A stretch of DNA of 64,000 nt, from assembly GCF_030499575.1 (NCBI RefSeq), contig NZ_JASTLC010000001.1, positions 2,070,001 through 2,134,000 on the forward strand, given 5' to 3'. Of the stretch, positions 1-64,000 are shown piece after piece. The position numbers and the translations under genes were made by a program. Under the pieces are notes generated by a model. It made no database searches and was not told the origin of the DNA. It saw only the letters and a program-made list of their open reading frames with translations. Positions within the stretch are counted from its first letter, which is position 1. Each line of letters begins with the position of its first letter. The stretch is from Streptomyces sp. DG2A-72. GTDB lineage: Bacteria > Actinomycetota > Actinomycetes > Streptomycetales > Streptomycetaceae.

Positions 1-456
1 GAAGGTGCGACGCTCAAGGACGCTCAGGTCTACGCGGCCGGCAACACGTCGCCGCAGCTGCGGTGGGAGGGCTTCCCGCCCGAGACCAAGAGCTTCGCCG
101 TCACGTGCTACGACCCGGACGCCCCTACGGGCAGCGGGTTCTGGCACTGGGTCGTCTTCGACATCCCGGTCTCGGTGACCGAGCTGCCGGAGGGCGCGGG
201 CAGCGGCAAGTTCGAGGGCCTGCCCGAAGGTGCCGTACAGGCACGCAACGACTACGGCACGAAGGACTTCGGCGGGGCCGCGCCGCCGCCCGGAGACGGA
301 CCGCACCGCTATGTGTTCACGGTGTACGCCGTGGACCAGGAGAAGCTGGGGCCGGATTCGGACGCCAGCCCGGCCTTTGTGGGCTTCAATCTGCGGTTCC
401 ATACGCTGGCGCGCGCCCAGCTCATCGGTGAGTACGAGGTGCCCGCCGAAGCCTGA
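1..456 (+). CDS. YbhB/YbcL (PEBP, Raf-kinase-inhibitor-like) protein, 5' end missing
   Basis: The reading frame is open from base 1 and stops at TGA 454-456, giving the last 151 residues. The segments [21 protein letters not shown] and, near the C-terminus, [20 protein letters not shown] sequence (here [11 protein letters not shown]) are the phosphatidylethanolamine-binding-protein signature: the DPDAP motif and a conserved HW pair line the ligand pocket. Bacterial members are small cytosolic or periplasmic proteins of about 160-180 residues and unknown ligand, so only about 20-30 residues are lost to the left. It is followed by a strong terminator, so it ends its transcription unit. Function beyond ligand binding is not shown by the sequence. 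Confidence 0.9.
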
Positions 457-471
457 CGTTCATTGAACGTT

Positions 472-514
472 TGCCCGTCCCTGGTCTTGGAAGTGATCAG
501 GGGCGGGCATTTTT
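472..514 (+). terminator. Rho-independent terminator after the PEBP gene
   Basis: Arms TGCCCGTCCCTG (472-483) and CAGGGGCGGGCA (498-509) pair over 12 bp with one G-T wobble, followed by five T (510-514). This is the clearest T-tailed terminator in the window. Confidence 0.85.
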
Positions 515-645
515 GTTGCCGGGGGACGCGGGGGCCACCCCCCGTGGGAGCAGCAGATATTGCGTTGTCCATCTCGGCGTGCCCGGCCAGAGTTGATCCC
601 AGCCCGCCACGCGGTGGGCCGGTGCGACACGGGAGGTGGGCTGGT

Positions 646-1152
646 ATGCGGGACACGCTGGTACTGAACGCGAGCTTTGAGCCGCTGTCGACGGTGACGT
701 TGAACCGAGCCGTCGTTCTGGTGCTGCAGGACAAGGCCGTCGTCGAGCAGGCCCACCCCGAACTGCGTATGCGCGGAGCCGCTGTCGATATACCGGCGCC
801 CCGGGTGATCAGGTTGTGCAGGTATGTCCGGGTGCCGTTCCGAAGACAAGCTCCGTGGTCGCGGCGGGGTGTTCTGGTGCGGGACCGGCACAGGTGCGCG
901 TACTGCGGTCGTCGGGCGACGACCGTGGATCATGTGGTGCCGCGGTCGCAGGGTGGGCAGGACACGTGGCTGAATACGGTCGCTTCGTGTGCGGAGGACA
1001 ATCACCGGAAGGCGAATCGGACGCCGGCGGAGGCGGGGATGCCGCTGCTTCGGGAGCCGTTTGAGCCGACGCCGGCGGATGCGATGCTCTTGGCTTTGGG
1101 GCAGGACGACTTTGCTGCGCTGCCGGATTGGCTTGCGCAGCCGGCCGCCTAG
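646..1152 (+). CDS. HNH endonuclease family protein
   Basis: A 168-residue protein starting at ATG 646, chosen because GGGAGGTGG (631-639) sits at ideal spacing; upstream in-frame starts have no such site. The HNH core is complete: zinc pair C84/C87 (CAYCG), catalytic DH at 95-96 followed by VVPRSQGG, N110, C115 and the distal DNH (118-120). This class is found as a stand-alone gene in most actinomycetes and is annotated as a predicted metal-dependent nuclease; no DNA-modification partner lies beside it, so a restriction role is not indicated. It is bounded by terminators on both sides and is probably monocistronic. Confidence 0.88.
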   Translation: MRDTLVLNASFEPLSTVTLNRAVVLVLQDKAVVEQAHPELRMRGAAVDIPAPRVIRLCRYVRVPFRRQAPWSRRGVLVRDRHRCAYCGRRATTVDHVVPRSQGGQDTWLNTVASCAEDNHRKANRTPAEAGMPLLREPFEPTPADAMLLALGQDDFAALPDWLAQPAA

Positions 1153-1154
1153 AC

Positions 1155-1235
1155 CGTAGGGGCACGCGTCTTCGTCTGGCTGCGGGTTGCTTGTGGTTGC
1201 TCGCGCAGTTCCCCGCGCCCCTTCGGGGCGCGGGG
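1155..1235. repeat. Dispersed Streptomyces-type intergenic repeat with terminator hairpin (copy 1)
   Basis: Immediately after the HNH stop codon, CCGTAGGGG (1155-1163), CTGGCTGCGGGTT (1176-1188) and CCCCGCGCCCC (1211-1221) recur in the same order at 46516-46620 after tyrS. The element ends in a perfect 11-bp hairpin, CCCCGCGCCCC/GGGGCGCGGGG (1225-1235), placed between the convergent HNH and SPFH genes, so it can serve as a bidirectional terminator. Confidence 0.7.
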
Positions 1236-1250
1236 AGTGACCGTCAGTTG

Positions 1251-2201
1251 TCAGTCGAGCGTCGGCTTCTCTCGTCGTTCCGTTCCCTGGCCCCCTGAGG
1301 CGCCTCCGTTGCCTGAACCTCCGCCCATCGGGCCGAAGTTGCCCATGGCGCCGCTCAGGCCCTTGAGGGCGTCGCCGATCTCGCTGGGCACGATCCAGAG
1401 CTTGTTGGCGTCGCCCTCGGCGATCTTGGGGAGCATCTGGAGGTACTGGTAGGCGAGGAGCTTCTGGTCCGCGTCGCCGGCGTGGATGGATTCGAAGACC
1501 GTGCGGATCGCCTGGGCCTCGCCCTCGGCGCGCAGGGCGGCGGCCTTGGCCTCACCTTCGGCGCGCAGGATCTGGGACTGCTTCTCACCTTCGGCGCGCA
1601 GGATCTCGGACTGCCGGACACCTTCGGCCTGGAGGATCGCGGCGCGCTTGTCACGGTCGGCGCGCATCTGCTTCTCCATCGAGTCCTGGATGGAGGTCGG
1701 GGGCTCGATGGCCTTGAGTTCCACGCGGTTGACGCGGATGCCCCACTTGCCTGTGGCCTCGTCGAGGACGCCGCGCAGGGCCGCGTTGATCTCCTCGCGG
1801 GAGGTCAGGGTCCGTTCGAGGTCCATGCCGCCGATGATGTTGCGGAGCGTGGTGACGGTGAGCTGCTCGATCGCCTGGATGTAGCTGGCGACTTCGTACG
1901 TGGCGGCCCGGGCGTCGGTCACCTGGTAATAGATGACGGTGTCGATGTTGACGACCAGGTTGTCCTGGGTGATCACCGGCTGCGGCGGGAACGGTACGAC
2001 CTGTTCGCGCAGGTCGATGCGGTTGCGGATGGTGTCGATGAACGGGACGACGATGTTGAGGCCCGCGTTCAGCGTCCGCGTGTAGCGGCCGAAGCGCTCG
2101 ACGATGGCGGCGCTCGCCTGTGGGATGACTTGGATCGTCTTGATCAGGGCGATGAAGACCAACACCACCAGAATGATCAGGACGATGATGACCGGTTCCA
2201 T
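1251..2201 (-). CDS. SPFH/Band 7 (stomatin-prohibitin) membrane protein
   Basis: A 316-residue protein from ATG 2201 (GGGGAAG upstream on the minus strand). Residues 1-22 are a single hydrophobic anchor (EPVIIVLIILVVLVFIALIK), followed by the Band 7 domain (about 25-190, with ERFGRYTRTLNAGLN and the PPQPVITQDNLVV stretch) and an alanine/glutamate-rich coiled coil in which ILRAEGE recurs three times near residues 215-250. The C-terminus is glycine-rich. Such proteins oligomerise on the membrane and organise lipid microdomains. It lies just downstream of an NfeD gene on the same strand, the classic SPFH-NfeD operon; the two have a 157-base gap between NfeD stop and this start. Confidence 0.92.
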   Translation of the reverse strand: MEPVIIVLIILVVLVFIALIKTIQVIPQASAAIVERFGRYTRTLNAGLNIVVPFIDTIRNRIDLREQVVPFPPQPVITQDNLVVNIDTVIYYQVTDARAATYEVASYIQAIEQLTVTTLRNIIGGMDLERTLTSREEINAALRGVLDEATGKWGIRVNRVELKAIEPPTSIQDSMEKQMRADRDKRAAILQAEGVRQSEILRAEGEKQSQILRAEGEAKAAALRAEGEAQAIRTVFESIHAGDADQKLLAYQYLQMLPKIAEGDANKLWIVPSEIGDALKGLSGAMGNFGPMGGGSGNGGASGGQGTERREKPTLD

Positions 2202-2358
2202 CGTTGCTTCCCCGTACCCTTCTCCGCCTCGGCGCCTTCGGGAGATCTTATGCCTGTTGAAGATCTTGTTGTTGAAGATCTTGCTGGTCGAGTGTGACAG
2301 ACCGTCGCGTAACTCGTGGGTTCTTCGGTTCAGTTGCGTGATACGCCGACTGACGAGG

Positions 2359-2790
2359 TCACATGACGATCGCCGTGGCACCCTCGATGTCCACGACATC
2401 GACTTCCTGGCCCACTTCGTAGGCGCGGTCGGTGTCGAGGGAGCGTGCCGACCAGACCTCCCCGGCGAGCTTGATCCGGCCGCCTGAGCCGTCGACGCGC
2501 TCCAGTACGACGGCCTGTTTGCCCTTCAACGCCTCTACACCTGTGGCGAGTTGGGGTCGCTGCGCTCGATGTCGGGCCGCGATGGGCCGTACGACGGCGA
2601 TGAGCGCGGTCGATACGACGGCGAAGACCACGACTTGGATGACGGCGTCACCGCCGAAGGCGCCTGCGGCCACCGCCGCCGCGATCGCGCCCACCGCGAG
2701 CATGCCGAGTTCGGGCATCGTGGTGATCACAAGCCCGACACCGAGCGCTGCCGCGCCGATCAGCCACCACACCCACGGGTCGATTTCCAC
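2359..2790 (-). CDS. NfeD-like membrane protein
   Basis: A 143-residue protein with GTG start at 2790. Hydrophobic segments cover about residues 7-67 (three short helices), followed by a cytoplasmic OB-fold-type NfeD C-terminal domain (about 75-143: GKQAVVLERVDGSGGRIKL...GEVW, ending in VDVVDIEGATAIVM). NfeD proteins partner with SPFH proteins, which matches the next gene downstream. The ribosome site before this GTG is weak, so the start is less certain than the identity. Confidence 0.88.
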   Translation of the reverse strand: MEIDPWVWWLIGAAALGVGLVITTMPELGMLAVGAIAAAVAAGAFGGDAVIQVVVFAVVSTALIAVVRPIAARHRAQRPQLATGVEALKGKQAVVLERVDGSGGRIKLAGEVWSARSLDTDRAYEVGQEVDVVDIEGATAIVM

Positions 2791-2874
2791 AAGGTCATGG
2801 TAGGACCGGGGATCGCGCGCGGACAGGGCGCAGATCAGGTCGGCACACGCTTCTTACGTTGTGGGTCCGGGAGT

Positions 2875-3666
<792 letters not shown>

Positions 3667-3793
3667 GAGCGCGTTGTCTCCCCTTGCAGTGTGACCGGTC
3701 TCGGCGTCTCGGCTTCTCGCATGCGCCGTCAGGCGCAGCCCTCAACGAAATCTACGCCACCGGCCGCCCGCTCCATTCCATCGGTCCGGTCCT

Positions 3794-3799
3794 TAGGGT
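3794..3799 (+). promoter_or_regulatory. Candidate -10 box (TAGGGT) of a leaderless gene
   Basis: TAGGGT ends exactly six bases before ATG 3806, and no purine-rich ribosome site fits between them. This spacing places transcription start at or next to the start codon. Confidence 0.5.
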
Positions 3800-3805
3800 G
3801 GACGC

Positions 3806-4594
3806 ATGCTTTCGGAACCGCGTTCAGGACGCCTTGCCGCTTGGGGAAATGCCCTTTTGGCCGGACTTGTCTCTCCGGATGACGCCGTTCTCGCCATCGT
3901 CGGCGAGGACGCGGTGCATCGAGTGGAAGGGCTGCCGGGCGAGGCCGCGCCGGTCGGGCTCACGCTCGCGCTGGGGAGGCTGCGGGCGCTCGGGGTGAGC
4001 GGGCTGCGGGTCGCGCTGCCCCAGCCCGGGCATCCGCTGGGGCTGAGCGGACCGCCGGAGTTCAATGCGCGGGCGCTGGAGGCCGAGGAGGCGGTGATCT
4101 GTTACGGCGCCGCCCTCGGGTTGGTGCCCGAGGTGTACGAGGCCGGGCCAGACGGCGATGTGCATGTCGAGGTCGTATGGCACTGCCTGGCGGTACGGGA
4201 AGCTCCGCCCGCGGATGTGCCGTCGCTGGGTGAGGCCGAGCGCGAACTGGCGGAGGCGTTGCGGGACGCGACGGAGGTGCTCTCGCGGCTGGATGTCGCC
4301 GGGTCCGGGCCGGTGGCCGAGGCGGCGATCGACGCGTATCGGGCGCGGGCCGAGCGGGGGCGTGAGGTGCTGGCGCCGGGGTATCCGCCGCGGGCGGTGC
4401 GGGTGCTGGAGCTGGCGCAGCGCGTGGGGATGCTGATCTCGGTGGCGTACGAGAACGGGCACGGGGGTGCGGTGAGCGCGGGCGAGATGGCGGCTCGGGG
4501 GGCTGCGCTGCGGCCGGTGGAGCGGACGGCTCGGCGGGCGCAGGTCGCGGCGTACAACTCGGTGGTGGAGGAGCGGGAGCGAGGGGCGCGGTAA
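3806..4594 (+). CDS. Conserved Streptomyces protein of unknown function
   Basis: A 262-residue protein, ATG at 3806. I do not recognise a named domain. It is acidic and alanine-rich, with no signal peptide or membrane segment. The N-terminal half (to about residue 120) contains a predicted alpha/beta pattern with VLAIVGEDAVH and VSGLRVALPQPGHP; the C-terminal half (about 130-262) is mostly helical (ELAEALRDATEVLSRLDVAG). A TAGGGT hexamer six bases upstream suggests leaderless translation. It shares a divergent promoter region with the ABC ATPase gene and ends at a strong hairpin before chpE. Confidence 0.75.
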   Translation: MLSEPRSGRLAAWGNALLAGLVSPDDAVLAIVGEDAVHRVEGLPGEAAPVGLTLALGRLRALGVSGLRVALPQPGHPLGLSGPPEFNARALEAEEAVICYGAALGLVPEVYEAGPDGDVHVEVVWHCLAVREAPPADVPSLGEAERELAEALRDATEVLSRLDVAGSGPVAEAAIDAYRARAERGREVLAPGYPPRAVRVLELAQRVGMLISVAYENGHGGAVSAGEMAARGAALRPVERTARRAQVAAYNSVVEERERGAR

Positions 4595-4623
4595 GGGACG
4601 GCGCTGGGCGGGCGAGACGCTGA

Positions 4624-4658
4624 CCGGCCTCCCGGGGGGTGGGTGCCCGGGAGGCCGG
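4624..4658. terminator. Bidirectional terminator hairpin
   Basis: Perfect 13-bp stem CCGGCCTCCCGGG (4624-4636) / CCCGGGAGGCCGG (4646-4658) with a 9-base loop, between two convergent genes. Confidence 0.75.
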
Positions 4659-4684
4659 AGGTCACTGCTGCTCCGCGAGGGAGG

Positions 4685-4930
4685 TCAGCGGTTGATGCCC
4701 GTGTTGCCGAAGGCGGGGTTCAGCACACCGACGACGTTCACGCTGTTGCCGACCGCGTTCACGGGGATGTGCACCGGGGCCTGGACGACATTGCCCGAGA
4801 CGATGCCCGGCGAACCCACGGCCTTGCCGTTGGCCACAGCGCCGTCGGTGGCGGAGGCCATGCCGGCACCCGCGGCGACCAGCCCGCCAGCCACCATCGT
4901 CACGGCCGCTACCTTCTTCAGGTTCTTCAC
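4685..4930 (-). CDS. chpE: Short chaplin, ChpE type
   Basis: An 81-residue secreted protein. The start is GTG 4930, since AAGGAGG lies eight bases upstream; longer in-frame starts lack a site. Residues 1-27 form a signal peptide (KNLKK, hydrophobic core, cleavage after MASA), leaving a mature peptide of about 54 residues that is one chaplin domain (GKAVGSPGIVSGN...HIPVNAVGNSVNVVGVLNPAFGN). Chaplins assemble amyloid-like surfactant films that let aerial hyphae break the water surface. Like S. coelicolor ChpE, and unlike most chaplins, the mature domain has no cysteine pair. It stands alone, transcribed toward the 4624-4658 terminator. Confidence 0.95.
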   Translation of the reverse strand: MKNLKKVAAVTMVAGGLVAAGAGMASATDGAVANGKAVGSPGIVSGNVVQAPVHIPVNAVGNSVNVVGVLNPAFGNTGINR

Positions 4931-5086
4931 TTCTAAGCCCTCCTTGCGATCGCCGCGGCAGTCGCCGCAGCACGCACTGGAGAACGGCGGAGATCCACAG
5001 AGGATGCGCCATCTGGGGGACATTCCCACGACGGTATGAATCTCAGCCCGGAGTGGAACCCTCCGTATTGCCGCTCGGAACGGCCC

Positions 5087-5728
5087 TTATCCGGCCACAC
5101 CATGGCGTACCGCCCACAGCGCGGCCTGGGTGCGGTCCGCCAGGTCGAGCTTCATCAGGATGTTCGACACATGGGTCTTCACCGTCTTCTCGGAGAGGAC
5201 CAGGGCGCGGGCGATCTCCCGGTTGGAGCGGCCGTCGGCTATCAGCCCCAGCACTTCGCGCTCCCGTTCCGTGAGCGAACCGGCTCTGCCCTGGCCCGAG
5301 TTGGCCTCCTCCTGGGACAGCAGGGCGCCCGCGACCTCGGGCTGGAGCAGGATGTGGCCGGCATGCACGGAGCGGATGGCGCCGGCGAGGGCGTCCGGGT
5401 CGACGTCCTTGTAGACATAGCCGGCGGCGCCGGCGCGCAGGGCCGGGATCACCGTGCGCTGTTCGGTGAAGCTGGTGACGATGAGCACGCGCGCGGGGTT
5501 GTTCAGTTCGCGGAGTCTGCGCAGCGCGTCGACGCCGTCCATGCCCGGCATCTTGACGTCCATGAGGACGACGTCGGGCTTCAACTCCTCGGTGCGCGCG
5601 ACTCCTTCGGCGCCGTCCGCGGCCTCGCCCACGACCTCGATGTCGTCCTGCACTTCGAGGAAGGTGCGCAGGCCACGGCGGACCACCTGGTGGTCGTCGA
5701 CGAGCAGCACCCTGATTGCGTCAGCCAC
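5087..5728 (-). CDS. NarL/FixJ-family response regulator
   Basis: A 213-residue two-domain regulator. Receiver domain (1-120): acidic pair D11/D12, phospho-acceptor D57 in VVLMDVKMPGMDG, and K107 in YVYKD. A LuxR-type helix-turn-helix follows (about 148-210: LTEREREVLGLIADGRSNREIARALVLSEKTVKTHVSNIL). Its start overlaps the end of the upstream sensor kinase gene by eight bases, so the two form a translationally coupled cognate pair. The target is not shown, but DevR-like inverted repeats lie upstream of the kinase gene. Confidence 0.94.
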   Translation of the reverse strand: MADAIRVLLVDDHQVVRRGLRTFLEVQDDIEVVGEAADGAEGVARTEELKPDVVLMDVKMPGMDGVDALRRLRELNNPARVLIVTSFTEQRTVIPALRAGAAGYVYKDVDPDALAGAIRSVHAGHILLQPEVAGALLSQEEANSGQGRAGSLTEREREVLGLIADGRSNREIARALVLSEKTVKTHVSNILMKLDLADRTQAALWAVRHGVAG

Positions 5729-6866
5729 CGGGGACCTCCATCTCGATCGTGGTGCCCTTGCCGGGCGCCGATTCCACCGTCAGGTTGCCGCCGACCCCGC
5801 TCGCCCGGTCCCGCATGGAGACCAGACCGAGATGGCGGCCCGCGCGGCGTATCGACTGCGGGTCGAAGCCGTTGCCGTCGTCGGTGACGCGCAGGACGGC
5901 TCCGCTGCCGCGCCGGTCCAGGGTCACGTCTACGTGCTGGGCGCCCGAGTGTCGCAGCGCGTTGTGCAGGGCCTCCTGGGCGACGCGGAGCACGGCCTCC
6001 TCCTGGGCGGCGGGCAGGGCCCGTGCCCCGTGCCCGGCGAAGGTCACGCGCGCGGCGTGGGCGCGGTCGAGGACCTGGATCTGGGTGCGCAGGGTGTTGA
6101 CGAGCCCGTCCTCGTCGAGGGCGGCGGGGCGCAACTCGACGACGGCGGCGCGCAGTTCGTCGGCCGCCTCGGCGGCGAGCAGGGCCACCTGCTGCAGCTC
6201 GCCCTTGGCGCGGGACGGGTCGCGGTCGACGAGGGCGGCGGCGGCCTGGGCCGTCAGGCGCAGGGAGAAGAGCTTCTGGCTGACCGCGTCGTGCAGTTCG
6301 TGGGCCAGGCGGGAGCGTTCCTCCGCGATGGTCAGCTCGCGGCTGCGTTCATAGAGGCGGGCGTTGGTCAGGGCGATGGCCGCGTGCTGGGCGAGGATGG
6401 CCAGCAGCTCTTCGTCGTCCTCGGTGAAGCCGCAACTGCCGTCCGGCTTGGGGCAGTTCTTGTTGGCCAGGAACAGCGCCCCGATCACCTCGTCGCCGTC
6501 ACGGATCGGCAGGCCCAGGAAGTCGGCCAGATCGGGATGGGCGGAGGGCCAGCCCTCGAACCTGGGGTCCTTGCGCACGTCCGCGAGGCGTTCCACCTTC
6601 GCCTCGCGCAGCATCGAGGCGAGGATTCCGTGCTGCCGCGGCAGCGGGCCGATGGCCTTCCACTGCTGGTCGCTGACGCCGTCGACCACGAACTGGGCGA
6701 AGCCTCCGTGGTCGTCCGGGACGCCCAGCGCGGCGTACTGCGCGTCGAGCAGCTCGCGGGCCGAGGCGACGATCGTCTTGAGGACGTCGCGCACCTCGAG
6801 GTGCCTGCTCATGGCCAGCAGCGCGGAGCTCACCGCGGCGAGGCCGGACCGGGGGCCTTGACTCAT
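5721..6866 (-). CDS. GAF-domain sensor histidine kinase (HisKA_3)
   Basis: About 381 residues from ATG 6866; a GTG at 6920 would add 18 residues but neither start has a strong ribosome site. It has no membrane segment. A GAF domain covers roughly residues 20-165, followed by the HisKA_3 phosphorylation helix with EERSRLAHELHDAVSQ (the H of HELHD is the phosphorylated residue) and a HATPase_c domain with VTDDGNGFDP and the G2 box GLVSMRDRA. The architecture resembles DevS/DosT-type soluble sensors but with one GAF domain. I see no obvious heme ligand assignment from sequence alone. Partner: the overlapping NarL-type regulator. Confidence 0.9.
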   Translation of the reverse strand: MSQGPRSGLAAVSSALLAMSRHLEVRDVLKTIVASARELLDAQYAALGVPDDHGGFAQFVVDGVSDQQWKAIGPLPRQHGILASMLREAKVERLADVRKDPRFEGWPSAHPDLADFLGLPIRDGDEVIGALFLANKNCPKPDGSCGFTEDDEELLAILAQHAAIALTNARLYERSRELTIAEERSRLAHELHDAVSQKLFSLRLTAQAAAALVDRDPSRAKGELQQVALLAAEAADELRAAVVELRPAALDEDGLVNTLRTQIQVLDRAHAARVTFAGHGARALPAAQEEAVLRVAQEALHNALRHSGAQHVDVTLDRRGSGAVLRVTDDGNGFDPQSIRRAGRHLGLVSMRDRASGVGGNLTVESAPGKGTTIEMEVPGG

Positions 6867-6921
6867 GTCCACACGGTACCGGCGGGGTCGGACAACGCGG
6901 ATCGGACCGTCGGCGGCCACC

Positions 6922-6943
6922 GCCTAGGGCTGTGGGCCTAGGC
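6922..6943. promoter_or_regulatory. Inverted repeat GCCTAGG-N8-CCTAGGC
   Basis: Seven-base arms at 6922-6928 and 6937-6943 lie between the divergent kinase and SDR genes. It contains AGGG...GGCCTA resembling half of a DevR/DosR box. Confidence 0.45.
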
Positions 6944-6965
6944 CGCAGGTCCCCGGAGGCACGGC

Positions 6966-6983
6966 TTAGGGCGAAAGGACCCA
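6966..6983. promoter_or_regulatory. DevR/DosR-like box
   Basis: TTAGGGCGAAAGGACCCA keeps the GGG-N8-CCC geometry and the central AAG of the published mycobacterial consensus TTSGGGACTWWAGTCCCSAA. It lies about 100 bases upstream of both divergent genes. Confidence 0.45.
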
Positions 6984-7066
6984 CTCCTTTGCGGCCCGCG
7001 TCCGAGGCGGCGACCGCACGGCCGTTCCTACGTTGAGGGCGAGCCGATCACAAGGAGACGTGTGCC

Positions 7067-7762
7067 ATGCCGGTAGCGATCATCACAGGGGCGTCGAAGG
7101 GGCTGGGGCGGGCGCTCGCCGAAGCACTGGCCGCGCGGGGCTGGGATCTGGTGCTGGACGCCAGAACGGCGAAGGTGCTGGACGAGACGTCGGCGGCCGT
7201 GTCCGCGTACGGCACACGCGTTACGGCGCTGCCCGGCGACGTCACGGACGCCGCGCACCGGGCCCAGCTGGTCGCGGCGGCCTGGAAGCTCGGCGGGGTC
7301 GACCTGGTGGTGAGCAACGCGAGTGCGCTGGGCGTCGAGCCGATCGTACGGCTGGACGCGCTGCCCCTGGAGGGGCTGCGGCGGGCGCTGGAGGTGAACG
7401 TGGTGGCCGCGCTCGGCCTCGTCCAGGAGGCGCTGCCGCTGCTGCGTGCGTCGGGGGCGGGCGCGGTGATCACGGTCAGCTCGGACGCCGCCGCCGAGGC
7501 GTACGAGACCTGGGGCGGCTACGGGTCCTCGAAGGCGGCCCTGGACCACCTCGCGGCGGTGCTCGGCGCGGAGGAGCCCGGGCTGCGGGTGTGGGCGGTG
7601 GATCCCGGCGACATGGCCACGGACCTGTACGCGGCGGCCGTACCGGACGACGACGATCCGCGGCCGGCGCCGGCGAGTGTGGTGCCCGCCTTCCTGCGGC
7701 TGCTGGACGAGCGTCCGGACAGTGGCCGGTACAGCGCGCCCTCCCTGGTGGAGGGGCGATGA
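7067..7762 (+). CDS. Short-chain dehydrogenase/reductase
   Basis: A 231-residue classical SDR. The cofactor loop TGASKGLG starts at residue 7, NASA stands in place of NNAG near residue 84, and the catalytic S (VSSDAAAE) and YxxxK (GGYGSSKAAL) are present, so an active NAD(P)H oxidoreductase is expected. The substrate is unknown. Its stop codon overlaps the start of the QueA-like gene (ATGA at 7759-7762), so both are one operon. The promoter region contains DevR-like repeats. Confidence 0.9.
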   Translation: MPVAIITGASKGLGRALAEALAARGWDLVLDARTAKVLDETSAAVSAYGTRVTALPGDVTDAAHRAQLVAAAWKLGGVDLVVSNASALGVEPIVRLDALPLEGLRRALEVNVVAALGLVQEALPLLRASGAGAVITVSSDAAAEAYETWGGYGSSKAALDHLAAVLGAEEPGLRVWAVDPGDMATDLYAAAVPDDDDPRPAPASVVPAFLRLLDERPDSGRYSAPSLVEGR

Positions 7763-8835
7763 CGCTGGCGCTGGAGGTTCCGGAGGAGCTGTCCGCGCGC
7801 GTGCCGGTCGAGCAGCGGGGGCCTGGGCTCGACCGGGACTCCGTACGGCTGCTGGTGTCGCATGGCAGTGCTGTGTCACATCACACCTTCACGGAGCTGC
7901 CGCGGCTGCTGCGGGCGGGAGACCTGCTCATCGTCAATACGTCACCGACGCTCACCGCCGCCGTGGACGGGCGGATCGGGCACGCGCGCGTGGTCGTGCA
8001 CTTCTCCACCCTCGGGGACGACGGGCGGTGGGCGGTCGAGCTGCGGGAGCCGGACGGGAAGGGCACCACACGCGCGCGTGCGGGCAGCCCTTCGGGTACC
8101 GCGGTGCGGTTGCCCGGGGGCGTACGGCTGGTCCTGGAGGAAGCGCTGAGCGAGCGGCTGTGGTGGGCGCGGGTGGCCGGAGCGGAGGTGCTCGGCATGC
8201 TCCGGGAGCACGGGCGGCCGATTCGCTACTCGTACACGGAGAGGGACCAGCCCTTGTCCGTGTACCAGACGGTCTTCGCCCTCCCCACCGCCGACGGCTC
8301 GGGCAGCGCCGAGATGCCCAGCGCCGCCCGGCCCTTCACGGCCCGGCTGGTGGCGGAGCTGGTGAGCCGCGGGGTGCAGTTCGCTCCGGTGACGCTGCAC
8401 ACCGGGGTGGCCTCGGCCGAGGTGCACGAGCCGCCGTATCCGGAGCGGTTCGCGGTGCCGGAGGCTTCGGCGCGGCTGATCAATGCGGCGGCGGCCGGGG
8501 ACGGGCGGGTGGTCGCGGTCGGTACGACGGCCGTGCGGGCTGTGGAGTCGGCGGCCGGGGCCGACGGGATCGTACGCGCGCGTGCGGGATGGACGGATCT
8601 CGTCGTCACCCCGGAGCGCGGGGTGCGGGTGGTGGACGGGCTGCTGACCGGGCTGCATGAGCCGCAGGCCTCGCATCTGCTGATGCTGGAGGCGGTCGCG
8701 GGGCGCGCGGCGGTCGACCGGGGGTATGAGGAGGCGCTGCGCGAGCGCTACCTGTGGCACGAGTTCGGGGACATGCATCTCGTCCTGTCGGCGGAGAACG
8801 CTCACACAGAGCATTGCTCCAGCAACAGCTGGTGA
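7759..8835 (+). CDS. QueA-like S-adenosylmethionine:tRNA ribosyltransferase-isomerase family protein
   Basis: A 358-residue protein starting at ATG 7759. Landmarks of QueA are recognisable though divergent: LLIVNTSPT (QueA: LVFNDTRV), PLSVYQTVFA (QueA: YQTVYA), GSAEMPSAARPFT (QueA: GSVAAPTAGLHFT), VTLHTGVAS, VVAVGTTAVRAVESA and LLTGLHEPQASHLLML. QueA attaches the epoxycyclopentane ring during queuosine synthesis. Here the gene is paired with an SDR and no other queuosine gene is in the window, so the real substrate may differ. Two copies of the ACGCGCGCGT palindrome lie inside it. Confidence 0.8.
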   Translation: MTLALEVPEELSARVPVEQRGPGLDRDSVRLLVSHGSAVSHHTFTELPRLLRAGDLLIVNTSPTLTAAVDGRIGHARVVVHFSTLGDDGRWAVELREPDGKGTTRARAGSPSGTAVRLPGGVRLVLEEALSERLWWARVAGAEVLGMLREHGRPIRYSYTERDQPLSVYQTVFALPTADGSGSAEMPSAARPFTARLVAELVSRGVQFAPVTLHTGVASAEVHEPPYPERFAVPEASARLINAAAAGDGRVVAVGTTAVRAVESAAGADGIVRARAGWTDLVVTPERGVRVVDGLLTGLHEPQASHLLMLEAVAGRAAVDRGYEEALRERYLWHEFGDMHLVLSAENAHTEHCSSNSW

Positions 8836-8920
8836 GACTGTCACGCGGCCGATGTGAGGCCGCACATAGGGCGCAGATCACGTACGAAGGAGCATAGGAG
8901 ACAAAGAGGCCCTGCATGAG

Positions 8921-8950
8921 CGGGACAGACGCTCCGATCTGTCCCGTTTT
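8921..8950 (+). terminator. Terminator after the SDR/QueA-like operon
   Basis: Perfect 9-bp stem CGGGACAGA (8921-8929) / TCTGTCCCG (8938-8946) followed by TTTT. Confidence 0.8.
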
Positions 8951-9037
8951 GCCCTTCCCTGATCCACTAACAGGGATCGTAGGTCACACCTTTGCATGGC
9001 AATTTTGCGGCCGCTAACAATGGCTGCCGTCGCTCAG

Positions 9038-9061
9038 CGCCGCGGGCATCGCCCCGCGGCG
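9038..9061 (+). other. Leader hairpin in the SLT gene 5' region
   Basis: A perfect 9-bp GC stem, CGCCGCGGG (9038-9046) / CCCGCGGCG (9053-9061), followed by TTTG, sits 76 bases before the start codon. It may be an attenuator, a protective 5' structure or a terminator remnant. The c-di-AMP riboswitch that precedes many Streptomyces cell-wall hydrolase genes could not be recognised here. Confidence 0.4.
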
Positions 9062-9136
9062 TTTGTGCCGGAAGCACCCGTGTCCCCCTGCCGGACAGCG
9101 AGCGACCACCGCGCTATTCGAAGAGGTCCATCTGCC

Positions 9137-9946
9137 ATGCCCAAGATCACCAAGAAGTCTGGTCACAGTCGCGCTCTTACGCGCACGCACAAGATCGCCA
9201 TCGCCGGTGTCGCCACACTCGGCGCCGCCGCGGTCGCGATCTCCGCGGTGCCGAGCAACGCACAGTCGACCACGGCCGAGGCTGCCCCCGCGGGCAAGGT
9301 GGCGTACAGCTCCGAGCAGATCAAGGATGTCAAGGCCAGCGTCACCGACCAGCTCGCCGGCGCCAGCCTGAAGGCCGAGCAGATCGCCGCCAAGAAGCAC
9401 GCCGCCGCGGCGGCCGAGGCGAAGAAGAAGGCCGCTGCCGAGGCCGCCGCGAAGAAGAAGGCCGCCGTGGCCCACGCCAAGCACAAGGCCACCGTGGCCC
9501 ACGCCAAGCACAAGGCTGCCGTTGCCGCCGCGAAGAAGAAGGCCGAGGCCGCGCGCAAGGCGAAGGAGGCCGCGAGCCGGTCCGCCAAGCGCGCCGCGGT
9601 CAAGCCCGTCGCCGCGAAGACGTACGCCAACAACCTCAACGGCTGGATCAACCACGCCCTCGACATCATGAACGACAAGGGCATCCCGGGTACCTACAAC
9701 GGTCTGTACCGCAACATCATGCGGGAGTCCTCGGGCAACCCGAACGCCATCAACAACTGGGACATCAACGCCATCAACGGTGTCCCCTCGATCGGTCTGC
9801 TGCAGGTCATCAAGCCGACGTTCGACGCCTACCACGTCGCGGGCACGGCCAAGAGCCAGTACGACCCGGTCGCCAACATCGTCGCCGCCGCCAACTACGC
9901 GGCCGACAAGTACGGCTCGATCGACAACGTCAACAGCGCGTACTGA
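9137..9946 (+). CDS. Secreted SLT-domain lytic transglycosylase
   Basis: A 269-residue protein; ATG 9137 follows GAGGT and precedes a typical signal peptide (basic N-terminus, hydrophobic core about residues 19-38, cleavage near SNA). Residues 85-160 are an Ala/Lys/Glu-rich helical linker with repeated AHAKHKA and AAAKKKA units that probably contacts the anionic wall. The C-terminal SLT domain (about 162-269) carries the catalytic glutamate E197 in MRESSGNPNA and the GLLQV motif. It cleaves peptidoglycan glycan strands outside the cell. It ends at a 20-bp terminator hairpin facing the next gene. Confidence 0.92.
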   Translation: MPKITKKSGHSRALTRTHKIAIAGVATLGAAAVAISAVPSNAQSTTAEAAPAGKVAYSSEQIKDVKASVTDQLAGASLKAEQIAAKKHAAAAAEAKKKAAAEAAAKKKAAVAHAKHKATVAHAKHKAAVAAAKKKAEAARKAKEAASRSAKRAAVKPVAAKTYANNLNGWINHALDIMNDKGIPGTYNGLYRNIMRESSGNPNAINNWDINAINGVPSIGLLQVIKPTFDAYHVAGTAKSQYDPVANIVAAANYAADKYGSIDNVNSAY

Positions 9947-9973
9947 GGTCGGCGCGGACCTCAGCCTCGCGTA

Positions 9974-10017
9974 ACGCCGAAGCGCGGCGCCCCCGACGGG
10001 GTGCCGCGCTTCGGCGT
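9974..10017. terminator. Bidirectional 20-bp terminator hairpin
   Basis: Arms 9974-9993 and 9998-10017 (ACGCCGAAGCGCGGCGCCCC and its complement with one G-T pair) with a 4-base loop, between convergent genes. Confidence 0.8.
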
Positions 10018-10047
10018 CGTACGAGAGCGGTGTCGTACGAGAGCGGT
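10016..10047. repeat. 16-bp perfect tandem duplication
   Basis: GTCGTACGAGAGCGGT occurs at 10016-10031 and again at 10032-10047, reaching the first base of the TAA stop (minus strand) of the FHA-ABC gene and overlapping the end of the terminator stem. Confidence 0.9.
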
Positions 10048-12563
10048 TACTTCCGCATGACCTCCGGCTCGTGGCGGCGCAGGAAGCGGGCCACGAAGAA
10101 GCCGCAGATCACGCCGATGGCGATCAGGGCGGCCATGTCCATGCCCCAGGCCGCGACCGTGTTCTCCCACAGCGGGTCGCTGCTCTCGCCCTTGGCGGGC
10201 GGGCTGATCCGGTTGAAGTCGAGCGTGGCGCCCGCGGCGGCGACCGCCCATCGCGACGGCATCAGGTACGAGAGCTCGTTGACTCCGACCGAGCCGGCCA
10301 GGGGGAACAGACAGCCGGTGAAGACGACCTGGACGATCGCGAACATGACCAGCAGCGGCATGGTCTTCTCGGCGGTCTTCACCAGGGCCGAGATGATCAG
10401 GCCGAACATCATCGCGGTGAAGCCCAGCGCCATGATCGGAATGCACAGCTCCAGGAGCGTCTGGCTGCCGAAGATCAGGCCCTCGTCGGGGATGGTGCGG
10501 GTGGAGAAGCCGATGACGCCGACCATCAGGCCCTGCAACACCGTGATGAAGCCGAGCACGAACACCTTGGACATCAGGTACGCGGACCGGGACAGGCCGG
10601 TCGCGCGCTCCCGCTCGTAGATGACCCGTTCCTTGATCAGTTCACGGACGGAGTTGGCAGCGCCGGCGAAGCAGGCGCCGACCGCGAGGATCAGCAGGAC
10701 GGTGAGGGCCGTGCCGTTCGCGACGGGCTGGCCGGTGTTCGGGTTGATCTCCGTGTTGACCAGGAGGTCCTTGCCCTGGTCGATGAGCAGGCTCACCGAG
10801 CCGAGGACGAGCGGCAGGATCACCGTCAGGGCCAGGAAGCCCTTGTTGGAGGCGATGACCGAAACGTAGCGGCGCACCAGGGTCAGGAACTGGGACATCC
10901 AGCCCTGCGGCTTCGGCGGCCTCATCGCCTGCATCGGCGGCATCTGTACGGACTGCGCAGCGATCGCGTCGATGTCCGCGGCGTACATCTGGTAGTGCTG
11001 CGAGCCCTTCCAGCGTCCGGCCCAGTCGTAGTCGCGGTAGTTCTCGAAGGCGGAGAAGACGTCGGCCCAGGTGTCGTAGCCGAAGAAGTTCAGTGCCTCC
11101 TCGGGCGGGCCGAAGTAGGCGACCGCGCCGCCCGGCGCCATCACCAGGAGCTTGTCGCAGATCGCCAGCTCGGCCACGGAGTGCGTGACCACGAGGACCG
11201 TACGGCCGTCGTCGGCGAGGCCGCGCAGCAGCTGCATGACATCGCGGTCCATGCCCGGGTCGAGACCGGACGTGGGCTCGTCGAGGAAGATCAGCGACGG
11301 CTTGGTGAGCAGTTCCAGGGCCACCGAGACGCGCTTGCGCTGGCCGCCGGAGAGGGAGGTGACCTTCTTCTCCTTGTGGACGTCCAACTTCAGCTCGCGC
11401 AGCACCTCGTCGATGCGCTGCTCGCGCTCGCGCGCGGTGGTGTCGGCCGGGAAGCGGAGCTTGGCCGCGTACTTGAGGGCCTTCCTGACGGTCAGCTCCT
11501 TGTGCAGGATGTCGTCCTGCGGGACCAGACCGATGCGCTGACGCAGCTCGGCGAACTGCTTGTACAGGTTCCGGTTGTCGTAGAGGACGTCGCCCTCGTT
11601 GGCGGGCCGGTAGCCGGTGAGCGCCTTGAGCAGCGTCGACTTGCCTGAGCCGGACGGGCCGATGACCGCGATCAGCGACTTCTCCGGGACGCCGAAGGAG
11701 ACGTCCTTGAGGATCTGCTTGCCGCCGTCGACGGTGACCGTCAAGTGGCGTGCGGAGAAGGAGACTTCACCGGTGTCGACGAACTCCTCGAGGCGGTCGC
11801 CGACGATCCGGAACGTCGAGTGGCCGACGCCCACGATGTCGGCGGGGCCCAACATCTGTGAGCCGCCCTTGGCGATCGGCTGGCCGTTGACGTACGTGCC
11901 GTTGTGCGAGCCCAGGTCGCGGATCTCCATACGGCCGTCGGGCATCGAGTGGAACTCGGCGTGATTGCGCGAGACCTGCAGGTCGGAGACGACGAGGTCG
12001 TTCTCCAGGGCACGGCCGATGCGCATGACGCGGCCGATCGAGAGCTGGTGGAACGTGGTCGGACTGCGGTCGCCGTAGACCGGCGGCGCCCCCGCGCCAC
12101 CACCGGGGCCCTGCTGCTGCGGGATATGCGCGGCGGCCTGCTGCGGCTGCTGCCGGCCCTGCTGTTGCGGAACCTGCTGCGGCGGCGCCTGCTGTGCCCA
12201 GCCGGGGCTCGCGCTCTGCGCGGCGTACGGCTGCTGCTGGGGCTGGGCGACAGCGGCCGCGGTGCCGGACGCGTTCAGGCACGGGCCGTCGGTCGCGTTG
12301 CCCAGGTGTACGGCCGAGCCGGGGCCGATCTCCATCTGGTGGATCCGCTGGCCCTGCACGAACGTGCCGTTGGTGCTGCCGTGGTCCTCGATGACCCAAC
12401 TGCGGCCGCCCCAGCTGATCGTGGCGTGACGCCAGGACACCCTGGCGTCCTCGAGCACGATGTCCCCCTGCGGATCACGTCCGAGGGTGTATGGCCTGGA
12501 CGGGTCGAGCGTCCAGGTCCGTCCATTCAATTCCAGTACGAGTTCCGGCACTCCATGCCCCAC
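10047..12563 (-). CDS. FHA-domain ABC transporter, ATPase fused to ABC-2 membrane domain
   Basis: An 838-residue half transporter with GTG start at 12563 (GGGGGA six to seven bases upstream). Order: FHA1 (about 20-95; LGRDPQGDIVLEDARVSWRH, STNGTF), a Gln/Pro-rich linker (100-155), FHA2 (about 165-255; IGRALENDLVVSD, SHNGTYVNG), ABC ATPase (about 270-490; Walker A GPSGSGKST, signature LSGGQRKR, Walker B LIFLDEP) and six C-terminal membrane helices of ABC-2/ABCG type (from about 570). The layout equals mycobacterial Rv1747, an exporter controlled by Ser/Thr-kinase phosphorylation through its FHA domains. Substrate is unknown; no kinase gene is adjacent. Confidence 0.93.
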   Translation of the reverse strand: MGHGVPELVLELNGRTWTLDPSRPYTLGRDPQGDIVLEDARVSWRHATISWGGRSWVIEDHGSTNGTFVQGQRIHQMEIGPGSAVHLGNATDGPCLNASGTAAAVAQPQQQPYAAQSASPGWAQQAPPQQVPQQQGRQQPQQAAAHIPQQQGPGGGAGAPPVYGDRSPTTFHQLSIGRVMRIGRALENDLVVSDLQVSRNHAEFHSMPDGRMEIRDLGSHNGTYVNGQPIAKGGSQMLGPADIVGVGHSTFRIVGDRLEEFVDTGEVSFSARHLTVTVDGGKQILKDVSFGVPEKSLIAVIGPSGSGKSTLLKALTGYRPANEGDVLYDNRNLYKQFAELRQRIGLVPQDDILHKELTVRKALKYAAKLRFPADTTAREREQRIDEVLRELKLDVHKEKKVTSLSGGQRKRVSVALELLTKPSLIFLDEPTSGLDPGMDRDVMQLLRGLADDGRTVLVVTHSVAELAICDKLLVMAPGGAVAYFGPPEEALNFFGYDTWADVFSAFENYRDYDWAGRWKGSQHYQMYAADIDAIAAQSVQMPPMQAMRPPKPQGWMSQFLTLVRRYVSVIASNKGFLALTVILPLVLGSVSLLIDQGKDLLVNTEINPNTGQPVANGTALTVLLILAVGACFAGAANSVRELIKERVIYERERATGLSRSAYLMSKVFVLGFITVLQGLMVGVIGFSTRTIPDEGLIFGSQTLLELCIPIMALGFTAMMFGLIISALVKTAEKTMPLLVMFAIVQVVFTGCLFPLAGSVGVNELSYLMPSRWAVAAAGATLDFNRISPPAKGESSDPLWENTVAAWGMDMAALIAIGVICGFFVARFLRRHEPEVMRK

Positions 12564-12792
12564 TGAGTAGTCCCCCGAGTTACCCCCATCACAGGGAGTC
12601 TAGGGAGGTCGAACATCGTCGGGAACTATTTCAGGCTCCGCCCCCTGACCGAAAGTCGCGCCTTGTGAGGACCACGCACACACGCTTGGACTGGTTCCGT
12701 TGACGGGGTTGAAACCGGCCCGGAGAGTGGTATTCCCACGCGAGGGGGACACACGCGGCGGCAGCGCCGCGCTGCGGATCGGGGGGTCTGCC
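12564..12792. promoter_or_regulatory. Divergent promoter region, FHA-ABC / streptophobe genes
   Basis: 229 bases without a credible gene. TTGAAA (from 12710) is followed after about 16 bases by TATTCC and could be a plus-strand promoter; I see no clear operator. Confidence 0.35.
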
Positions 12793-14691
12793 ATGAGGTC
12801 ATCCATGAGCGTCAGGACGGCGACCTACGACACGAAGGTGCAGTGGGGCGACGTCCTGCTGTCCGCGATCGCCGCCGTCAGCTGGGCGTTGACAGGCATG
12901 GCGGGCACGGCCGCGCTCGGCCTGCATCTGCTGGAGGCGGACTCGACGGCCTCGCTCGGACCGATGACCGCGGCGGTGGTGGCACTCGGTGCGGGTGGTT
13001 CGGTCACGCCATCGGGCGATGTCTCCGCATTCGGGCTGACCGGCGCGGAGGCGAACACCGCCATCGAGATCACGCCATTGGGAGTGAGCCTGGTCGGCGC
13101 GCTGCTGCTGTCATGGTTCTTCCTACGGTCCTTGCGCACGGCCGGAGTTGTGATCTCCCGGTCCGAACTCCTCGCGCGCGCGGGCGCGGTGGTCGCCCTC
13201 TTCGTGGCGACGCTCGGCGGACTGGCCTGGGCGGGGCACGACGTCATCACGATCGACGGAGGCGCGCTCGGCCTCGACGACCTGCCCGGCGGTGGCGGGG
13301 ACGGCGGCCTCGAGATTCCCGGCGTCGGTGACATCGGGGACATCGGCGGACTGCTGCCCGATCAGGTCGGCGACCTCATCGACGCCAAGGCGGCGGTCGG
13401 ATTCACCGTCGACACGTTGCCGACTCTGCTCGGCGGCCTGTTCTGGTCGGCGGGGGTCCTGCTGATCGCCCTGCTGGCCTCCCGCCGCACTCCCCTGCCG
13501 CACGGCTGGGAGATCGTCCACCGAGTGGTACGGCCGGCCGTGTCCGCCCTCGTCACGGTGCTGCTGGTCGCGGTCGCGGCGGGGCTCGCGGCGGCGGCGT
13601 ACGCGGCGATCGGCGACGACAACCCCAAGCGGATCGCCGGCGCGGCCCTGCTCGGCGCCCCGAACGGCGTCTGGCTGGGCATCCCCATCGGCCTGTTCGT
13701 ACCGTGGGACGGCCGCGCGTCCGGCCCCTTGGCCGCCCTTCTGCCGGATCCCCTGGACGATCTGCTGAGCTCCGAGGTCGACCAGTCCGTCTCCCTGAGC
13801 CGACTGGCCGAGCTGGACGGGCGTGTGTGGCTGCTCGGAGTCGCCGCCGCGATGATGATGCTGCTGGCGGGGGTGCTGCATGCGGTGCGGACGCCTGTGG
13901 TGGGGGGTGCGGGGGGCGTACGGGATCCAGGGGCCGTACGAGATCCGGGCGCCCTCGGTTTCGCCGGGCGATGTGCGCTGCGGCTCGGGATCGTGGCCGC
14001 GCTGGCGCTGCCGCTGCTCGCGTGGCTCACGGAGGTGTCGGTGGACGCCTCGCTGTCGGTGCTGGGCGTGGACGCGTTCGGGGCGGGGATCGAGTTGCAC
14101 GGGCATCTCGGCATGGCGTTGCTCCTGGGTGCCGCCTGGGGTGCGGGGGCGGGGGCCGCCGGGGCGCTGCTGGCGCGGGCGACGGGAGCGGCAGGGCGGG
14201 CGGCGTCGCCGATGGCACGCGGTGCCGTGGCGGCGGGAGCCGCGGGGGTGACGGTCGAGGGCGGGACGTTTCCGCAGTATGCGGGGCGGTCAGGGCCGTA
14301 CGTGCCCGGTACGCCGTATCGGCCGCCGAACCCGGCCACCAACCCGTATCTGCGGGTGCCGGACGAGTTGCGGGAGCCGGAGGATGCGCGGCCGGGGCCG
14401 GAACGCGGAGAGGCGCGGGCGCCCGGGCAGGAGCCGGGAGCGGCGAGGCCGCCCGGGCAGGAAAGGGCAGACGCGCCGGCCTCCCACGAAGCCCGGCCGG
14501 CGAGCGGGGCACCGCCCGGCGGCGACATGTATGGCGCGCCGACGGTGGCCCGGCCGATGGGGCCGCCGCCGCGGCGGTCCGCCAAGTCGCGCCGCAAGGA
14601 CGGGGAGCAGGCCTCGCCGGACCAGCGGCGGCAACCGCCGCCACCTCCACCGCCTCCGCCGCCACCTCCGAGGGCGCCGAAGGGGCACTGA
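12793..14691 (+). CDS. Streptophobe-family multi-pass membrane protein
   Basis: A 632-residue protein. ATG 12793 has GGGGGG at suitable spacing; an upstream in-frame TTG (12700) would add 31 residues. About ten hydrophobic segments are spread over residues 20-490 with glycine-rich loops (for example GGGGDGGLEIPGVGDIGDIGG), followed by a long hydrophilic Pro/Glu/Arg-rich cytoplasmic tail (about 500-632) ending in a run of twelve prolines. The family is recognised as specific to Streptomyces and has no known function. It shares an intergenic region with the divergent FHA-ABC exporter gene, and its proline tail could bind signalling proteins, but this is inference. Confidence 0.82.
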   Translation: MRSSMSVRTATYDTKVQWGDVLLSAIAAVSWALTGMAGTAALGLHLLEADSTASLGPMTAAVVALGAGGSVTPSGDVSAFGLTGAEANTAIEITPLGVSLVGALLLSWFFLRSLRTAGVVISRSELLARAGAVVALFVATLGGLAWAGHDVITIDGGALGLDDLPGGGGDGGLEIPGVGDIGDIGGLLPDQVGDLIDAKAAVGFTVDTLPTLLGGLFWSAGVLLIALLASRRTPLPHGWEIVHRVVRPAVSALVTVLLVAVAAGLAAAAYAAIGDDNPKRIAGAALLGAPNGVWLGIPIGLFVPWDGRASGPLAALLPDPLDDLLSSEVDQSVSLSRLAELDGRVWLLGVAAAMMMLLAGVLHAVRTPVVGGAGGVRDPGAVRDPGALGFAGRCALRLGIVAALALPLLAWLTEVSVDASLSVLGVDAFGAGIELHGHLGMALLLGAAWGAGAGAAGALLARATGAAGRAASPMARGAVAAGAAGVTVEGGTFPQYAGRSGPYVPGTPYRPPNPATNPYLRVPDELREPEDARPGPERGEARAPGQEPGAARPPGQERADAPASHEARPASGAPPGGDMYGAPTVARPMGPPPRRSAKSRRKDGEQASPDQRRQPPPPPPPPPPPPRAPKGH

Positions 14692-14862
14692 AGGGACACT
14701 GAACCGACGGGCCGGTGGCCGTGCCGTGTCCGTCGGTGGCGGCCGGCCCTCTGTGAGCCGCCCTGTCAGCCGGCTGTCACCCGAGCGACACCCAGAGTTC
14801 CGTGTCCGCTGGACGGACCTGCGGGGCGATGGGCACGGGGTGCCGGATACGGTGGGAGCACC

Positions 14863-16071
14863 ATGAGCGCTTCGCAGACCTCAGAGTTCCCCACCCTTCT
14901 CGTCAAGATCTTCGGGAAGGACAGGCCGGGCATCACGGCCGGCCTCTTCGAGACCCTCGCCGCCTACTCGGTCGACGTGGTCGACATCGAGCAGGTCGTC
15001 ACGCGTGGCCGGATGGTGCTGTGCGTGCTGGTGACCGAGCCGCCGCGAGGGCTCGAAGGGGACCTGCGGGCCACCGTCCACAGCTGGGCGGAGTCGATGA
15101 AGATGCAGGCGGAGATCATCTCCGGCACGGGCGACAACCGGCCCCGCGGCCTCGGCCGTTCGCTGGTGACCGTGCTCGGGCATCCGCTCACCGCGGAGGC
15201 GACCGCCGCGATCGCGGCCCGTATCACGCGCACCGGCGGCAACATCGACCGTATCTTCCGGCTCGCCAAGTACCCGGTGACAGCGGTCGAGTTCGCGGTG
15301 TCCGGCGTGGAGACCGAACCGCTGCGCACCGCCCTGGTGACCGACGCGGCGGCACTGGGTGTCGATGTGGCGGTCGTGGCCGCGGGACTGCACCGGCGCG
15401 CACAGCGTCTGGTCGTCATGGACGTGGACTCGACGCTCATCCAGGACGAGGTGATCGAGCTCTTCGCCGCGCACGCGGGCTGCGAGACGGAGGTCGCCGA
15501 GGTGACGGCGGCCGCGATGCGTGGGGAGCTCGACTTCGAGCAGTCGCTGCACGCGCGCGTGGCGTTGCTGAAGGGGCTCGACGTCTCGGTGGTGGACAAG
15601 GTGCGCAGCGAGGTGCGGCTGACGCCGGGCGCGCGCACGCTGATCCGTACGCTGAAGCGGCTCGGCTACCAAGTGGGCGTCGTGTCGGGTGGGTTCACTC
15701 AGGTCACGGATGATCTGAAGGAACGTCTCGGCCTGGACTTCGCGCAGGCCAACACGCTGGAGATCGTCGACGGGAAGCTGACCGGGAGGGTCACCGGCGA
15801 GATCGTGGACCGGGCGGGGAAGGCGCGGCTGCTGCGCCGATTCGCCGCCGAGGCGGGTGTGCCGCTGGCGCAGACCGTGGCGATCGGTGACGGTGCCAAC
15901 GACCTCGACATGCTGAACGCGGCCGGGCTGGGGGTGGCCTTCAACGCCAAGCCGGTCGTCCGCGAGGCCGCGCACACCGCGGTGAACTTCCCGTTCCTCG
16001 ACACGGTGCTGTACCTGCTGGGCGTCACCCGCGAAGAGGTCGAGGCGGCGGACACCCACGACGAGGGCTGA
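14863..16071 (+). CDS. serB: Phosphoserine phosphatase with N-terminal ACT domains
   Basis: A 402-residue enzyme that removes phosphate from phosphoserine, the last step of serine synthesis. Residues 10-175 form two ACT-like regulatory domains (LVKIFGKDRPGITAGLFE; VTVLGHPLTAEATAAIAARI). The HAD domain follows: nucleophile D187 and acid/base D189 in VVMDVDSTLI, VSGGFTQVTD, and the metal-binding GDGANDLDML. Length matches actinobacterial SerB with ACT domains. GGGAG precedes ATG 14863. It is monocistronic and ends at a strong hairpin. Confidence 0.95.
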   Translation: MSASQTSEFPTLLVKIFGKDRPGITAGLFETLAAYSVDVVDIEQVVTRGRMVLCVLVTEPPRGLEGDLRATVHSWAESMKMQAEIISGTGDNRPRGLGRSLVTVLGHPLTAEATAAIAARITRTGGNIDRIFRLAKYPVTAVEFAVSGVETEPLRTALVTDAAALGVDVAVVAAGLHRRAQRLVVMDVDSTLIQDEVIELFAAHAGCETEVAEVTAAAMRGELDFEQSLHARVALLKGLDVSVVDKVRSEVRLTPGARTLIRTLKRLGYQVGVVSGGFTQVTDDLKERLGLDFAQANTLEIVDGKLTGRVTGEIVDRAGKARLLRRFAAEAGVPLAQTVAIGDGANDLDMLNAAGLGVAFNAKPVVREAAHTAVNFPFLDTVLYLLGVTREEVEAADTHDEG

Positions 16072-16128
16072 GCGGACGAGGCCCCGTGCGGACGGGGCAT
16101 GAGCAGGCGAGGCCGTAGAGATGTACGA

Positions 16129-16161
16129 GGGGCCCGCACCGGTGCGGTGCCGGGCCCCTTT
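16129..16161. terminator. Bidirectional terminator, serB / SixA-like gene
   Basis: GGGGCCCG (16129-16136) pairs with CGGGCCCC (16151-16158), extended by CACC/GGTG, then TTT; convergent genes on both sides. Confidence 0.75.
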
Positions 16162-16175
16162 CCGGTCGCGTGGGG

Positions 16176-16694
16176 TTATTCGGAGGGTGCCCAGTAGTCG
16201 CGCAGGGTGGCCGTGCCCGGTTCCAGGGACTTCCAGGAGCCCTCGAAGGACAGGACCGCGAAGGCGGCGGCGGGGAAGCCGCGGCGGCTCAGCCGCTCCA
16301 GGGCGTCACCCTCGGCCGAGCCCGCGAGGATCTCGGCGAGGCCCTGGATGCCCGGGTTGTGGCCGATCAGCAGGACATTCTGCGCGTCGTCGGGGGTTTC
16401 GTTGAGCACGGCGATCAGTTCGCCGGGCGAGGCCTCGTAGACCCGCTCCTCATAGACGGTTTTCGGCCGGTGGGGGAATTCCTGGACGGCGAGCTTCCAG
16501 GTTTCCCGGGTCCGGGCCGAAGTGGAGCACAGGGCCAGATCGACAGGGATGTGGGTGTCGGCGAGCTTGCGTCCGGCGACTGCGGCGTCCATGCGGCCCC
16601 GCTCAGCGAGCGGCCGCTCGTGGTCGGTCACCTGTGGCCAGTCGGCTTTCGCATGCCGGAAGAGGACGATCCTGCGGGGTTCTGCGACGCTCAT
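16176..16694 (-). CDS. SixA-type phosphohistidine phosphatase family protein
   Basis: A 172-residue histidine-phosphatase-superfamily protein. The RHAK motif (IVLFRHAKADWP, near residue 12) replaces the usual RHGE and is typical of SixA enzymes; the second catalytic histidine lies in LLIGHNPG. These enzymes dephosphorylate histidine in phosphorelay proteins. ATG 16694 is preferred over GTG 16718. It is convergent with serB. Confidence 0.88.
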   Translation of the reverse strand: MSVAEPRRIVLFRHAKADWPQVTDHERPLAERGRMDAAVAGRKLADTHIPVDLALCSTSARTRETWKLAVQEFPHRPKTVYEERVYEASPGELIAVLNETPDDAQNVLLIGHNPGIQGLAEILAGSAEGDALERLSRRGFPAAAFAVLSFEGSWKSLEPGTATLRDYWAPSE

Positions 16695-16759
16695 GCGTCC
16701 CAGCTTCGCATGAAACACGCCAACGGGCGCAGGGAGTTGACGGGCGGCTCAGCAGGTGT

Positions 16760-16966
16760 TCAGCGCGATATCAGCTGCAGAATATGCTCGAAGAGCTGGG
16801 TGATCGCCGGGTCCGTGGTCGCCGCGTGCGCGTCGGACGGGTTGAGTATCAGCAGGAGCAGGGTGACGAACGCGAGCGCGGGGAGAGCCAGGGCCCACCA
16901 GGGCAGCCTGATGTCCGGACGGCCCGAGCGCGCCGGGTGGAGCCGGGTCTGCATAGGGGCCGACAT
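16760..16966 (-). CDS. Small single-pass membrane protein, unknown function
   Basis: 68 residues: a basic N-terminus (QTRLHPARSGRPD), one strong hydrophobic helix (about 23-42, WWALALPALAFVTLLLLIL), then a short outer tail TDPAITQLFEHILQLISR that could form an amphipathic helix. An SDAHAA sequence after the helix could be a signal-peptidase site, so it may instead be a secreted 20-residue peptide. I do not recognise a family. Confidence 0.65.
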   Translation of the reverse strand: MSAPMQTRLHPARSGRPDIRLPWWALALPALAFVTLLLLILNPSDAHAATTDPAITQLFEHILQLISR

Positions 16967-17093
16967 GACGCCTCCGTGAGTCTTCGAGTGATCCGTGTCC
17001 GCCGCTCGCGGTCACACCTCGAAGTTACGGACTCCCGGGCCCTCAACCCATCCGGTGATCCACCCAGTTGACCCTGACACTCGCCCCCTAGGG

Positions 17094-17117
17094 GATGGTG
17101 GTGCTAGCCCCACCATC
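17094..17117 (-). terminator. Terminator hairpin after the MFS / SGM_5486 operon
   Basis: Perfect 8-bp stem GATGGTGG (17094-17101) / CCACCATC (17110-17117), 32 bases beyond the stop of the 39-residue gene. Confidence 0.6.
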
Positions 17118-17130
17118 GGACCCGCGGGCG

Positions 17131-17164
17131 GTCACGGCGAGGCGATCGTCACGGCGAAGCGATC
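17131..17164. repeat. 17-bp tandem duplication
   Basis: GTCACGGCGAGGCGATC (17131-17147) is followed directly by GTCACGGCGAAGCGATC (17148-17164), one mismatch; the second copy covers the stop codon of the 39-residue gene. Confidence 0.9.
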
Positions 17165-17268
17165 GTCGCGATGATGGCGATGATCACGAAGATGGCGAAG
17201 AACGAGCCGAAGACGAGGAGCATCTTCTTCTGGCCGTTCTGCGGGTTCGGGTCGAGCACTGGCGACAT
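17149..17268 (-). CDS. SGM_5486-type transporter-associated small membrane protein
   Basis: A 39-residue protein read from ATG 17268 to TGA 17149-17151: an N-terminal polar segment SPVLDPNPQNGQKK, then one hydrophobic helix (LLVFGSFFAIFVIIAIIATI) to the end. The sequence matches what I know as the SGM_5486 transporter-associated family, found downstream of CynX/NimT MFS genes in streptomycetes. It begins 49 bases after the MFS stop on the same strand, so it is probably the second gene of that operon and may act as a small subunit of the transporter. Confidence 0.85.
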   Translation of the reverse strand: MSPVLDPNPQNGQKKMLLVFGSFFAIFVIIAIIATIASP

Positions 17269-17317
17269 GCGCCCAGTGTCGCACCCGTCGAACAGGCCCG
17301 GTCTGCGGGGGTGGGGC

Positions 17318-18619
17318 TCAGCGGGCCGCCTCGTCCTCCACCGTGCGGTCGCGGCCCGCCAGGACGCCCACGACCATCTGGGGGATCATCAAGCCGGTCA
17401 TGAGCGCGATCGGCAGGCCCCAGCCGCCGCTGTGCTGGTAGAGGACGCCCACCAGGAGCGGGCCGGGGATGGAGATCAGATACCCCGTGCTCTGCGCGAA
17501 CGCCGACAGCTGGGCGACGCCCGCGCCGGTCCTGGCCCGCATCCCGACCATGGTGAGGGACAGCGGGAACGCGCAGTTGGACACGCCGAGCAGCAGTGCC
17601 CAGGCCCAGGCGCCGCCGGCCGGCGCAGCGTACAGGCCGGCGTATCCGGCGAGCCCGCAGACGCCGAGCGCGATCACGATCGGGCCCTGATGGGGCAGCC
17701 GGCCGGCCACGCGCGGGATGACGAAGGCGAGCGGCACGCCCATCACCATGGTGGCGGCCAGCAGCAGCCCGGCCGTGCCGGCGGGTACGCCCGCGTCGCG
17801 GAAGATCTGCGCCATCCAGCCCATCGTGATGTAGGCGGCGGTGGCCTGGAGCCCGAAGAAGACGGCGAGCGCCCAGGCGGTACGGCTGCGGGTGATGCGC
17901 AGAGCGGGCTCCACGCGCGCGTGCGCCTCGGTGCCGGGCTCCACGCGCGGGTGCACCTCGGCAGGCGGCAGCGCCCCCCGCTGCCGTACGAGCGGGATCC
18001 ACGGCAGTACGGCCACCGCCGCGAGCCCCGCCCACACCGCCAGCCCGGACTGCCAACTGCCGCCCAGCACGTCGGCCATGGGCACGGTCACAGCCGCCGC
18101 GGCGGCGGTGCCGAGGGCGAGGGCCATCGAGTACAGGCCGGTCATGGAGCCGACCCGGTCCGGGAACCAGCGCTTGACGATGACCGGCATGAGGACGTTG
18201 CTGACGGCGATGCCCATGAGCGCGAGGGCGCTGGCGGCCAGGAATCCGGGCACGCTCCCGGCGTACGGCCGGATCAGCAGGCCCGCGGTGATGGCGGCCA
18301 TGCCGGCGCAGACGACCGCGCCCGGCCCGAAGCGGCGGGCGAGCCGCGGGGCCATGACGCCGAACACGGCGAAGCAGAGCGGGGGCACCGAGGTGAGCAG
18401 GCCGGCCACGCTGCCGCTCATGCCGAGCCCGTCGCGGACCTCTTCCAGGAGGGCACCGAGGCTGGTGATGGCGGGGCGGAGGTTGACGGCGGCGAGCACG
18501 ATGCCGAGGACGACAAGCCGGGTCGTCCACGCGCGCGTGGAGGTCGGGGATTCGCCTGTCATGGGTGCCGAGCCGCGTATCGTCGGGGGCTTTGTCGTCC
18601 GGGTTTCCTCGCGTGCCAT
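17318..18619 (-). CDS. CynX/NimT-family MFS transporter
   Basis: A 433-residue transporter with about twelve membrane segments and a charged central loop (HPRVEPGTEAHARVEP) between helices 6 and 7. The first helix, LVVLGIVLAAVNLRPAITSLG, is typical of the CynX/NimT (cyanate/2-nitroimidazole) family; the substrate cannot be predicted. ATG 18619 is chosen because TATGAT (18632-18627) lies seven bases upstream, giving a leaderless transcript; ATG 18562 is an alternative. It is divergent from a GntR regulator with an operator-like palindrome between them. Confidence 0.87.
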   Translation of the reverse strand: MAREETRTTKPPTIRGSAPMTGESPTSTRAWTTRLVVLGIVLAAVNLRPAITSLGALLEEVRDGLGMSGSVAGLLTSVPPLCFAVFGVMAPRLARRFGPGAVVCAGMAAITAGLLIRPYAGSVPGFLAASALALMGIAVSNVLMPVIVKRWFPDRVGSMTGLYSMALALGTAAAAAVTVPMADVLGGSWQSGLAVWAGLAAVAVLPWIPLVRQRGALPPAEVHPRVEPGTEAHARVEPALRITRSRTAWALAVFFGLQATAAYITMGWMAQIFRDAGVPAGTAGLLLAATMVMGVPLAFVIPRVAGRLPHQGPIVIALGVCGLAGYAGLYAAPAGGAWAWALLLGVSNCAFPLSLTMVGMRARTGAGVAQLSAFAQSTGYLISIPGPLLVGVLYQHSGGWGLPIALMTGLMIPQMVVGVLAGRDRTVEDEAAR

Positions 18620-18626
18620 GAAGCCC

Positions 18627-18632
18627 ATCATA
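18627..18632 (-). promoter_or_regulatory. Promoter -10 box (TATGAT) of the MFS gene
   Basis: Minus-strand TATGAT ends seven bases before the MFS start codon; TGGACA lies 19 bases further upstream as a possible -35. Confidence 0.55.
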
Positions 18633-18633
18633 G

Positions 18634-18648
18634 AATCATGGGATGATT
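18634..18648. promoter_or_regulatory. Palindromic operator AATCAT-GGG-ATGATT
   Basis: A perfect 6-3-6 inverted repeat in an unusually AT-rich stretch, lying between the -35 and -10 of the MFS promoter and 54 bases upstream of the GntR gene. It fits a site for the adjacent FCD-type GntR protein. Confidence 0.65.
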
Positions 18649-18701
18649 GGTTGTCCACCCTCCGGCCGCTTCCGGTCGACCGTCCCGTGCGAAGGTGAGC
18701 C

Positions 18702-19397
18702 ATGCCCCTGAGTCACCCCCGCAGGTCGGCGCTGTCCGAGCAGGTCATCGCCGCGCTGCGGAACCAGATCACCTCGGGTGAGTGGCCGGTCGGCTCGCGC
18801 ATCCCGACGGAGCCCGAGCTGGTCGAGCAGCTCGGCGTCGCCCGCAACACGGTGCGTGAGGCCGTCCGCGCACTCGCGCACAACGGCCTGCTGGACATCC
18901 GCCAGGGCTCCGGCACCTATGTGGTCGCGACCAGTGAGCTGGCGGGCGTGATGCACCGCCGCTTCGCCGACGCCGACCCGCGGCACATCGCCGAACTGCG
19001 CTCCACACTGGAGTCCGGCGCCGCGAGGCTGGCCGCCGAGCGGCGTACCGAGAAGGACCTCAAGCAGCTCGACGCGCTGCTGGTGCGGCGCGAGGAGGCG
19101 TGGGCGTCGGGCGACGCGGAGGCCTTCGTGGCGGCGGACGCGACCTTCCACCTGGCGGTGGTGGCCGCCTCCCACAACGACGCGATGACGGCCATGTACG
19201 CGGACCTGAGCGAGGTGCTGCGGGACTGGCTGCGCGAGGACGTCGGCCAGGAGCTGACGCCGGAGACGTACATGGACCACACACGGCTCGTCGACGCGAT
19301 CCGGGCGGGCGACACGGCGGCAGCGGCAGCGGAGGCCGCGAGCTATCCGTTCCTGTGCCGTCCCGGCCGGTTCACAGCGCCCGCTTCCGGTGACTGA
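18702..19397 (+). CDS. GntR-family (FadR/FCD) transcriptional regulator
   Basis: A 231-residue regulator. An N-terminal winged helix (about 8-75: SEQVIAALRNQITSGEWPVGSRIPTEPELVEQLGVARNTVREAVRALAHNGLL with G-S-G-T-Y wing) is followed by an all-helical FCD effector domain (about 88-215) with metal-binding-type D/H residues in DATFHLAVVAAS and the final H of YMDHTRLVDAI. It is divergent from the MFS transporter and probably represses it through the 18634-18648 palindrome until a small carboxylate-type ligand binds. Its 3' end overlaps the convergent next gene by 26 bases. Confidence 0.92.
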   Translation: MPLSHPRRSALSEQVIAALRNQITSGEWPVGSRIPTEPELVEQLGVARNTVREAVRALAHNGLLDIRQGSGTYVVATSELAGVMHRRFADADPRHIAELRSTLESGAARLAAERRTEKDLKQLDALLVRREEAWASGDAEAFVAADATFHLAVVAASHNDAMTAMYADLSEVLRDWLREDVGQELTPETYMDHTRLVDAIRAGDTAAAAAEAASYPFLCRPGRFTAPASGD

Positions 19398-19725
19398 CCC
19401 ACACCGAGCGGACCTCTTTCCAGCAGCGGCCGGTCAGCCGCACGGTCTGCGCGGGTCCCGCGTCGACCGCGGCGCCGTCGCTGTCGACGTCCCACCAGCG
19501 GTCGCACTCGATGTGCAGACGGACGCTGTCCGTTCGCGGATACGGGTTGTGGCAGAACGCGGTCACGTAGGAGCCGATGACCCTGCTGCGGCACGCCGCG
19601 CCGAACGGCTCCGGTGCGGCGGCTTGCCGTACCTTCACGCGCGCGTGGGGCATCGCCTCGTACGACAGGGAGAGCACGAGAGCGACGGCGACGGTCACTG
19701 AGGCCAGGCTGCGGGACATGCGCAC
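19372..19725 (-). CDS. Exported protein of unknown function
   Basis: 117 residues from GTG 19725, chosen because GAGGAGGT lies six bases upstream; ATG 19719 is the alternative. A signal peptide (SLASVTVAVALVLSLSYEA) is followed by a small polar domain with four cysteines (CRSRV, AFCHN, IECDRWW, RCWKE) that could form two disulfides. No family recognised. Convergent and overlapping by 26 bases with the GntR gene. Confidence 0.7.
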   Translation of the reverse strand: MRMSRSLASVTVAVALVLSLSYEAMPHARVKVRQAAAPEPFGAACRSRVIGSYVTAFCHNPYPRTDSVRLHIECDRWWDVDSDGAAVDAGPAQTVRLTGRCWKEVRSVWVSHRKRAL

Positions 19726-19839
19726 AACGGGACCTCCTCGGCCGTGCTGGGGAGGGAAGCGTGTGGTGAACGCGTAATCCAGGGTGTGCGGTGGTCGCCC
19801 TTCCGCGCCCGGCGGGTGGGCCGAACGGGTGACGTGCCA

Positions 19840-19872
19840 AGGGCCCGCGCCCCGGAAAGGAACGCGAGCCCT
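19840..19872 (-). terminator. Possible terminator of the fab operon
   Basis: Imperfect stem AGGGC-CGCG (19840-19849) / CGCG-GCCCT (19863-19872) downstream of fabI on the minus strand, without a T tail. Confidence 0.4.
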
Positions 19873-19891
19873 CTGCTGGATCGGTCGTGCG

Positions 19892-20659
19892 TCACGCACC
19901 GATGGCGTGCAGACCCCCGTCGACGTGGATGATCTCGCCGGTGGTCTTGGGGAACCAGTCGCTGAGCAGGGCGACGATGCCGCGGCCGGCCGGGTCCGGG
20001 TCCTTGAGGTCCCACTCCAGCGGGGCACGGGTGTCCCACACGGAGGCGAGCTCCGAGAAGCCCGGGATGGACTTGGCGGCCATGGAACCGATGGGGCCCG
20101 CGGAGATGAGGTTGCAGCGGATGTTCTGCTTGCCCAGGTCACGCGCCATGTAGCGGCTGGTGGCCTCCAGGGCGGCCTTGGCCGGGCCCATCCAGTCGTA
20201 CTGCGGCCAGGCGTACTGCGCGTCGAAGGTGAGGCCGACGACCGAGCCGCCGTTCTGCATCAGCGGCAGGCAGGCCATGGTCAGCGACTTCAGGGAGTAC
20301 GCCGAGACGTGCATGGCCGTGGCGACCGACTCGAACGGCGTGTTGAGGAAGTTGCCGCCGAGCGCGTCCTGCGGCGCGAAGCCGATGGAGTGAACGACGC
20401 CGTCGAGGCCGCCGAGCTCCTCGCCGACGATGTCGGCCAGGCGGCCGAGGTGCTCGTCGTTGGTGACGTCGAGCTCGATGACCTTGGTGGGCTTGGGGAG
20501 CTTCTTGGCGATGCGCTCGGTCAGCGTGGGCCGCGGGAACGCGGTCAGGATGATCTCGGCGCCCTGCTCCTGGGCCAGCTTGGCGGCGTGGAAGGCGATG
20601 GACGACTCCATCAGCACACCGGTGATCAGGACGCGCTTGCCCTCGAGAATTCCGCTCAT
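19892..20659 (-). CDS. fabI: Enoyl-ACP reductase (NADH), InhA/FabI type
   Basis: A 255-residue enzyme that reduces trans-2-enoyl-ACP, the last step of each fatty-acid elongation cycle. Cofactor loop GVLMESSIAFH near residue 14 and the catalytic set F145, Y154, K161 (FDAQYAWPQYDWMGPAK) align with InhA F149/Y158/K165, a constant offset of four. It starts five bases after the fabG stop, so the two form an operon equivalent to mycobacterial mabA-inhA. It would be the expected target of triclosan or isoniazid-type inhibitors. Confidence 0.96.
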   Translation of the reverse strand: MSGILEGKRVLITGVLMESSIAFHAAKLAQEQGAEIILTAFPRPTLTERIAKKLPKPTKVIELDVTNDEHLGRLADIVGEELGGLDGVVHSIGFAPQDALGGNFLNTPFESVATAMHVSAYSLKSLTMACLPLMQNGGSVVGLTFDAQYAWPQYDWMGPAKAALEATSRYMARDLGKQNIRCNLISAGPIGSMAAKSIPGFSELASVWDTRAPLEWDLKDPDPAGRGIVALLSDWFPKTTGEIIHVDGGLHAIGA

Positions 20660-20664
20660 GGTGA

Positions 20665-21369
20665 TCAGTGACCCATTCCCAGTCCGCCGTCAACGGGAAT
20701 GACGGCTCCAGTGATGTACGAGGCGTCGTCCGAGGCGAGGAACCGCACCGCCGCGGCGACCTCGTCCGGCTGCGCGTACCGGCCGAGCGGCACCTGCGAC
20801 ACGATGGCGGCCCGCTGCTCGTCGGTGAGCACCTTCGTCATGTCGGTGTCGACGAAGCCGGGCGCGACGACGTTGAAGGTGATGTTGCGTGAGCCCAGCT
20901 CACGGGCGAGGGAACGCGCGAAGCCGACCAGGGCGGCCTTGGAGGCGGCGTAGTTCGACTGACCAGGACCGCCGTACAGCCCGACCACCGAGGAGATGAG
21001 GACGACACGGCCCTTCTTGGCGCGCAGCATGCCGCGGTTGGCGCGCTTGACGACACGGAAGGTGCCGGTGAGGTTGGTGTCGACGACCGAGGTGAAGTCC
21101 TCCTCGGTCATACGCATCAGGAGCTGGTCCTTGGTGATGCCGGCGTTGGCGATCAGGACCTCGACGGGCCCGTGCGCGTCCTCGATCTCCTTGTAGGCCT
21201 GCTCCACCTGCTCGGGGTCGGTGATGTCGCACTTGACGGCGAGGAAGCCGGCGGGCGGCTCACCGGAACGGTAGGTGATGGCGACCTTGTCGCCGGCGTC
21301 GACGAATGCGCGGGCGATGGCGAGGCCGATGCCCCGGTTGCCTCCGGTGACGAGAACCGAGCGGCTCAA
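20665..21369 (-). CDS. fabG: 3-oxoacyl-ACP reductase
   Basis: A 234-residue SDR that reduces beta-ketoacyl-ACP with NADPH in type II fatty-acid synthesis. TGGNRGIG (residues 8-15), NAG (75-77), S127, Y140 and K144 form the cofactor and catalytic sites. The start is TTG 21369, with AAAGGGTGA just upstream and no better in-frame start. First gene of the fabG-fabI operon. Together with fabI it marks the left core boundary of the accessory block at 21.5-42 kb. Confidence 0.95.
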   Translation of the reverse strand: MSRSVLVTGGNRGIGLAIARAFVDAGDKVAITYRSGEPPAGFLAVKCDITDPEQVEQAYKEIEDAHGPVEVLIANAGITKDQLLMRMTEEDFTSVVDTNLTGTFRVVKRANRGMLRAKKGRVVLISSVVGLYGGPGQSNYAASKAALVGFARSLARELGSRNITFNVVAPGFVDTDMTKVLTDEQRAAIVSQVPLGRYAQPDEVAAAVRFLASDDASYITGAVIPVDGGLGMGH

Positions 21370-21490
21370 CGGATCACCCTTTCACTAGCGGTTGGTACCC
21401 CCGCCCGAACACCTGGATGACAGGCGGCTTCCCTCGAAACCTATCGGTCCGCAACATCGGCCGCCGACGTCGGGGATGACAGGGCGAAGG

Positions 21491-21523
21491 GGTGCTGTCT
21501 GTAGGGTTCTCACAGACAGCACC
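21491..21523. terminator. Terminator hairpin at the end of the toxin-antitoxin operon
   Basis: Perfect 12-bp stem GGTGCTGTCTGT (21491-21502) / ACAGACAGCACC (21512-21523) between the fabG promoter and the PIN toxin stop. Confidence 0.7.
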
Positions 21524-21550
21524 TCTTCGGCGGACACTCGCCCGGCGGGC

Positions 21551-21946
21551 TCAGTCCGTCATGCCGGGAGCGTGGGCGGGGAGCCCTGCTGACCTGGCTG
21601 TGTCCAGCATCCGCTTGTCATAGGTCACCAGCGCCGTGAGGTTCTCTCCCAGACTGAGCGCGCTGGCCACATGAACGGCGTCCAGCGTGCGCAGGCGGCC
21701 GGTCAGTGCGGAGGCCGCCCGGCGCACCTCCGCGGTCAGTAGAATCTCACCGACTCCGCGCTCCAGCTCGGCCATGGCGTCAGGGAACGTCCCCGTGAGG
21801 TCGAGTGTGCGAGTCGTCTCGACAAAGCCCAGGCTGCTGGTGGCCATGGGGCGGCTTCCCCGGTCGCCGAGAAAGGCGTCCAGCGCGGTCCAGTAGTTGC
21901 GCTGTGACATCCATGTGACCAGCGCCGAGGAATCCATGTAGATCAC
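21551..21946 (-). CDS. PIN-domain toxin (VapC-like ribonuclease)
   Basis: 131 residues, GTG start at 21946 overlapping the antitoxin stop by four bases (GTGA). The PIN acidic residues are in place: D5 (YMDSSALV), E43 (FVETTR), D89 (LRTLDAVHVASA) and D110 (VTYDKRML). VapC-type toxins are Mg-dependent RNases that cut specific tRNAs or rRNA when the antitoxin is degraded. Length and gene order are typical. Confidence 0.9.
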   Translation of the reverse strand: MIYMDSSALVTWMSQRNYWTALDAFLGDRGSRPMATSSLGFVETTRTLDLTGTFPDAMAELERGVGEILLTAEVRRAASALTGRLRTLDAVHVASALSLGENLTALVTYDKRMLDTARSAGLPAHAPGMTD

Positions 21947-22227
21947 CGGTAGTCCTCCTCGCGCTCCGCGAGGAGGGTGGCGAGCGGATCGACGTCGTCG
22001 GGTACGTCGTAGCGCGGCATGCCATGGCGGTCGGCCGCCGTGTACTCGGGCAGCCTGATCTTGCCCTCCGCCACGAGGTGCGCGTATCGCTGCATAGGGC
22101 TTTCCGCCGGGGTCACTATGGCGATGACGTTGCCATGGCGGGTGACCTCGACGGTCTCCCCCTTCTCCACGCGGGCGAAGACGGCGCTGGGATTGTAGGA
22201 GAACTCACGGACGGAAACGGCGCTCAT
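21943..22227 (-). CDS. Phd/YefM-family antitoxin
   Basis: 94 residues from ATG 22227 (AAGGAG seven bases upstream). N-terminal Phd fold: AVSVREFSYNPSAVFARVEKGETVEVTRHGNVIAIVTPA, which dimerises and binds the operator; the C-terminal half (RLPEYTAADRHGMPRYDVPDD...REEDYR) is the flexible toxin-neutralising part. It is the first gene of the coupled pair and probably autoregulates through an inverted repeat upstream. Confidence 0.9.
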   Translation of the reverse strand: MSAVSVREFSYNPSAVFARVEKGETVEVTRHGNVIAIVTPAESPMQRYAHLVAEGKIRLPEYTAADRHGMPRYDVPDDVDPLATLLAEREEDYR

Positions 22228-22259
22228 GACGGGCTCCTTCGCTGCGGCAGGGCACAGCA

Positions 22260-22283
22260 CATTGTGCCTACATCTCTACAATG
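22260..22283. promoter_or_regulatory. Inverted repeat CATTGT-N12-ACAATG upstream of the antitoxin
   Basis: Arms at 22260-22265 and 22278-22283, 33-56 bases before the antitoxin start, in the only AT-rich patch of this intergenic region. Position fits a Phd operator. Confidence 0.5.
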
Positions 22284-22349
22284 GTACCCACATCACTGAG
22301 GGTGTTCAGGTGATCTTCCGGGAGGTGCCGGCGCTGCCGCATCGCCTGT

Positions 22350-23483
22350 TCACACCAACGCGGGATTCCCACAGCATTTCTTGTATTTGCGCTCCGAGCC
22401 GCACCAACAGGGGGCGTTGCGGGGCGGGGGCCACGCTTCGGTTTCTCCGGTCCGTGCGAGCTCCGCGGCATATGCCGAGCGCGCCGACGGCGCATCGGAG
22501 GTGAGGCCCGCCTGCCGTGCGTGCGCTGCGAGACCGGCGACATCGCCGCGGCCGACGGCGAGATGCGTCGCGCCTTCCTCCGACAGCTGCCGCAGGACCT
22601 CTTCGACCTGCCGCAGGTGACCGGCGTGGTCGGTGCCGTAGGCGTCCGCGGAAGCGGGCCAGCGAGCTAGGAGCTCCTCGAATTCGTCCGCTGCCCAGAA
22701 CAGCACGCAGGTCATGCGGGGCTGGGCTTGGGCGGCACGGTAGGCCTCGGCCTCCTGCTGCACGGCCGCGATCTCGGCCTCCATCGCCTCCGGATCGCTC
22801 TCCCAGGTGGCACGTTGTCGCCTCGGATCGTGCAGTTCGTCCGGCGGGCGTGCCGCGCTGAACAGGGGACCTCGGGCCTCGTGCAGTTCGTCGGCGAGGT
22901 CGTCGCAGTCGTCGTGCGGCTCGCCGAGAAGTCTGCGGACGCGGTGGCGCCCGGTGACGAGTTGCTCGACCTCCATCGCGCGCTCGGCTCCTTCGACGGA
23001 CGCCGGGGTGAGCGGGGTGCCCGGACCGAGCGCGTGTGTGATCCCGGCGGTGAACCACTCCATGGCCGCCCGGGGTTCGTCCTTCGACTCCAGCAGTTCG
23101 GCGACGTAGTGCCAAGGTCCAGGGTCCTTGGGGTGGCGCGCCCGCAGATCGGCGATCGCTTCCCGGGCCTCGTCCGCCCGGCCCATGTCCCAGAGCGCCT
23201 CGGACCGGTACGCCGCGACCATCTCCGGTTCCTCGCAGCCTTCTTCCAGCAGCCGGTCGTAGATAGCGAGCGCCCGGTGGAACTCCTTGGCCAGGGTCCA
23301 TTCACTCGCGGCTTCCAGAAGGGTTTCCTCGCGGTACTCCGGATACTGGTCGGCCGACTCGTCCATCGCGGTGGCAGCTTCCACGCCGGAGGCGTAGAAG
23401 CGGAAGGTGGTCTGAGGCGCGTGCTTGCTGCGTACCTGTGCCTTCAACTTCGTCTTCTTCTTGGGGCGGTGCTTGCTGGACAT
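22350..23483 (-). CDS. TPR-like protein with C-terminal SEC-C zinc motif
   Basis: 377 residues, ATG 23483 after GAGGAAG. A basic start (SSKHRPKKKTKLKAQ) precedes a helical-repeat region (about 55-160; TLAKEFHRALAIYDRLLEEGCEEPEMV, SEALWDMGRADEAREAIADL) that reads as TPRs. A charged middle part follows, and the protein ends in the SEC-C zinc finger NAPCWCGSERKYKKCC. SEC-C motifs bind Zn and mediate contacts with proteins or nucleic acid. It sits at the left flank of the McrBC pair on the same strand with a 79-base gap, so an accessory defence role is possible but not shown. Confidence 0.82.
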   Translation of the reverse strand: MSSKHRPKKKTKLKAQVRSKHAPQTTFRFYASGVEAATAMDESADQYPEYREETLLEAASEWTLAKEFHRALAIYDRLLEEGCEEPEMVAAYRSEALWDMGRADEAREAIADLRARHPKDPGPWHYVAELLESKDEPRAAMEWFTAGITHALGPGTPLTPASVEGAERAMEVEQLVTGRHRVRRLLGEPHDDCDDLADELHEARGPLFSAARPPDELHDPRRQRATWESDPEAMEAEIAAVQQEAEAYRAAQAQPRMTCVLFWAADEFEELLARWPASADAYGTDHAGHLRQVEEVLRQLSEEGATHLAVGRGDVAGLAAHARQAGLTSDAPSARSAYAAELARTGETEAWPPPRNAPCWCGSERKYKKCCGNPALV

Positions 23484-23562
23484 GCTTCCTCAACTTAGCG
23501 GCAGGCAAGGGAGACACGCATTCCTCCTCGGAGTGAGCGAACACCAGGGAGGCTGTCAGGAG

Positions 23563-24834
23563 TCACGGCGTCGGAGCCGCCGACTCCGTCCGGATGCGGA
23601 GCAGTACGCCGGCCAGCTCCCCTATTCGGGCGCGCAACTCCCGGTACGGCAGAGAGAGGTCGACCACGTGGCAGTACAGCCGGATCACCTGGCCAGCCAC
23701 AGGCACCTCCATGACGTTCTCGTTCCCAGCGGCCGATACGAGGTGCCCTTCGCTGGTCCCGAGGCGTACGCAGTAGGCGAACATCTGGTACAGGTCGGGC
23801 CGTTTCGTACCGTCCTTGTATTTGGCATCGACGATGATTGCCGGGACGAGTCGGCGGCCCCCGTCAGGGGGTGGCAGATAGTGGATGAGATCAGGCTTCA
23901 GCAGTTCCTTCTTGCCCAGGTCGAGGTGGTGGTCCCGGTCGCGGGGCTCAGCACGGCCGCCGGCTCGGCGCTGGAGTTCCTCGCCCAGGGCGGTGGCAAG
24001 GAACGTCTCGAACACCCGCCACATCTCCAGCAGCAGACCATCGACGAGGACGCGGCGGCCGTCGTCGAGTTCGTACGACGCGCCGCGCAGGATCAGCTCG
24101 GCGAGGCCGAGGGCCCGTTGGTAGCGGCTGTTGAGCCGGGTCGCCGTCCAAGCGGGCAGCGGCGCTCCCGGCCGTGGCGCGGTTACTCCGTCCAGCTGGG
24201 CAACGATTCTGCGCAGCCTGGCTCTGAGAGTGGGATCGAGTCCTGGGAGTCTGATCAGACGGCGAGCGGCCCCGAGCAGGAGGCGATTCTCGCCGATGTC
24301 GGGTGTGTGGTCGTCGTAGGTGACTTCCAGGGGCAGGGAGAGGCCGGGACGGCGGCGCAGCTGGGCCGGGGCGCGTAGTCGGCCGCGCAGCATCGGAAGG
24401 GTGTCGTCGACCTCGCGGTAGCCGAGCAGTACGCCGGGCCGCAGCGCGCGATCCGCGGCCTCGGTGAAGGCATAGCCGACCGCTGGCAGCAGTTCGTGGC
24501 GGGCCCCGGCTTCAACCGGCTCGTCCGACCATTTGGCGTGTCCCGAGGCGTAGGCCAGGAGATAGAGGAGCCGGTCCACAGGGATCTTGGGAGCGATGCG
24601 CAGCTGTACGGCGGAGTCGTCGCCGCCGAGCCTGACTCCCCCGACCATGGCTTTGGCTCGAAGCTCGTAGCGATCCCTGGTGCCCTTCTTCTGGCGTCCC
24701 GCGGGTTTGATGTCGACGAGTTTCGAGGCACGCTCCCCCGTCAGGACGTGCGCCTGCCCTGGAGTGAGGGTCCAGGTGCTCCAGCCCGCGCCCTCGTCGA
24801 GGTCGATCCGGGCGAGGGCGGGTGGGGTGGTCAT
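23563..24834 (-). CDS. McrC-like 5-methylcytosine restriction endonuclease subunit
   Basis: 423 residues. The C-terminal PD-(D/E)xK nuclease is visible: E-rich helix (VFETFLATALGEEL), then KPDLIHYL (about 312) and AIIVDAKYK (about 330-338), as in the McrBC 5-methylcytosine restriction family. The N-terminal part (1-120) carries LRIAPKIPVDRLLYLLAYASG, also conserved in McrC. Its start overlaps the McrB-like stop (ATGA, 24831-24834), so the subunits are made together. McrC supplies the cutting activity; McrB supplies GTP-driven translocation and site recognition. Confidence 0.9.
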   Translation of the reverse strand: MTTPPALARIDLDEGAGWSTWTLTPGQAHVLTGERASKLVDIKPAGRQKKGTRDRYELRAKAMVGGVRLGGDDSAVQLRIAPKIPVDRLLYLLAYASGHAKWSDEPVEAGARHELLPAVGYAFTEAADRALRPGVLLGYREVDDTLPMLRGRLRAPAQLRRRPGLSLPLEVTYDDHTPDIGENRLLLGAARRLIRLPGLDPTLRARLRRIVAQLDGVTAPRPGAPLPAWTATRLNSRYQRALGLAELILRGASYELDDGRRVLVDGLLLEMWRVFETFLATALGEELQRRAGGRAEPRDRDHHLDLGKKELLKPDLIHYLPPPDGGRRLVPAIIVDAKYKDGTKRPDLYQMFAYCVRLGTSEGHLVSAAGNENVMEVPVAGQVIRLYCHVVDLSLPYRELRARIGELAGVLLRIRTESAAPTP

Positions 24835-27098
24835 GCGTCGGCCGGGGTCGGTTCGTCATTGCCCGCAACCGGGGAAGCGGCTGCGAGGTCGGCCGGTGCC
24901 TGACTCGGAATCGGAACCGGCTCCGGGATCGGGGGAAGTTCTTCGCGCAGCGAGGCCAAGCCGTACTGGGCGTTGATGTCGATGTCGTCACCCCAGTGGT
25001 AGTCGGCGAGCAGGGGCAGGATCTGGGTCCGCCAGAGCCGATCGAGTGCCGCCGGGCCGGTGTGCACGGCGGGCCGCATGAAGTACGAGGGCCCGATGCG
25101 GAAGTCCCGGTCGCCGGAGGGGTTTTCGCCGATGCGTTCGTTCAGCGCGTCGAGTAGCAGCGCGGCCTCCTGGGACAGCTCCTTCTTCTCCAGCCAGCGG
25201 GACAGCATGGAAGCGGTCGGGTCGGTGCTCGGGTGGAGTTCCATGAAGGAGAAGCGGCGGCGCATGGCCGCGTCCATCAGGGCGATGGAGCGGTCGGAGG
25301 TGTTCATGGTGCCGAGGATCACCAGGTTGGGCGGGAGCCTGAAGCGGCGTCCCTCGTCCGAGCCGTAGAGGAGGTGGACGAACTCCTTGCGGTATTCGAG
25401 GAGGAAGTAGAGCTCACCGAACACCTTCGCGAGATTGCCGCGGTTGATCTCGTCGATGACCAGGACGAAGACCTCGGCGGGGCGTCGGCGGGCGGCGTTC
25501 GCCAGCCGCTTCAGAGGGCCTTCGACGAGGTCGAAGGCGATGCCGGAGCCGGTGTCGGTCTGCCCTCGGCCGTCACGCTTGCCTGTGCTGTCGGTGGGCG
25601 CGGCACGTACGGCCCGCGGCCTGAAGCCTTCGAAGAAGTCTTCGTAGGAGTAGGCCGGGTGGAACTGAACCAGACGGAAGTTGGCTTCGCGCCCCGCGGT
25701 GAGGTGTCGGGCCAGGGCGAGAGCCGTGTAGGTCTTGCCGGTGCCGGGCGGCCCGTGGAAGATCAACTGGGGCCGGTCCCGGAGCAGTTCCACGCATTCC
25801 TGGAGCCAGAATGGGTCTTCCATGGTCAGCTCGTCTGCGAGCTCCTGGGTGGCATCGGGCAGCTCGGCCGTCTCGGAGCCCTCCGTGGGCGCCTGGTCCG
25901 GTTCCTCGTCGAGCAGGACCTCCAAGTCCCCGGTGAATTCGGTCAGTTCGACCAGCCGTAGATCGGGGTTGCCGAGCGGGCCCTCCATCTCCCTGGGCAG
26001 ATGCCGGTACAGGTCGAAGGGAGCGTCCAGGTTGCTCCAGCTCACGGTGCGCTGGAGGGTGGCGCCACCGCCTCCGGAGATCTGCTGGGCGGGGCCGGTG
26101 ATCGTGCCGAGGTAGGTGTCGCTGCCGTCGGTGGTGACCACGATGTCGCCCTCCCGCATGCGGGACAGGAAGGTGTGGAACTCCGTGGCGGTCTGTACGC
26201 GCAGGTTCTGGCTCAGGCTTGAGTATGCCTCGTCGACGACCTCCTGTACCCGCTCGGGGCCGGCACCCTCATCGAGGGTCGGCAACCGGTCGGCGGGCAC
26301 GGAACAGATGCCTTTCTCCTGCCAAAGCCCGTTGATCAGGCTGCTGCCCCGGCTGTCGTCGCCGCGGACCAGCCAGGCCCGGCGTGGCGGCTCCGCGTCG
26401 ACGGCGACGTCGCCCCGCGCGGGAACCAGGTCCTTGATCTCCGAAGGTTCGAGGGCCCGGTCCAGCAGTGCGCGCACCGCGCTCGCGCTGGACGCGGGTT
26501 CGTCGTAGACACCGTCCCTCACGAGCAGGTTGCGCCACTCGTCGAGTTCCACGGGAGAGAGTCCCAGCTCCTCGGAAACCTCCCCGTCCGCCCCAAGGGC
26601 GAGGTGCCATCCCTCGGGGCGGGGCCCCAGCAGCCAGGGGAGCAGGAAATCCACGTCCAGCCCGTGGTGCTCCGCCAGATCGGTGACCCGGATCCACTTG
26701 CCGGTGTCGGGAAGCGCCGCGAGCGTCTCCGCGACGGCTTCGAAGGCCGCGCGCTCGCTGTCCCAGTAGCCGTAGGACTCCCGCGCTTGCAAGAGGAAAT
26801 CCACCGCGTCGAACTCTTCGAGCGCCTTACGGCCGGGGCCCGTGAGCCGCCATTGCCGTCCGGTCTTGCGTAGCCAGCCGGCCTTGCCGAGGTTGATGCT
26901 CTCGTAACGGAGCCGCTTCTCGACCGCGGTCTCCACCTCGGGGAAGGCCGCGTGCCAGTCGGCTTCCAGATCGGGATCCTCCGCCTGGACAAGCTCCCAG
27001 ACCTGCCGGAACGCGAGACCGTGCCCTTCCGGCTGCCGCGCCAGGATCCGCGCGGCCACCTGCACCACGCGCGCCGTGAGATCGAATGCGGTGGTCAT
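24831..27098 (-). CDS. McrB-like AAA+ GTPase with Mrr-type N-terminal winged helix
   Basis: 755 residues, ATG 27098 after GGGGGGAG. Residues 5-95 read as a winged-helix Mrr N-terminal domain (GLAFRQVWELVQAEDPDLEADWHAAFPEVE...GKAGWLRKTGRQWRLTGPGRKALEEF). Around 320-370, MREGDIVVTTDGSDTYLGTITG...RTVSWSN resembles the small beta-barrel used for reading modified DNA. The motor (about 420-690) has Walker A GPPGTGKT (near 447), Walker B FVLVIDEINRGN and the McrB signature MNTSDRSI (near 596). The Pro-rich end is variable. Together with the overlapping nuclease it forms a type IV, modification-dependent restriction system. Confidence 0.9.
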   Translation of the reverse strand: MTTAFDLTARVVQVAARILARQPEGHGLAFRQVWELVQAEDPDLEADWHAAFPEVETAVEKRLRYESINLGKAGWLRKTGRQWRLTGPGRKALEEFDAVDFLLQARESYGYWDSERAAFEAVAETLAALPDTGKWIRVTDLAEHHGLDVDFLLPWLLGPRPEGWHLALGADGEVSEELGLSPVELDEWRNLLVRDGVYDEPASSASAVRALLDRALEPSEIKDLVPARGDVAVDAEPPRRAWLVRGDDSRGSSLINGLWQEKGICSVPADRLPTLDEGAGPERVQEVVDEAYSSLSQNLRVQTATEFHTFLSRMREGDIVVTTDGSDTYLGTITGPAQQISGGGGATLQRTVSWSNLDAPFDLYRHLPREMEGPLGNPDLRLVELTEFTGDLEVLLDEEPDQAPTEGSETAELPDATQELADELTMEDPFWLQECVELLRDRPQLIFHGPPGTGKTYTALALARHLTAGREANFRLVQFHPAYSYEDFFEGFRPRAVRAAPTDSTGKRDGRGQTDTGSGIAFDLVEGPLKRLANAARRRPAEVFVLVIDEINRGNLAKVFGELYFLLEYRKEFVHLLYGSDEGRRFRLPPNLVILGTMNTSDRSIALMDAAMRRRFSFMELHPSTDPTASMLSRWLEKKELSQEAALLLDALNERIGENPSGDRDFRIGPSYFMRPAVHTGPAALDRLWRTQILPLLADYHWGDDIDINAQYGLASLREELPPIPEPVPIPSQAPADLAAASPVAGNDEPTPADA

Positions 27099-27165
27099 GG
27101 ACTCCCCCCTTGTCCCCTTGTTGTCCCCGTACCGGCGTACCGGCCTCGCGAGATCAACTGCCAGT

Positions 27166-27195
27166 GTCGTACAAGATATCGGCGACCACTGACAA
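27166..27195 (-). promoter_or_regulatory. Candidate promoter of the McrBC-like operon
   Basis: On the minus strand TTGTCA (27195-27190) is followed after 18 bases by TACGAC (27171-27166), 67 bases before the start codon. No other gene lies in 27099-27263. Confidence 0.45.
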
Positions 27196-27263
27196 TTCCC
27201 CGGCCAGGTGTGTTGCCGCAGGTCAGGAACAGTTCGAGTCGCTTACGGCGGAGGCTCGACCGA

Positions 27264-27791
27264 TCAGGCGGGGCAGCCCGTCGGGACCCGGCACCGGATC
27301 TGCTTCCCGATCGGCGACCGGCACACATGCCACCCCGGTGCAAGCAGGTCCAGCAGCCCCAGCCCACGCCCCGACTCGGCCTCCGGGTCGTGCAGCGCGA
27401 TCCCGCGCGGCCTCGGAAGTACGCGCGGGTCCGGGTCGTGCACGTTGACCGCAATCCCGAAGCTGGCCACGTACACCTCCACCACCAGCGGTACGTGATC
27501 CCCGCAGGCCCGCACCGAATTGCCGACCAACTCCGAGACGACCAACTGGGCGGTCTCGGCGGCCTCCGTGTCGGCGCCGTAGTCCGCCAGCACCTTGACG
27601 ATCAGCCCGCGCAGGAGGCGAAAGGCGTCGGCGGACGCGCTGAGGTGCGCGGCGAAGCCCTGGTTGCGGTGGCGGACGTAGAGGCCCGGGGCGGGCGGAG
27701 GGAGAGGGTGGATGAGTCGGGGGTCCGGGTCTTCGTCGGGGTCGCGATGGTTGGTGGGGGCGGGAAGGCGGGTTTGGGTGGGGTCGGGCAT
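27264..27791 (-). CDS. ATP-binding protein (HATPase_c, anti-sigma-factor/SpoIIAB type)
   Basis: 175 residues. ATG 27791 has GGAGGTCCC directly upstream, whereas ATG 27887 has no site. After a disordered Pro-rich N-terminus the Bergerat fold follows (about 60-170): N-box ELVGNSVRAC, G1 region HDPDPRVLP and G2 GRGLGLLDLL. Such short ATP-binding proteins occur in streptomycetes beside XRE/DUF397 pairs (abaA- and whiJ-like loci), where they tune development and antibiotic production. It is divergent from the XRE gene. Confidence 0.85.
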   Translation of the reverse strand: MPDPTQTRLPAPTNHRDPDEDPDPRLIHPLPPPAPGLYVRHRNQGFAAHLSASADAFRLLRGLIVKVLADYGADTEAAETAQLVVSELVGNSVRACGDHVPLVVEVYVASFGIAVNVHDPDPRVLPRPRGIALHDPEAESGRGLGLLDLLAPGWHVCRSPIGKQIRCRVPTGCPA

Positions 27792-27899
27792 GGGACCTCC
27801 GGCCTGGGATGTGCGCGGGTGCGCGTTGGGCGTTCCGCCGCTGCGCGGGCAAGTGGCCTTCAACGGCGCCTCCTTGAGGTCGAGCATGCAGCTCGAACG

Positions 27900-27914
27900 A
27901 CTTGATTCGCAAGT
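27900..27914. promoter_or_regulatory. Inverted repeat ACTTG-ATTCG-CAAGT
   Basis: Perfect 5-5-5 repeat between the divergent HATPase and XRE genes, in a markedly AT-rich stretch; a further GACTTGCA lies at 27953-27960. A likely site for the XRE protein encoded alongside. Confidence 0.5.
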
Positions 27915-27986
27915 TTGTCACCTGAATTGATGGCTGGACAGTTTGTTCTATCGACTTGCACAACAGCCGAGTGGAAGACTCCCGAC

Positions 27987-28856
27987 ATGCCAAACGTGCG
28001 CCCCGTACCTACTGTCCGACGCCGACGCCTCGGCGAAGCCCTCCGCCGCTACCGGAACGCCGCCGGGCTGACACTCGACGCGGCAGCCGAGGTCATGGGG
28101 TGGATCGGCCCCAAGCTGTCCCGGATCGAGACGGCGAACGCCCACATCCGGCCCGCTGAGGTGTCGCCCCTACTGAAGGCGTACGGCATCGACGACCCCG
28201 AGGTGATCAACGCTCTGGAAGGGCTGGCCAAGGACGCCCGCAAGCAGGGCTGGTGGCAGACGTACAGCGGAATCGTGTCGCCCAGCTACGCGGACTACAT
28301 CTCGTTGGAATCCGATGCCGAGAGCGTCCACGAGTTCGCCCCGCTCCTGATCCCCGGCCTTTTGCAAACCGCCGCGTACGCGCGCGAGACCATTGCTGCC
28401 AACGCCATCACCCGCGCGCCCGAGGAAGTCGCCGCCCTCGCGGAGGTCCGCCAGGCCCGCCAGGCGGTACTCACTCGGACCGGGCACCCCTTGAAGGTGT
28501 GGGCAGTCATTCACGAGGCCGTCCTGCATCAGCGTTTCGCCGTGCGCCCCAACACTACGCGCGACCAGCTACGACGCCTGCTGGACGTCTCCGAGATGCC
28601 CAACGTGACGCTTCAGGTCATGCCGCTCGACGCCACTCCCCACCCGGGAAGTGTGGGCGGCTTCAGCCTCGTCGGCTTCCCCGGCCCCATGCCGGACGTC
28701 GTGCTGCTGGAGAATCTCATCGGATCGTCTTACGTTGAAGGCATCAGCGAAGTACGCACTTTCGCCGACGCCTTCGAACGCATCGTCGCCGCTGCCCTGC
28801 CGACCGATGATTCGTTGGCCCTGATCGCCCGGATGGAAGAGAGACAACGTAAGTGA
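27987..28856 (+). CDS. XRE-family regulator with Scr1-type (DUF5753) domain
   Basis: 289 residues from ATG 27987. Helix-turn-helix at about 18-75 (LGEALRRYRNAAGLTLDAAAEVMGWIGPKLSRIETANAHI), followed by the Scr1/DUF5753 domain (about 95-280: YISLESDAESVHEFAPLLIPGLLQTAAYARE, MPNVTLQVMPLDATPHPGSVGGFSL). These pairs with DUF397 proteins behave as WhiJ-like developmental regulators and have been described as toxin-antitoxin-like in streptomycetes. The stop overlaps the DUF397 start by four bases (GTGA). Confidence 0.92.
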   Translation: MPNVRPVPTVRRRRLGEALRRYRNAAGLTLDAAAEVMGWIGPKLSRIETANAHIRPAEVSPLLKAYGIDDPEVINALEGLAKDARKQGWWQTYSGIVSPSYADYISLESDAESVHEFAPLLIPGLLQTAAYARETIAANAITRAPEEVAALAEVRQARQAVLTRTGHPLKVWAVIHEAVLHQRFAVRPNTTRDQLRRLLDVSEMPNVTLQVMPLDATPHPGSVGGFSLVGFPGPMPDVVLLENLIGSSYVEGISEVRTFADAFERIVAAALPTDDSLALIARMEERQRK

Positions 28857-29077
28857 ACGACGAGCGCAAGGCGGAGCTGTACGCCCACGACCTCTCGGCA
28901 GCCGTCTGGTGTAAGGCGTCCGCCAGCGGCGGCGAGGGCAACTGCGTCGAAGTCGCCGACCTCCCCGGCGGCGGCAAAGCCGTGCGTGACTCGAAGCGGC
29001 CCCAGGTCGAGCCCTTGCGGTACACCGCGTCCGAGTGGGCCGCGTTCCGCGAGGGCGTGATCTCCGGGGAACTCTGA
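28853..29077 (+). CDS. DUF397 protein, partner of the XRE regulator
   Basis: 74 residues, GTG 28853. Contains the DUF397 signature: WCKASASGGEGNCVEVADL followed by AVRDSKRP and YTASEWAAFREGV. DUF397 proteins bind and modulate the cognate Scr1/WhiJ-type regulator. It is coupled to the XRE gene and ends just before an 18-bp hairpin that separates it from the methyltransferase gene. Confidence 0.93.
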   Translation: MNDERKAELYAHDLSAAVWCKASASGGEGNCVEVADLPGGGKAVRDSKRPQVEPLRYTASEWAAFREGVISGEL

Positions 29078-29090
29078 CCCGATGCGCCGC

Positions 29091-29136
29091 ACGCCGATGG
29101 CCGCCTCCGAGAAGTACGGGAGGCGGCCATCGGCGT
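29091..29136. terminator. Bidirectional terminator with perfect 18-bp stem
   Basis: ACGCCGATGGCCGCCTCC (29091-29108) and its exact complement (29119-29136) with a 10-base loop, between the convergent DUF397 and methyltransferase genes; it begins 13 bases after one stop and ends 3 bases before the other. Confidence 0.85.
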
Positions 29137-29139
29137 GTC

Positions 29140-32100
29140 TCAGGACCAGAAGCCGAGCTGTTCGTCGACCCCCAGCTCGGTGACACTGAACAGGCCGCCC
29201 CCGGCGTCCGGTTCGTCACTCGGCGGTCTCGCTCCGATCGGCTCGGGAGGCTGCGGGGGCTCGGGGGTGGTCCGTTCTGGCCGGGTGAGCGGACTGCGGC
29301 CCGACGCGTGGCGGGGGCCCTTGCCGGGGGGCGGCGTCATGGCCAAGTTCGTGTACGAGCCACCGGACTCGGCCGCCTTCTCCATCTCCCTGTAGATGGT
29401 GAGGATCCTGTCCTTGGTCCGCTCGAAGAGTTCCGGCGACTTGTTCCGGAACGCGCGGAAACTGTCCAGGACGAGTTCGATGTCGGCATCTGGGATGCCG
29501 TAGAGGTGGAAGTACGCGGCATCCAACTCGGCGCGGATCTCGAAGCGGCGGTCCTCGTTCCAGACGAACGGGGGGTTCTCATCTCCGAGGTGGCGGGCGA
29601 AGGGGGCCATCTCGTAGGAGGTGTAGGTGAGTTCGAGGACTCGGTCACGGATCCAGAGCTCGGGGGCACGGCCACCCAGCCATGCGACCGGATGCGCGTA
29701 GGTGTCGGGGGACAGAATCGGGAGCTGCTCCAGGTAGGTGTAAGTGAGGTGCACTCCTTGCATCTTCTGTCGAGCGGCAAAGTCCAGGACGAATGTGCTG
29801 AGGTTGGCCAGCAGCCCATGCAGTGGGCGATCCGGGCGGGTTGGCAGTATCAGAGGCATCGTGTTGCCAGCTGCAGTGCGCGGCAAGACGGTGGAGATCA
29901 CCGTTCGCTCGTCCACCGCTCGACAGATGTCACGCCACCCCAACATCCAATCGTGCGGCCACTCTGTCTCAGGTTTGCCAGGTTCCGCCTTCATCCAGTC
30001 GTCAACGTGTTCTTCCTCAACCCAGTGGCGCGGCTGAGGAGTCACCAACGGATCGGCATGTTGCTGAGCCGTCAGACGTGGAAGCGTGTTCCGCTTGAGA
30101 TCTGCCTCTGTCGCTCCAGCGTAGGTACTGAAACGAGCGTCGAGCTGGTGGATCAGCTTCGCTTCATAGAGCGGCAGGGCACGCCGACCATCACGGAAAA
30201 AGACCTGCCCGTTCGCCTCCCAGCCCTCTTCAGCCAATACGTCGGCCGAACGGAAGAGCTTCGAGTCGTCGGCCATGTGGAACATCCTCACCAAGCGCAG
30301 GGCCCACGGATTTCCCTCCGTCACCCCTCGAAGCCACAGCACTGGCGCACTCTTGTGCATGTCCTCCAGCACTCGCAGATGGTCGGGGCTTTCACACACG
30401 GGCGCTGTGCGGGTGTTCGGGTTGATACGCCGAAACCCTGCCCTGTTCAAGGTGAAGCTACGGCTGTCTAGCTGGTCAGGGCGCCGGGCGCGGAAGGCCA
30501 GTCGGACCAGTTCCTGACACTGCCGTGGGCCACTGACCGTGAACAAGCAAAAGCGGTACGAGTGATGAACATCTGGGAAGAGCTTTTCCTCGTTCTCCAT
30601 ATCCAGCACCGTCACCAACTGCCGCCGATCCACCAGATCCGCAAAGAAGTCCGACGTCGTCTTGTCCGTAGCGATCCCGGTAGGCAGCACCAGCCCCGAC
30701 ATCCCCTCCGGAGCCAGCAGCATCCGCGCCTTCTCCGCGAATACGGCGTACGTATTGACGTCCCCCTGCCCGGTCAACGGAAAGATCCCCGAGTTCCGGA
30801 GCATCAGCGTCGTACCGGCCGCTTCCCGCAACGCCACCTGGAAGCCTTCGAACAGCTCCCGCTCCCCGCGCTCCGCACTCCCCTTCAGCCCGGCGATGAG
30901 CTTCTTCCGCTCGCTCGCGTTGGACGCGTCCGCGATCTCGTCCTCCCCTCGCGCCGCGAACCACTCCTTCTCCTGGATCTTGACCCGCTCCCACGGCGGG
31001 TTGCCCAGCACACAGTCGAAGCCGCCTTGCCAACCCGTGTCGGGGTTGTGGTCGTCGTCCTCGTCGTCCTCGACGCGAAAGACGCGGGGAAACTCCAGGT
31101 GCCAGTGGAAGAAGCGGTTACGGCTGACGATCTCGTCGAGTTGCTTCTCGCCGGAGAGCCTGCGCTCGTCGTCCTCCTCTTCCGCCGTCACCACCACCGC
31201 CTCCGCCAAGTCCCCACCATCCACCAGCTGCTCAAGGACCGAACTGGTGACGGCCGCCGGAGCCTTCTCACTCTTCGGCCACAGGAACGCCGCGCACCAG
31301 GCGTCCGCGACGCGCTTGAGCCGACGCAGGTGCGGTGACTTGGCGAGGTACTCCTCGTAGGCGCGCGCGTGATCCCGCACGTTGGCCAGGGTTCGGTCCG
31401 GGAGCTTGGCCAGAGCCTCGGCCTCCAGGCGGAGTTCCGCCGTGCCCGTACGTGCCAGAGCCGCACCCATAGCCGTCTGGGTGCCCTTTCCGCCCGAGCG
31501 TTCCTTCTTGTTGGCGGCCTTCAGAGCGGTGAGGATCTTGGAGTTGTCACCGGCGAGCTTCTTGAACGCCCCGTCCGGGATTCCCTCCGCAATCAGTTTG
31601 GGGGTGGTCCCCAACAGCGCATTACCGACCTTGATGCGGTCGTCCAGATAGGCCAGCGGCTGGCCGGGCTCCAAGGACTCCAGCCACAGGGAGACCTTGG
31701 CGAGTTCCACGGCCATGGGGTTGATGTCGACACCGTGGACGCAGTGGCGTACGACGTCGGCCATCGCCGCCCGTACCTTCTCCGGGGCCGGCTCCGGCTC
31801 CCTCGTATCGAGTTCGGCGTACCGGAGCGCTATGCGGCGGGCTGCGGCGACCAGGACATGCCCGGAACCGCAAGCCGGATCCACCAGGTTGATCTTCAGT
31901 AGCTCGCGGGGGTTGCCACTCACCGCGTGCCGCTCGATGACCGGGTCGAGAGCCTGGTCCAGGAGCTTTTCGATGAGGACGGTCGGGGTGTAGTAGGCGC
32001 CAGTCGTCTTGCGTTTGTTGCCCGCGAGGGTCTGGAGCCGGAAGCGGCCGGTGGCGGGGTCTCGGCGGGGGCGGAGTTCGAGGAGGGACTCGTAGACGCT

Positions 32101-33606
32101 GCCGAGCTCGTCGGCTCCCAGGTGCCGGTAGTCGACGCGCTGCCAGCGCCCGCCCTCGTCGCGTACCCGGGCCAGCAGCCGTACGGCCTCCAGCAGATGC
32201 TCGTTGGGGAGTTCAGCGGCGCGCAACGGCTCGGCCCTGCCCAGCAGGGTGGCGGCGGCCGAGTCCTCCTTGGCACGGAAGTACAGCCCGCCGAGTTCGG
32301 GCAGGGCGAGCTGGGGCGCGCCGCCGTCGGTGCCGAGGGCGTCGAGGACCATGGCGAGGGCGCGCCAGAGGTCGGTGTTGCGGTCGCCGGGACGCCGGAA
32401 GGCGATACGGCGCAGGCGCCGGGTGGAGAAGTAGCGCGCGTACCGGTCGCGGGCGTCCTGCGTCTCGGGCGAGTCGCTCCGATCGAGCAGGATGCCCCGG
32501 TCCTCCGCGACGAAGAGGAACACCAACTGGTAGGCGAGGCGGAGCAGTTCGTGGTGCAACTCCTCAAGGGCTTCAAGGCCTCTGCGCCCCCTGCCGGAGA
32601 CTGCGCTATGCAGCTCGGGATTGGCCGCGAGGAAGCCGGTGCCGAGGACGCCGATGGCCTCGGCGACTTGGTCGCGGAGGTTGTCCCGGGCGCGCAGGCC
32701 GGTCTCGATGGCGTAGGTGCGCAGCCATTCGATGCGGCAGTCGGCGGCTGTGAGGGCGGGGGCGTCGGAGTCGGGGACCGTGTCCTCGTCCCCGAGCTCC
32801 GCCTGGGCAGGCTGGTCTCCCCCTTCCGGCTGCCCCTCCTCGGCGTACTCGGACTCGCTGTCCGGGGCAGCCCCGGCCGCCTGCGGTGTCTGCGCGCGAC
32901 GGCCGCGGCGCTTCTTCTCCGGCTTGGCGACCAGCTCGAAGCGGGAGGCGTGCAGGAGCGAGTAGAGCAGCACGAAGTCGGAGTACTGCTGACCGTCGAA
33001 GATCGCTTCCAGGTCGAACTCGACGTACGCAGAGCCGACCAGGGCGGTGGAGTCGCGCAGGACGCGCAGCACCTGGCCGTTGGAGAGCAGGCCCCACACA
33101 TGCTCGCCCGAGACGTTCAGCAGTTCCTGGAGCACGGACTGGGGGGCGCGCCGGTTGCCGACTCTGCCGTCCAGGGGGGTGCCCCAGGCCAGCAGATGGA
33201 CCGGCAGGTGGTCCTGCCAGCGGTGGCTGGCGCGGCAGGTCTCGTCCCGGCCGGGGATCTTGACCGTCACGCCCGCGCCGCTGAGCCGTCCGTAGCCGAG
33301 CTCGGTGAACAGCCGCAGCAGCCACGCCTTGCGGGTCAGGGTGGTGGCCGTGCTTGTCTCGGGGGGCCTGGCGAGGTCGTCGCGGAAGACGCGGTAGGCG
33401 CCGGTGAGGGCGGCCCAGGCCCGGCCGGCGGCGTCGCCGATGCGTTCGCCGCGGTAGAGGCCGTAGTCGGCGGGGGCGCAGCCGGGCAGTTCGCGGTCTC
33501 CGGCGGCGAGTCTGCCGAGCAGGTCGGCGGTGAGGAGCCGACCCTCGACGCGTACGGCCGAGGAGGCGGAGACCGTGGCCGGCAGTTCAGGGGTGAAGAC
33601 GGTCAC
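29140..33606 (-). CDS. Large N6-adenine DNA methyltransferase (type IIG / DrmMI / PglX-like)
   Basis: 1488 residues, GTG 33606 overlapping the SNF2 stop by four bases. Motif I is DPACGSGHVLVAAARR (about 574) and motif IV NPPW (about 865, VLGNPPWERV), the combination of gamma-type m6A enzymes. About 570 residues precede the catalytic core, including an acidic insert (ESEYAEEGQPEGGD) near 245-280. Residues after 900 should contain target recognition; the DNA for residues of about 1085-1250 (29.85-30.35 kb) is visibly lower in GC than its surroundings. No PD-(D/E)xK motif was identified, so it probably only modifies DNA while partner helicases act on invaders. Confidence 0.88.
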   Translation of the reverse strand: MTVFTPELPATVSASSAVRVEGRLLTADLLGRLAAGDRELPGCAPADYGLYRGERIGDAAGRAWAALTGAYRVFRDDLARPPETSTATTLTRKAWLLRLFTELGYGRLSGAGVTVKIPGRDETCRASHRWQDHLPVHLLAWGTPLDGRVGNRRAPQSVLQELLNVSGEHVWGLLSNGQVLRVLRDSTALVGSAYVEFDLEAIFDGQQYSDFVLLYSLLHASRFELVAKPEKKRRGRRAQTPQAAGAAPDSESEYAEEGQPEGGDQPAQAELGDEDTVPDSDAPALTAADCRIEWLRTYAIETGLRARDNLRDQVAEAIGVLGTGFLAANPELHSAVSGRGRRGLEALEELHHELLRLAYQLVFLFVAEDRGILLDRSDSPETQDARDRYARYFSTRRLRRIAFRRPGDRNTDLWRALAMVLDALGTDGGAPQLALPELGGLYFRAKEDSAAATLLGRAEPLRAAELPNEHLLEAVRLLARVRDEGGRWQRVDYRHLGADELGSVYESLLELRPRRDPATGRFRLQTLAGNKRKTTGAYYTPTVLIEKLLDQALDPVIERHAVSGNPRELLKINLVDPACGSGHVLVAAARRIALRYAELDTREPEPAPEKVRAAMADVVRHCVHGVDINPMAVELAKVSLWLESLEPGQPLAYLDDRIKVGNALLGTTPKLIAEGIPDGAFKKLAGDNSKILTALKAANKKERSGGKGTQTAMGAALARTGTAELRLEAEALAKLPDRTLANVRDHARAYEEYLAKSPHLRRLKRVADAWCAAFLWPKSEKAPAAVTSSVLEQLVDGGDLAEAVVVTAEEEDDERRLSGEKQLDEIVSRNRFFHWHLEFPRVFRVEDDEDDDHNPDTGWQGGFDCVLGNPPWERVKIQEKEWFAARGEDEIADASNASERKKLIAGLKGSAERGERELFEGFQVALREAAGTTLMLRNSGIFPLTGQGDVNTYAVFAEKARMLLAPEGMSGLVLPTGIATDKTTSDFFADLVDRRQLVTVLDMENEEKLFPDVHHSYRFCLFTVSGPRQCQELVRLAFRARRPDQLDSRSFTLNRAGFRRINPNTRTAPVCESPDHLRVLEDMHKSAPVLWLRGVTEGNPWALRLVRMFHMADDSKLFRSADVLAEEGWEANGQVFFRDGRRALPLYEAKLIHQLDARFSTYAGATEADLKRNTLPRLTAQQHADPLVTPQPRHWVEEEHVDDWMKAEPGKPETEWPHDWMLGWRDICRAVDERTVISTVLPRTAAGNTMPLILPTRPDRPLHGLLANLSTFVLDFAARQKMQGVHLTYTYLEQLPILSPDTYAHPVAWLGGRAPELWIRDRVLELTYTSYEMAPFARHLGDENPPFVWNEDRRFEIRAELDAAYFHLYGIPDADIELVLDSFRAFRNKSPELFERTKDRILTIYREMEKAAESGGSYTNLAMTPPPGKGPRHASGRSPLTRPERTTPEPPQPPEPIGARPPSDEPDAGGGLFSVTELGVDEQLGFWS

Positions 33607-36600
33607 CGGGCTCCTCCGGCAGGTACGAACACGTAGACGCCGAGGCGGTCGACGGGGCCCGCGGGCGTCACGGTGATGCGGCGGGCCGCCGCGGCGCCCA
33701 GGGCACGGCCGCGTTCGCCCGCGGCCTCGCGGACGCGCAGATGGGCGGCGGCGAGCTGATCCGCCAGCTCCTGGCCGTGGTGCAGCAAGTGGTCGCGTAC
33801 TTCGGGGAGTTCGAGTTCGCCGAGGGCGCGCCTTATGGTGCGGTGCCGCAGTTCGGGCATGACGTTCCCGTCAGGAGTGGCGGCGAGCAGGGTGGCGGTC
33901 TCCTCGTCGTCCAGCCATTCGAGGCCGCCCTCGTCGTCCGGGCGCCAGGCGAGGACACGGGCGTCCTCGGCGACGAGTTCCTTGGGACGCGGGGAGTTCT
34001 TCAGGGGCAGGCTGAGCTTGAACCGGTAGCGGGCGAGCAGCAGCACGGTGTAGATGTCGACGGCCTTGCTGCGTACGACGCCGAGACGGCGGGCGGGGCG
34101 GTCCTGGTCGCGGATGGCCGGATCGAGCGCTGAGTCCAGCACGTACCGGGCGATGGCACGGACCGCCGGGTCGGTGCGGACCAGGGCCTGTTCGCCCTTG
34201 GGAACGGGCAGGTCCTCTCGGAAGACCAGCTCGCGGGGACTGCCGGCAGCGCGGGCCCGCCCCCTGGCGGCCGTGCGGGCGGCGGCGCGTCCGGTGCCCG
34301 CGGCAGCGGTGGCCTGGTCGTCGGTGTCGTAGATGCCGAGAGAGTGCCGTAGTCCCGGGGGCAGCGGGCCCGCCTGGACGGTGAATCCGGCCCCTCGGGT
34401 GTCCGTGCGGACGGGGGCGCGCAGGGCCGCCAGAGACTCCCGTGTGAAGACGGCGATGTCGCGGGGTTCGCCCAGGACCTGGCGCAGGGCGCGGATCTCG
34501 TTCTCGACGTCCTGGGGGCGCAGGGCGGAGTGGGCGAACTTGGTGGGCACCTTGGACTCGCGGTCTGCGGCGCTCTCCCATTCGCGGTGCAGTGCGTCAC
34601 GGGCCCGGCCCAGTTCCTCGTCGGTGCCGAAGTCCAAGGCCAGCTGGTCGGGGGCCACCGCCTCGGGACGGCCGCGCAGCAGCAGGCTGCGGGTGAGCGC
34701 CTGCAGGACACCTTCGCCCGCGTCGGGAACGGGGAGGGCGACGCCGGTCTGGCGGGCGATGTCCTGGTGCTTGCGGATCAGTACTTCCAGGACGATTCCG
34801 TCGATGCCGGTGTCCGTCTCGTACAGGGTGACGGCCTTCACGTTCTCGCTGCGCTGGCCGAACCGGTCGACCCGGCCCTCGCGCTGCTCGTGGCGCGTGG
34901 GGTTCCAGGACAGGTCGTAGTGGAGGACTGCGCTGAACCGCTCCTGGAGGTTGACTCCCTCGGAGAGGCAGTCGGTGGCGACCAGCACTTGGCGGCCGGA
35001 GCGGGCGGCGAGCTCGGCGATGCGCTTCTCGCGGGCCTCCGGCGGGAGATCACCGGTGACCGCCTCGACGTGGACACGGCGTTCGAGTGCCTCCGCCAGA
35101 TACCAGCGGACGTAGCGGGCGGTGGGAATGTACCGGCAGAACACGATGGGGTCGTGGCCTTCGTCGATGAGGGCGGTGACCTCGTCGACGAGGAGGCGCA
35201 GCTTGGCGTCGTGCTCGGGGCCCGCGAGGGCCACGGCGCGCTTGGCGAACGCCTTGAGATGCGGGTCCACGGGGCGGCGCTTGTCCTGGCCCGCCGTGGT
35301 CGACTCGCCTGACGTGCCGTCGGGAGCGACCGTCCCGGGCTCACCCTGCCCGACCGGTGTTTCCGGTCCGTTCGCTTCCGCGGTGGCCAAGCCATCCTCC
35401 GGTGCGAGGACCGCACCCGGTACCGCGTCCAGGCCCTCCACGGCCTCCTCGTCGGTGGTCTCCAGCACGGACTCGCGGCCGAGCCGGTCGGCCTCCTGCG
35501 GGGTGCGGGCCGCGCTGACCGCCGCCCGGGTGGTGAGGGTGGCCTCGGCGGCGTCCGGGGAGGACAGCACGCAGCGCAGCAGGGCCAGCACCGACCACCA
35601 GCTCATGCGGTTGCGCAACTCGCCATCGGTGTGACGCACTTGTTCGCGGGCGTAGCCGATGACGTCGGCCACGAATTCCGCGTACGCCGAGTCCAGGCGG
35701 TAGGGAACCTCGCGGAGCAGCCGGTCGCCGGGGAACGGAGTGTCCTCGCCGAGGAAGGACTTGATGTCGCGGCGCCTGCGCTGGACCAGGTGGCGGGCGA
35801 GGCGGTCGCGGTGTGCGGGGATCGTCGGGTCGAGGGCGGCGAGCTTCGGGTCGAGCAGTCCGGTGAGCTTGGCGAAGGCGTCGCTGTCGCCGCTGTGCGG
35901 GGTAGCGGTGACCAGGAGCAGGTGACGTCCGGGATCTTCCGCGAGTCCCTTGAGGAGTTCGTAGCGCTGCTGACGGCCGGCGCCCGCGCCGATGCATGTG
36001 TGAGCTTCGTCGACGATGAGCAAATCGGGGCAGGTACGCAGGAAGGCGTCGCGGCGCTCACGCTGCTTGATGAAGTCGGTGGAGACGATCGTGTACGGGT
36101 AGCGATCGAAGATCGTCTGGTCGGGGTCGATGATGCCTCGTTCGAGGCGGGCGGCGGTGGACGGCAGGACGAGTTCCGCATCGAGGCCGAACTTGTCGTG
36201 GAGTTCGCGCTGCCACTGCTCGGCCAGCGCGGGGGAACACAGGACGGACAGTTTGACAGCCGAGCCCTGTTCCAGGAGTTCCCTGGCGATCAGGGCGGCT
36301 TCGACGGTCTTGCCGATGCCGACGTCGTCGCCGATCAGCAGCCGTACGGTGTCCATGCGTAGGGCCACCATGAGTGGCACCAGCTGATACTGGCGTGGCT
36401 GTACGGCGATTCCGGACAGGCAGCGGAAAGGGCCCGCGCTGGACGTGGCGGTGATCCGCAGCGCGGTGCGCAGGAGGGACGCGGACGCGAAGTCCCCGAT
36501 GTCCTCCCCGCCGGGGAACAGGTCCCCGGCGGCCTCGTCGGGGTCCGGAAGCGGCGGCAGACTCGGCGCGGCGAAGCCGGGGTCGGCCGTCTCGTCGGGG

Positions 36601-36734
36601 AACAGCATGGTGTCGAACTCGCTGTCCCCGTCGAGCGGACGGGCGATCACGAAGTCGTCCGTGGTACCCGGGAGCACCACCCAGTCGCGGCCGCGGGCCG
36701 ACACCAGGGAGCCGGGGGTGTGCCGGGGGCTCAT
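33603..36734 (-). CDS. SNF2-family helicase, DrmD-like
   Basis: 1043 residues from ATG 36734, overlapping the preceding helicase stop (ATGA). An N-terminal beta-rich part (PGSLVSARGRDWVVLPG) is followed by the SF2 motor: Walker A GDDVGIGKT (about 135), DEAH in LLIVDEAHTC (about 240), VTATPHSGD, then the second RecA lobe with DCLSEGVNLQE and QREGRVDRFGQ (about 615). This order and the N-terminal PG-LV-RGR-WVVLP segment resemble DrmD of class 1 DISARM. An acidic/low-complexity stretch (about 430-520) separates the lobes. A DNA translocase acting with the coupled methyltransferase is likely. Confidence 0.87.
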   Translation of the reverse strand: MSPRHTPGSLVSARGRDWVVLPGTTDDFVIARPLDGDSEFDTMLFPDETADPGFAAPSLPPLPDPDEAAGDLFPGGEDIGDFASASLLRTALRITATSSAGPFRCLSGIAVQPRQYQLVPLMVALRMDTVRLLIGDDVGIGKTVEAALIARELLEQGSAVKLSVLCSPALAEQWQRELHDKFGLDAELVLPSTAARLERGIIDPDQTIFDRYPYTIVSTDFIKQRERRDAFLRTCPDLLIVDEAHTCIGAGAGRQQRYELLKGLAEDPGRHLLLVTATPHSGDSDAFAKLTGLLDPKLAALDPTIPAHRDRLARHLVQRRRRDIKSFLGEDTPFPGDRLLREVPYRLDSAYAEFVADVIGYAREQVRHTDGELRNRMSWWSVLALLRCVLSSPDAAEATLTTRAAVSAARTPQEADRLGRESVLETTDEEAVEGLDAVPGAVLAPEDGLATAEANGPETPVGQGEPGTVAPDGTSGESTTAGQDKRRPVDPHLKAFAKRAVALAGPEHDAKLRLLVDEVTALIDEGHDPIVFCRYIPTARYVRWYLAEALERRVHVEAVTGDLPPEAREKRIAELAARSGRQVLVATDCLSEGVNLQERFSAVLHYDLSWNPTRHEQREGRVDRFGQRSENVKAVTLYETDTGIDGIVLEVLIRKHQDIARQTGVALPVPDAGEGVLQALTRSLLLRGRPEAVAPDQLALDFGTDEELGRARDALHREWESAADRESKVPTKFAHSALRPQDVENEIRALRQVLGEPRDIAVFTRESLAALRAPVRTDTRGAGFTVQAGPLPPGLRHSLGIYDTDDQATAAAGTGRAAARTAARGRARAAGSPRELVFREDLPVPKGEQALVRTDPAVRAIARYVLDSALDPAIRDQDRPARRLGVVRSKAVDIYTVLLLARYRFKLSLPLKNSPRPKELVAEDARVLAWRPDDEGGLEWLDDEETATLLAATPDGNVMPELRHRTIRRALGELELPEVRDHLLHHGQELADQLAAAHLRVREAAGERGRALGAAAARRITVTPAGPVDRLGVYVFVPAGGAR

Positions 36735-39700
36735 CGGGTGCCTCGTCCCGGGCCGAAGACGTTCGGGTGTGCGCGCACCGTGCTGTGCCACTCCTTGTCG
36801 CTGTCACTGCCGATTTCGATCACCAGCCAGCTGCGGTTCTCCAGCCGCGTCCTGGCTCGTGTGTCGCGCGTGTCGCTCGGAGCGCTGTGACCGGGAAGGT
36901 CCAGGAAGACCGCGACGTCCGCGTCCGACAGACGGTAGACGAAGTCCGGCACCGCACGCGCCGAGGCCACCTCCTCGCTGGTGGCGTCGGGAAGCCGGTA
37001 GCCGTTCTCGCGCAGCCACCGCACGAAGTCGCCACCGCTGTCATGCGGGCTCCGGGCTGCCAGATCGGCCGCGTGCAGTATGGGGTTGGCGGCCTGCGGC
37101 TGCTGCTGGACGGCGCGGCTCTCGGCGAGGTCACGGAGCAGGTCGACCGCGGACAGCCGCCGGATGTCGGGATGGAAGCGCTGGTTGTGGTAGGTGAGCA
37201 GGCAGTCGTAGCAGCCGAACTCGCAGCGCTCCCGGGCTCCCTTGGCCTGGCCGAGGTCCGTGCCGTCGGGTTTGACGTGGATGATCTCCAGGGCCTGCTC
37301 GGCCACGGCGCCCAGCGCGTCCTCGTCGTCGTGGAGCAACCGCAGGACGCCCGCGCCGCCCTCCGCTCCCTCGACGAAGAGCATGCGTGCCCGACCGTCG
37401 GGGTCGGGGAGGTCCTCGCTGTTGAGTTCGGCGTCCTCCAGTTGGTAGTACGCCTCGATACCGCGCTCCAGGGCGTAGCGCAGGGTGACGGCGGTATGGC
37501 GGTCGACCGGCGCGGCCAGTCTCAGTACGGCGATGTTCTTGCTGTCCTGGACGTAGGGCACGACCTTGAACGTGCTGCGAGCGCTCTCGAAGGTGGCCAG
37601 GGCCTCCTGCTCCGCGGAGCTCTCCGGGCGCTCGGCCGCGGCCTTTCCCTCACTCAGCCAGCGACCGGAGACCGGGTCCAGCCAGAATCCGACATCGCTG
37701 CGGATCTTGCGTTTGCGGCGGCCCAGGTTGATCACATGGACGGCGGCGTCTCCGTACGTCAGCTCGGCGACCGCCCGTTCCGTTCCGTCGGGGGCGGGTC
37801 GTCTGATGTCGGCCGTCAGACTGCCGTGGTGGAAGCGGTAGGCCGTGCGCAGCTCGAACCCTTCCTTGAGGCGCTCCTCCTCGTCGGAGGAGATACGGCG
37901 ACGGGGCTCGGCGTACACCGTGGTGAGCTGCATGAGGCGGTTGAGGATCTGGACGAGCGGGGCGCCACAGCCCACACAGGTGTCGCGGCCCTCGCTACGC
38001 TCGTGCCAGTAGCCGCAGGCCCGGCAGACCTTGGCATCGATAGTCGCGATCTGCCCGGGGTTGTCACTGATCGGTACCTGGACGTTCGACACCGTGTAGC
38101 GGCGGCCCTCGTGGTAGATCAGGGCACCGGGGCCGAACTCGCCGATGGCGATGAACCGGGGACGCTGGATGTAGGCCCCGCGCTTCTGTCCGTACCGGCT
38201 CTCGCCGCGCTCCCCGGGAACGTACGCGGCCAGGGGTAGGCGGGGAAACGAGTAACCGGGCAGGAAGCCCTCGGAGGCGAAGTAGCGGTAGGTGTAGAAG
38301 TCGGAGAACGAGTCCTCGTGGTTGTCGGAACTCTCGTTGCGCAGCAGCTTCAGCTGGTTCTCGGCCTGGGCACGGCGAGCCTGGGCACGGCGACGGTCGC
38401 GTGAGCTACCGGACGTGTCATCGGCGAGGCGGTGCTGTTCGGCGCGCTCCTCGAAGGCCCTGCGGTACAGCCGGCGCCACCGGTCGCAGGCGGCGTCGAA
38501 GCGGCGCAGGGTATCCCGGACCCGGTCGGTGACCCAGCCGTCGTACCACCACGAGGTGGTGACGAGATCGTCCGCGAGAGGAGCGAGGAGCTCGGTGCAG
38601 CGGGCGATGGCGCGCTGCCGCGCGGTCTCGCTGTCGAGGGCGGTGGACAGCTTCGTGTGGAGGGGCAGGGGCAGCGGCTCCCCGGGCTTCCCGATAGCCC
38701 TGATGTCGATGATCTCGGTCATTGAGGAGCCCAGAGGCGCCTGGGTCTCCGCCAGCCAGACAGCCTGGACGTGCGAGCGCAGCAGGTCCTCGTTGGTGAG
38801 GTCGATCCGCGGCGGGGCGACGCTGCCGGAGACCATGAGTCCGGAACGGCGGAAGTAGTACTGGTCGTGGGCGCTGCCGGTGGAGCAGTACGTGGTGACC
38901 AGAGCGGGCTGGCCGGAACGGCCGGCCCGGCCGGAGCGCTGCGCGTAGTTGGCAGGCGTGGGTGGGACGTTGCGCATCGCCACGGCGTTGAGCTCGGCGA
39001 TGTCGACGCCCAGTTCCATGGTGGGCGAGCAGTAGAGCAGCGGCAGATCGCCGTCCCTGAAGGCGTCCTCGCGGATCTGCCGCATCGTGGACTCGACCTG
39101 GGCCGTGTGCTCCCGGGCTTCCAGACCCCCGAGTTCCGCGGCTGTCTCGCGGTAGAGATCGCGGAAGAACGGATTGACCCGCGCGGTCATCTCCGGGTCG
39201 AGGGTCTTGCGTACGGGGTCGGGCTCCGCGCTCTCTCCGTCGCCCGGCTGCCAGATCAGGGAGGAGACGCACAGCTGGCGAGCGGGACGTCCGTCCGGCC
39301 CCTCGTCCACGACGGTAAGCAGGCCGGTCCTCGTCAGCACGTCCAGCAGGTGGTGGATGACCACGTCCGCGTCGGCGACCAACATCTCCTTCCCTGCCAG
39401 CTGAGGCAGCGCCCCGAATGCTCCGGCCCTGCGGAGATAGCGTCCGTAACCACCTCGGGCACCGAAGTAGACGGCGTCCGCGGACGGGGCGCCCTTGGGT
39501 CCGGGGCCCGCGAACGCCACCCGGGAGGGAGTGCGCGGATCGTTCTCCGGGATCGCCCAGATGCCTGCCAGATGCTTCTCGCTGACGGCCACCAACTGAT
39601 CGTGGCCGAGCTTGGTGAGACGCTTCTCGTCGACGGCCAGGGCACGGCGCAGTTCGTCGAGGAGCGTGCGAGCAATCTCCTCCCGATGGGCCGGGGTGTC

Positions 39701-42010
39701 GCCCTCAAGAGCCCAGTGGGTGCCCCGCCACTCCTCCTCGTCGGAGGCGATCTCCGCGAGGGACGTGTAGTCGAAGCGGAGCAGGCCTGTCTGGGAAAGG
39801 TTGGGCATGGTCAGCCGCCAGCCCCGCTCCAGATCTGCATAGAGCCGATACGTCAGCGCCGACCGCATCGCGGACAGGCTGTCCTCAAGCTGCCGGTACT
39901 TCACTTCGGGCTTCTGCGCGAAAGCCGTCAGCGGCAGGGCCAGCGCCTCCGCGACGGCCTCGGGCAGGGTGTCGTGCCGCAGGCCTGCCGGGCCTGCCTC
40001 GCGCAGCGCCCGGTACAGCGCGCCCCTGATCTGGGTGACCTGCGCGAAGTCGTTGAAGTGTCCGGCCTGGAGGCTGGCGTCCTGGCGGTTGTCCACGAAG
40101 GTCAGCAACTTGCGGGCGCGCGGCTTGAGTTCGGGCTGTCGGCGCAGGGAACGTACGACACTGGCACTCACCAACGACACGGCGGAGCTGCGGCCCTCGG
40201 CCGAGAAGGTGGCCAGCTTGGCGAAGTCCCGTACGCGCAGCTGCTCGTAACTGACCCGGCAGCGCGGGCAGAAGCGGAAGGGGGCGGCGATCCACCAGGC
40301 ACGCAGGCCAGCCCCCGGCTCGGTGGTCACACCGTCGGGCCCTATCCACACCTCCTGGGGCAGATCACCTGAACGGCGCTGGACGACGACGCGCTGTCCG
40401 TTGTCGTCGGTCTCGACCCAACTGGCCGGAAGCCGCTCCAAGACCTCTTCCAGAGTGTCGGGCCAGGGCCGCTCCTGGTCGACGTACAAGTAGCCGTCAC
40501 CCGGCTCGGCGGGGGCGTCGGGATCCTGGCGAGCGACGTACCGCCCGGTCCGGGGGCCTCCCTCGACCGTGACGACCGGGAAGTCGTGGCCGCACTCGCG
40601 GCAGAAGGCGAGCGGGACCAGCGGCCACGCCGGGTTGCCGGGCACTCTGACCTGGTACTGGCTGGTCAGGTGCCGGGCATCCGACGGTTCGAGACTGGCG
40701 TAGACCGTGTCGCCCTTGGACAGGAACTGGTGCAGGCGGAACGCGAACAGCGGTCGGCCGGCCCGGTCCTTGGTGCGTGCCCCCGCCTCCAGCATGGTTT
40801 CGATCGCGCGGGCACAGGCGGTCTCATCCTCGTCGCACTCCTTGCGGAGGTCGACCGCCGCCGCCGGAATGGTGGTGGGGCGGCGGCGCTTGAGACGTCC
40901 GGTGCCCGCCTCCTTGTCGAGTCCGAAGGTGTCCTCGATCCAGACGGCGAGCGGATCCTGGCTAAGCGGGAGGTACGTGTCGGGCAGCTCGGCGGAATCG
41001 GTCGCGGCACGTCGTACGGCTGCGGCAAGCGCCGCACGTAGCTCGCTGTCGGGCAGTGGCCGACGACCGGGGTCGGTCGCGCGTTGCAGGCTCTCCCCGA
41101 TCACCCGGTCCGGCCGCACTGGCGTACCGAACAGGCGGCTGGCGACCTCGGACACCGTCTGACGCGTCTCGGCGAACGTCTCGGCGGTGGCCATGGTCGC
41201 CGAGGTTCCCACGCACTGAAGGCCGGGGGCCTCACAGGCATCACGCAGTCTTCGCACGAGAAGAGCGACATCGGCGCCCTGGCGCCCCCGGTAGGTGTGG
41301 AGTTCGTCCAGGACGAGGAAGCGCAGACCCTTCGCCGCCTCGATCAGCTTCTGCCGTTCCTCAGGGCGGGTGAGCAGGTACTCAAGCATCATGTAGTTGG
41401 TGAGCAGGATGTCCGGCTTACGGCTCAGCACGGACCTCTTCTGATCCTTGCGCTCCTGCCCCGTGTACCGGTCGAACGTGACCGCGCCGTGCTGCTCCGG
41501 GGGAACCCCCCAACGCAGATAGCGCTCCAGCTCGTTCCTCTGACTGTTGGCAAGCGCGTTCATCGGATAGACAACGATCGCGGAAATGCCGTCGAGGTTG
41601 GGCTCTCGCAATACCGAGTCGACGATGGGAATGAGGTAAGAGAGGCTCTTACCTGATCCCGTACCGGTCGTCAGGACGTACGACTCACGCGACCTGGCCG
41701 CCTCGATCGCCTTGCGCTGGTGGTGGTAGAGGGTGAGCGTACGGTTGCCCGCGTCCTCCGGGTCCCGCTTCTCACGGAAGTAGTAGTCCCTGCAGTCGCG
41801 GTGCAACACGTTGTCGTCGACGAGCCCGTCGACCGTTCCGCCGCTTCGGAAGTTCGGGTTGAGGGAGATCCAGGGATCGGGCCAACGGGTCTTGTCCCTG
41901 CGCTCCTCGTCGAGATGGTTCCTGATGGCCGGATCCCGCACCCATACCAAGGAGGTCGTGAAGTCGTCGTAGTCCTTGATGAGCTGCCGATGCGCTCCGA
42001 ACACGTCCAT
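36731..42010 (-). CDS. Giant DEAD/DEAH-box helicase with C-terminal DUF1998
   Basis: 1759 residues from ATG 42010; an in-frame start at 42097 would add 29 residues but has no better site. RecA lobe 1: TTGTGSGKS (about 112), LDELHTYRG (about 233), VGTSATMA. Lobe 2: YCSPTMELGVDIAELN and QRSGRAGRSGQ (about 1025). Zinc-type Cys pairs occur at FCRECGHDF, FCPRCRVSY and CRACGYWHER...CVGCGAP, and the DUF1998 signature CEFGCYDCLLTYHNQ lies near 1595. This unites in one chain what DISARM splits into DrmA and DrmB; the layout also resembles MrfA/YprA-like helicases. First gene of a three-gene coupled operon. Confidence 0.9.
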   Translation of the reverse strand: MDVFGAHRQLIKDYDDFTTSLVWVRDPAIRNHLDEERRDKTRWPDPWISLNPNFRSGGTVDGLVDDNVLHRDCRDYYFREKRDPEDAGNRTLTLYHHQRKAIEAARSRESYVLTTGTGSGKSLSYLIPIVDSVLREPNLDGISAIVVYPMNALANSQRNELERYLRWGVPPEQHGAVTFDRYTGQERKDQKRSVLSRKPDILLTNYMMLEYLLTRPEERQKLIEAAKGLRFLVLDELHTYRGRQGADVALLVRRLRDACEAPGLQCVGTSATMATAETFAETRQTVSEVASRLFGTPVRPDRVIGESLQRATDPGRRPLPDSELRAALAAAVRRAATDSAELPDTYLPLSQDPLAVWIEDTFGLDKEAGTGRLKRRRPTTIPAAAVDLRKECDEDETACARAIETMLEAGARTKDRAGRPLFAFRLHQFLSKGDTVYASLEPSDARHLTSQYQVRVPGNPAWPLVPLAFCRECGHDFPVVTVEGGPRTGRYVARQDPDAPAEPGDGYLYVDQERPWPDTLEEVLERLPASWVETDDNGQRVVVQRRSGDLPQEVWIGPDGVTTEPGAGLRAWWIAAPFRFCPRCRVSYEQLRVRDFAKLATFSAEGRSSAVSLVSASVVRSLRRQPELKPRARKLLTFVDNRQDASLQAGHFNDFAQVTQIRGALYRALREAGPAGLRHDTLPEAVAEALALPLTAFAQKPEVKYRQLEDSLSAMRSALTYRLYADLERGWRLTMPNLSQTGLLRFDYTSLAEIASDEEEWRGTHWALEGDTPAHREEIARTLLDELRRALAVDEKRLTKLGHDQLVAVSEKHLAGIWAIPENDPRTPSRVAFAGPGPKGAPSADAVYFGARGGYGRYLRRAGAFGALPQLAGKEMLVADADVVIHHLLDVLTRTGLLTVVDEGPDGRPARQLCVSSLIWQPGDGESAEPDPVRKTLDPEMTARVNPFFRDLYRETAAELGGLEAREHTAQVESTMRQIREDAFRDGDLPLLYCSPTMELGVDIAELNAVAMRNVPPTPANYAQRSGRAGRSGQPALVTTYCSTGSAHDQYYFRRSGLMVSGSVAPPRIDLTNEDLLRSHVQAVWLAETQAPLGSSMTEIIDIRAIGKPGEPLPLPLHTKLSTALDSETARQRAIARCTELLAPLADDLVTTSWWYDGWVTDRVRDTLRRFDAACDRWRRLYRRAFEERAEQHRLADDTSGSSRDRRRAQARRAQAENQLKLLRNESSDNHEDSFSDFYTYRYFASEGFLPGYSFPRLPLAAYVPGERGESRYGQKRGAYIQRPRFIAIGEFGPGALIYHEGRRYTVSNVQVPISDNPGQIATIDAKVCRACGYWHERSEGRDTCVGCGAPLVQILNRLMQLTTVYAEPRRRISSDEEERLKEGFELRTAYRFHHGSLTADIRRPAPDGTERAVAELTYGDAAVHVINLGRRKRKIRSDVGFWLDPVSGRWLSEGKAAAERPESSAEQEALATFESARSTFKVVPYVQDSKNIAVLRLAAPVDRHTAVTLRYALERGIEAYYQLEDAELNSEDLPDPDGRARMLFVEGAEGGAGVLRLLHDDEDALGAVAEQALEIIHVKPDGTDLGQAKGARERCEFGCYDCLLTYHNQRFHPDIRRLSAVDLLRDLAESRAVQQQPQAANPILHAADLAARSPHDSGGDFVRWLRENGYRLPDATSEEVASARAVPDFVYRLSDADVAVFLDLPGHSAPSDTRDTRARTRLENRSWLVIEIGSDSDKEWHSTVRAHPNVFGPGRGTR

Positions 42011-42261
42011 GCTCTTACCGATCTCCCTTGCGCTTCGGGCGCGGCTACCGCTGCACCATCTGGCGGGCAGCGGAAACAAGACGGGAGGAGGGCCCATTCC
42101 CCCCGTGGGCTCCAGTCCTTCACCTTACTGGCCACTGGCGACACTGCTGCCTCATGCGGTGTTCTGCTCGGCGTGAATCCGTTGGAATCCAGAGTGTCAG
42201 CGCTGCATGATTCACTGCGAGACGAATACATCTCGCTGACAGTGACAAGGGGAGGCCGCTC
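42011..42261. promoter_or_regulatory. Divergent promoter region, helicase operon / tldD
   Basis: 251 bases without a gene. TGTCAGCG (42195-42202) and CGCTGACA (42234-42241) form an 8-bp inverted repeat with a 31-base spacer near tldD; a CATGATTCA / GAATACATC AT-rich patch between them could hold the tldD -35/-10. The right end of the accessory block lies in this segment. Confidence 0.45.
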
Positions 42262-43785
42262 GTGGCTCACGAGGTCGATCAGTCATTCCTGGCGCTGCCC
42301 TTGCGCGCCCTGGCCGACGCCGCCCTCGCACGCGCGCGTGCCCTGGGCGCCGAGCACGCGGACTTCCGGTTCGAGCGGGTGCGCAGCGCGTCCTGGCGCC
42401 TGCGGGACGGCAAGCCCGCCGGATCGTCGGACACCACCGACCTCGGGTACGCGGTGCGGGTCGTGCACGGCGGGACGTGGGGATTCGCGTCCGGCGTGGA
42501 TCTGACGCTCGACGCCGCCGCCAAGGTCGCCTCGCAGGCGGTGGCGATGGCCAAGCTGTCCGCGCAGGTGATCCGGGCGGCCGGGTCGGACGAGCGTGTC
42601 GAACTCGCCGACGAGCCCGTGCATGCCGAGAAGACGTGGATCTCGTCGTACGCGATCGATCCGTTCACCGTGCCCGACGAGGAGAAGACCGGGCTGCTGG
42701 CGGACTGGAGCGGCCGGCTGCTGGCGGCGGACGGGGTCGATCACGTCGACGCGTCGCTGCTCACCGTCCACGAGAACAAGTTCTACGCCGACACCGCGGG
42801 GACCGTGACGACACAGCAGCGAGTGCGGCTGCATCCGCAGCTGACGGCCGTGTCGGTGGACGCGTCGAGCGGCGAGTTCGACTCGATGCGCACCATCGCG
42901 CCGCCCGTCGGCCGTGGCTGGGAGTATGCGACGGGCACCGGCTGGGACTGGGACGACGAACTCGCCCGGATCCCCGAGCTGCTCGCCGAGAAGATGCGCG
43001 CCCCCACGGTCGAGCCGGGGCCGTACGACCTCGTCGTCGCCCCCTCCAACCTGTGGCTGACCATCCACGAGTCCATCGGCCACGCCACCGAGCTGGACCG
43101 CGCCCTCGGCTACGAGGCCGCCTACGCCGGCACCTCCTTCGCCACCTTCGACCAGCTCGGCAAGCTGAAGTACGGCTCCGAGCTGATGAACGTCACCGGT
43201 GACCGCACCGCCGAGCACGGCCTTGCGACCATCGGATACGACGACGAAGGCGTCGAGGGACAGTCCTGGGACCTGGTGAAGGACGGCACGCTCGTCGGCT
43301 ATCAGCTGGACCGGCGGATCGCGAAGCTGACCGGGTTCGAGCGGTCCAACGGGTGCGCGTTCGCCGACTCCCCCGGCCATGTGCCCGTGCAGCGCATGGC
43401 CAACGTGTCCCTGCGGCCCGACCCCGCCGGGCTGTCCACGGAGGATCTGATCGGGGGCGTGGACCGCGGCATCTATGTGGTCGGCGACCGGTCCTGGTCG
43501 ATCGACATGCAGCGCTACAACTTCCAGTTCACCGGCCAGCGGTTCTTCAAGATCGAGAACGGGCGGCTGGCCGGTCAGCTGCGGGACGTGGCCTACCAGG
43601 CGACGACCACCGACTTCTGGGGCTCCATGGCGGCGGTCGGCGGTCCGCAGACCTATGTCCTGGGCGGCGCCTTCAACTGCGGCAAGGCCCAGCCGGGCCA
43701 GGTCGCGGCCGTGTCGCACGGCTGCCCGTCTGCCCTCTTCAAGAGCGTCAACATTCTGAACACCACGCAGGAGGCCGGTCGATGA
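42262..43785 (+). CDS. tldD: TldD metalloprotease subunit
   Basis: 507 residues, GTG 42262 after AAGGGGAGG. The metal-binding HExxxH motif, HESIGH, is at 269-274, followed by ATELDRALG; the C-terminus has the conserved GGPQTYVLGGAFNCGKAQPGQ and SHGCPSALF. TldD and TldE form a heterodimeric protease that trims peptides, for example in maturation of modified peptides and antitoxin degradation. The stop overlaps the tldE start (ATGA). Core gene that marks the right edge of the accessory block. Confidence 0.94.
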   Translation: MAHEVDQSFLALPLRALADAALARARALGAEHADFRFERVRSASWRLRDGKPAGSSDTTDLGYAVRVVHGGTWGFASGVDLTLDAAAKVASQAVAMAKLSAQVIRAAGSDERVELADEPVHAEKTWISSYAIDPFTVPDEEKTGLLADWSGRLLAADGVDHVDASLLTVHENKFYADTAGTVTTQQRVRLHPQLTAVSVDASSGEFDSMRTIAPPVGRGWEYATGTGWDWDDELARIPELLAEKMRAPTVEPGPYDLVVAPSNLWLTIHESIGHATELDRALGYEAAYAGTSFATFDQLGKLKYGSELMNVTGDRTAEHGLATIGYDDEGVEGQSWDLVKDGTLVGYQLDRRIAKLTGFERSNGCAFADSPGHVPVQRMANVSLRPDPAGLSTEDLIGGVDRGIYVVGDRSWSIDMQRYNFQFTGQRFFKIENGRLAGQLRDVAYQATTTDFWGSMAAVGGPQTYVLGGAFNCGKAQPGQVAAVSHGCPSALFKSVNILNTTQEAGR

Positions 43786-45185
43786 GCGCGCGTACGAGCA
43801 AGCCGCACGAGGTTGTCGAGCGGGCGCTGGAGCTGTCCCGGGCCGACGGCTGCGTCGTGATCGCCGATGAGCAGTCGACCGCCAATCTGCGCTGGGCGGG
43901 CAACGCGCTCACCACGAACGGTGTCACGCGCGGGCGCACGCTCACGGTCATCGCCACCGTCGACGGCAAGGAGGGCACCGCTTCCGGCGTCGTCTCACGC
44001 TCCGCGGTGACCATCGACGAGCTGGAGCCGCTGGTACGCGCCGCCGAGGCCGCCGCACGCGGCGCCGGGCCCGCCGAGGACGCGCAGCCCCTGGTCACGG
44101 ACGTACCGGCGTCCGAGGACTTCACGGACGCCCCGGCCGAGACGTCGTCCACCGTGTTCGCCGACTTCGCCCCGGCGCTCGGTGAGGCGTTCGCACGCGC
44201 GCGTGCGGGTGGCCGCGAGCTGTACGGCTTCGCCAACCACGAGCTGGTGTCGACGTACATGGGTACGTCCACCGGTCTGCGGCTCCGTCATGACCAGCCC
44301 AACGGGACGCTGGAGCTGAACGCCAAGTCGCCCGACCGTACGCGCTCGGCGTGGGCGGGGCGGTCGACCCGGGACTTCAAGGACGTCGACCCGGCGGCGC
44401 TGGACGCCGAGCTGGCCGTACGGCTCGGCTGGGCGGAACGGCGGATCGAGCTGCCCGCGGGCCGGTACGAGACGCTGCTGCCGCCGACCGCCGTCGCCGA
44501 CCTGCTGATCTACCAGATGTGGTCGGCGTCGGGGCGGGACGCCACCGAGGGCCGCACGGTGTTCTCCAAGCCCGGCGGCGGCACCCGCGTCGGCGACAAG
44601 CTCACCGAGCTGCCGCTGACCCTGCGCAGCGACCCGAACGAGCCGGGCCTGGAGTCCGCGCCCTTCGTGATCGCGCACTCCTCCGGCGGCGACCAGTCGG
44701 TCTTCGACAACGGGCTGCCGCTGAAGCCGACCGAGTGGGTGCGCGCCGGTGAGCTGGGGCACCTCATGACCAGCCGGCACAGCGCGGGGCTGACCGGACT
44801 GCCGGTGGCGCCCGCGATCGACAACATCATCCTGGACGGCGGCACGGACCGGTCCCTGGAGGACATGGTCGCGAGCACGGACCATCGTGGGCCCTGCCTG
44901 CTGCTGACCTGCCTCTGGTACATCCGCGAGGTCGACCCGGCCACGCTGCTGCTCACCGGCCTGACCCGGGACGGCGTCTACCTCGTCGAGAACGGCGAGG
45001 TGACCGGCGAGGTCAACAACTTCCGGTTCAACGAGTCGCCGGTGGATCTGCTGGGGCGGGCGGCCGAGGCGGGGCGCACGGAAAAGACGCTGCCGAGGGA
45101 ATGGAGCGACTGGTTCACTAGGGCTGCCATGCCCGCGCTGAGGGTGCCGGACTTCAATATGAGCTCTGTCAGTCAGGGCGTATAA
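43782..45185 (+). CDS. tldE: TldE/PmbA subunit
   Basis: 467 residues, ATG 43782. It is homologous to TldD but lacks HExxxH, as expected for the non-catalytic partner (TldE/PmbA). Typical segments: LRWAGNALTTNGVTRGR, GFANHELVSTYMGTSTG, VFSKPGGGTRVGDKL and YIREVDPATLLLTGLTRDG. Coupled to tldD by a four-base overlap. Confidence 0.93.
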   Translation: MSARTSKPHEVVERALELSRADGCVVIADEQSTANLRWAGNALTTNGVTRGRTLTVIATVDGKEGTASGVVSRSAVTIDELEPLVRAAEAAARGAGPAEDAQPLVTDVPASEDFTDAPAETSSTVFADFAPALGEAFARARAGGRELYGFANHELVSTYMGTSTGLRLRHDQPNGTLELNAKSPDRTRSAWAGRSTRDFKDVDPAALDAELAVRLGWAERRIELPAGRYETLLPPTAVADLLIYQMWSASGRDATEGRTVFSKPGGGTRVGDKLTELPLTLRSDPNEPGLESAPFVIAHSSGGDQSVFDNGLPLKPTEWVRAGELGHLMTSRHSAGLTGLPVAPAIDNIILDGGTDRSLEDMVASTDHRGPCLLLTCLWYIREVDPATLLLTGLTRDGVYLVENGEVTGEVNNFRFNESPVDLLGRAAEAGRTEKTLPREWSDWFTRAAMPALRVPDFNMSSVSQGV

Positions 45186-45244
45186 CCTCGTAGTCGGCCG
45201 TCACTCGACTGCCGACAAGATCGCTTCAGGGAGATACGAGAACC

Positions 45245-46513
45245 GTGACGGACATCGTCGACGAGCTGAAGTGGCGGGGGCTGTTCGCCCTGTCCACTGA
45301 CGAGGACGCTTTGCGCAAGGCGCTCGCGGACGGTCCCGTCACGTTCTATTGCGGTTTCGACCCGACGGCGGCCAGTCTCCACGTCGGCCACCTGGTCCAG
45401 GTCCTCACCATGCGCCGGCTCCAGCAGGCGGGGCTGCGCCCGCTCGCCCTCGTGGGCGGTGCGACCGGTCAGATCGGCGACCCGCGCCCGACGGCGGAGC
45501 GCACGCTGAACGACCCGGAGACGGTCGCCGCCTGGGTCAACCGGCTGCGCTCGCAGATCGAGCCGTTCCTCACCTTCGAAGGTGAGAACGCCGCGGTGAT
45601 GGTGAACAACCTGGACTGGACGGCCGGGATGTCCGCCATCGAGTTCCTGCGCGACATCGGCAAGCACTTCCGCGTCAACAAGATGCTGACCAAGGACTCG
45701 GTCGCCCGGCGGCTGCAGTCCGAGGAAGGCATCAGCTACACGGAGTTCAGCTACCAGCTGCTCCAGGGCATGGACTTCCTTGAGCTGTACCGGCGGTACG
45801 GCTGCACGCTCCAGCAGGGCGGCAGCGACCAGTGGGGCAACCTCACGGCCGGGCTCGACCTGATCCACAAGCTGGAGCCGCACGCCAACGTGCACGCGAT
45901 CGCGACTCCGCTGATGACCAAGGCGGACGGCACCAAGTTCGGCAAGACCGAGGGCGGTGCGATCTGGCTCGACCCGGAGATGACGACGCCGTACGCGTTC
46001 TACCAGTTCTGGCTGAACGTGGACGACCGGGATGTCTCGACGTACATGCGCATCCTGTCCTTCAAGTCCCGTGCGGAACTGGAGGAGTTGGAGAAGCAGA
46101 CGGAGGAGCGGCCGCAGGCCCGGGCCGCGCAGCGTGCGCTCGCCGAGGAGCTGACGACGCTGGTGCACGGTGCGGAGCAGACGGCCGCGGTGATCGCCGC
46201 GTCCCGCGCGCTCTTCGGCCAGGGCGAACTGGCGGAGCTGGACGACCGTACGTTGGCTGCGGCGCTCTCCGAGGTGCCGCATGTGCGGGTTGCCGAGCTC
46301 GGGCCGGTGGTCGACCTGTTCGCTGAGGTCGGGCTGGTGGCGAGCAAGTCGGCTGCGCGGCGGACCGTGAAGGAGGGCGGGGCGTACGTGAACAACGTGA
46401 AGGTCGTCGCGGAGGACTCCGTCCCGGTGGAGGGGGATCTGCTGCACGGGCGTTGGCTGGTGCTGCGGCGTGGCAAGAAGAATCTTGCGGCGGTGGAGGT
46501 TGTTGGCGGGTAG
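45245..46513 (+). CDS. tyrS: Tyrosyl-tRNA synthetase
   Basis: 422 residues, GTG 45245. Class I synthetase: [15 protein letters not shown] (HIGH variant HVGH at 46-49), the tyrosine-site [18 protein letters not shown] as the KMSKS-type loop (about 231), and a C-terminal S4 RNA-binding domain (about 355-415: [23 protein letters not shown]). It charges tRNA-Tyr with tyrosine. No T-box leader is visible. Followed by a dispersed repeat carrying a terminator. Confidence 0.97.
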
Positions 46514-46515
46514 CG

Positions 46516-46620
46516 CCGTAGGGGTGCGGGGAGCTGCCTGGCTGCGGGTTCGTTGTGGCTTGTCGCGCCCACGCGGCGGAGCCGCATGTCGATACAGCCC
46601 CGCGCCCCTATCGGGGCGCT
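46516..46620. repeat. Dispersed Streptomyces-type intergenic repeat with terminator hairpin (copy 2)
   Basis: Contains CCGTAGGGG (46516-46524), CTGGCTGCGGGTT (46538-46550), ACGCGGCGGAGCCGC (46571-46585) and CAGCCCCGCGCCCC, the longer form of copy 1 at 1155-1235. Its hairpin GCGCCCC (46602-46608) / GGGGCGC (46613-46619) overlaps the TAG stop of the convergent GlsB-like gene. Confidence 0.7.
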
Positions 46621-46889
46621 CGTTTCCGCTTGCCCAGCGTTGCCATGTACAGCATGTCGCCCACGCCCACGATGATGATCGCCGCGACGAGTTGGAAGGC
46701 GTGGCGGCTCCAGTCGATGCCGGAGGTTTCGTCGACGCCCACTCCTCGGGCGATGGAGTTGCCGACGATGGCGCCGAGCATGCCGAAGATGGTGGTCAGC
46801 CAGAGGGGACTGTGCTGTTTGCCGGGCAGGATCGCCTTGGCGATCAGCCCCAACACGAATCCCACGATGATCGCCCACAACCAGCCCAT
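46608..46889 (-). CDS. GlsB/YeaQ/YmgE-family stress-response membrane protein
   Basis: 93 residues from ATG 46889 (cat at 46887-46889). Three hydrophobic segments with glycine zippers: WLWAIIVGFVLGLIAKAILPGK, LTTIFGMLGAIVGNSIARG and AFQLVAAIIIVGVGDMLY, then a basic tail GKRKRAPR. Members of this family are induced by general stress; the molecular role is unknown. The gene ends inside the terminator hairpin. Confidence 0.92.
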   Translation of the reverse strand: MGWLWAIIVGFVLGLIAKAILPGKQHSPLWLTTIFGMLGAIVGNSIARGVGVDETSGIDWSRHAFQLVAAIIIVGVGDMLYMATLGKRKRAPR

Positions 46890-47133
46890 GGCTGCCTCCT
46901 CGTACGGCTCGACGTGAGCATTACGCCCAGTGTCGGCCCGGTCGCGCTACGGCGCATGTCGGGTACGGCGCTACACGCTCCGGCGCAGGCCACTCACCGT
47001 GGTCGCAGGTGCCCCGGTCTCGTAGGCGACGCAGGTGCGGCGTAACGTGGAGGCTGTCCGGGCTCGGTTGCTCCGCCTGGGCAGGGCGGGTACGGGCCGG
47101 GCAGAGTCCGATGCGGGCGGATGGTGAAATGTG
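46890..47133. other. Intergenic region, GlsB-like / DUF3099 genes
   Basis: 244 bases between divergent genes. No gene, repeat or convincing operator seen; GGGTAC at 46959-46964 could be part of a stress-sigma promoter but lacks a good upstream element. Confidence 0.4.
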
Positions 47134-47532
47134 ATGCGGAAGCAGCATGGTGGCGGCGACGCCCAGGTATTCCGGATCACTGGGGCCCGGGCGAGCCTTC
47201 ATGAGGACGTGCGCGGGCGGCAACGGCGCTACGTCATCTCGATGTCGGTCCGTACGGTGTCCGTGGTCCTCGCGGCCTCGCTCTGGAACGTCGAACGGCA
47301 CGTCGCGATCGTGGCGTTGGTGCTCGGGGTGGTGCTCCCCTACATCTCGGTGGTGATCGCCAACGCCGGGCGGGAGAACGCGCCGTCGCTTCCGTCGACG
47401 TTCGTGACCGCGCCGACGCCGCCGATGATCGCGCCACCGCGGGACGACGACGGCTTCGCGGAACCGGCGACGGAAGACTCCACGGCCGAACCGGAGCCCG
47501 GCGCGAGAAGCGAGCGCAGCGACCGGACGTGA
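47134..47532 (+). CDS. DUF3099 membrane protein
   Basis: 132 residues (ATG 47134; GTG 47131 is directly adjacent). A hydrophilic start with GRQRRYVISMSVRTVSVVLAA is the DUF3099 hallmark, followed by a second hydrophobic helix (HVAIVALVLGVVLPYISVVIANAGRE) and a Pro/Glu-rich tail. Two membrane helices, cytosolic ends predicted. Function unknown; widespread in actinomycetes. Confidence 0.88.
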   Translation: MRKQHGGGDAQVFRITGARASLHEDVRGRQRRYVISMSVRTVSVVLAASLWNVERHVAIVALVLGVVLPYISVVIANAGRENAPSLPSTFVTAPTPPMIAPPRDDDGFAEPATEDSTAEPEPGARSERSDRT

Positions 47533-47678
47533 GCTTTACGGGCGCTTTCCAGCCGGAGGTCGGCTCCGTACCAAGCTCAGTAAAAGCTCAGATCAATCAT
47601 GTTGTTCCGGTGCCGAGCGCGTACTGACCCGTGACATACTTTCTAAGCGCTCCGCATCCCCCGTCGGAGCGACAGACC

Positions 47679-47720
47679 GACGCCGGGCAGCTCCCCCCGT
47701 GGCTGCTCGGCGTCGCCTTT
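47679..47720 (+). terminator. Terminator between DUF3099 and the next gene
   Basis: GACGCCGGGCAGC (47679-47691) pairs with GCTGCTCGGCGTC (47702-47714) over 13 bp with one wobble, then CCTTTTG. Confidence 0.8.
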
Positions 47721-47728
47721 TGTGGGGT

Positions 47729-47734
47729 TAGGGT
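47729..47734 (+). promoter_or_regulatory. Candidate -10 box (TAGGGT) of a leaderless gene
   Basis: TAGGGT followed by exactly six bases and GTG 47741; the arrangement copies that at 3794-3806. Confidence 0.5.
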
Positions 47735-47740
47735 CGGGGC

Positions 47741-47980
47741 GTGAATCTGAACGTCCCCGGCAACGATCCGGCCTCTCCCATCTGCTCCGCCAAGGGCTGC
47801 CGTGCCGCCGCCGTGTGGGTGCTGGCTTGGAACAATCCGAAGCTGCACACGCCGGAGCGGCGCAAGACGTGGCTGGCCTGCGAGGAGCACCGGGAACATC
47901 TCTCGCAGTTCCTCGGGGTGCGGGGGTTTTTGAAGGACGTGGTCCCGCTGGAGGAGTGGGAGTCCCCCGAAGAGGTCTAG
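47741..47980 (+). CDS. Small conserved actinobacterial Cys/His protein
   Basis: 79 residues, GTG 47741. Two paired segments, CSAKGC (15-20) and WLACEEHREHL (C47, H50), could bind one metal ion. No membrane segment. Conserved small proteins of this pattern are common in actinomycetes and sometimes carry unsupported enzyme names; I do not assign a function. It ends six bases before the convergent moaA stop. Confidence 0.78.
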   Translation: MNLNVPGNDPASPICSAKGCRAAAVWVLAWNNPKLHTPERRKTWLACEEHREHLSQFLGVRGFLKDVVPLEEWESPEEV

Positions 47981-47986
47981 CCCTAC

Positions 47987-48976
47987 CTAGCCCCCGATGG
48001 CCGACATCGGCCTGTCCGGCTGGACAAAGGTCGGGTCGTCCAGGCCCGCCCCCGCCTTCTTGCCCCACATCGCCAGGCGCCAGATGCGGGCGATCTCCTC
48101 GTCGGGGGCGTCGGAGCGCAGGGCCGCGCGCAGGTCCGTTTCCTCGCGGGCGAACAGGCACGTGCGTACCTGGCCGTCGGCGGTGAGGCGGGTGCGGTCG
48201 CAGGCCGCGCAGAACGGGCGGGTGACCGAGGCGATGACGCCGACGCGGTGCGGGCCGCCGTCGACGAGCCAGCGTTCCGCCGGGGCCGAGCCGCGCTGGT
48301 CGGAGCCCTCCTCGGTCAGCTCGAAGCGGGTACGGAGGGAGGTCAGGATGTCGCCTGCCGTGATCATGCCGTCGCGCTTCCAGCCGTGCTGGGCGTCCAG
48401 GGGCATCTGCTCGATGAACCGCAGCTCGTAGTCGTGCTCGACGGCCCAGGCCAGGAGGTCCGGGGCCTCGTCCTCGTTCAGCCCCGGCATCAGGACCGAG
48501 TTGACCTTCACGGGGGTCAGGCCCGCCTCGCGGGCGGCGTGCAGGCCCTCGATGACGTCCTTGTGGCGGTCCCGGCGGGTGAGGGTCTTGAAGACGTCCG
48601 GGCGCAGGGTGTCCAGCGAGACGTTCACCCGGTCCAGGCCCGCCGCCTTCAGGGCGCTCGCGGTGCGCTTGAGGCCGATGCCGTTCGTGGTCAGGGACAT
48701 CTGGGGGCGCGGGTCGAGGGCAGCGACCCGCTCGACGATGCCGACCAGGCCGGGGCGCAGCAGGGGCTCACCGCCGGTGAAGCGGACCTCCTTGATGCCC
48801 AGGGAGGTGACGGCTATGTCGATCAGGCGGACGATCTCGTCGTCCGTGAGCAGGTCCGGCTTGGCCAGCCACTGCAGGCCCTCCTCGGGCATGCAGTAGG
48901 TACAGCGCAGATTGCACCGGTCGGTCAGCGAGACCCTCAGATCGGTGGCCACTCGGCCGTAGGTGTCAATGAGCAC
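47987..48976 (-). CDS. moaA: GTP 3',8-cyclase (molybdenum cofactor synthesis)
   Basis: 329 residues. GTG 48976 is preferred because GAGGGAGGGG lies just upstream and the protein then begins LIDTYGRVATDLRVSLTDRC as in other MoaA; GTG 49018 would add 14 residues. Radical-SAM cluster C21-x3-C25-x2-C28 (CNLRCTYC), GGEPLLR, and the second 4Fe-4S cluster in FCAACDRTRLTADGQVRTCLF; C-terminal GG is present. It rearranges GTP to 3',8-cyclo-dihydro-GTP with MoaC downstream in the pathway. No other mo-co gene is adjacent. Confidence 0.96.
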   Translation of the reverse strand: MLIDTYGRVATDLRVSLTDRCNLRCTYCMPEEGLQWLAKPDLLTDDEIVRLIDIAVTSLGIKEVRFTGGEPLLRPGLVGIVERVAALDPRPQMSLTTNGIGLKRTASALKAAGLDRVNVSLDTLRPDVFKTLTRRDRHKDVIEGLHAAREAGLTPVKVNSVLMPGLNEDEAPDLLAWAVEHDYELRFIEQMPLDAQHGWKRDGMITAGDILTSLRTRFELTEEGSDQRGSAPAERWLVDGGPHRVGVIASVTRPFCAACDRTRLTADGQVRTCLFAREETDLRAALRSDAPDEEIARIWRLAMWGKKAGAGLDDPTFVQPDRPMSAIGG

Positions 48977-49076
48977 GTGGGCCCCCTCCCTCGCAGCGGA
49001 TCCATCATTTTCCGACACCTGCGAGCCTACGCGACGCCACTGACAACCAGCAGGCGCCTTTTCCCACCAGGTATGA

Positions 49077-49112
49077 CGCGGCCGCGTCGTAGGGATCTAC
49101 GACGCGGCCGCG
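49077..49112 (-). terminator. Terminator with perfect 16-bp stem
   Basis: CGCGGCCGCGTCGTAG (49077-49092) and its exact complement (49097-49112) around GGAT, 14 bases past the symporter stop. Confidence 0.8.
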
Positions 49113-49125
49113 GGGCAGGGTGGGC

Positions 49126-50745
49126 TCAGTGCGCCCCGGTGCCCGTGAGGGAGCGGACCTCCAGCTCGGCGTACTTGCCGGTGTCCGGCTCCTCCTTGGA
49201 CAGGTAGGTGCCGATGATGCCCATCAGGAAGCCGAACGGGATGGAGATGATGCCCGGGTTCTTCAGCGGGAACCAGGCGAAGTCGACGTCCGGGAACATC
49301 GCCGTGGGGTCGCCGGAGACGACGGGCGAGAACAGCACCAGGCCGACGGCCACGGTCAGACCGCCGTAGATCGACCACAGGGCGCCCTGGGTGGTGAACC
49401 GCTTCCAGAACAGGCTGTAGAGGATCGTCGGCAGGTTGGCGGAGGCGGCGACCGCGAAGGCGAGGGCGACGAGGCCGGCCACGTTCAGGTCGCGGGCGAG
49501 GGAGCCCAGGATGATGGAGACGGCGCCGATGCCGATGGTCGCCAGACGCGCCGCCCTGACCTCCTCCTTGTCGGTGGCCTTCCCCTTGCGGATGACGTTG
49601 GCGTAGATGTCGTGCGCGAAGGAGGACGACGAGGCGAGGGTGAGACCGGCAACCACGGCGAGGATCGTCGCGAAAGCCACCGCCGAGATCGTCGCGAGCA
49701 GGATCGCGCCCCAGGCGGAGTCGACGCCGCCCAGGTGCAGGGCGAGCAGAGGCGCCGCCGTGTTGCCGGACTTGTTGGACGCGATGATCTCTTCCTGCGG
49801 GATGAGCGCCGCCGCTCCGAAGCCGAGCGCGATGGTCATCAGGTAGAAACCGCCGATGATGCCGATCGCCCAGTTGACGGACTTACGGGCGGCCTTGGCG
49901 TTGGGCACCGTGTAGAAGCGGATCAGGATGTGCGGCAGACCGGCGGTGCCGAGCACCAAGGCGACGCCCAGGGAGATGAAGTCGAGCTTGGTGGTGCCGG
50001 TCGCGCCGTACTGGAGGCCGGGCTCCAGGAAGGCGGCGCCCTTGCCGCTGTTCTCGGCGGCGGTGCCGAGCAGGTCGGAGACGTTGAAGTTGAACTTCAG
50101 CAGCACCAGGAAGGTGATCAGGATGGTGCCGCTGATGAGCAGCACGGCCTTGACCATCTGGACCCAGGTAGTGCCCTTCATGCCGCCGATGGAGACGTAC
50201 ACGATCATCAGGACACCGACGAGGGCGACGATCAGGATCTTGCCGGCGTCGGAGGTGATGCCGAGCAGCAGGGAGACCAGGACGCCCGCGCCCGCCATCT
50301 GGGCCAGCAGGTAGAAGATCGAGACGACGATCGTGGAGGTGCCGGCGGCCGTGCGCACAGGGCGCTGGCGCATGCGGTACGCGAGGACGTCGCCCATCGT
50401 GTAGCGGCCGGAGTTCCTGAGCGGCTCGGCCACCAGGAGCAGGGCCACCAGCCAGGCGACCAGGAAGCCGATGGAGTACAGGAAGCCGTCGTACCCGAAG
50501 AGGGCGATGGCGCCCGCGATGCCGAGGAAGGACGCGGCGGACATGTAGTCGCCGGAGACCGCGAGGCCGTTCTGGAAGGCGCTGAACGAACGGCCGCCCG
50601 CGTAGAAGTCGGCGGCGTCCTTGGTCTGGCGGCCCGCCCAGACGGTGATGAACAGGGTCGCGACCACGAAGAGCGCGAACAGGGTGATGATCAGCGGCCG
50701 GTGCTCGCTGGCTTCGTTGGCCGCAAGGGTCATCGCGGGGCTCAT
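49126..50745 (-). CDS. Sodium:solute symporter, ActP-like (acetate type)
   Basis: 539 residues from ATG 50745, overlapping the DUF485 stop (ATGA). About thirteen hydrophobic helices and typical SSS-family segments: ADFYAGGRSFSAFQNGLAVSGDYMSAASFLGIAG, RYTMGDVLAYRM and GLPHILIRFYTVPNAKAARKSV. The combination DUF485 (YjcH) plus ActP is the acetate/pyruvate-type uptake pair. It imports small monocarboxylates with Na+. A CRP-like site lies upstream of the operon. Confidence 0.93.
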   Translation of the reverse strand: MSPAMTLAANEASEHRPLIITLFALFVVATLFITVWAGRQTKDAADFYAGGRSFSAFQNGLAVSGDYMSAASFLGIAGAIALFGYDGFLYSIGFLVAWLVALLLVAEPLRNSGRYTMGDVLAYRMRQRPVRTAAGTSTIVVSIFYLLAQMAGAGVLVSLLLGITSDAGKILIVALVGVLMIVYVSIGGMKGTTWVQMVKAVLLISGTILITFLVLLKFNFNVSDLLGTAAENSGKGAAFLEPGLQYGATGTTKLDFISLGVALVLGTAGLPHILIRFYTVPNAKAARKSVNWAIGIIGGFYLMTIALGFGAAALIPQEEIIASNKSGNTAAPLLALHLGGVDSAWGAILLATISAVAFATILAVVAGLTLASSSSFAHDIYANVIRKGKATDKEEVRAARLATIGIGAVSIILGSLARDLNVAGLVALAFAVAASANLPTILYSLFWKRFTTQGALWSIYGGLTVAVGLVLFSPVVSGDPTAMFPDVDFAWFPLKNPGIISIPFGFLMGIIGTYLSKEEPDTGKYAELEVRSLTGTGAH

Positions 50746-51098
50746 GCGCCGCCCTCCATCTGGGACTTGATCGCTTCTGCCTTGGGGTCGAGCTTCGCGG
50801 CGGCGTGCCGCGAGTACCACCAGGCGATGAGGAACGTGGTGACGAACTGGGCGATGCCGAAGACGAAGGCCACGTTGATGTTGCCGGCCACCTTGGTGCC
50901 CATGAAGTCGCCCGCGTAGTTGGACAGCAGGACGTACAGCAGGTACCAGACGATGAAGCCGACGGTCAGCGGAAAGGCGAAGGAGCGGTAGGAGCGGCGC
51001 AGTTCACCGAACTCCGCGCTCTCCTGCACCTCGACGAACTCCTCTGTGGAAGGGAGTTGGTGTTGCTCTTTCGAGGGGGGCGGTGCGTCGGTAGCCAC
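50742..51098 (-). CDS. DUF485 membrane protein (YjcH-like)
   Basis: 118 residues. GTG 51098 has GAGGAGACTCC upstream; an in-frame GTG at 51149 would add 17 residues and overlap the CRP-like site. Two membrane helices (FPLTVGFIVWYLLYVLLSNYA; INVAFVFGIAQFVTTFLIAWWYSRHA) separated by GDFMGTKVAGN, which is the DUF485 signature. Always paired with an ActP-type symporter; role unknown, perhaps assembly. Confidence 0.93.
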   Translation of the reverse strand: MATDAPPPSKEQHQLPSTEEFVEVQESAEFGELRRSYRSFAFPLTVGFIVWYLLYVLLSNYAGDFMGTKVAGNINVAFVFGIAQFVTTFLIAWWYSRHAAAKLDPKAEAIKSQMEGGA

Positions 51099-51135
51099 GG
51101 AGTCTCCTCGCGTTGCGGGTGTGGTTGTACGAGTG

Positions 51136-51149
51136 GTGATGTGGATCAC
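51136..51149. promoter_or_regulatory. CRP-like site GTGA-N6-TCAC
   Basis: GTGATGTGGATCAC, a perfect GTGA/TCAC pair with a 6-base spacer, 38 bases upstream of the DUF485/symporter start. In E. coli the acs-yjcH-actP operon is CRP-activated; the parallel is striking. Confidence 0.6.
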
Positions 51150-51407
51150 TTGAACCGGGTGGCGATGTTAGGGCCCCCGAGCGTGATCCGACAGGGGGCT
51201 CGATCGTGCTCGGCCTCCTGCCCAAGGTCACGGCGCCACGCGAGGACCGGTTCAACCCTCGGTACTTCTTTTCGAACCAACATCCGGGAAGTCATTGCTG
51301 GCCAGCGCAATCGAGGGATAGTTTCGCCCTGCGCCACCCGTCATGTACCTGCCCGAGCACCATCTGTGTCTCGGGCCGGTCTCGTTTCCGGATGATGTGG
51401 AGATCCC
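51150..51407. other. Intergenic region upstream of the first S8 protease
   Basis: With 51099-51149 this is a 309-base gap between divergent genes. Apart from the CRP-like site I see no gene; an AT-richer patch (51270-51330: TTCTTTTCGAACC, GGGATAGTTTCG) may hold the protease promoter. Confidence 0.4.
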
Positions 51408-52937
51408 ATGACTCATCTGCGTTCCAGACGTCGGCTCGCTCTCGCCGTGCCCGTCGTCCTGTCGCTGACCGCCTCGCTCGGCTTCCTGCCCGCGGCCGCC
51501 TCGGCCGCCCCGCAGGCGGAGCCCGCAACGCAGTCCGCGGACGCACCCGTATTGGCGTACGTCGTCAACACGAAGACGGACCGTCGCACCGTCGCGGCCG
51601 TGCAGAAGGCGATCGCCGCGAAGGGCGGCACCGTCGTCGAGACGTACGCGAAGATCGGCGTGATCGTCGTGCACTCGGCGAACCCGGACTTCGGCGCGCA
51701 GATCCGCGCCGTGCGCGGGGTGCAGTCGGCGGGTGCCACGCGCACCGCCCCGCTGACCGCCGCCGGCACCACGGACGAGGGCGCCGCGCAGATCCTGACG
51801 AAGGAGCAGGCCGCGAAGGTCGCCCAGGCCTCCGCCGCCACGGGCGCGAGCGAGCCTCTCGAAGCCGACCAGTGGGACCTGCGGGCGATCGGCGCCGACA
51901 AGGCCGCGCAGATCAACCCGGGCAGCAGGAAGGTCACCGTCGCCGTCATCGACACCGGCGTCGACGACACCCACCCCGACATAGCCCCGAACTTCTCCCG
52001 CTCGCAGTCGGCGAGTTGTGTCGGCGGCAAGGCGGACACCAGCGAGGGCTCCTGGCGGCCGTACACCGCGGAGGACTACCACGGCACGCATGTGGCCGGT
52101 GAGATAGCCGCGGCCCGCAACGGCATCGGTGTCGCCGGTGTCGCGCCGGGCGTCAAGGTCGCCGGCATCCAGGTGACCGACCCCGTCAACGGCCTCTTCT
52201 ACCCGGAGAGCGTCGTGTGCGCGTTCGTGTTCGCCGCCGACCACGGCGTGGAGATCACGAACAACAGCTACTACGTGGACCCGTGGCTGTACAACTGCCT
52301 GGACGACCCCGACCAGAAGGCGATCGTCGACGCGGTCAACCGGGCCCAGCTGTACGCGCAGGGCAAGGGCACCCTCAACGTCGCCGCCGCGGGCAACTCC
52401 AACCACGACCTGGACGCGGACTCCCTCGTCGACGACTCCAGCCCCGACGACTCCACGCCGGTCGAGCGCACCATCGACCCGCACGAGTGCTTCGACGTGC
52501 CGACGATGCTGCCGGGTGTCGTCACGGTCAGCGCGGTCGGCGTGAACAACGTCAAGTCGTACTACTCCACCTACGGCAGGGGCGTCGTCGACGTCGCGGC
52601 GCCGGGCGGCGACCGGCTGTACCAGATTCCGGACACGCCGTCGAAGAACGGCCGCATCCTGTCCACGATGCCGAACAACTCGTACGGCTTCCTGCAGGGC
52701 ACCTCGATGGCCTCGCCGCATGCCGCGGGTGTCGCCGCGCTGCTGAAGTCGACGCACCCGAAGGCGACTCCGGCGCAGCTGCGGGCGCTGCTCAAGGCGC
52801 AGGCCGACAACCCTGGTTGCCCCGACTCGTACGACCAGGACGGGGACGGCACGCAGGACGCGGTGTGCGAGGGACCGAAGCGGGTCAACGGCTTCTACGG
52901 TTTCGGCATCGTCGACGCCCTGGACGCGGTCAAGTAG
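51408..52937 (+). CDS. Secreted S8 (subtilisin-like) serine protease, copy 1
   Basis: 509 residues. Signal peptide (RSRRRLALAVPVVLSLTASLGFLPAAASA, cut near residue 34), a propeptide with inhibitor-I9-like strands (LAYVVNTKTDRRTVAAVQKAIAAKGG), then the catalytic domain (from about 165): D in VAVIDTGVDDTHPD, H in HGTHVAGEIAA, oxyanion N in AAAGNSN and S in GTSMASPHAAG. Six cysteines shared with copy 2 suggest three disulfides, and DQDGDGTQD near the end looks Ca-binding. Probably extracellular. A second, related gene follows 87 bases downstream. Confidence 0.94.
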   Translation: MTHLRSRRRLALAVPVVLSLTASLGFLPAAASAAPQAEPATQSADAPVLAYVVNTKTDRRTVAAVQKAIAAKGGTVVETYAKIGVIVVHSANPDFGAQIRAVRGVQSAGATRTAPLTAAGTTDEGAAQILTKEQAAKVAQASAATGASEPLEADQWDLRAIGADKAAQINPGSRKVTVAVIDTGVDDTHPDIAPNFSRSQSASCVGGKADTSEGSWRPYTAEDYHGTHVAGEIAAARNGIGVAGVAPGVKVAGIQVTDPVNGLFYPESVVCAFVFAADHGVEITNNSYYVDPWLYNCLDDPDQKAIVDAVNRAQLYAQGKGTLNVAAAGNSNHDLDADSLVDDSSPDDSTPVERTIDPHECFDVPTMLPGVVTVSAVGVNNVKSYYSTYGRGVVDVAAPGGDRLYQIPDTPSKNGRILSTMPNNSYGFLQGTSMASPHAAGVAALLKSTHPKATPAQLRALLKAQADNPGCPDSYDQDGDGTQDAVCEGPKRVNGFYGFGIVDALDAVK

Positions 52938-52947
52938 TCCCAGCGCG

Positions 52948-52974
52948 CGGCGCGGCCCAAGGCAGGCCGCGCCG
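52948..52974 (+). terminator. Hairpin between the two S8 protease genes
   Basis: 10-bp stem CGGCGCGGCC (52948-52957) / GGCCGCGCCG (52965-52974), 7-base loop. Confidence 0.6.
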
Positions 52975-53024
52975 CCCGGACTTCCCGCACGGTCCGCCCG
53001 TATCACGAACGAACTGGAGAGCCC

Positions 53025-54542
53025 ATGACAGCGCCTCACCCGCGCTACCGCAGAGCCATGGCGATCCCGGTCGGGATGGCCATGGCGACGGCACTCGCCT
53101 TCCTGCCGAACGTCACCGCGTCCGCAGCCGACGCGCCCGTCTCGGCCGAGGCCGACGCCACCTCGCTCAGCTATGTCGTCAACGTCCGCCCCGGGCACGG
53201 GGTTCCCGGACAGGTGAAGAAGGCGATAGCCGAGGCCGGCGGCACGATCGTGACGTCGTACGACAAGATCGGGGTGATCGTCGTCCACTCGGCGAACCCC
53301 GACTTCGCCAAGATCCTGCGCACGGTGCGCGGGGTGGACTCGGCCGGCAACACCCGTAACGCGCCGCTGCCCGCGCAGTCGACGACCGACATCGGCACGC
53401 CGAAGGTGCTGAGCGCGGCGGAGGCCGGCGCCGCCGAGGCCGCGGAGGGGCAGGATCCGCTCGAGCCGCTGCAGTGGGACCTGCCCGCCATCAAGGCGGA
53501 CAAGGCGCACGAGAAGACGCTGGGCAGTTCCAAGGTGACCGTCGCCGTCATCGACACCGGCGTCGACGACACCCACCCCGACATCGCGCCGAACTTCGAC
53601 CGCGAGGCGTCCGTCAACTGCGTGACGGGCAAGCCCGACACGACCGACGGGGCATGGCGGCCGGGCGCGACGGAGAGCCCGCACGGCACACATGTCGCCG
53701 GTGAGATCGCGGCCGCCAAGAACGGCGTCGGCATGACGGGCGTGGCGCCCGGGGTGAAGGTGTCCGGCATCAAGGTGTCCACCACCGCCGGCTACTTCTA
53801 CACGGAGGCCGTGGTCTGCGGCTTCATGTGGGCCGCCACGCACGGCGTCGACGTGACCAACAACAGCTATTACACCGACCCCTGGTACTTCAACTGCAAG
53901 GACGACCCGGACCAGAAGGCGCTCGTGGACGCCGTCTCCCGGGCCTCGCAGTACGCGGAGCGCAAGGGCGCGGTCAACGTCGCGGCGGCCGGCAACGAGA
54001 ACTACGACTTCGCCGCCGACGAGATCACCGACCCCGTCTCCCCGAACGACGCCACGCCCACCGAGCGGGTCGTCGACCCGTCCGAGTGCCTCGACATCCC
54101 GACTCAGCTCCCGGGGGTCGTGACGGTCGCGGCTACCGGCGCGAAGGGCATCAAGTCGTCCTTCTCCAACCACGGTCTCGGCGTCGTCGACATCGCCGCC
54201 CCCGGTGGCGACTCGACCCGCTTCCAGACCCCGGCCCCGCCCGCCACCAGCGGCCTGATCCTGGGCACGCTGCCCGGCGGCAAGTGGGGTTACATGGCCG
54301 GTACGTCGATGGCGTCACCGCATGTCGCGGGCGTCGCCGCCCTCATCAAGTCGACGTATCCGTACGCCCCTCCGGCCCTGGTGAAGGCCCTCCTGTACGC
54401 CGAGGCCGACGCCACGCCGTGCACGGACCCGTACGACATCGACGGTGACGGCAAGGTCGACGCGGTGTGCGAGGGCACGAAGAACCGCAACGGCTTCTAT
54501 GGCTGGGGCACCGCGGACGCGCTGGACGCGGTGACGAAGTAG
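53025..54542 (+). CDS. Secreted S8 (subtilisin-like) serine protease, copy 2
   Basis: 505 residues with the same layout as copy 1: signal peptide to about residue 37, propeptide (YVVNVRPGHGVPGQVKKAIAEAGG), and catalytic D (VAVIDTGVDDTHPD), H (HGTHVAGEIAA), N (AAAGNEN) and S (GTSMASPHVAG). The six cysteines and the C-terminal Ca-type loop (DIDGDGKVDAVCEG) are conserved; surface loops and the C-terminal helix diverge. A tandem gene duplication. Confidence 0.94.
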   Translation: MTAPHPRYRRAMAIPVGMAMATALAFLPNVTASAADAPVSAEADATSLSYVVNVRPGHGVPGQVKKAIAEAGGTIVTSYDKIGVIVVHSANPDFAKILRTVRGVDSAGNTRNAPLPAQSTTDIGTPKVLSAAEAGAAEAAEGQDPLEPLQWDLPAIKADKAHEKTLGSSKVTVAVIDTGVDDTHPDIAPNFDREASVNCVTGKPDTTDGAWRPGATESPHGTHVAGEIAAAKNGVGMTGVAPGVKVSGIKVSTTAGYFYTEAVVCGFMWAATHGVDVTNNSYYTDPWYFNCKDDPDQKALVDAVSRASQYAERKGAVNVAAAGNENYDFAADEITDPVSPNDATPTERVVDPSECLDIPTQLPGVVTVAATGAKGIKSSFSNHGLGVVDIAAPGGDSTRFQTPAPPATSGLILGTLPGGKWGYMAGTSMASPHVAGVAALIKSTYPYAPPALVKALLYAEADATPCTDPYDIDGDGKVDAVCEGTKNRNGFYGWGTADALDAVTK

Positions 54543-54552
54543 TACGGCCTGT

Positions 54553-54581
54553 GGGGCCGGGCGGTGCTTCCGTCCGGCCCC
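54553..54581 (+). terminator. Terminator after the second S8 protease
   Basis: GGGGCCGGGCGG (54553-54564) pairs with CCGTCCGGCCCC (54570-54581), one wobble, 5-base loop. Confidence 0.65.
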
Positions 54582-54623
54582 CGCTGTCCGTGTTGATCGG
54601 GTCAACGCCGCATAGTGCTGCGC

Positions 54624-56000
54624 ATGACCGACATCGAGGACATCGAGTACGTCTGGTCCGCGCTGGGCGGCGATCCCGCCCTGGTCCCGCGGATCTCGGT
54701 GACCGCCCGCAAGGGTGCGCTCGAAGCACGGCTTCCGGTACGGGAGCTGGCGCGGGCGTGCGTGGGCGCGTGTGCGCTGGCCGCCGCCGAGCTGGGGGCG
54801 CGGCGGGGCGGGCTGCGCGAAGTGCCCCGGGTGCGGGTGGACGACGGGGCCGTGGCGACGGCGTTCGTCAGTGAGCGGCATCTGCTCGTCGGCGGGCGGG
54901 CGCCGGTCACCTTCGCTCCGTTGTCGCGGCTTTGGCGAACGGCGGACGGGTGGGTGCGGACGCATGCGAACTATCCGCATCACCGGGCGCGATTGCTCGC
55001 CGCGCTGGGACTGTCCGACGACCGCGTGTCCGTCGTCGAGTCGGTGCTCGCCGAGCGCTCCGCCCTGGAGGTCGAGGAGTCGTTGTACGCCGCCGGCGGC
55101 CTGGCGGTCGCGCTGCGCACGCCCGAGGAATGGGCCGGACATCCGCAGGGCGTCGCGATCGCCGCGCGACCGCTGGTCGAGCGCGGGCGGCTGGACGCCA
55201 CGCACGCGCGCGTGCTCGCGCCGGTCGACGGCGATCCCCTGCTGCCCGCCGCCGGGCTGCGGGTGCTGGATCTGACCCGGGTGATCGCCGGGCCCGTCGC
55301 CACCCGCACCCTCGCCCTGCTGGGCGCCGACGTGCTGCGCGTGGACGCGCCTCAGCTGCCCGAACTGCCCGACCAGCACGCCAACACGGGCTTCGGGAAA
55401 CGGTCCACGAAGCTGGACCTGAGGGCCGACCGGCGTGCCTTCGAGGAGCTGCTCGCGACGGCGGACGTGGTCGTCACGGGGTACCGGCCGGGCGCCCTGG
55501 ACCGGTTCGGCCTGTCGCCGGAGGCGCTGGCCGAGCGCAGGCCCGGGGTGGTCGTGGCGCAGCTTTCGGCGTGGGGCGCGTACGGGCCGTGGCGGGAGCG
55601 GCGTGGGTTCGACAGCCTGGTGCAGGTCGCGACCGGCATCGCCGCCGTCGAAGGCTCGCCGGAGCGGCCCGGCGCGCTGCCCGCGCAGGCGCTGGACCAC
55701 GGCACGGGCTATCTGCTGGCGGCGGGGGTGCTGCGCGCGCTGACCGAGCAGTCGTACGAGGGTGGCAGCAGGTTCGTACGGCTGGCGCTGGCGCGGACGG
55801 CGGCGTGGCTGATGAGCGGGGTCGGCGGCGCTGACGCGGGGGACGACGTGCACGAGGGGCCGGACGAGTGGCTGGCCGAGACCGGCAGTGCGCTCGGGCG
55901 GCTGCGGTACGCGCTGCCGCCGGTGTCCTTCGCGGGCGGTCCGGGCGACTGGGAGCGGGCGCCGGGGGTCTGGGGGTCCGATCCGGCGCGGTGGGTCTGA
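54624..56000 (+). CDS. CaiB/BaiF-family (class III) CoA transferase
   Basis: 458 residues, ATG 54624 (GTG 54615 adds 3). The C-terminal two-thirds reads as the class III fold: GLRVLDLTRVIAGPVATRTLALLGADVLRVDAPQLPEL, NTGFGKRSTKLDLRADR, RRPGVVVAQLSAWGAYG and GYLLAAGVLRAL. The first 200 residues are a second, partly divergent half (KGALEARLPVRELARACVGACALAAAELGAR). It moves CoA between carboxylates; substrates unknown. No ribosome site is visible, and CATAGT lies seven bases upstream. The stop lies inside a 26-bp duplicated segment. Confidence 0.86.
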   Translation: MTDIEDIEYVWSALGGDPALVPRISVTARKGALEARLPVRELARACVGACALAAAELGARRGGLREVPRVRVDDGAVATAFVSERHLLVGGRAPVTFAPLSRLWRTADGWVRTHANYPHHRARLLAALGLSDDRVSVVESVLAERSALEVEESLYAAGGLAVALRTPEEWAGHPQGVAIAARPLVERGRLDATHARVLAPVDGDPLLPAAGLRVLDLTRVIAGPVATRTLALLGADVLRVDAPQLPELPDQHANTGFGKRSTKLDLRADRRAFEELLATADVVVTGYRPGALDRFGLSPEALAERRPGVVVAQLSAWGAYGPWRERRGFDSLVQVATGIAAVEGSPERPGALPAQALDHGTGYLLAAGVLRALTEQSYEGGSRFVRLALARTAAWLMSGVGGADAGDDVHEGPDEWLAETGSALGRLRYALPPVSFAGGPGDWERAPGVWGSDPARWV

Positions 56001-56042
56001 GGGGCACGACCCGGTTGCGGTGGGTCTGAGGGGCACGACCCG
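55988..56042. repeat. 26-bp direct repeat, period 29, containing small hairpins
   Basis: GCGGTGGGTCTGAGGGGCACGACCCG... occurs at 55988-56013 and 56017-56042. Each copy has GGGTC/GACCC arms; the first copy contains the CoA transferase stop codon (55998-56000), so this may be a duplicated terminator. Confidence 0.85.
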
Positions 56043-56143
56043 CCTGAGTGCCGGTGCGCCCGAAAACGTACCCATGAGTGGAATGCCGTATTGCCGGTTG
56101 CACGGTGCTTGCCCGTTCTGCGGCGGTTGGTGACTATCTTGGG

Positions 56144-57142
56144 GTGACCTTGACAGGACCCACCTCCGGGGTGGCCGATGAGGGAGCCGTACGGCGCCCC
56201 GGTGCCGGCCGGGCCGTCGCCGTTCTCGTTCTCGGGGCGCTGGCGGCGCTGATCCCGCTGCTCGGTCCGTCCGCCGCGCTGCGCGAGACAGGGGAGGCAG
56301 CCGCGCCCGGCACGGGTGGCATCGCCCTGCTGCGGGCGGCGCTGTTCGCGGCGCTGTGCGTCCCGGTGGGCGAGCTGTTCGTGAACCGGCTGGCCCGGGC
56401 CGTGCCCGGCGATCCCGCGGAGGCGCCGCGCAGTTGTGCGCCCTACGCGGCCGGCGTGGGTTTCGTCGCCGCGCTGGGGCTCGCCTCGGTCGTGGCCACC
56501 GGCAATCTGGTGCCGAGCAGCCTCGACGAGATCGACGTCGGCGGCCTGTACGCCTCGCGAGACGGCAAGCTGGCGCTGGTGGAGGTCAACGCGTTCCTCG
56601 CGGCGGGCCTCTGCGCGCTCTCGCGGCGACCGGCGACCGTTGTGTGGCCGTTGGCCGCGGTGGTCGTGGCGGAGGCGCTGCGCGCGCATCCCACGACCGA
56701 GCACGACCCGCTGATCGGCTCCGGGCTGACGCTCGTTCATCTGGCCTGCGCGGCACTGTGGGCGGGCGGGCTGCTGCACGTGCTGCGCAGGCTGCGCCGC
56801 GACACGCCGACGGGAGCGGCGTTGCTGGGGCTCTACGCGCGCGTGGCCGCCGTTCTGCTCGCCGCCATCACCGCGACCGGGGTGTGGAGTTCGCTGCGGC
56901 GTATGCCGCCGGACACCGCCCTTGAGCAGTTGACGACGACGGCGTACGGACGCGTCCTGCTCGCCAAGGTGCTCCTCGTGGCCGCGGTCGCCGTGCTCGC
57001 CCTGTGGGCCCGTATCCGGCTGCGCAGTGCGGCGGATCCGCTGACCGCCTGCTCCCCCGCGCGGGCGGAGGTCGTGGTGCTGGGGCTGGTGGTCGCGGTG
57101 TCGGGGCTGCTGACGGCGCTGCCGGTGCCGATCAGATGGTGA
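56144..57142 (+). CDS. CopD-family (copper resistance D) membrane protein
   Basis: About 332 residues from GTG 56144; earlier in-frame starts give a Cys-rich extension without a site. Eight or so hydrophobic segments are spread over 25-330, with HLACAALWAGGLLHVLRRL and TTAYGRVLLAKVLLVAAVAVLALW typical of CopD. The family takes part in copper handling across the membrane. TATCTT four bases upstream of GTG suggests a leaderless or nearly leaderless transcript. No CopC gene is attached. Confidence 0.83.
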   Translation: MTLTGPTSGVADEGAVRRPGAGRAVAVLVLGALAALIPLLGPSAALRETGEAAAPGTGGIALLRAALFAALCVPVGELFVNRLARAVPGDPAEAPRSCAPYAAGVGFVAALGLASVVATGNLVPSSLDEIDVGGLYASRDGKLALVEVNAFLAAGLCALSRRPATVVWPLAAVVVAEALRAHPTTEHDPLIGSGLTLVHLACAALWAGGLLHVLRRLRRDTPTGAALLGLYARVAAVLLAAITATGVWSSLRRMPPDTALEQLTTTAYGRVLLAKVLLVAAVAVLALWARIRLRSAADPLTACSPARAEVVVLGLVVAVSGLLTALPVPIRW

Positions 57143-57153
57143 GCCTGAGTTGA

Positions 57154-57185
57154 TGCCTCAGCCGGTGCCTCAGCCGGTGCCTCAG
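57154..57185. repeat. 12-bp tandem repeat, 2.7 copies
   Basis: TGCCTCAGCCGG at 57154-57165 and 57166-57177, then TGCCTCAG at 57178-57185; the third copy includes the stop codon (57182-57184) of the minus-strand lysoplasmalogenase gene. Confidence 0.9.
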
Positions 57186-57850
57186 TTGGCGAGGAGCGCC
57201 TTGGGTGCCGGTGGCGCTTGGACGGCCACCGGTGTTCCTCCGACCAGCAGGAGCTGGGCGGCCACGTAGGTCAGCATGATCCAGAAGTCGGGTCGCGGCA
57301 GCTGCGGCCACTCCGCGACGCCGGTCGCGATGAGCGTGTCGGAGAGCATGAAGAGGGCGCCGCCGAGCCCGGCGAGGGGTGCGAACCGGGTGACGGCTCC
57401 GTATGCCATGGCCGTGAGCAGGGCGCTGTAGCCGGCGACGGGGACGCGGAGGTCGGCGGGGAGGTCGGGCCACAGGAGGGCGACGGTGGTGACGAGGGCG
57501 GTGTCGTAGGCGATCGCCAGAAGTGCGGCACGCGCGCGTGGGGCGGCGTTTCCGGTGCCGTACCTCTTGAAGAGCATGAGGTAGCAGACGTGTCCGGCCG
57601 CGAAGGAGGCCATCCCGGCGAGGAAGGCGGGCTCGGCGTCGGACAGCAGCAGGACATCGCCGCCCCAGCCGAAGAGGAGCGCGGCGAGGAGGAGGCGGGG
57701 AGCGCCGCGGACGTATGCGTAGCCGGCGAGGAGAGGCATCAGGAGCGGCTTGGCGACGACGTGCCCGGTGTCGGAGCCGACGGCGAGGAAGGCCAGGTTG
57801 GCGACGGCGGCCAGGGCGAAGGCGCCCAGCAGAACGCGGGACGGTCTCAC
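57182..57850 (-). CDS. YhhN-family protein (lysoplasmalogenase-like)
   Basis: 222 residues, GTG 57850 overlapping the preceding stop by four bases (GTGA). Eight membrane helices with the family pattern KPLLMPLLAGYAYVRG, LLFGWGGDVLLLSD and SFAAGHVCYLMLF, where the aspartate of GGDVLLL and the neighbouring residues form the predicted hydrolase site. Members cleave the vinyl-ether bond of lysoplasmalogens. It is coupled to the altered sterol desaturase gene. Confidence 0.87.
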   Translation of the reverse strand: MRPSRVLLGAFALAAVANLAFLAVGSDTGHVVAKPLLMPLLAGYAYVRGAPRLLLAALLFGWGGDVLLLSDAEPAFLAGMASFAAGHVCYLMLFKRYGTGNAAPRARAALLAIAYDTALVTTVALLWPDLPADLRVPVAGYSALLTAMAYGAVTRFAPLAGLGGALFMLSDTLIATGVAEWPQLPRPDFWIMLTYVAAQLLLVGGTPVAVQAPPAPKALLAN

Positions 57851-58473
57851 GCGGCCGTCGTCTCCTCGACGGGCGCCGCAGCGGGCGGAGCCGGCTGCCA
57901 GCCCGGCCCTCGGAACACCCGCCCGGCACGCTCGCGCCAACTGCCCGCCGCCTTCAGGTCCTTGGCGATGGCGACGTATTCGTGCGTGGCGGCCTTGAGC
58001 GTGTTGTACGTGTGGATGTTCTTGGTCAGCCTGTACACCGGCCGCTCGGTCTCGGCGACGAAGGAGCCGAAGAGGCGGTCCCAGACGATGAGGATGCCGC
58101 CGAAGTTGCGGTCCGGATAGCCGCCTTGTGCGGCGCCCCCGGCGCAGAACTGTTGGAGTTTTCTCCCGCACCTGACGGGAGACTCTCCCCTGAATCGCTC
58201 CGGGGAGTTTGACGGGGCGTACCCGTCCGGGAGCACGGGCGCGCGGAGTGGCGTGAGTTCGTGGATCGCCGTGTAGATGGCGACGATGGGGATCTTCCAG
58301 AGCAGGTCGAAGACGAGACTGCCGAGGCCCATGGTGACGCTCGTCGCGGCGTCCTTCGCCTCGTACCCCGCCGCGTCGTCGTCCGGATGGACACGGACGC
58401 CGATCATCTCGATCACGGTGAGCAGCACGAAGGCGGGTGTCGACCACAGCACGACATCGGGCAGGTTCGGCAT
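57847..58473 (-). CDS. Sterol-desaturase-like protein with the histidine-box core replaced
   Basis: A 208-residue open frame. Residues 1-81 (LWSTPAFVLLTVIEMI, DAATSVTMGLGSLVFDLLWKIPIVAIY, HELTPLRAPVL) and 116-208 (QGGYPDRNFGGILIVWDRLFGSFVAETERPVYRLTKNIHTYN) match the two ends of actinobacterial sterol desaturase/fatty-acid hydroxylases of about 300 residues. The middle, which carries the three His boxes (HxxHH types) and two helices, is missing; about 33 unrelated residues (DGYAPSNSPERFRGESPVRC...) take its place. The frame is intact but the enzyme cannot bind its di-iron centre, so it is probably inactive. It is coupled to lysoplasmalogenase. Confidence 0.75.
   Translation of the reverse strand: MPNLPDVVLWSTPAFVLLTVIEMIGVRVHPDDDAAGYEAKDAATSVTMGLGSLVFDLLWKIPIVAIYTAIHELTPLRAPVLPDGYAPSNSPERFRGESPVRCGRKLQQFCAGGAAQGGYPDRNFGGILIVWDRLFGSFVAETERPVYRLTKNIHTYNTLKAATHEYVAIAKDLKAAGSWRERAGRVFRGPGWQPAPPAAAPVEETTAA
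58162..58207. repeat. Palindromic foreign-looking segment inside the sterol desaturase gene
   Basis: Two adjacent inverted repeats: TCTCCCG (58162-58168) / CGGGAGA (58176-58182) and CTCCCC (58185-58190) / GGGGAG (58202-58207). They lie exactly where the family's catalytic core should be. Confidence 0.7.
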
Positions 58474-58582
58474 GAGGGCACCGTAGAACCGCTGGTCGTC
58501 CGGGGCCAGACGTTGTTACCCACAAGTATTACCGGGGGTACGCGCTTTCCTCTTGGCGATCTCCGCCAAGTCGGGCGACCCG

Positions 58583-59293
58583 TCACACCCCGGCCGCCCC
58601 CAACAATGACCCGGCTCCGTAGGTGACCCCCATCGCCAGCACCCCGCCCCCCACGTTCCGCAGCACCGCGCGCCCGGGCTCCGCCCCGCCCAGCCGCGCA
58701 CTGCTCCATCCCGTGACGACGAGCGCGACCACCACCGACACCACGGTGACCGCAAGCCGCCAGTCCGCCCCGGGCAGCACGATCGCCAGCAGCGGAAGCA
58801 AGGCGCCCACCGTGAAGGCCACAAAGCTCGCCCCGGCCGCGTGCCACGGGTTCGTCAGCGCTTCGGGATCGATGCCGAGCTCCACGCGCGCGTGCGCCTT
58901 GAGCGCATCACGCTCCGTCAGCTGGAGGGCGGCCTCCCTGGCCACGTCCCGCGTCAGCCCGCGCTCCTCGAGAAGCTCCGTCAGCTCCTCGAGTTCCTCC
59001 TCCGGTCGCTCGTGCAGTTCCCGCTTCTCGACGTCCAGTGCGGCCTTCTCCGAGTCCCGCTGGGTGGACACGGACACATACTCCCCCGCGGCCATCGACA
59101 TGGAGCCGGCGAGCAGGCCCGCGAGCCCCGCCGTCAGCAGGGCCGAGCGGTCGTCGGTGGCGCCGGCCACGCCGACGACCAGACCGGCGGTGGACACGAT
59201 GCCGTCGTTGGCCCCGAGGACCGCCGCCCGCAGCCAGTTGAGCCGTGTCCCGAGGGCGCCGCCGTGGGCCTCGTCGTGCGTTGGTTCCGTCAC
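58583..59293 (-). CDS. VIT1/CCC1-family Fe/Mn transporter
   Basis: 236 residues, GTG 59293 (TEPTHDEAHGG). Signature first helix LNWLRAAVLGANDGIVSTAGLVVGVAGA, AGLLAGSMSMAAGEYVSVSTQRDSE (conserved metal path), an amphipathic cytosolic loop rich in Glu (ELHERPEEELEELTELLEERG) that binds metal, and three C-terminal helices. The family moves Fe2+/Mn2+ out of the cytosol. The ribosome site is weak. Confidence 0.9.
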   Translation of the reverse strand: MTEPTHDEAHGGALGTRLNWLRAAVLGANDGIVSTAGLVVGVAGATDDRSALLTAGLAGLLAGSMSMAAGEYVSVSTQRDSEKAALDVEKRELHERPEEELEELTELLEERGLTRDVAREAALQLTERDALKAHARVELGIDPEALTNPWHAAGASFVAFTVGALLPLLAIVLPGADWRLAVTVVSVVVALVVTGWSSARLGGAEPGRAVLRNVGGGVLAMGVTYGAGSLLGAAGV

Positions 59294-59440
59294 ACAGGGG
59301 AGGATCGCACCCGGGATGCCGCAGGGGTCGTACCGACGCCCCTGACGCCCCACACGGACATTCGCCCCGCTCGAACACCAGGCCGTGAGACGGCACCTGA
59401 CGGGCCGGACTGTCGGACCCGGCCCGTATCCTCGGTGACC

Positions 59441-60424
59441 ATGCTCGAAGACCTTACGACCGCAGCGTCCTCCCCCACAGTGTGGCCGGCCGCGTATCCC
59501 CAGGGATACGCGGTCGTTGACGTGGAGACCACGGGCCTGGCCCGGGACGACCGGATCATCTCCGCGGCCGTGTACCGGCTGGACGCGCGCGGCGAGGTCG
59601 AGGACCACTGGTACACGCTGGTCAACCCGGAGCGGGACCCAGGCCCGGTGTGGATCCACGGTCTGACGAGCGACGTACTCGAGGGCGCGCCCCTCTTCCA
59701 GGACATCGCCGAGGAGTTCGCGACCCGGCTGGAGGGCCGGGTGCTCGTCGCGCACAACGCCGTCTTCGACTGGCAGATGATCGCCCGGGAGTACGCACGC
59801 GCGCGGAGCGAGCCGCCGGTGCGGCAGCGGCTTTGCACCATCGCCCTCTCGAAGGAGCTGGAGCTGCCGCTGCCCAACCACAAGCTGGAGTCGCTCGCCG
59901 CGCATTTCGGCGTCGTACAGCAGCGGGCACACCACGCGCTGGACGACGCGCGCGTGCTGGCGGAGGCGTTCCGGCCGAGCCTGCACGCCGCCGCACAGGG
60001 CGGCGTACGGCTGCCGCTGCACGAGTGCCGGCCGTTGACCGAGTGGACGGACCGAGCCGTGCCCCGGCAGCAGTCGAGCTATGGCGCCTACCGGCCCACC
60101 AGTTGGCGCCCGGCACGCAGAAGGCCCGCCTGTCCCTATCCCAACCCGGGGCGTTACGAAGACGGCAAACCGCTCAAGCAGGGCATGCGGGTCGCTTTCT
60201 CGGGAGACACCTCGGTCGAGCGCGACCTCCTGGAGGACCGGGCGATCGAGGCCGGGCTGCATGTCGCCACCAGCATCTCCCGGCTGACCAGCCTGCTCGT
60301 CACGAACGACCCGGACTCAGGCACGTCCAAGGTGGCCAAGGCCCGGCAGTACGGCACGCCGGTGGTCGACGAGGCGGCGTTCGGGCAGCTCCTCGGGGAT
60401 GTGGAAGCGGCGTCGGAGGGATGA
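59441..60424 (+). CDS. DnaQ-like 3'-5' exonuclease with C-terminal BRCT-type domain
   Basis: 327 residues, ATG 59441. Exonuclease (20-180): D27/E29 in VVDVETTGL, the second motif HNAVFDWQM and HALDDARVLAEA give the DEDDh set. The C-terminal part (about 245-320: LKQGMRVAFSGDTSVERDLLEDRAIEAGLHVATSISRLTSLLVTND) is a BRCT-like domain. Such exonucleases are separate from DNA polymerase III epsilon and act in repair or turnover of nucleic acid. TATCCT lies eight bases upstream and no strong ribosome site is present. Confidence 0.9.
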   Translation: MLEDLTTAASSPTVWPAAYPQGYAVVDVETTGLARDDRIISAAVYRLDARGEVEDHWYTLVNPERDPGPVWIHGLTSDVLEGAPLFQDIAEEFATRLEGRVLVAHNAVFDWQMIAREYARARSEPPVRQRLCTIALSKELELPLPNHKLESLAAHFGVVQQRAHHALDDARVLAEAFRPSLHAAAQGGVRLPLHECRPLTEWTDRAVPRQQSSYGAYRPTSWRPARRRPACPYPNPGRYEDGKPLKQGMRVAFSGDTSVERDLLEDRAIEAGLHVATSISRLTSLLVTNDPDSGTSKVAKARQYGTPVVDEAAFGQLLGDVEAASEG

Positions 60425-60503
60425 CCGTACGGACGGGTGATTGCCGTGCGACTCGCCCGCAGCCGTCTCGCCCCGGCCATGGCGACGGCCCACCCTGTGG
60501 CGC

Positions 60504-60737
60504 ATGGCGACATGTGAAGTTTGCGGCAATCACTACGGAATGACCTTCGAGGTCCATGCACAGGGCGCGGTACACGTCTTCGACTGCTTCTCCTGTGCGA
60601 TCCACCGCATGGCACCCATCTGCGAGCACTGCCGCGTCCAGATCATCGGGCAGGGCGTCGAGGTCGAGGGCCACTGGTTCTGCGGGGCCCACTGCGCCCG
60701 CGCGGAGGGGAAGGTGGGGATCGTCGACAAAGTGTGA
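60504..60737 (+). CDS. Small Cys-rich (zinc-ribbon-like) protein
   Basis: 77 residues, ATG 60504. Eight cysteines and several histidines in four pairs: CEVCGNHYG, CFSCAIHRM, CEHCRVQI and CGAHC. It can bind two zinc ions. It resembles proteins loosely annotated as prokaryotic metallothionein or zinc ribbon; no firm family. It lies upstream of SURF1 in the same direction, with a 72-base gap. Confidence 0.8.
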   Translation: MATCEVCGNHYGMTFEVHAQGAVHVFDCFSCAIHRMAPICEHCRVQIIGQGVEVEGHWFCGAHCARAEGKVGIVDKV

Positions 60738-60778
60738 GCCCGCCCCGGCCCCGAACCCGGACCCATACCCGCCTGAAC

Positions 60779-60813
60779 ACACCCCACGACCGAGTTGTAC
60801 GGTCGTGGGGTGT
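60779..60813. promoter_or_regulatory. Perfect 13-bp hairpin covering the SURF1 start codon
   Basis: ACACCCCACGACC (60779-60791) and GGTCGTGGGGTGT (60801-60813) with a 9-base loop; the GTG start (60810-60812) is inside the right arm. TACGGT (60798-60803), six bases before GTG, is a candidate -10, so if transcription is leaderless the dyad is a DNA operator, not an RNA hairpin. Confidence 0.6.
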
Positions 60814-61607
60814 ACCGCTTCCTGTTGTCCCGGCAGTGGGTGATCCTCACGCTGGTCGCTCTCCTCCTCATCCCCACGATGATCAGGCTGGGCATCTGGC
60901 AGATGCACCGCTACGAGACGCGCACCGCCCGGAACCAGCTCGTCGCCGACGCGCTGGCCGCGAAGCCGGTACCCGTGGAGAAGCTGACCTCCCCCGGACA
61001 CACCGTCACCGACGACGAGCGCTACCACAGGGTGACCGCGAAGGGCCGCTTCGACACCGACCACGAGGTCGTCGTCCGCCGCCGCACCAACTCCGACGAC
61101 GAGGTCGGCTACCACGTCCTGACCCCGTTCGTCCTCGACGACGGCAAGGTGCTGCTCGTCAACCGCGGCTGGATCCCCGCGGACAGCCCCAGCCAGACCA
61201 CGTTCCCCAAGATCCCCGCACCGCCCCGCGGCGAGGTCACCGTCACCGGACGGCTGATGCCCGACGAGACGACCGAGGCGAGCGGCATCAAGAACCTCAA
61301 GGGCCTGCCGGACCGGCAGATCATGCTGATCAACAGCGAGCAGGAGGCGCAGCGCCTCGGCGCCCAAGTGCTCGGCGGCTACATCGCCCAGACGGCACCC
61401 GAGCCGAAGGGCGACACCCCGGAGCTGCTCGGCAATCCCGGCAACGAGGACGCGGCGCTGAACTACGCGTACGCCATCCAGTGGTGGCTGTTCGCCGCGG
61501 GCGTCCCTGTCGGCTGGGTCATCCTGGTCCGCCGCGAGATGCGCGAGCGGACGCAGAAGAAGGACGGGGCGGACGACACCGCGCCGGCCGAACCCGCGAC
61601 GGTGTAG
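60810..61607 (+). CDS. SURF1-family protein (cytochrome c oxidase assembly)
   Basis: 265 residues, GTG 60810. First membrane helix (VILTLVALLLIPTMIRLGIWQMHRYE), the SURF1 signatures (GRF-type KGRFD, RRRTNSDDEVGYHVLTPF, LVNRGWIP near residue 115-120), and a second helix at the end (YAIQWWLFAAGVPVGWVILVRREMRE). SURF1 helps insert heme into cytochrome c oxidase subunit I. The start is unusual: it lies in a perfect dyad with a TACGGT box and no ribosome site. Confidence 0.93.
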   Translation: MYRFLLSRQWVILTLVALLLIPTMIRLGIWQMHRYETRTARNQLVADALAAKPVPVEKLTSPGHTVTDDERYHRVTAKGRFDTDHEVVVRRRTNSDDEVGYHVLTPFVLDDGKVLLVNRGWIPADSPSQTTFPKIPAPPRGEVTVTGRLMPDETTEASGIKNLKGLPDRQIMLINSEQEAQRLGAQVLGGYIAQTAPEPKGDTPELLGNPGNEDAALNYAYAIQWWLFAAGVPVGWVILVRREMRERTQKKDGADDTAPAEPATV

Positions 61608-61691
61608 ACCGACCGCCGCTCTCCCCCGGCCCATCACTCTCCCGGCTCCCCACGGGATTGCCCCTCACCCCTGCCGGGAACCCGGAACCCC

Positions 61692-63479
61692 GTGCACCCC
61701 CGTATCGAGGACTACGCCCTCATCGGCGACAAACAGACGGCGGCCCTGATCGGCCGGGACGGCTCGGTCGACTGGCTGTGCCTGCCCCGCTTCGACTCGG
61801 GCGCCTGTTTCGCCAAGCTGCTCGGCGACGAGGAGAACGGCCACTGGCGGATCGCCCCCAAGGGCGCGAGCGGCGGGTGCACGCGCCGCGCCTACCGTCC
61901 CAACACCCTCGTCCTGGACACCGAGTGGGACACCGACGAGGGTTCGGTCCGCGTCACCGACCTGATGCCGCAGCGCGACCGCGCCCCCGATCTCGTACGC
62001 GTCGTGGAGGGCACCGGCGGCCGGGTCACCGTCCACAGCACACTCCGGCTCCGCTTCGACTACGGCTCCATCGTGCCGTGGATGCGCCGCTCCGACAGCC
62101 ACCACGTGGCCGTCGCGGGCCCGGACTCGGTGTGGCTGCGCAGCGAGCCCGAGGTGCGCACCTGGGGCGCGGGCCGCGCCACGCACGCGGAGTTCACGGT
62201 AGAGGAGGGCGAGAGGGTCGCCTTCGTCCTGACCTGGCACCCCTCGCACGAGCCGCGTCCGCCGCTGGTCGACCCGTACGAGGCACTGGACGCGAGCGTC
62301 GGGGACTGGCAGGCCTGGGCCAAACGCTGCCGCTACGACGGCCCGCACCGGGACGCGGTCGTACGCTCCCTGATCACCCTCAAGGCCCTCACCTACAAGC
62401 CGACCGGCGGCATCGTCGCCGCCCCCACCACCTCGCTGCCCGAGGAACTCGGCGGCATTCGCAACTGGGACTACCGCTACTGCTGGCTGCGCGACTCCAC
62501 CCTCACCCTCGGCGCGCTGGTGGCGGCCGGTTACCGCGAGGAGGCCGAGGCCTGGCGCGACTGGCTGCTGCGCGCGGTCGCCGGCAACCCGGCGGACCTG
62601 CAGATCATGTACGGCCTCGCGGGCGAGCGGCGGCTGCCGGAGTACGACCTGCCGTGGCTGTCCGGCTTCGCCGGGACATCGCCCGTGCGGATCGGCAACA
62701 AGGCCGTGAACCAGCTGCAGTTGGACGTGTACGGCGAGGTGATGGACTCGCTGGCGCTGGCCCGGCGCGCGGGCATGGCCGCCAAGCCGCACATGTGGGC
62801 CCTGCAGCAGGAGCTGCTGGAGTGGCTGCGCGAGAACTGGCAGCAACCGGACGAGGGGCTGTGGGAGGTGCGCGGGGGCCGCCGCCAGTTCGTGCACTCG
62901 AAGGTGATGGTGTGGGTGGCCGCGGACCGGGCTGTGCGTGCGCTGGAGGAGAGGCCGAAGCTGCGCGGCGACCTCGACGGCTGGCGGTCCCTGCGCGACG
63001 AGGTGCGTGAGGAGGTGTGCGAGAAGGGCTATGACGCCGAGCGGAACACCTTCACCCAGTACTACGGCTCACGCGAACTCGACGCCTCCCTGCTGCTGAT
63101 CCCGCGTGTCGGCTTCCTGCCCGCGGACGACCCGCGCGTGATCGGCACCGTCGACGCGATCCGCGCGGAGCTGAGCCACGGCGGTTTCATGCGCCGCTAC
63201 AGCGCCGAGGAGACGGTCGTCGACGGGCTGCCGGGCGGTGAGGGCACCTTCCTGGTGTGCTCCTTCTGGCTCGCGGACGCGCTGCACATGACCGGCCGCA
63301 CCGAAGAGGCGCGCGAGCTGTTCGAACGGCTGGTCGGGCTCACCAACGACGTGGGGCTGCTGTCGGAGGAGTACGACCCGGTCGCCGGCCATCAGCTCGG
63401 CAACTTCCCGCAGGCGTTCAGCCACGTCGGTCTGGTGAACACCGCCCTCGCCCTGTTCGGGGGCGACACGGCAGGATAG
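61692..63479 (+). CDS. Glycoside hydrolase family 15 protein
   Basis: 595 residues, GTG 61692. N-terminal supersandwich (IEDYALIGDKQTAALIGRDGSVDWLCLPRFDSGACFAKLLGD) and the (alpha/alpha)6 barrel with GIRNWDYRYCWLRDSTLTL, QLDVYGEVMDSL and DEGLWEVRG; the last catalytic acidic region is LSEEYDP. It is of the actinobacterial type that includes trehalases as well as glucoamylases, so trehalose may be the substrate. Cytosolic: no signal peptide. The next gene (SDR) starts 5 bases after. Confidence 0.88.
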   Translation: MHPRIEDYALIGDKQTAALIGRDGSVDWLCLPRFDSGACFAKLLGDEENGHWRIAPKGASGGCTRRAYRPNTLVLDTEWDTDEGSVRVTDLMPQRDRAPDLVRVVEGTGGRVTVHSTLRLRFDYGSIVPWMRRSDSHHVAVAGPDSVWLRSEPEVRTWGAGRATHAEFTVEEGERVAFVLTWHPSHEPRPPLVDPYEALDASVGDWQAWAKRCRYDGPHRDAVVRSLITLKALTYKPTGGIVAAPTTSLPEELGGIRNWDYRYCWLRDSTLTLGALVAAGYREEAEAWRDWLLRAVAGNPADLQIMYGLAGERRLPEYDLPWLSGFAGTSPVRIGNKAVNQLQLDVYGEVMDSLALARRAGMAAKPHMWALQQELLEWLRENWQQPDEGLWEVRGGRRQFVHSKVMVWVAADRAVRALEERPKLRGDLDGWRSLRDEVREEVCEKGYDAERNTFTQYYGSRELDASLLLIPRVGFLPADDPRVIGTVDAIRAELSHGGFMRRYSAEETVVDGLPGGEGTFLVCSFWLADALHMTGRTEEARELFERLVGLTNDVGLLSEEYDPVAGHQLGNFPQAFSHVGLVNTALALFGGDTAG

Positions 63480-63484
63480 GACCC

Positions 63485-64000
63485 ATGGATCTTGGACTGA
63501 AGGACCGGGTGTACGTCGTCACCGGGGCCACCCGTGGGCTGGGCAAAGCGGCCGCGCGTGAACTCGTCGCCGACGGGGCGAAGGTGATCATCACGGGGCG
63601 GAACGGCAAGGCCGCGAGCGAGGCCGCGGGCGAGCTGGGCGCCAACGCCGTCGGCGTTGCCGCGGACAACGCCGATCCGGAGGCACCGGCGCGGCTCATC
63701 GCGGTCGCGCGCGAGCACTTCGGAGGGTTCGACGGGGTGCTGGTGAGCGTGGGTGGGCCCGCACCGGGGTTCGCTGCCGACAACACGGATGAGCAGTGGC
63801 AGGCGGCGTTCGAGTCGGTGTTCCTCGGGGCGGTGCGGTTCGCTCGGGCGGCGGCCGGGGAGTTGGAAGCGGGCGGGGTCATCGGATTCGTACTGTCTGC
63901 GTCTGTGCACGAGCCGATTCCGGGGCTGACGATTTCCAATGGGCTGCGGCCGGGGCTTGCCGGGTTCGCGAAGTCGCTGTCGGACGAGTTGGGGCCGCGG
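63485..64000 (+). CDS. Short-chain dehydrogenase/reductase, 3' end missing
   Basis: 172 residues visible from ATG 63485 to the window end with no stop. TGATRGLG cofactor loop near residue 13, VSVGGPAP in place of NNAG, and VLSASVHEPIPGLTISN, so the catalytic S is present but the usual YxxxK is replaced in the visible part by SNGLRPGLAGFAKSL (tyrosine absent). This altered triad is known in a subgroup of SDR proteins. It is close behind the GH15 gene and may be co-transcribed. Confidence 0.85.
   Translation, partial: MDLGLKDRVYVVTGATRGLGKAAARELVADGAKVIITGRNGKAASEAAGELGANAVGVAADNADPEAPARLIAVAREHFGGFDGVLVSVGGPAPGFAADNTDEQWQAAFESVFLGAVRFARAAAGELEAGGVIGFVLSASVHEPIPGLTISNGLRPGLAGFAKSLSDELGPR

Follow-up and report, generated by a model that had tools for sequence, protein, structure and literature searches.

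An ARMADA Type I cassette beside McrBC in Streptomyces sp. DG2A-72 suggests that the nuclease domain built into such cassettes is prone to decay next to a separate nuclease gene

The window, by which we mean the whole stretch of 64,000 nucleotides analysed from Streptomyces sp. DG2A-72, contains five block genes, which our ORF survey placed between fabG and tldD, all on the minus strand. The flanks are fabI- and fabG-type genes on one side (19892-21369, minus strand; ORF survey, Pfam and comparison with relatives) and PmbA/TldD-type genes on the other (42262-45185, plus strand, with the Pfam match on the open reading frame at 43353-45185). First in the block is a YprA/DUF1998-type helicase of 1759 aa, the equivalent of ArmC (36731-42010), with DEAD, Helicase_C and MZB (that is, DUF1998) domains according to Pfam and PADLOC, and a C-terminal Vsr-like domain. 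Second, a SNF2/RapA/BrxHII-like helicase of 1043 aa (33603-36734; Pfam SNF2-rel and Helicase_C) is the equivalent of ArmA. Third, the ArmB equivalent is a PglX/DrmMI-like DNA methyltransferase of adenine type (29140-33606; 1488 aa), with Eco57I/N6_Mtase matches and the motifs DPACGSG and NPPW. The remaining two genes encode McrB (24831-27098; 755 aa), an AAA_5 GTPase with GPPGTGKT and MNTSD motifs behind N-terminal winged-helix-like and EVE-like regions, and the nuclease subunit McrC (23563-24834; 423 aa; PF10117, IVDAKYK motif). The Walker, DExH, NPPW, GxG, MNTxD and D...DAK motifs were all found by reading the block proteins.

Survey and junction reading agree with the genes, coordinates and four-base overlaps that a previous, sequence-only reading of this DNA had claimed; the overlaps read ATGA at 36731-36734, GTGA at 33603-33606 and ATGA at 24831-24834. 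Thus, helicase, SNF2 protein and methyltransferase, and likewise McrB and McrC, each look translationally coupled. The McrB/McrC pair was also correctly placed downstream on the same strand. The description of the whole as one accessory defence block holds in so far as the cassette lies beside McrBC; however, McrBC is outside the first operon, at a distance of about 2 kb that is occupied by a divergent HTH_31 plus DUF5753 regulator (plus strand; ORF limits 27915-28856, start likely near 27987; Pfam) and a HATPase_c_2 protein (27264-27887, minus strand; Pfam), the latter upstream of McrB by 165 bases and in the same orientation. From this gene layout, cassette and McrBC are likely to be two transcription units. 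On its other side McrC is adjoined by a PIN/Phd-type toxin-antitoxin pair and a SEC-C/TPR protein (21551-22260 and 22350-23483); both are present in the related locus L005, and L006 has the SEC-C protein.

The operon had been compared with DISARM class 1, and parts of that description stand: it is a DISARM-related cassette with the functions of DrmA and DrmB on one chain, since Pfam finds DEAD, Helicase_C and MZB/DUF1998 united in the 1759-aa protein, and no PLD family, as expected for drmC, occurs among the 16 proteins of the window that were scanned with Pfam (the large block genes and neighbours). The search against defence profiles gave a mixed answer. With PADLOC, the methyltransferase matches DrmMI at 196 bits; but the best match of the helicase is DruE3, at 327 bits versus 49 for the best DrmA model, and the SNF2 protein is nearest to a DpdE-named model (826 bits), while against NCBIfam DrmD it scores 272 bits, below the cut-off of 610. 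A published class fits better. In the parts of their preprint consulted, Bell et al. (2025, bioRxiv, PMC12458937) describe ARMADA as joining a YprA helicase closest to that of Druantia with the SNF2 and methyltransferase partners of DISARM class 1; Type I usually has the order helicase, SNF2, methyltransferase, its Vsr domain is termed predicted active, and its helicase criteria include BrxA-like and MarR-like insertions. The window has the YprA-like helicase first, followed by the BrxHII/SNF2-like helicase and the PglX-like methyltransferase, with DUF1998 in the single-chain helicase and a Vsr-type domain at its C-terminus; it differs in the altered active site of this domain and in the McrBC that comes after a regulator pair. 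Because gene set and order match, the window cassette is assigned to ARMADA Type I, not to DISARM, and predicted to be anti-phage, an assignment made from gene set, order and domain models, our helicase trees having been built without Type II, Druantia or DISARM reference rows. That it is a plain DISARM class 1 variant, for which the DrmD and DrmMI relatives of its SNF2 protein and methyltransferase would speak, is very improbable given a helicase nearer to DruE and fused to DUF1998 where separate drmA and drmB were not seen, the missed DrmD cut-off and the lack of a PLD nuclease among the scanned proteins.

Two further classes were considered for this cassette. The first, ARMADA Type II, for which anti-phage activity has been demonstrated, has the order SNF2, methyltransferase, YprA, followed by a RelE-UvrD (ArmD) gene (PMC12458937); it was rejected, as the order differs and the same 16 proteins include no UvrD family. 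The second, Druantia, shares the DruE-like helicase; however, the partners in the window are SNF2 and methyltransferase, and PADLOC found no other Druantia family among six proteins scanned, so that it was set aside.

The C-terminal piece of the helicase (aa 1598-1759; 36734-37219, minus strand) is predicted to adopt a Vsr/EDxHD-type nuclease fold, in which D1689, D1704, H1708 and D1716 are kept and the canonical glutamate of the helix is missing. In the model the fold appears retained and the active site altered. Both this fold and the EVE-like one in McrB (aa 239-398; 25905-26384, minus strand), a candidate reader of modified bases, were recognised by comparing predicted structures with VIA-align. 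Foldseek alone gave no match below E 0.001 for either structure model, so the fold claims rest on VIA-align; a profile of the C-terminal pieces searched against PDB sequences returned nothing useful. Like Type IV restriction enzymes of the McrBC kind, the window pair combines GTPase and nuclease motifs in coupled genes, but it differs in the N-terminal winged-helix-like and EVE-like regions and in its linkage to ARMADA. Between the window and L006, dN/dS is 0.10 for the helicase core, 0.11 for SNF2, 0.17 for the methyltransferase, 0.18 for McrB, 0.11 for McrC and 0.19 for the HATPase; for the Vsr-like part it is 0.32, a soft figure from 104 codons only.

A scan of genome contigs with the window methyltransferase as query gave 39 loci. 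The block is conserved as a whole in close relatives: the order helicase, SNF2, methyltransferase, HTH, HATPase, McrB, McrC is kept in all four Streptomyces whose methyltransferase is at least 58% identical (the HTH and HATPase matches being weak in L005). Three of the four have it at the same fabG-tldD site, where the tldD-side and fabG flanks are 88-94% identical, versus 47-64% for the cassette and McrBC proteins of L004 and L005; in L007 neither flank lies within the stretch examined. Between HATPase and McrB, L004 has two extra genes (16429-17710; one of about 95 aa, the other, of about 300 aa, weakly matching HTH), seen in the same place in L005 and L006, and not seen in the window or L007. 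The recurrence that the sequence-only reading had proposed to check is thus complete among close Streptomyces but limited family-wide, with McrBC behind the cassette in 10 of 45 comparable loci under a strict rule and 12 under a loose one. These include loci of Actinomycetota, Chloroflexota and Deinococcota, and in Nocardioides (L043) McrBC is directly coupled to the cassette. Within Streptomyces, too, the linkage is not general: a second cassette in the genome of the window lacks McrBC, and in the Streptomyces BHT-5-2 megaplasmid (L044), McrB begins about 7 kb behind the methyltransferase and reaches the stretch edge (35978-37354); directly behind that methyltransferase are weak HTH and HATPase matches (28794-30231). 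No match to the methyltransferase was found in phage records (tblastn, E 1e-30), and two scans of viral contigs with the helicases of relatives confirmed none.

Cassette and McrBC link are both already published: a DISARM-like cassette is frequently found with canonical McrBC (PMC12458937), and this association is one of two particularly prevalent ones of some McrB clades (Bell et al., 2024, PMC11090510), a paper that defers the cassette to a later one. The association is the same as ours; the difference is that the consulted parts of the 2024 paper state no link to the state of a nuclease.

That link was sought in 51 loci with a readable helicase C-terminus, a non-random sample to which the contig scan contributed 23 of its 39 loci, hand-picked plasmid matches 26 and the genome of the window itself two; L036 and loci lacking a readable helicase C-terminus had been excluded from the start. 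Dropping L020 and L028 (which have hardly any sequence beyond the cassette, or none), L069 (a helicase remnant without SNF2 or methyltransferase) and L050, L021 and L035 (less than 6 kb behind the cassette) left 45. A Vsr site was called complete when the five aligned letters read E, D, D, H, D, and incomplete otherwise; McrC of L047 was scored from a DUF2357 gene truncated at the stretch end, and L071 was scored as HNH. Under this classification, partly formed on the loci that were counted, a separate nuclease lies behind the cassette in 21 of 23 loci with an incomplete site (McrBC in eight, HNH in 13) versus two of 22 with a complete one (L043 and L046), or four of 22 under the loose rule, which adds L013 (a McrB-like gene with no recognised McrC) and L044; an earlier set of 48 of the 51 loci had given 21/23 versus 2/25. 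Two loci with an incomplete site, for which no separate nuclease was found, are exceptions: L029, a doubtful case in which the histidine is shifted by one, and L066. A rule that McrBC present means Vsr decayed was dropped, as Nocardioides (L043) and D. radiodurans (L046) show McrBC with a complete site.

For the overall association, Fisher's test gives p = 2e-8 (strict) and 7e-7 (loose). Pagel's test of correlated evolution, in an implementation of our own and with a quickly built tree of the helicase core that excludes the C-terminus, gives p = 5e-4 (strict) and 2e-3 (loose). Five independent pairs gave on average 4.2 agreeing and 0.0 opposing under the strict rule, and 3.6 and 0.5 under the loose one, neither sign test being significant (median p = 0.125 and 0.375, respectively). 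With the HNH loci removed, the counts are 8/10 versus 2/22 (Fisher p = 2e-4; loose 4/22, p = 1.5e-3), and Pagel's test with these loci set as unknown gives p = 0.022. Recoding the window, L006 and L007 as complete leaves an overall Fisher p of 3e-6 (loose 5e-5), and, with the HNH loci also removed, 0.019 (loose 0.073) and a Pagel p of 0.15. With relatedness taken into account, the McrBC part on its own is weak (p = 0.02-0.15). Taken together, the pattern suggests that the cutter built into ARMADA is prone to decay when the cassette has a separate cutter gene beside it.

The HNH genes are the larger part of this pattern. At L055, L059 and L061 the Vsr site is absent and an annotated HNH gene lies behind the methyltransferase; the idea of an exchange with any separate nuclease arose from these three loci and was then tested on further ones. 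Four loci in which Vsr loss had been seen beforehand (L060, L062, L024 and L027) all have a relative of that HNH gene, the one in L024 being Pfam HNH_2, and in Hydrogenimonas (L052, Vsr loss also seen beforehand) the gene is found on the far side of the record origin, at a distance of four annotated genes (L063). Vsr loss and HNH were found together in L064 and L065, and the Vsr sites of L067, L070 and L071, loci chosen after their HNH positions were known, are lost as well. L066 combines Vsr loss with an IS element behind the methyltransferase and no HNH found; at L068 the site is complete, and a separate nuclease was not found. In at least 14 of 16 plasmid records whose HNH match covers at least 80% of the query, the helicase matches listed include one to an ARMADA helicase that ends 7-10 kb ahead of the HNH match and has the same orientation. 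All 13 HNH loci fall in a single branch of 14 rows with weak support (61), and may thus go back to one event. In the lineages with Vsr loss, the separate nuclease is McrBC in Streptomyces and Chloroflexota, and HNH in a branch made up of Proteobacteria, Campylobacterota and Akkermansia. In the main text of the preprint, as far as consulted, 'HNH' occurs only inside a reference title (PMC12458937), and the association of Vsr loss with a separate nuclease was not found in the portions of the ARMADA and McrBC literature searched. Two features of these loci may be added: on the Croceicoccus plasmid (L071), McrB/McrC matches precede the cassette by about 6 kb and HNH follows it (3697-7830 and 29043-29936), and an annotated chromosome segregation protein SMC lies between methyltransferase and HNH in the Mesorhizobium and Agrobacterium cassettes (L065, 26862-28844; L070, 26435-28417).

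We regard the finding as real and of a mostly known kind, the nuclease-state pattern being its new part. The reading that we prefer, with a probability of about 0.4, is that ARMADA Type I cassette and McrBC are inherited as one block in which McrBC does at least part of the cutting. The methyltransferase would mark self DNA, the SNF2 and YprA-like helicases would engage unmarked phage DNA and move along it, and the neighbouring McrBC would cut, at least partly, because the active site of the Vsr-type nuclease fused to the YprA-like helicase is incomplete; McrBC may additionally read modified bases through its EVE-like region, and elsewhere in the family an HNH nuclease takes the place of McrBC behind the methyltransferase. 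The earlier idea that McrC could supply the cutting gains indirect backing from the Vsr pattern; it did not include the nuclease-fold domain that the helicase itself has. Seen across the family, ARMADA Type I could be a chassis with an exchangeable nuclease, its Vsr domain lost several times where McrBC or HNH takes over cutting, and with a McrBC reader that would serve two defences, a generalisation that we hold at somewhat under even odds. Against such a hand-over stand L043 and L046 (L013 and L044 too under the loose rule), where McrBC accompanies a complete Vsr site; the D, D, H and D still present in the window; the unaccompanied L029 and L066; and the sign test above 0.05, the single HNH branch and a rule that took shape partly from the loci counted. 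Were the nuclease exchangeable, sequence could predict which genes a working ARMADA Type I needs, the travelling of McrBC or HNH genes with it would be explained, and a Type IV enzyme as the blade of a self-marking defence would become directly testable.

McrC as the blade competes closely with a simpler account, which we consider quite plausible, if on balance doubtful: ARMADA with an active Vsr would hit unmarked DNA and McrBC the modified phage DNA that evades it, the two being paired for combined coverage rather than shared cutting. A known parallel is the pairing of BREX with BrxU, a Type IV enzyme. With regulators of its own and a reader-like region, McrBC may act alone: its EVE-like region resembles part of VcaM4I, and together with its HATPase/HTH neighbours it is laid out like a separate transcription unit. 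Retention of four active-site residues in the window, and of both nucleases complete in Nocardioides and D. radiodurans, is also as this account would have it. However, it does not predict that incomplete Vsr sites should occur mainly near another nuclease, as they do. It is improbable, by comparison, that cassette and McrBC are mere neighbours in a fabG-tldD defence hotspot with no functional tie. The 35 of 45 counted loci that have no McrBC behind the cassette under the strict rule would fit this, as would the PIN/Phd pair and SEC-C protein at the same site and the genes that intervene here and in relatives; but McrBC recurs behind ARMADA Type I across three phyla and is directly coupled in Nocardioides, and the association is also in print (PMC12458937, PMC11090510, as far as consulted).

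Some individual loci show further variation. In D. radiodurans MP1 (L046, 21601-26975) the methyltransferase gene is in pieces with an IS630-type element, McrBC still lying behind; an annotated HicA gene is found behind the methyltransferase there and in D. radiophilus (L049). In Ktedonobacter (L013, 15381-20797) a McrB-like protein of 1033 aa comes after the cassette, together with a partner of 777 aa that matches no Pfam family. Finally, the genome of the window has a second ARMADA Type I cassette (L057/L058, G000:C1, about 3.488-3.506 Mb), whose best pieces are 43-49% identical; no McrBC was found, its Vsr site is complete, its SNF2 gene is split over two frames, and downstream (L057, 5951-8128, minus strand) it has a UvrD helicase whose N-terminus looks RelE-like by eye, reminiscent of ArmD of Type II.
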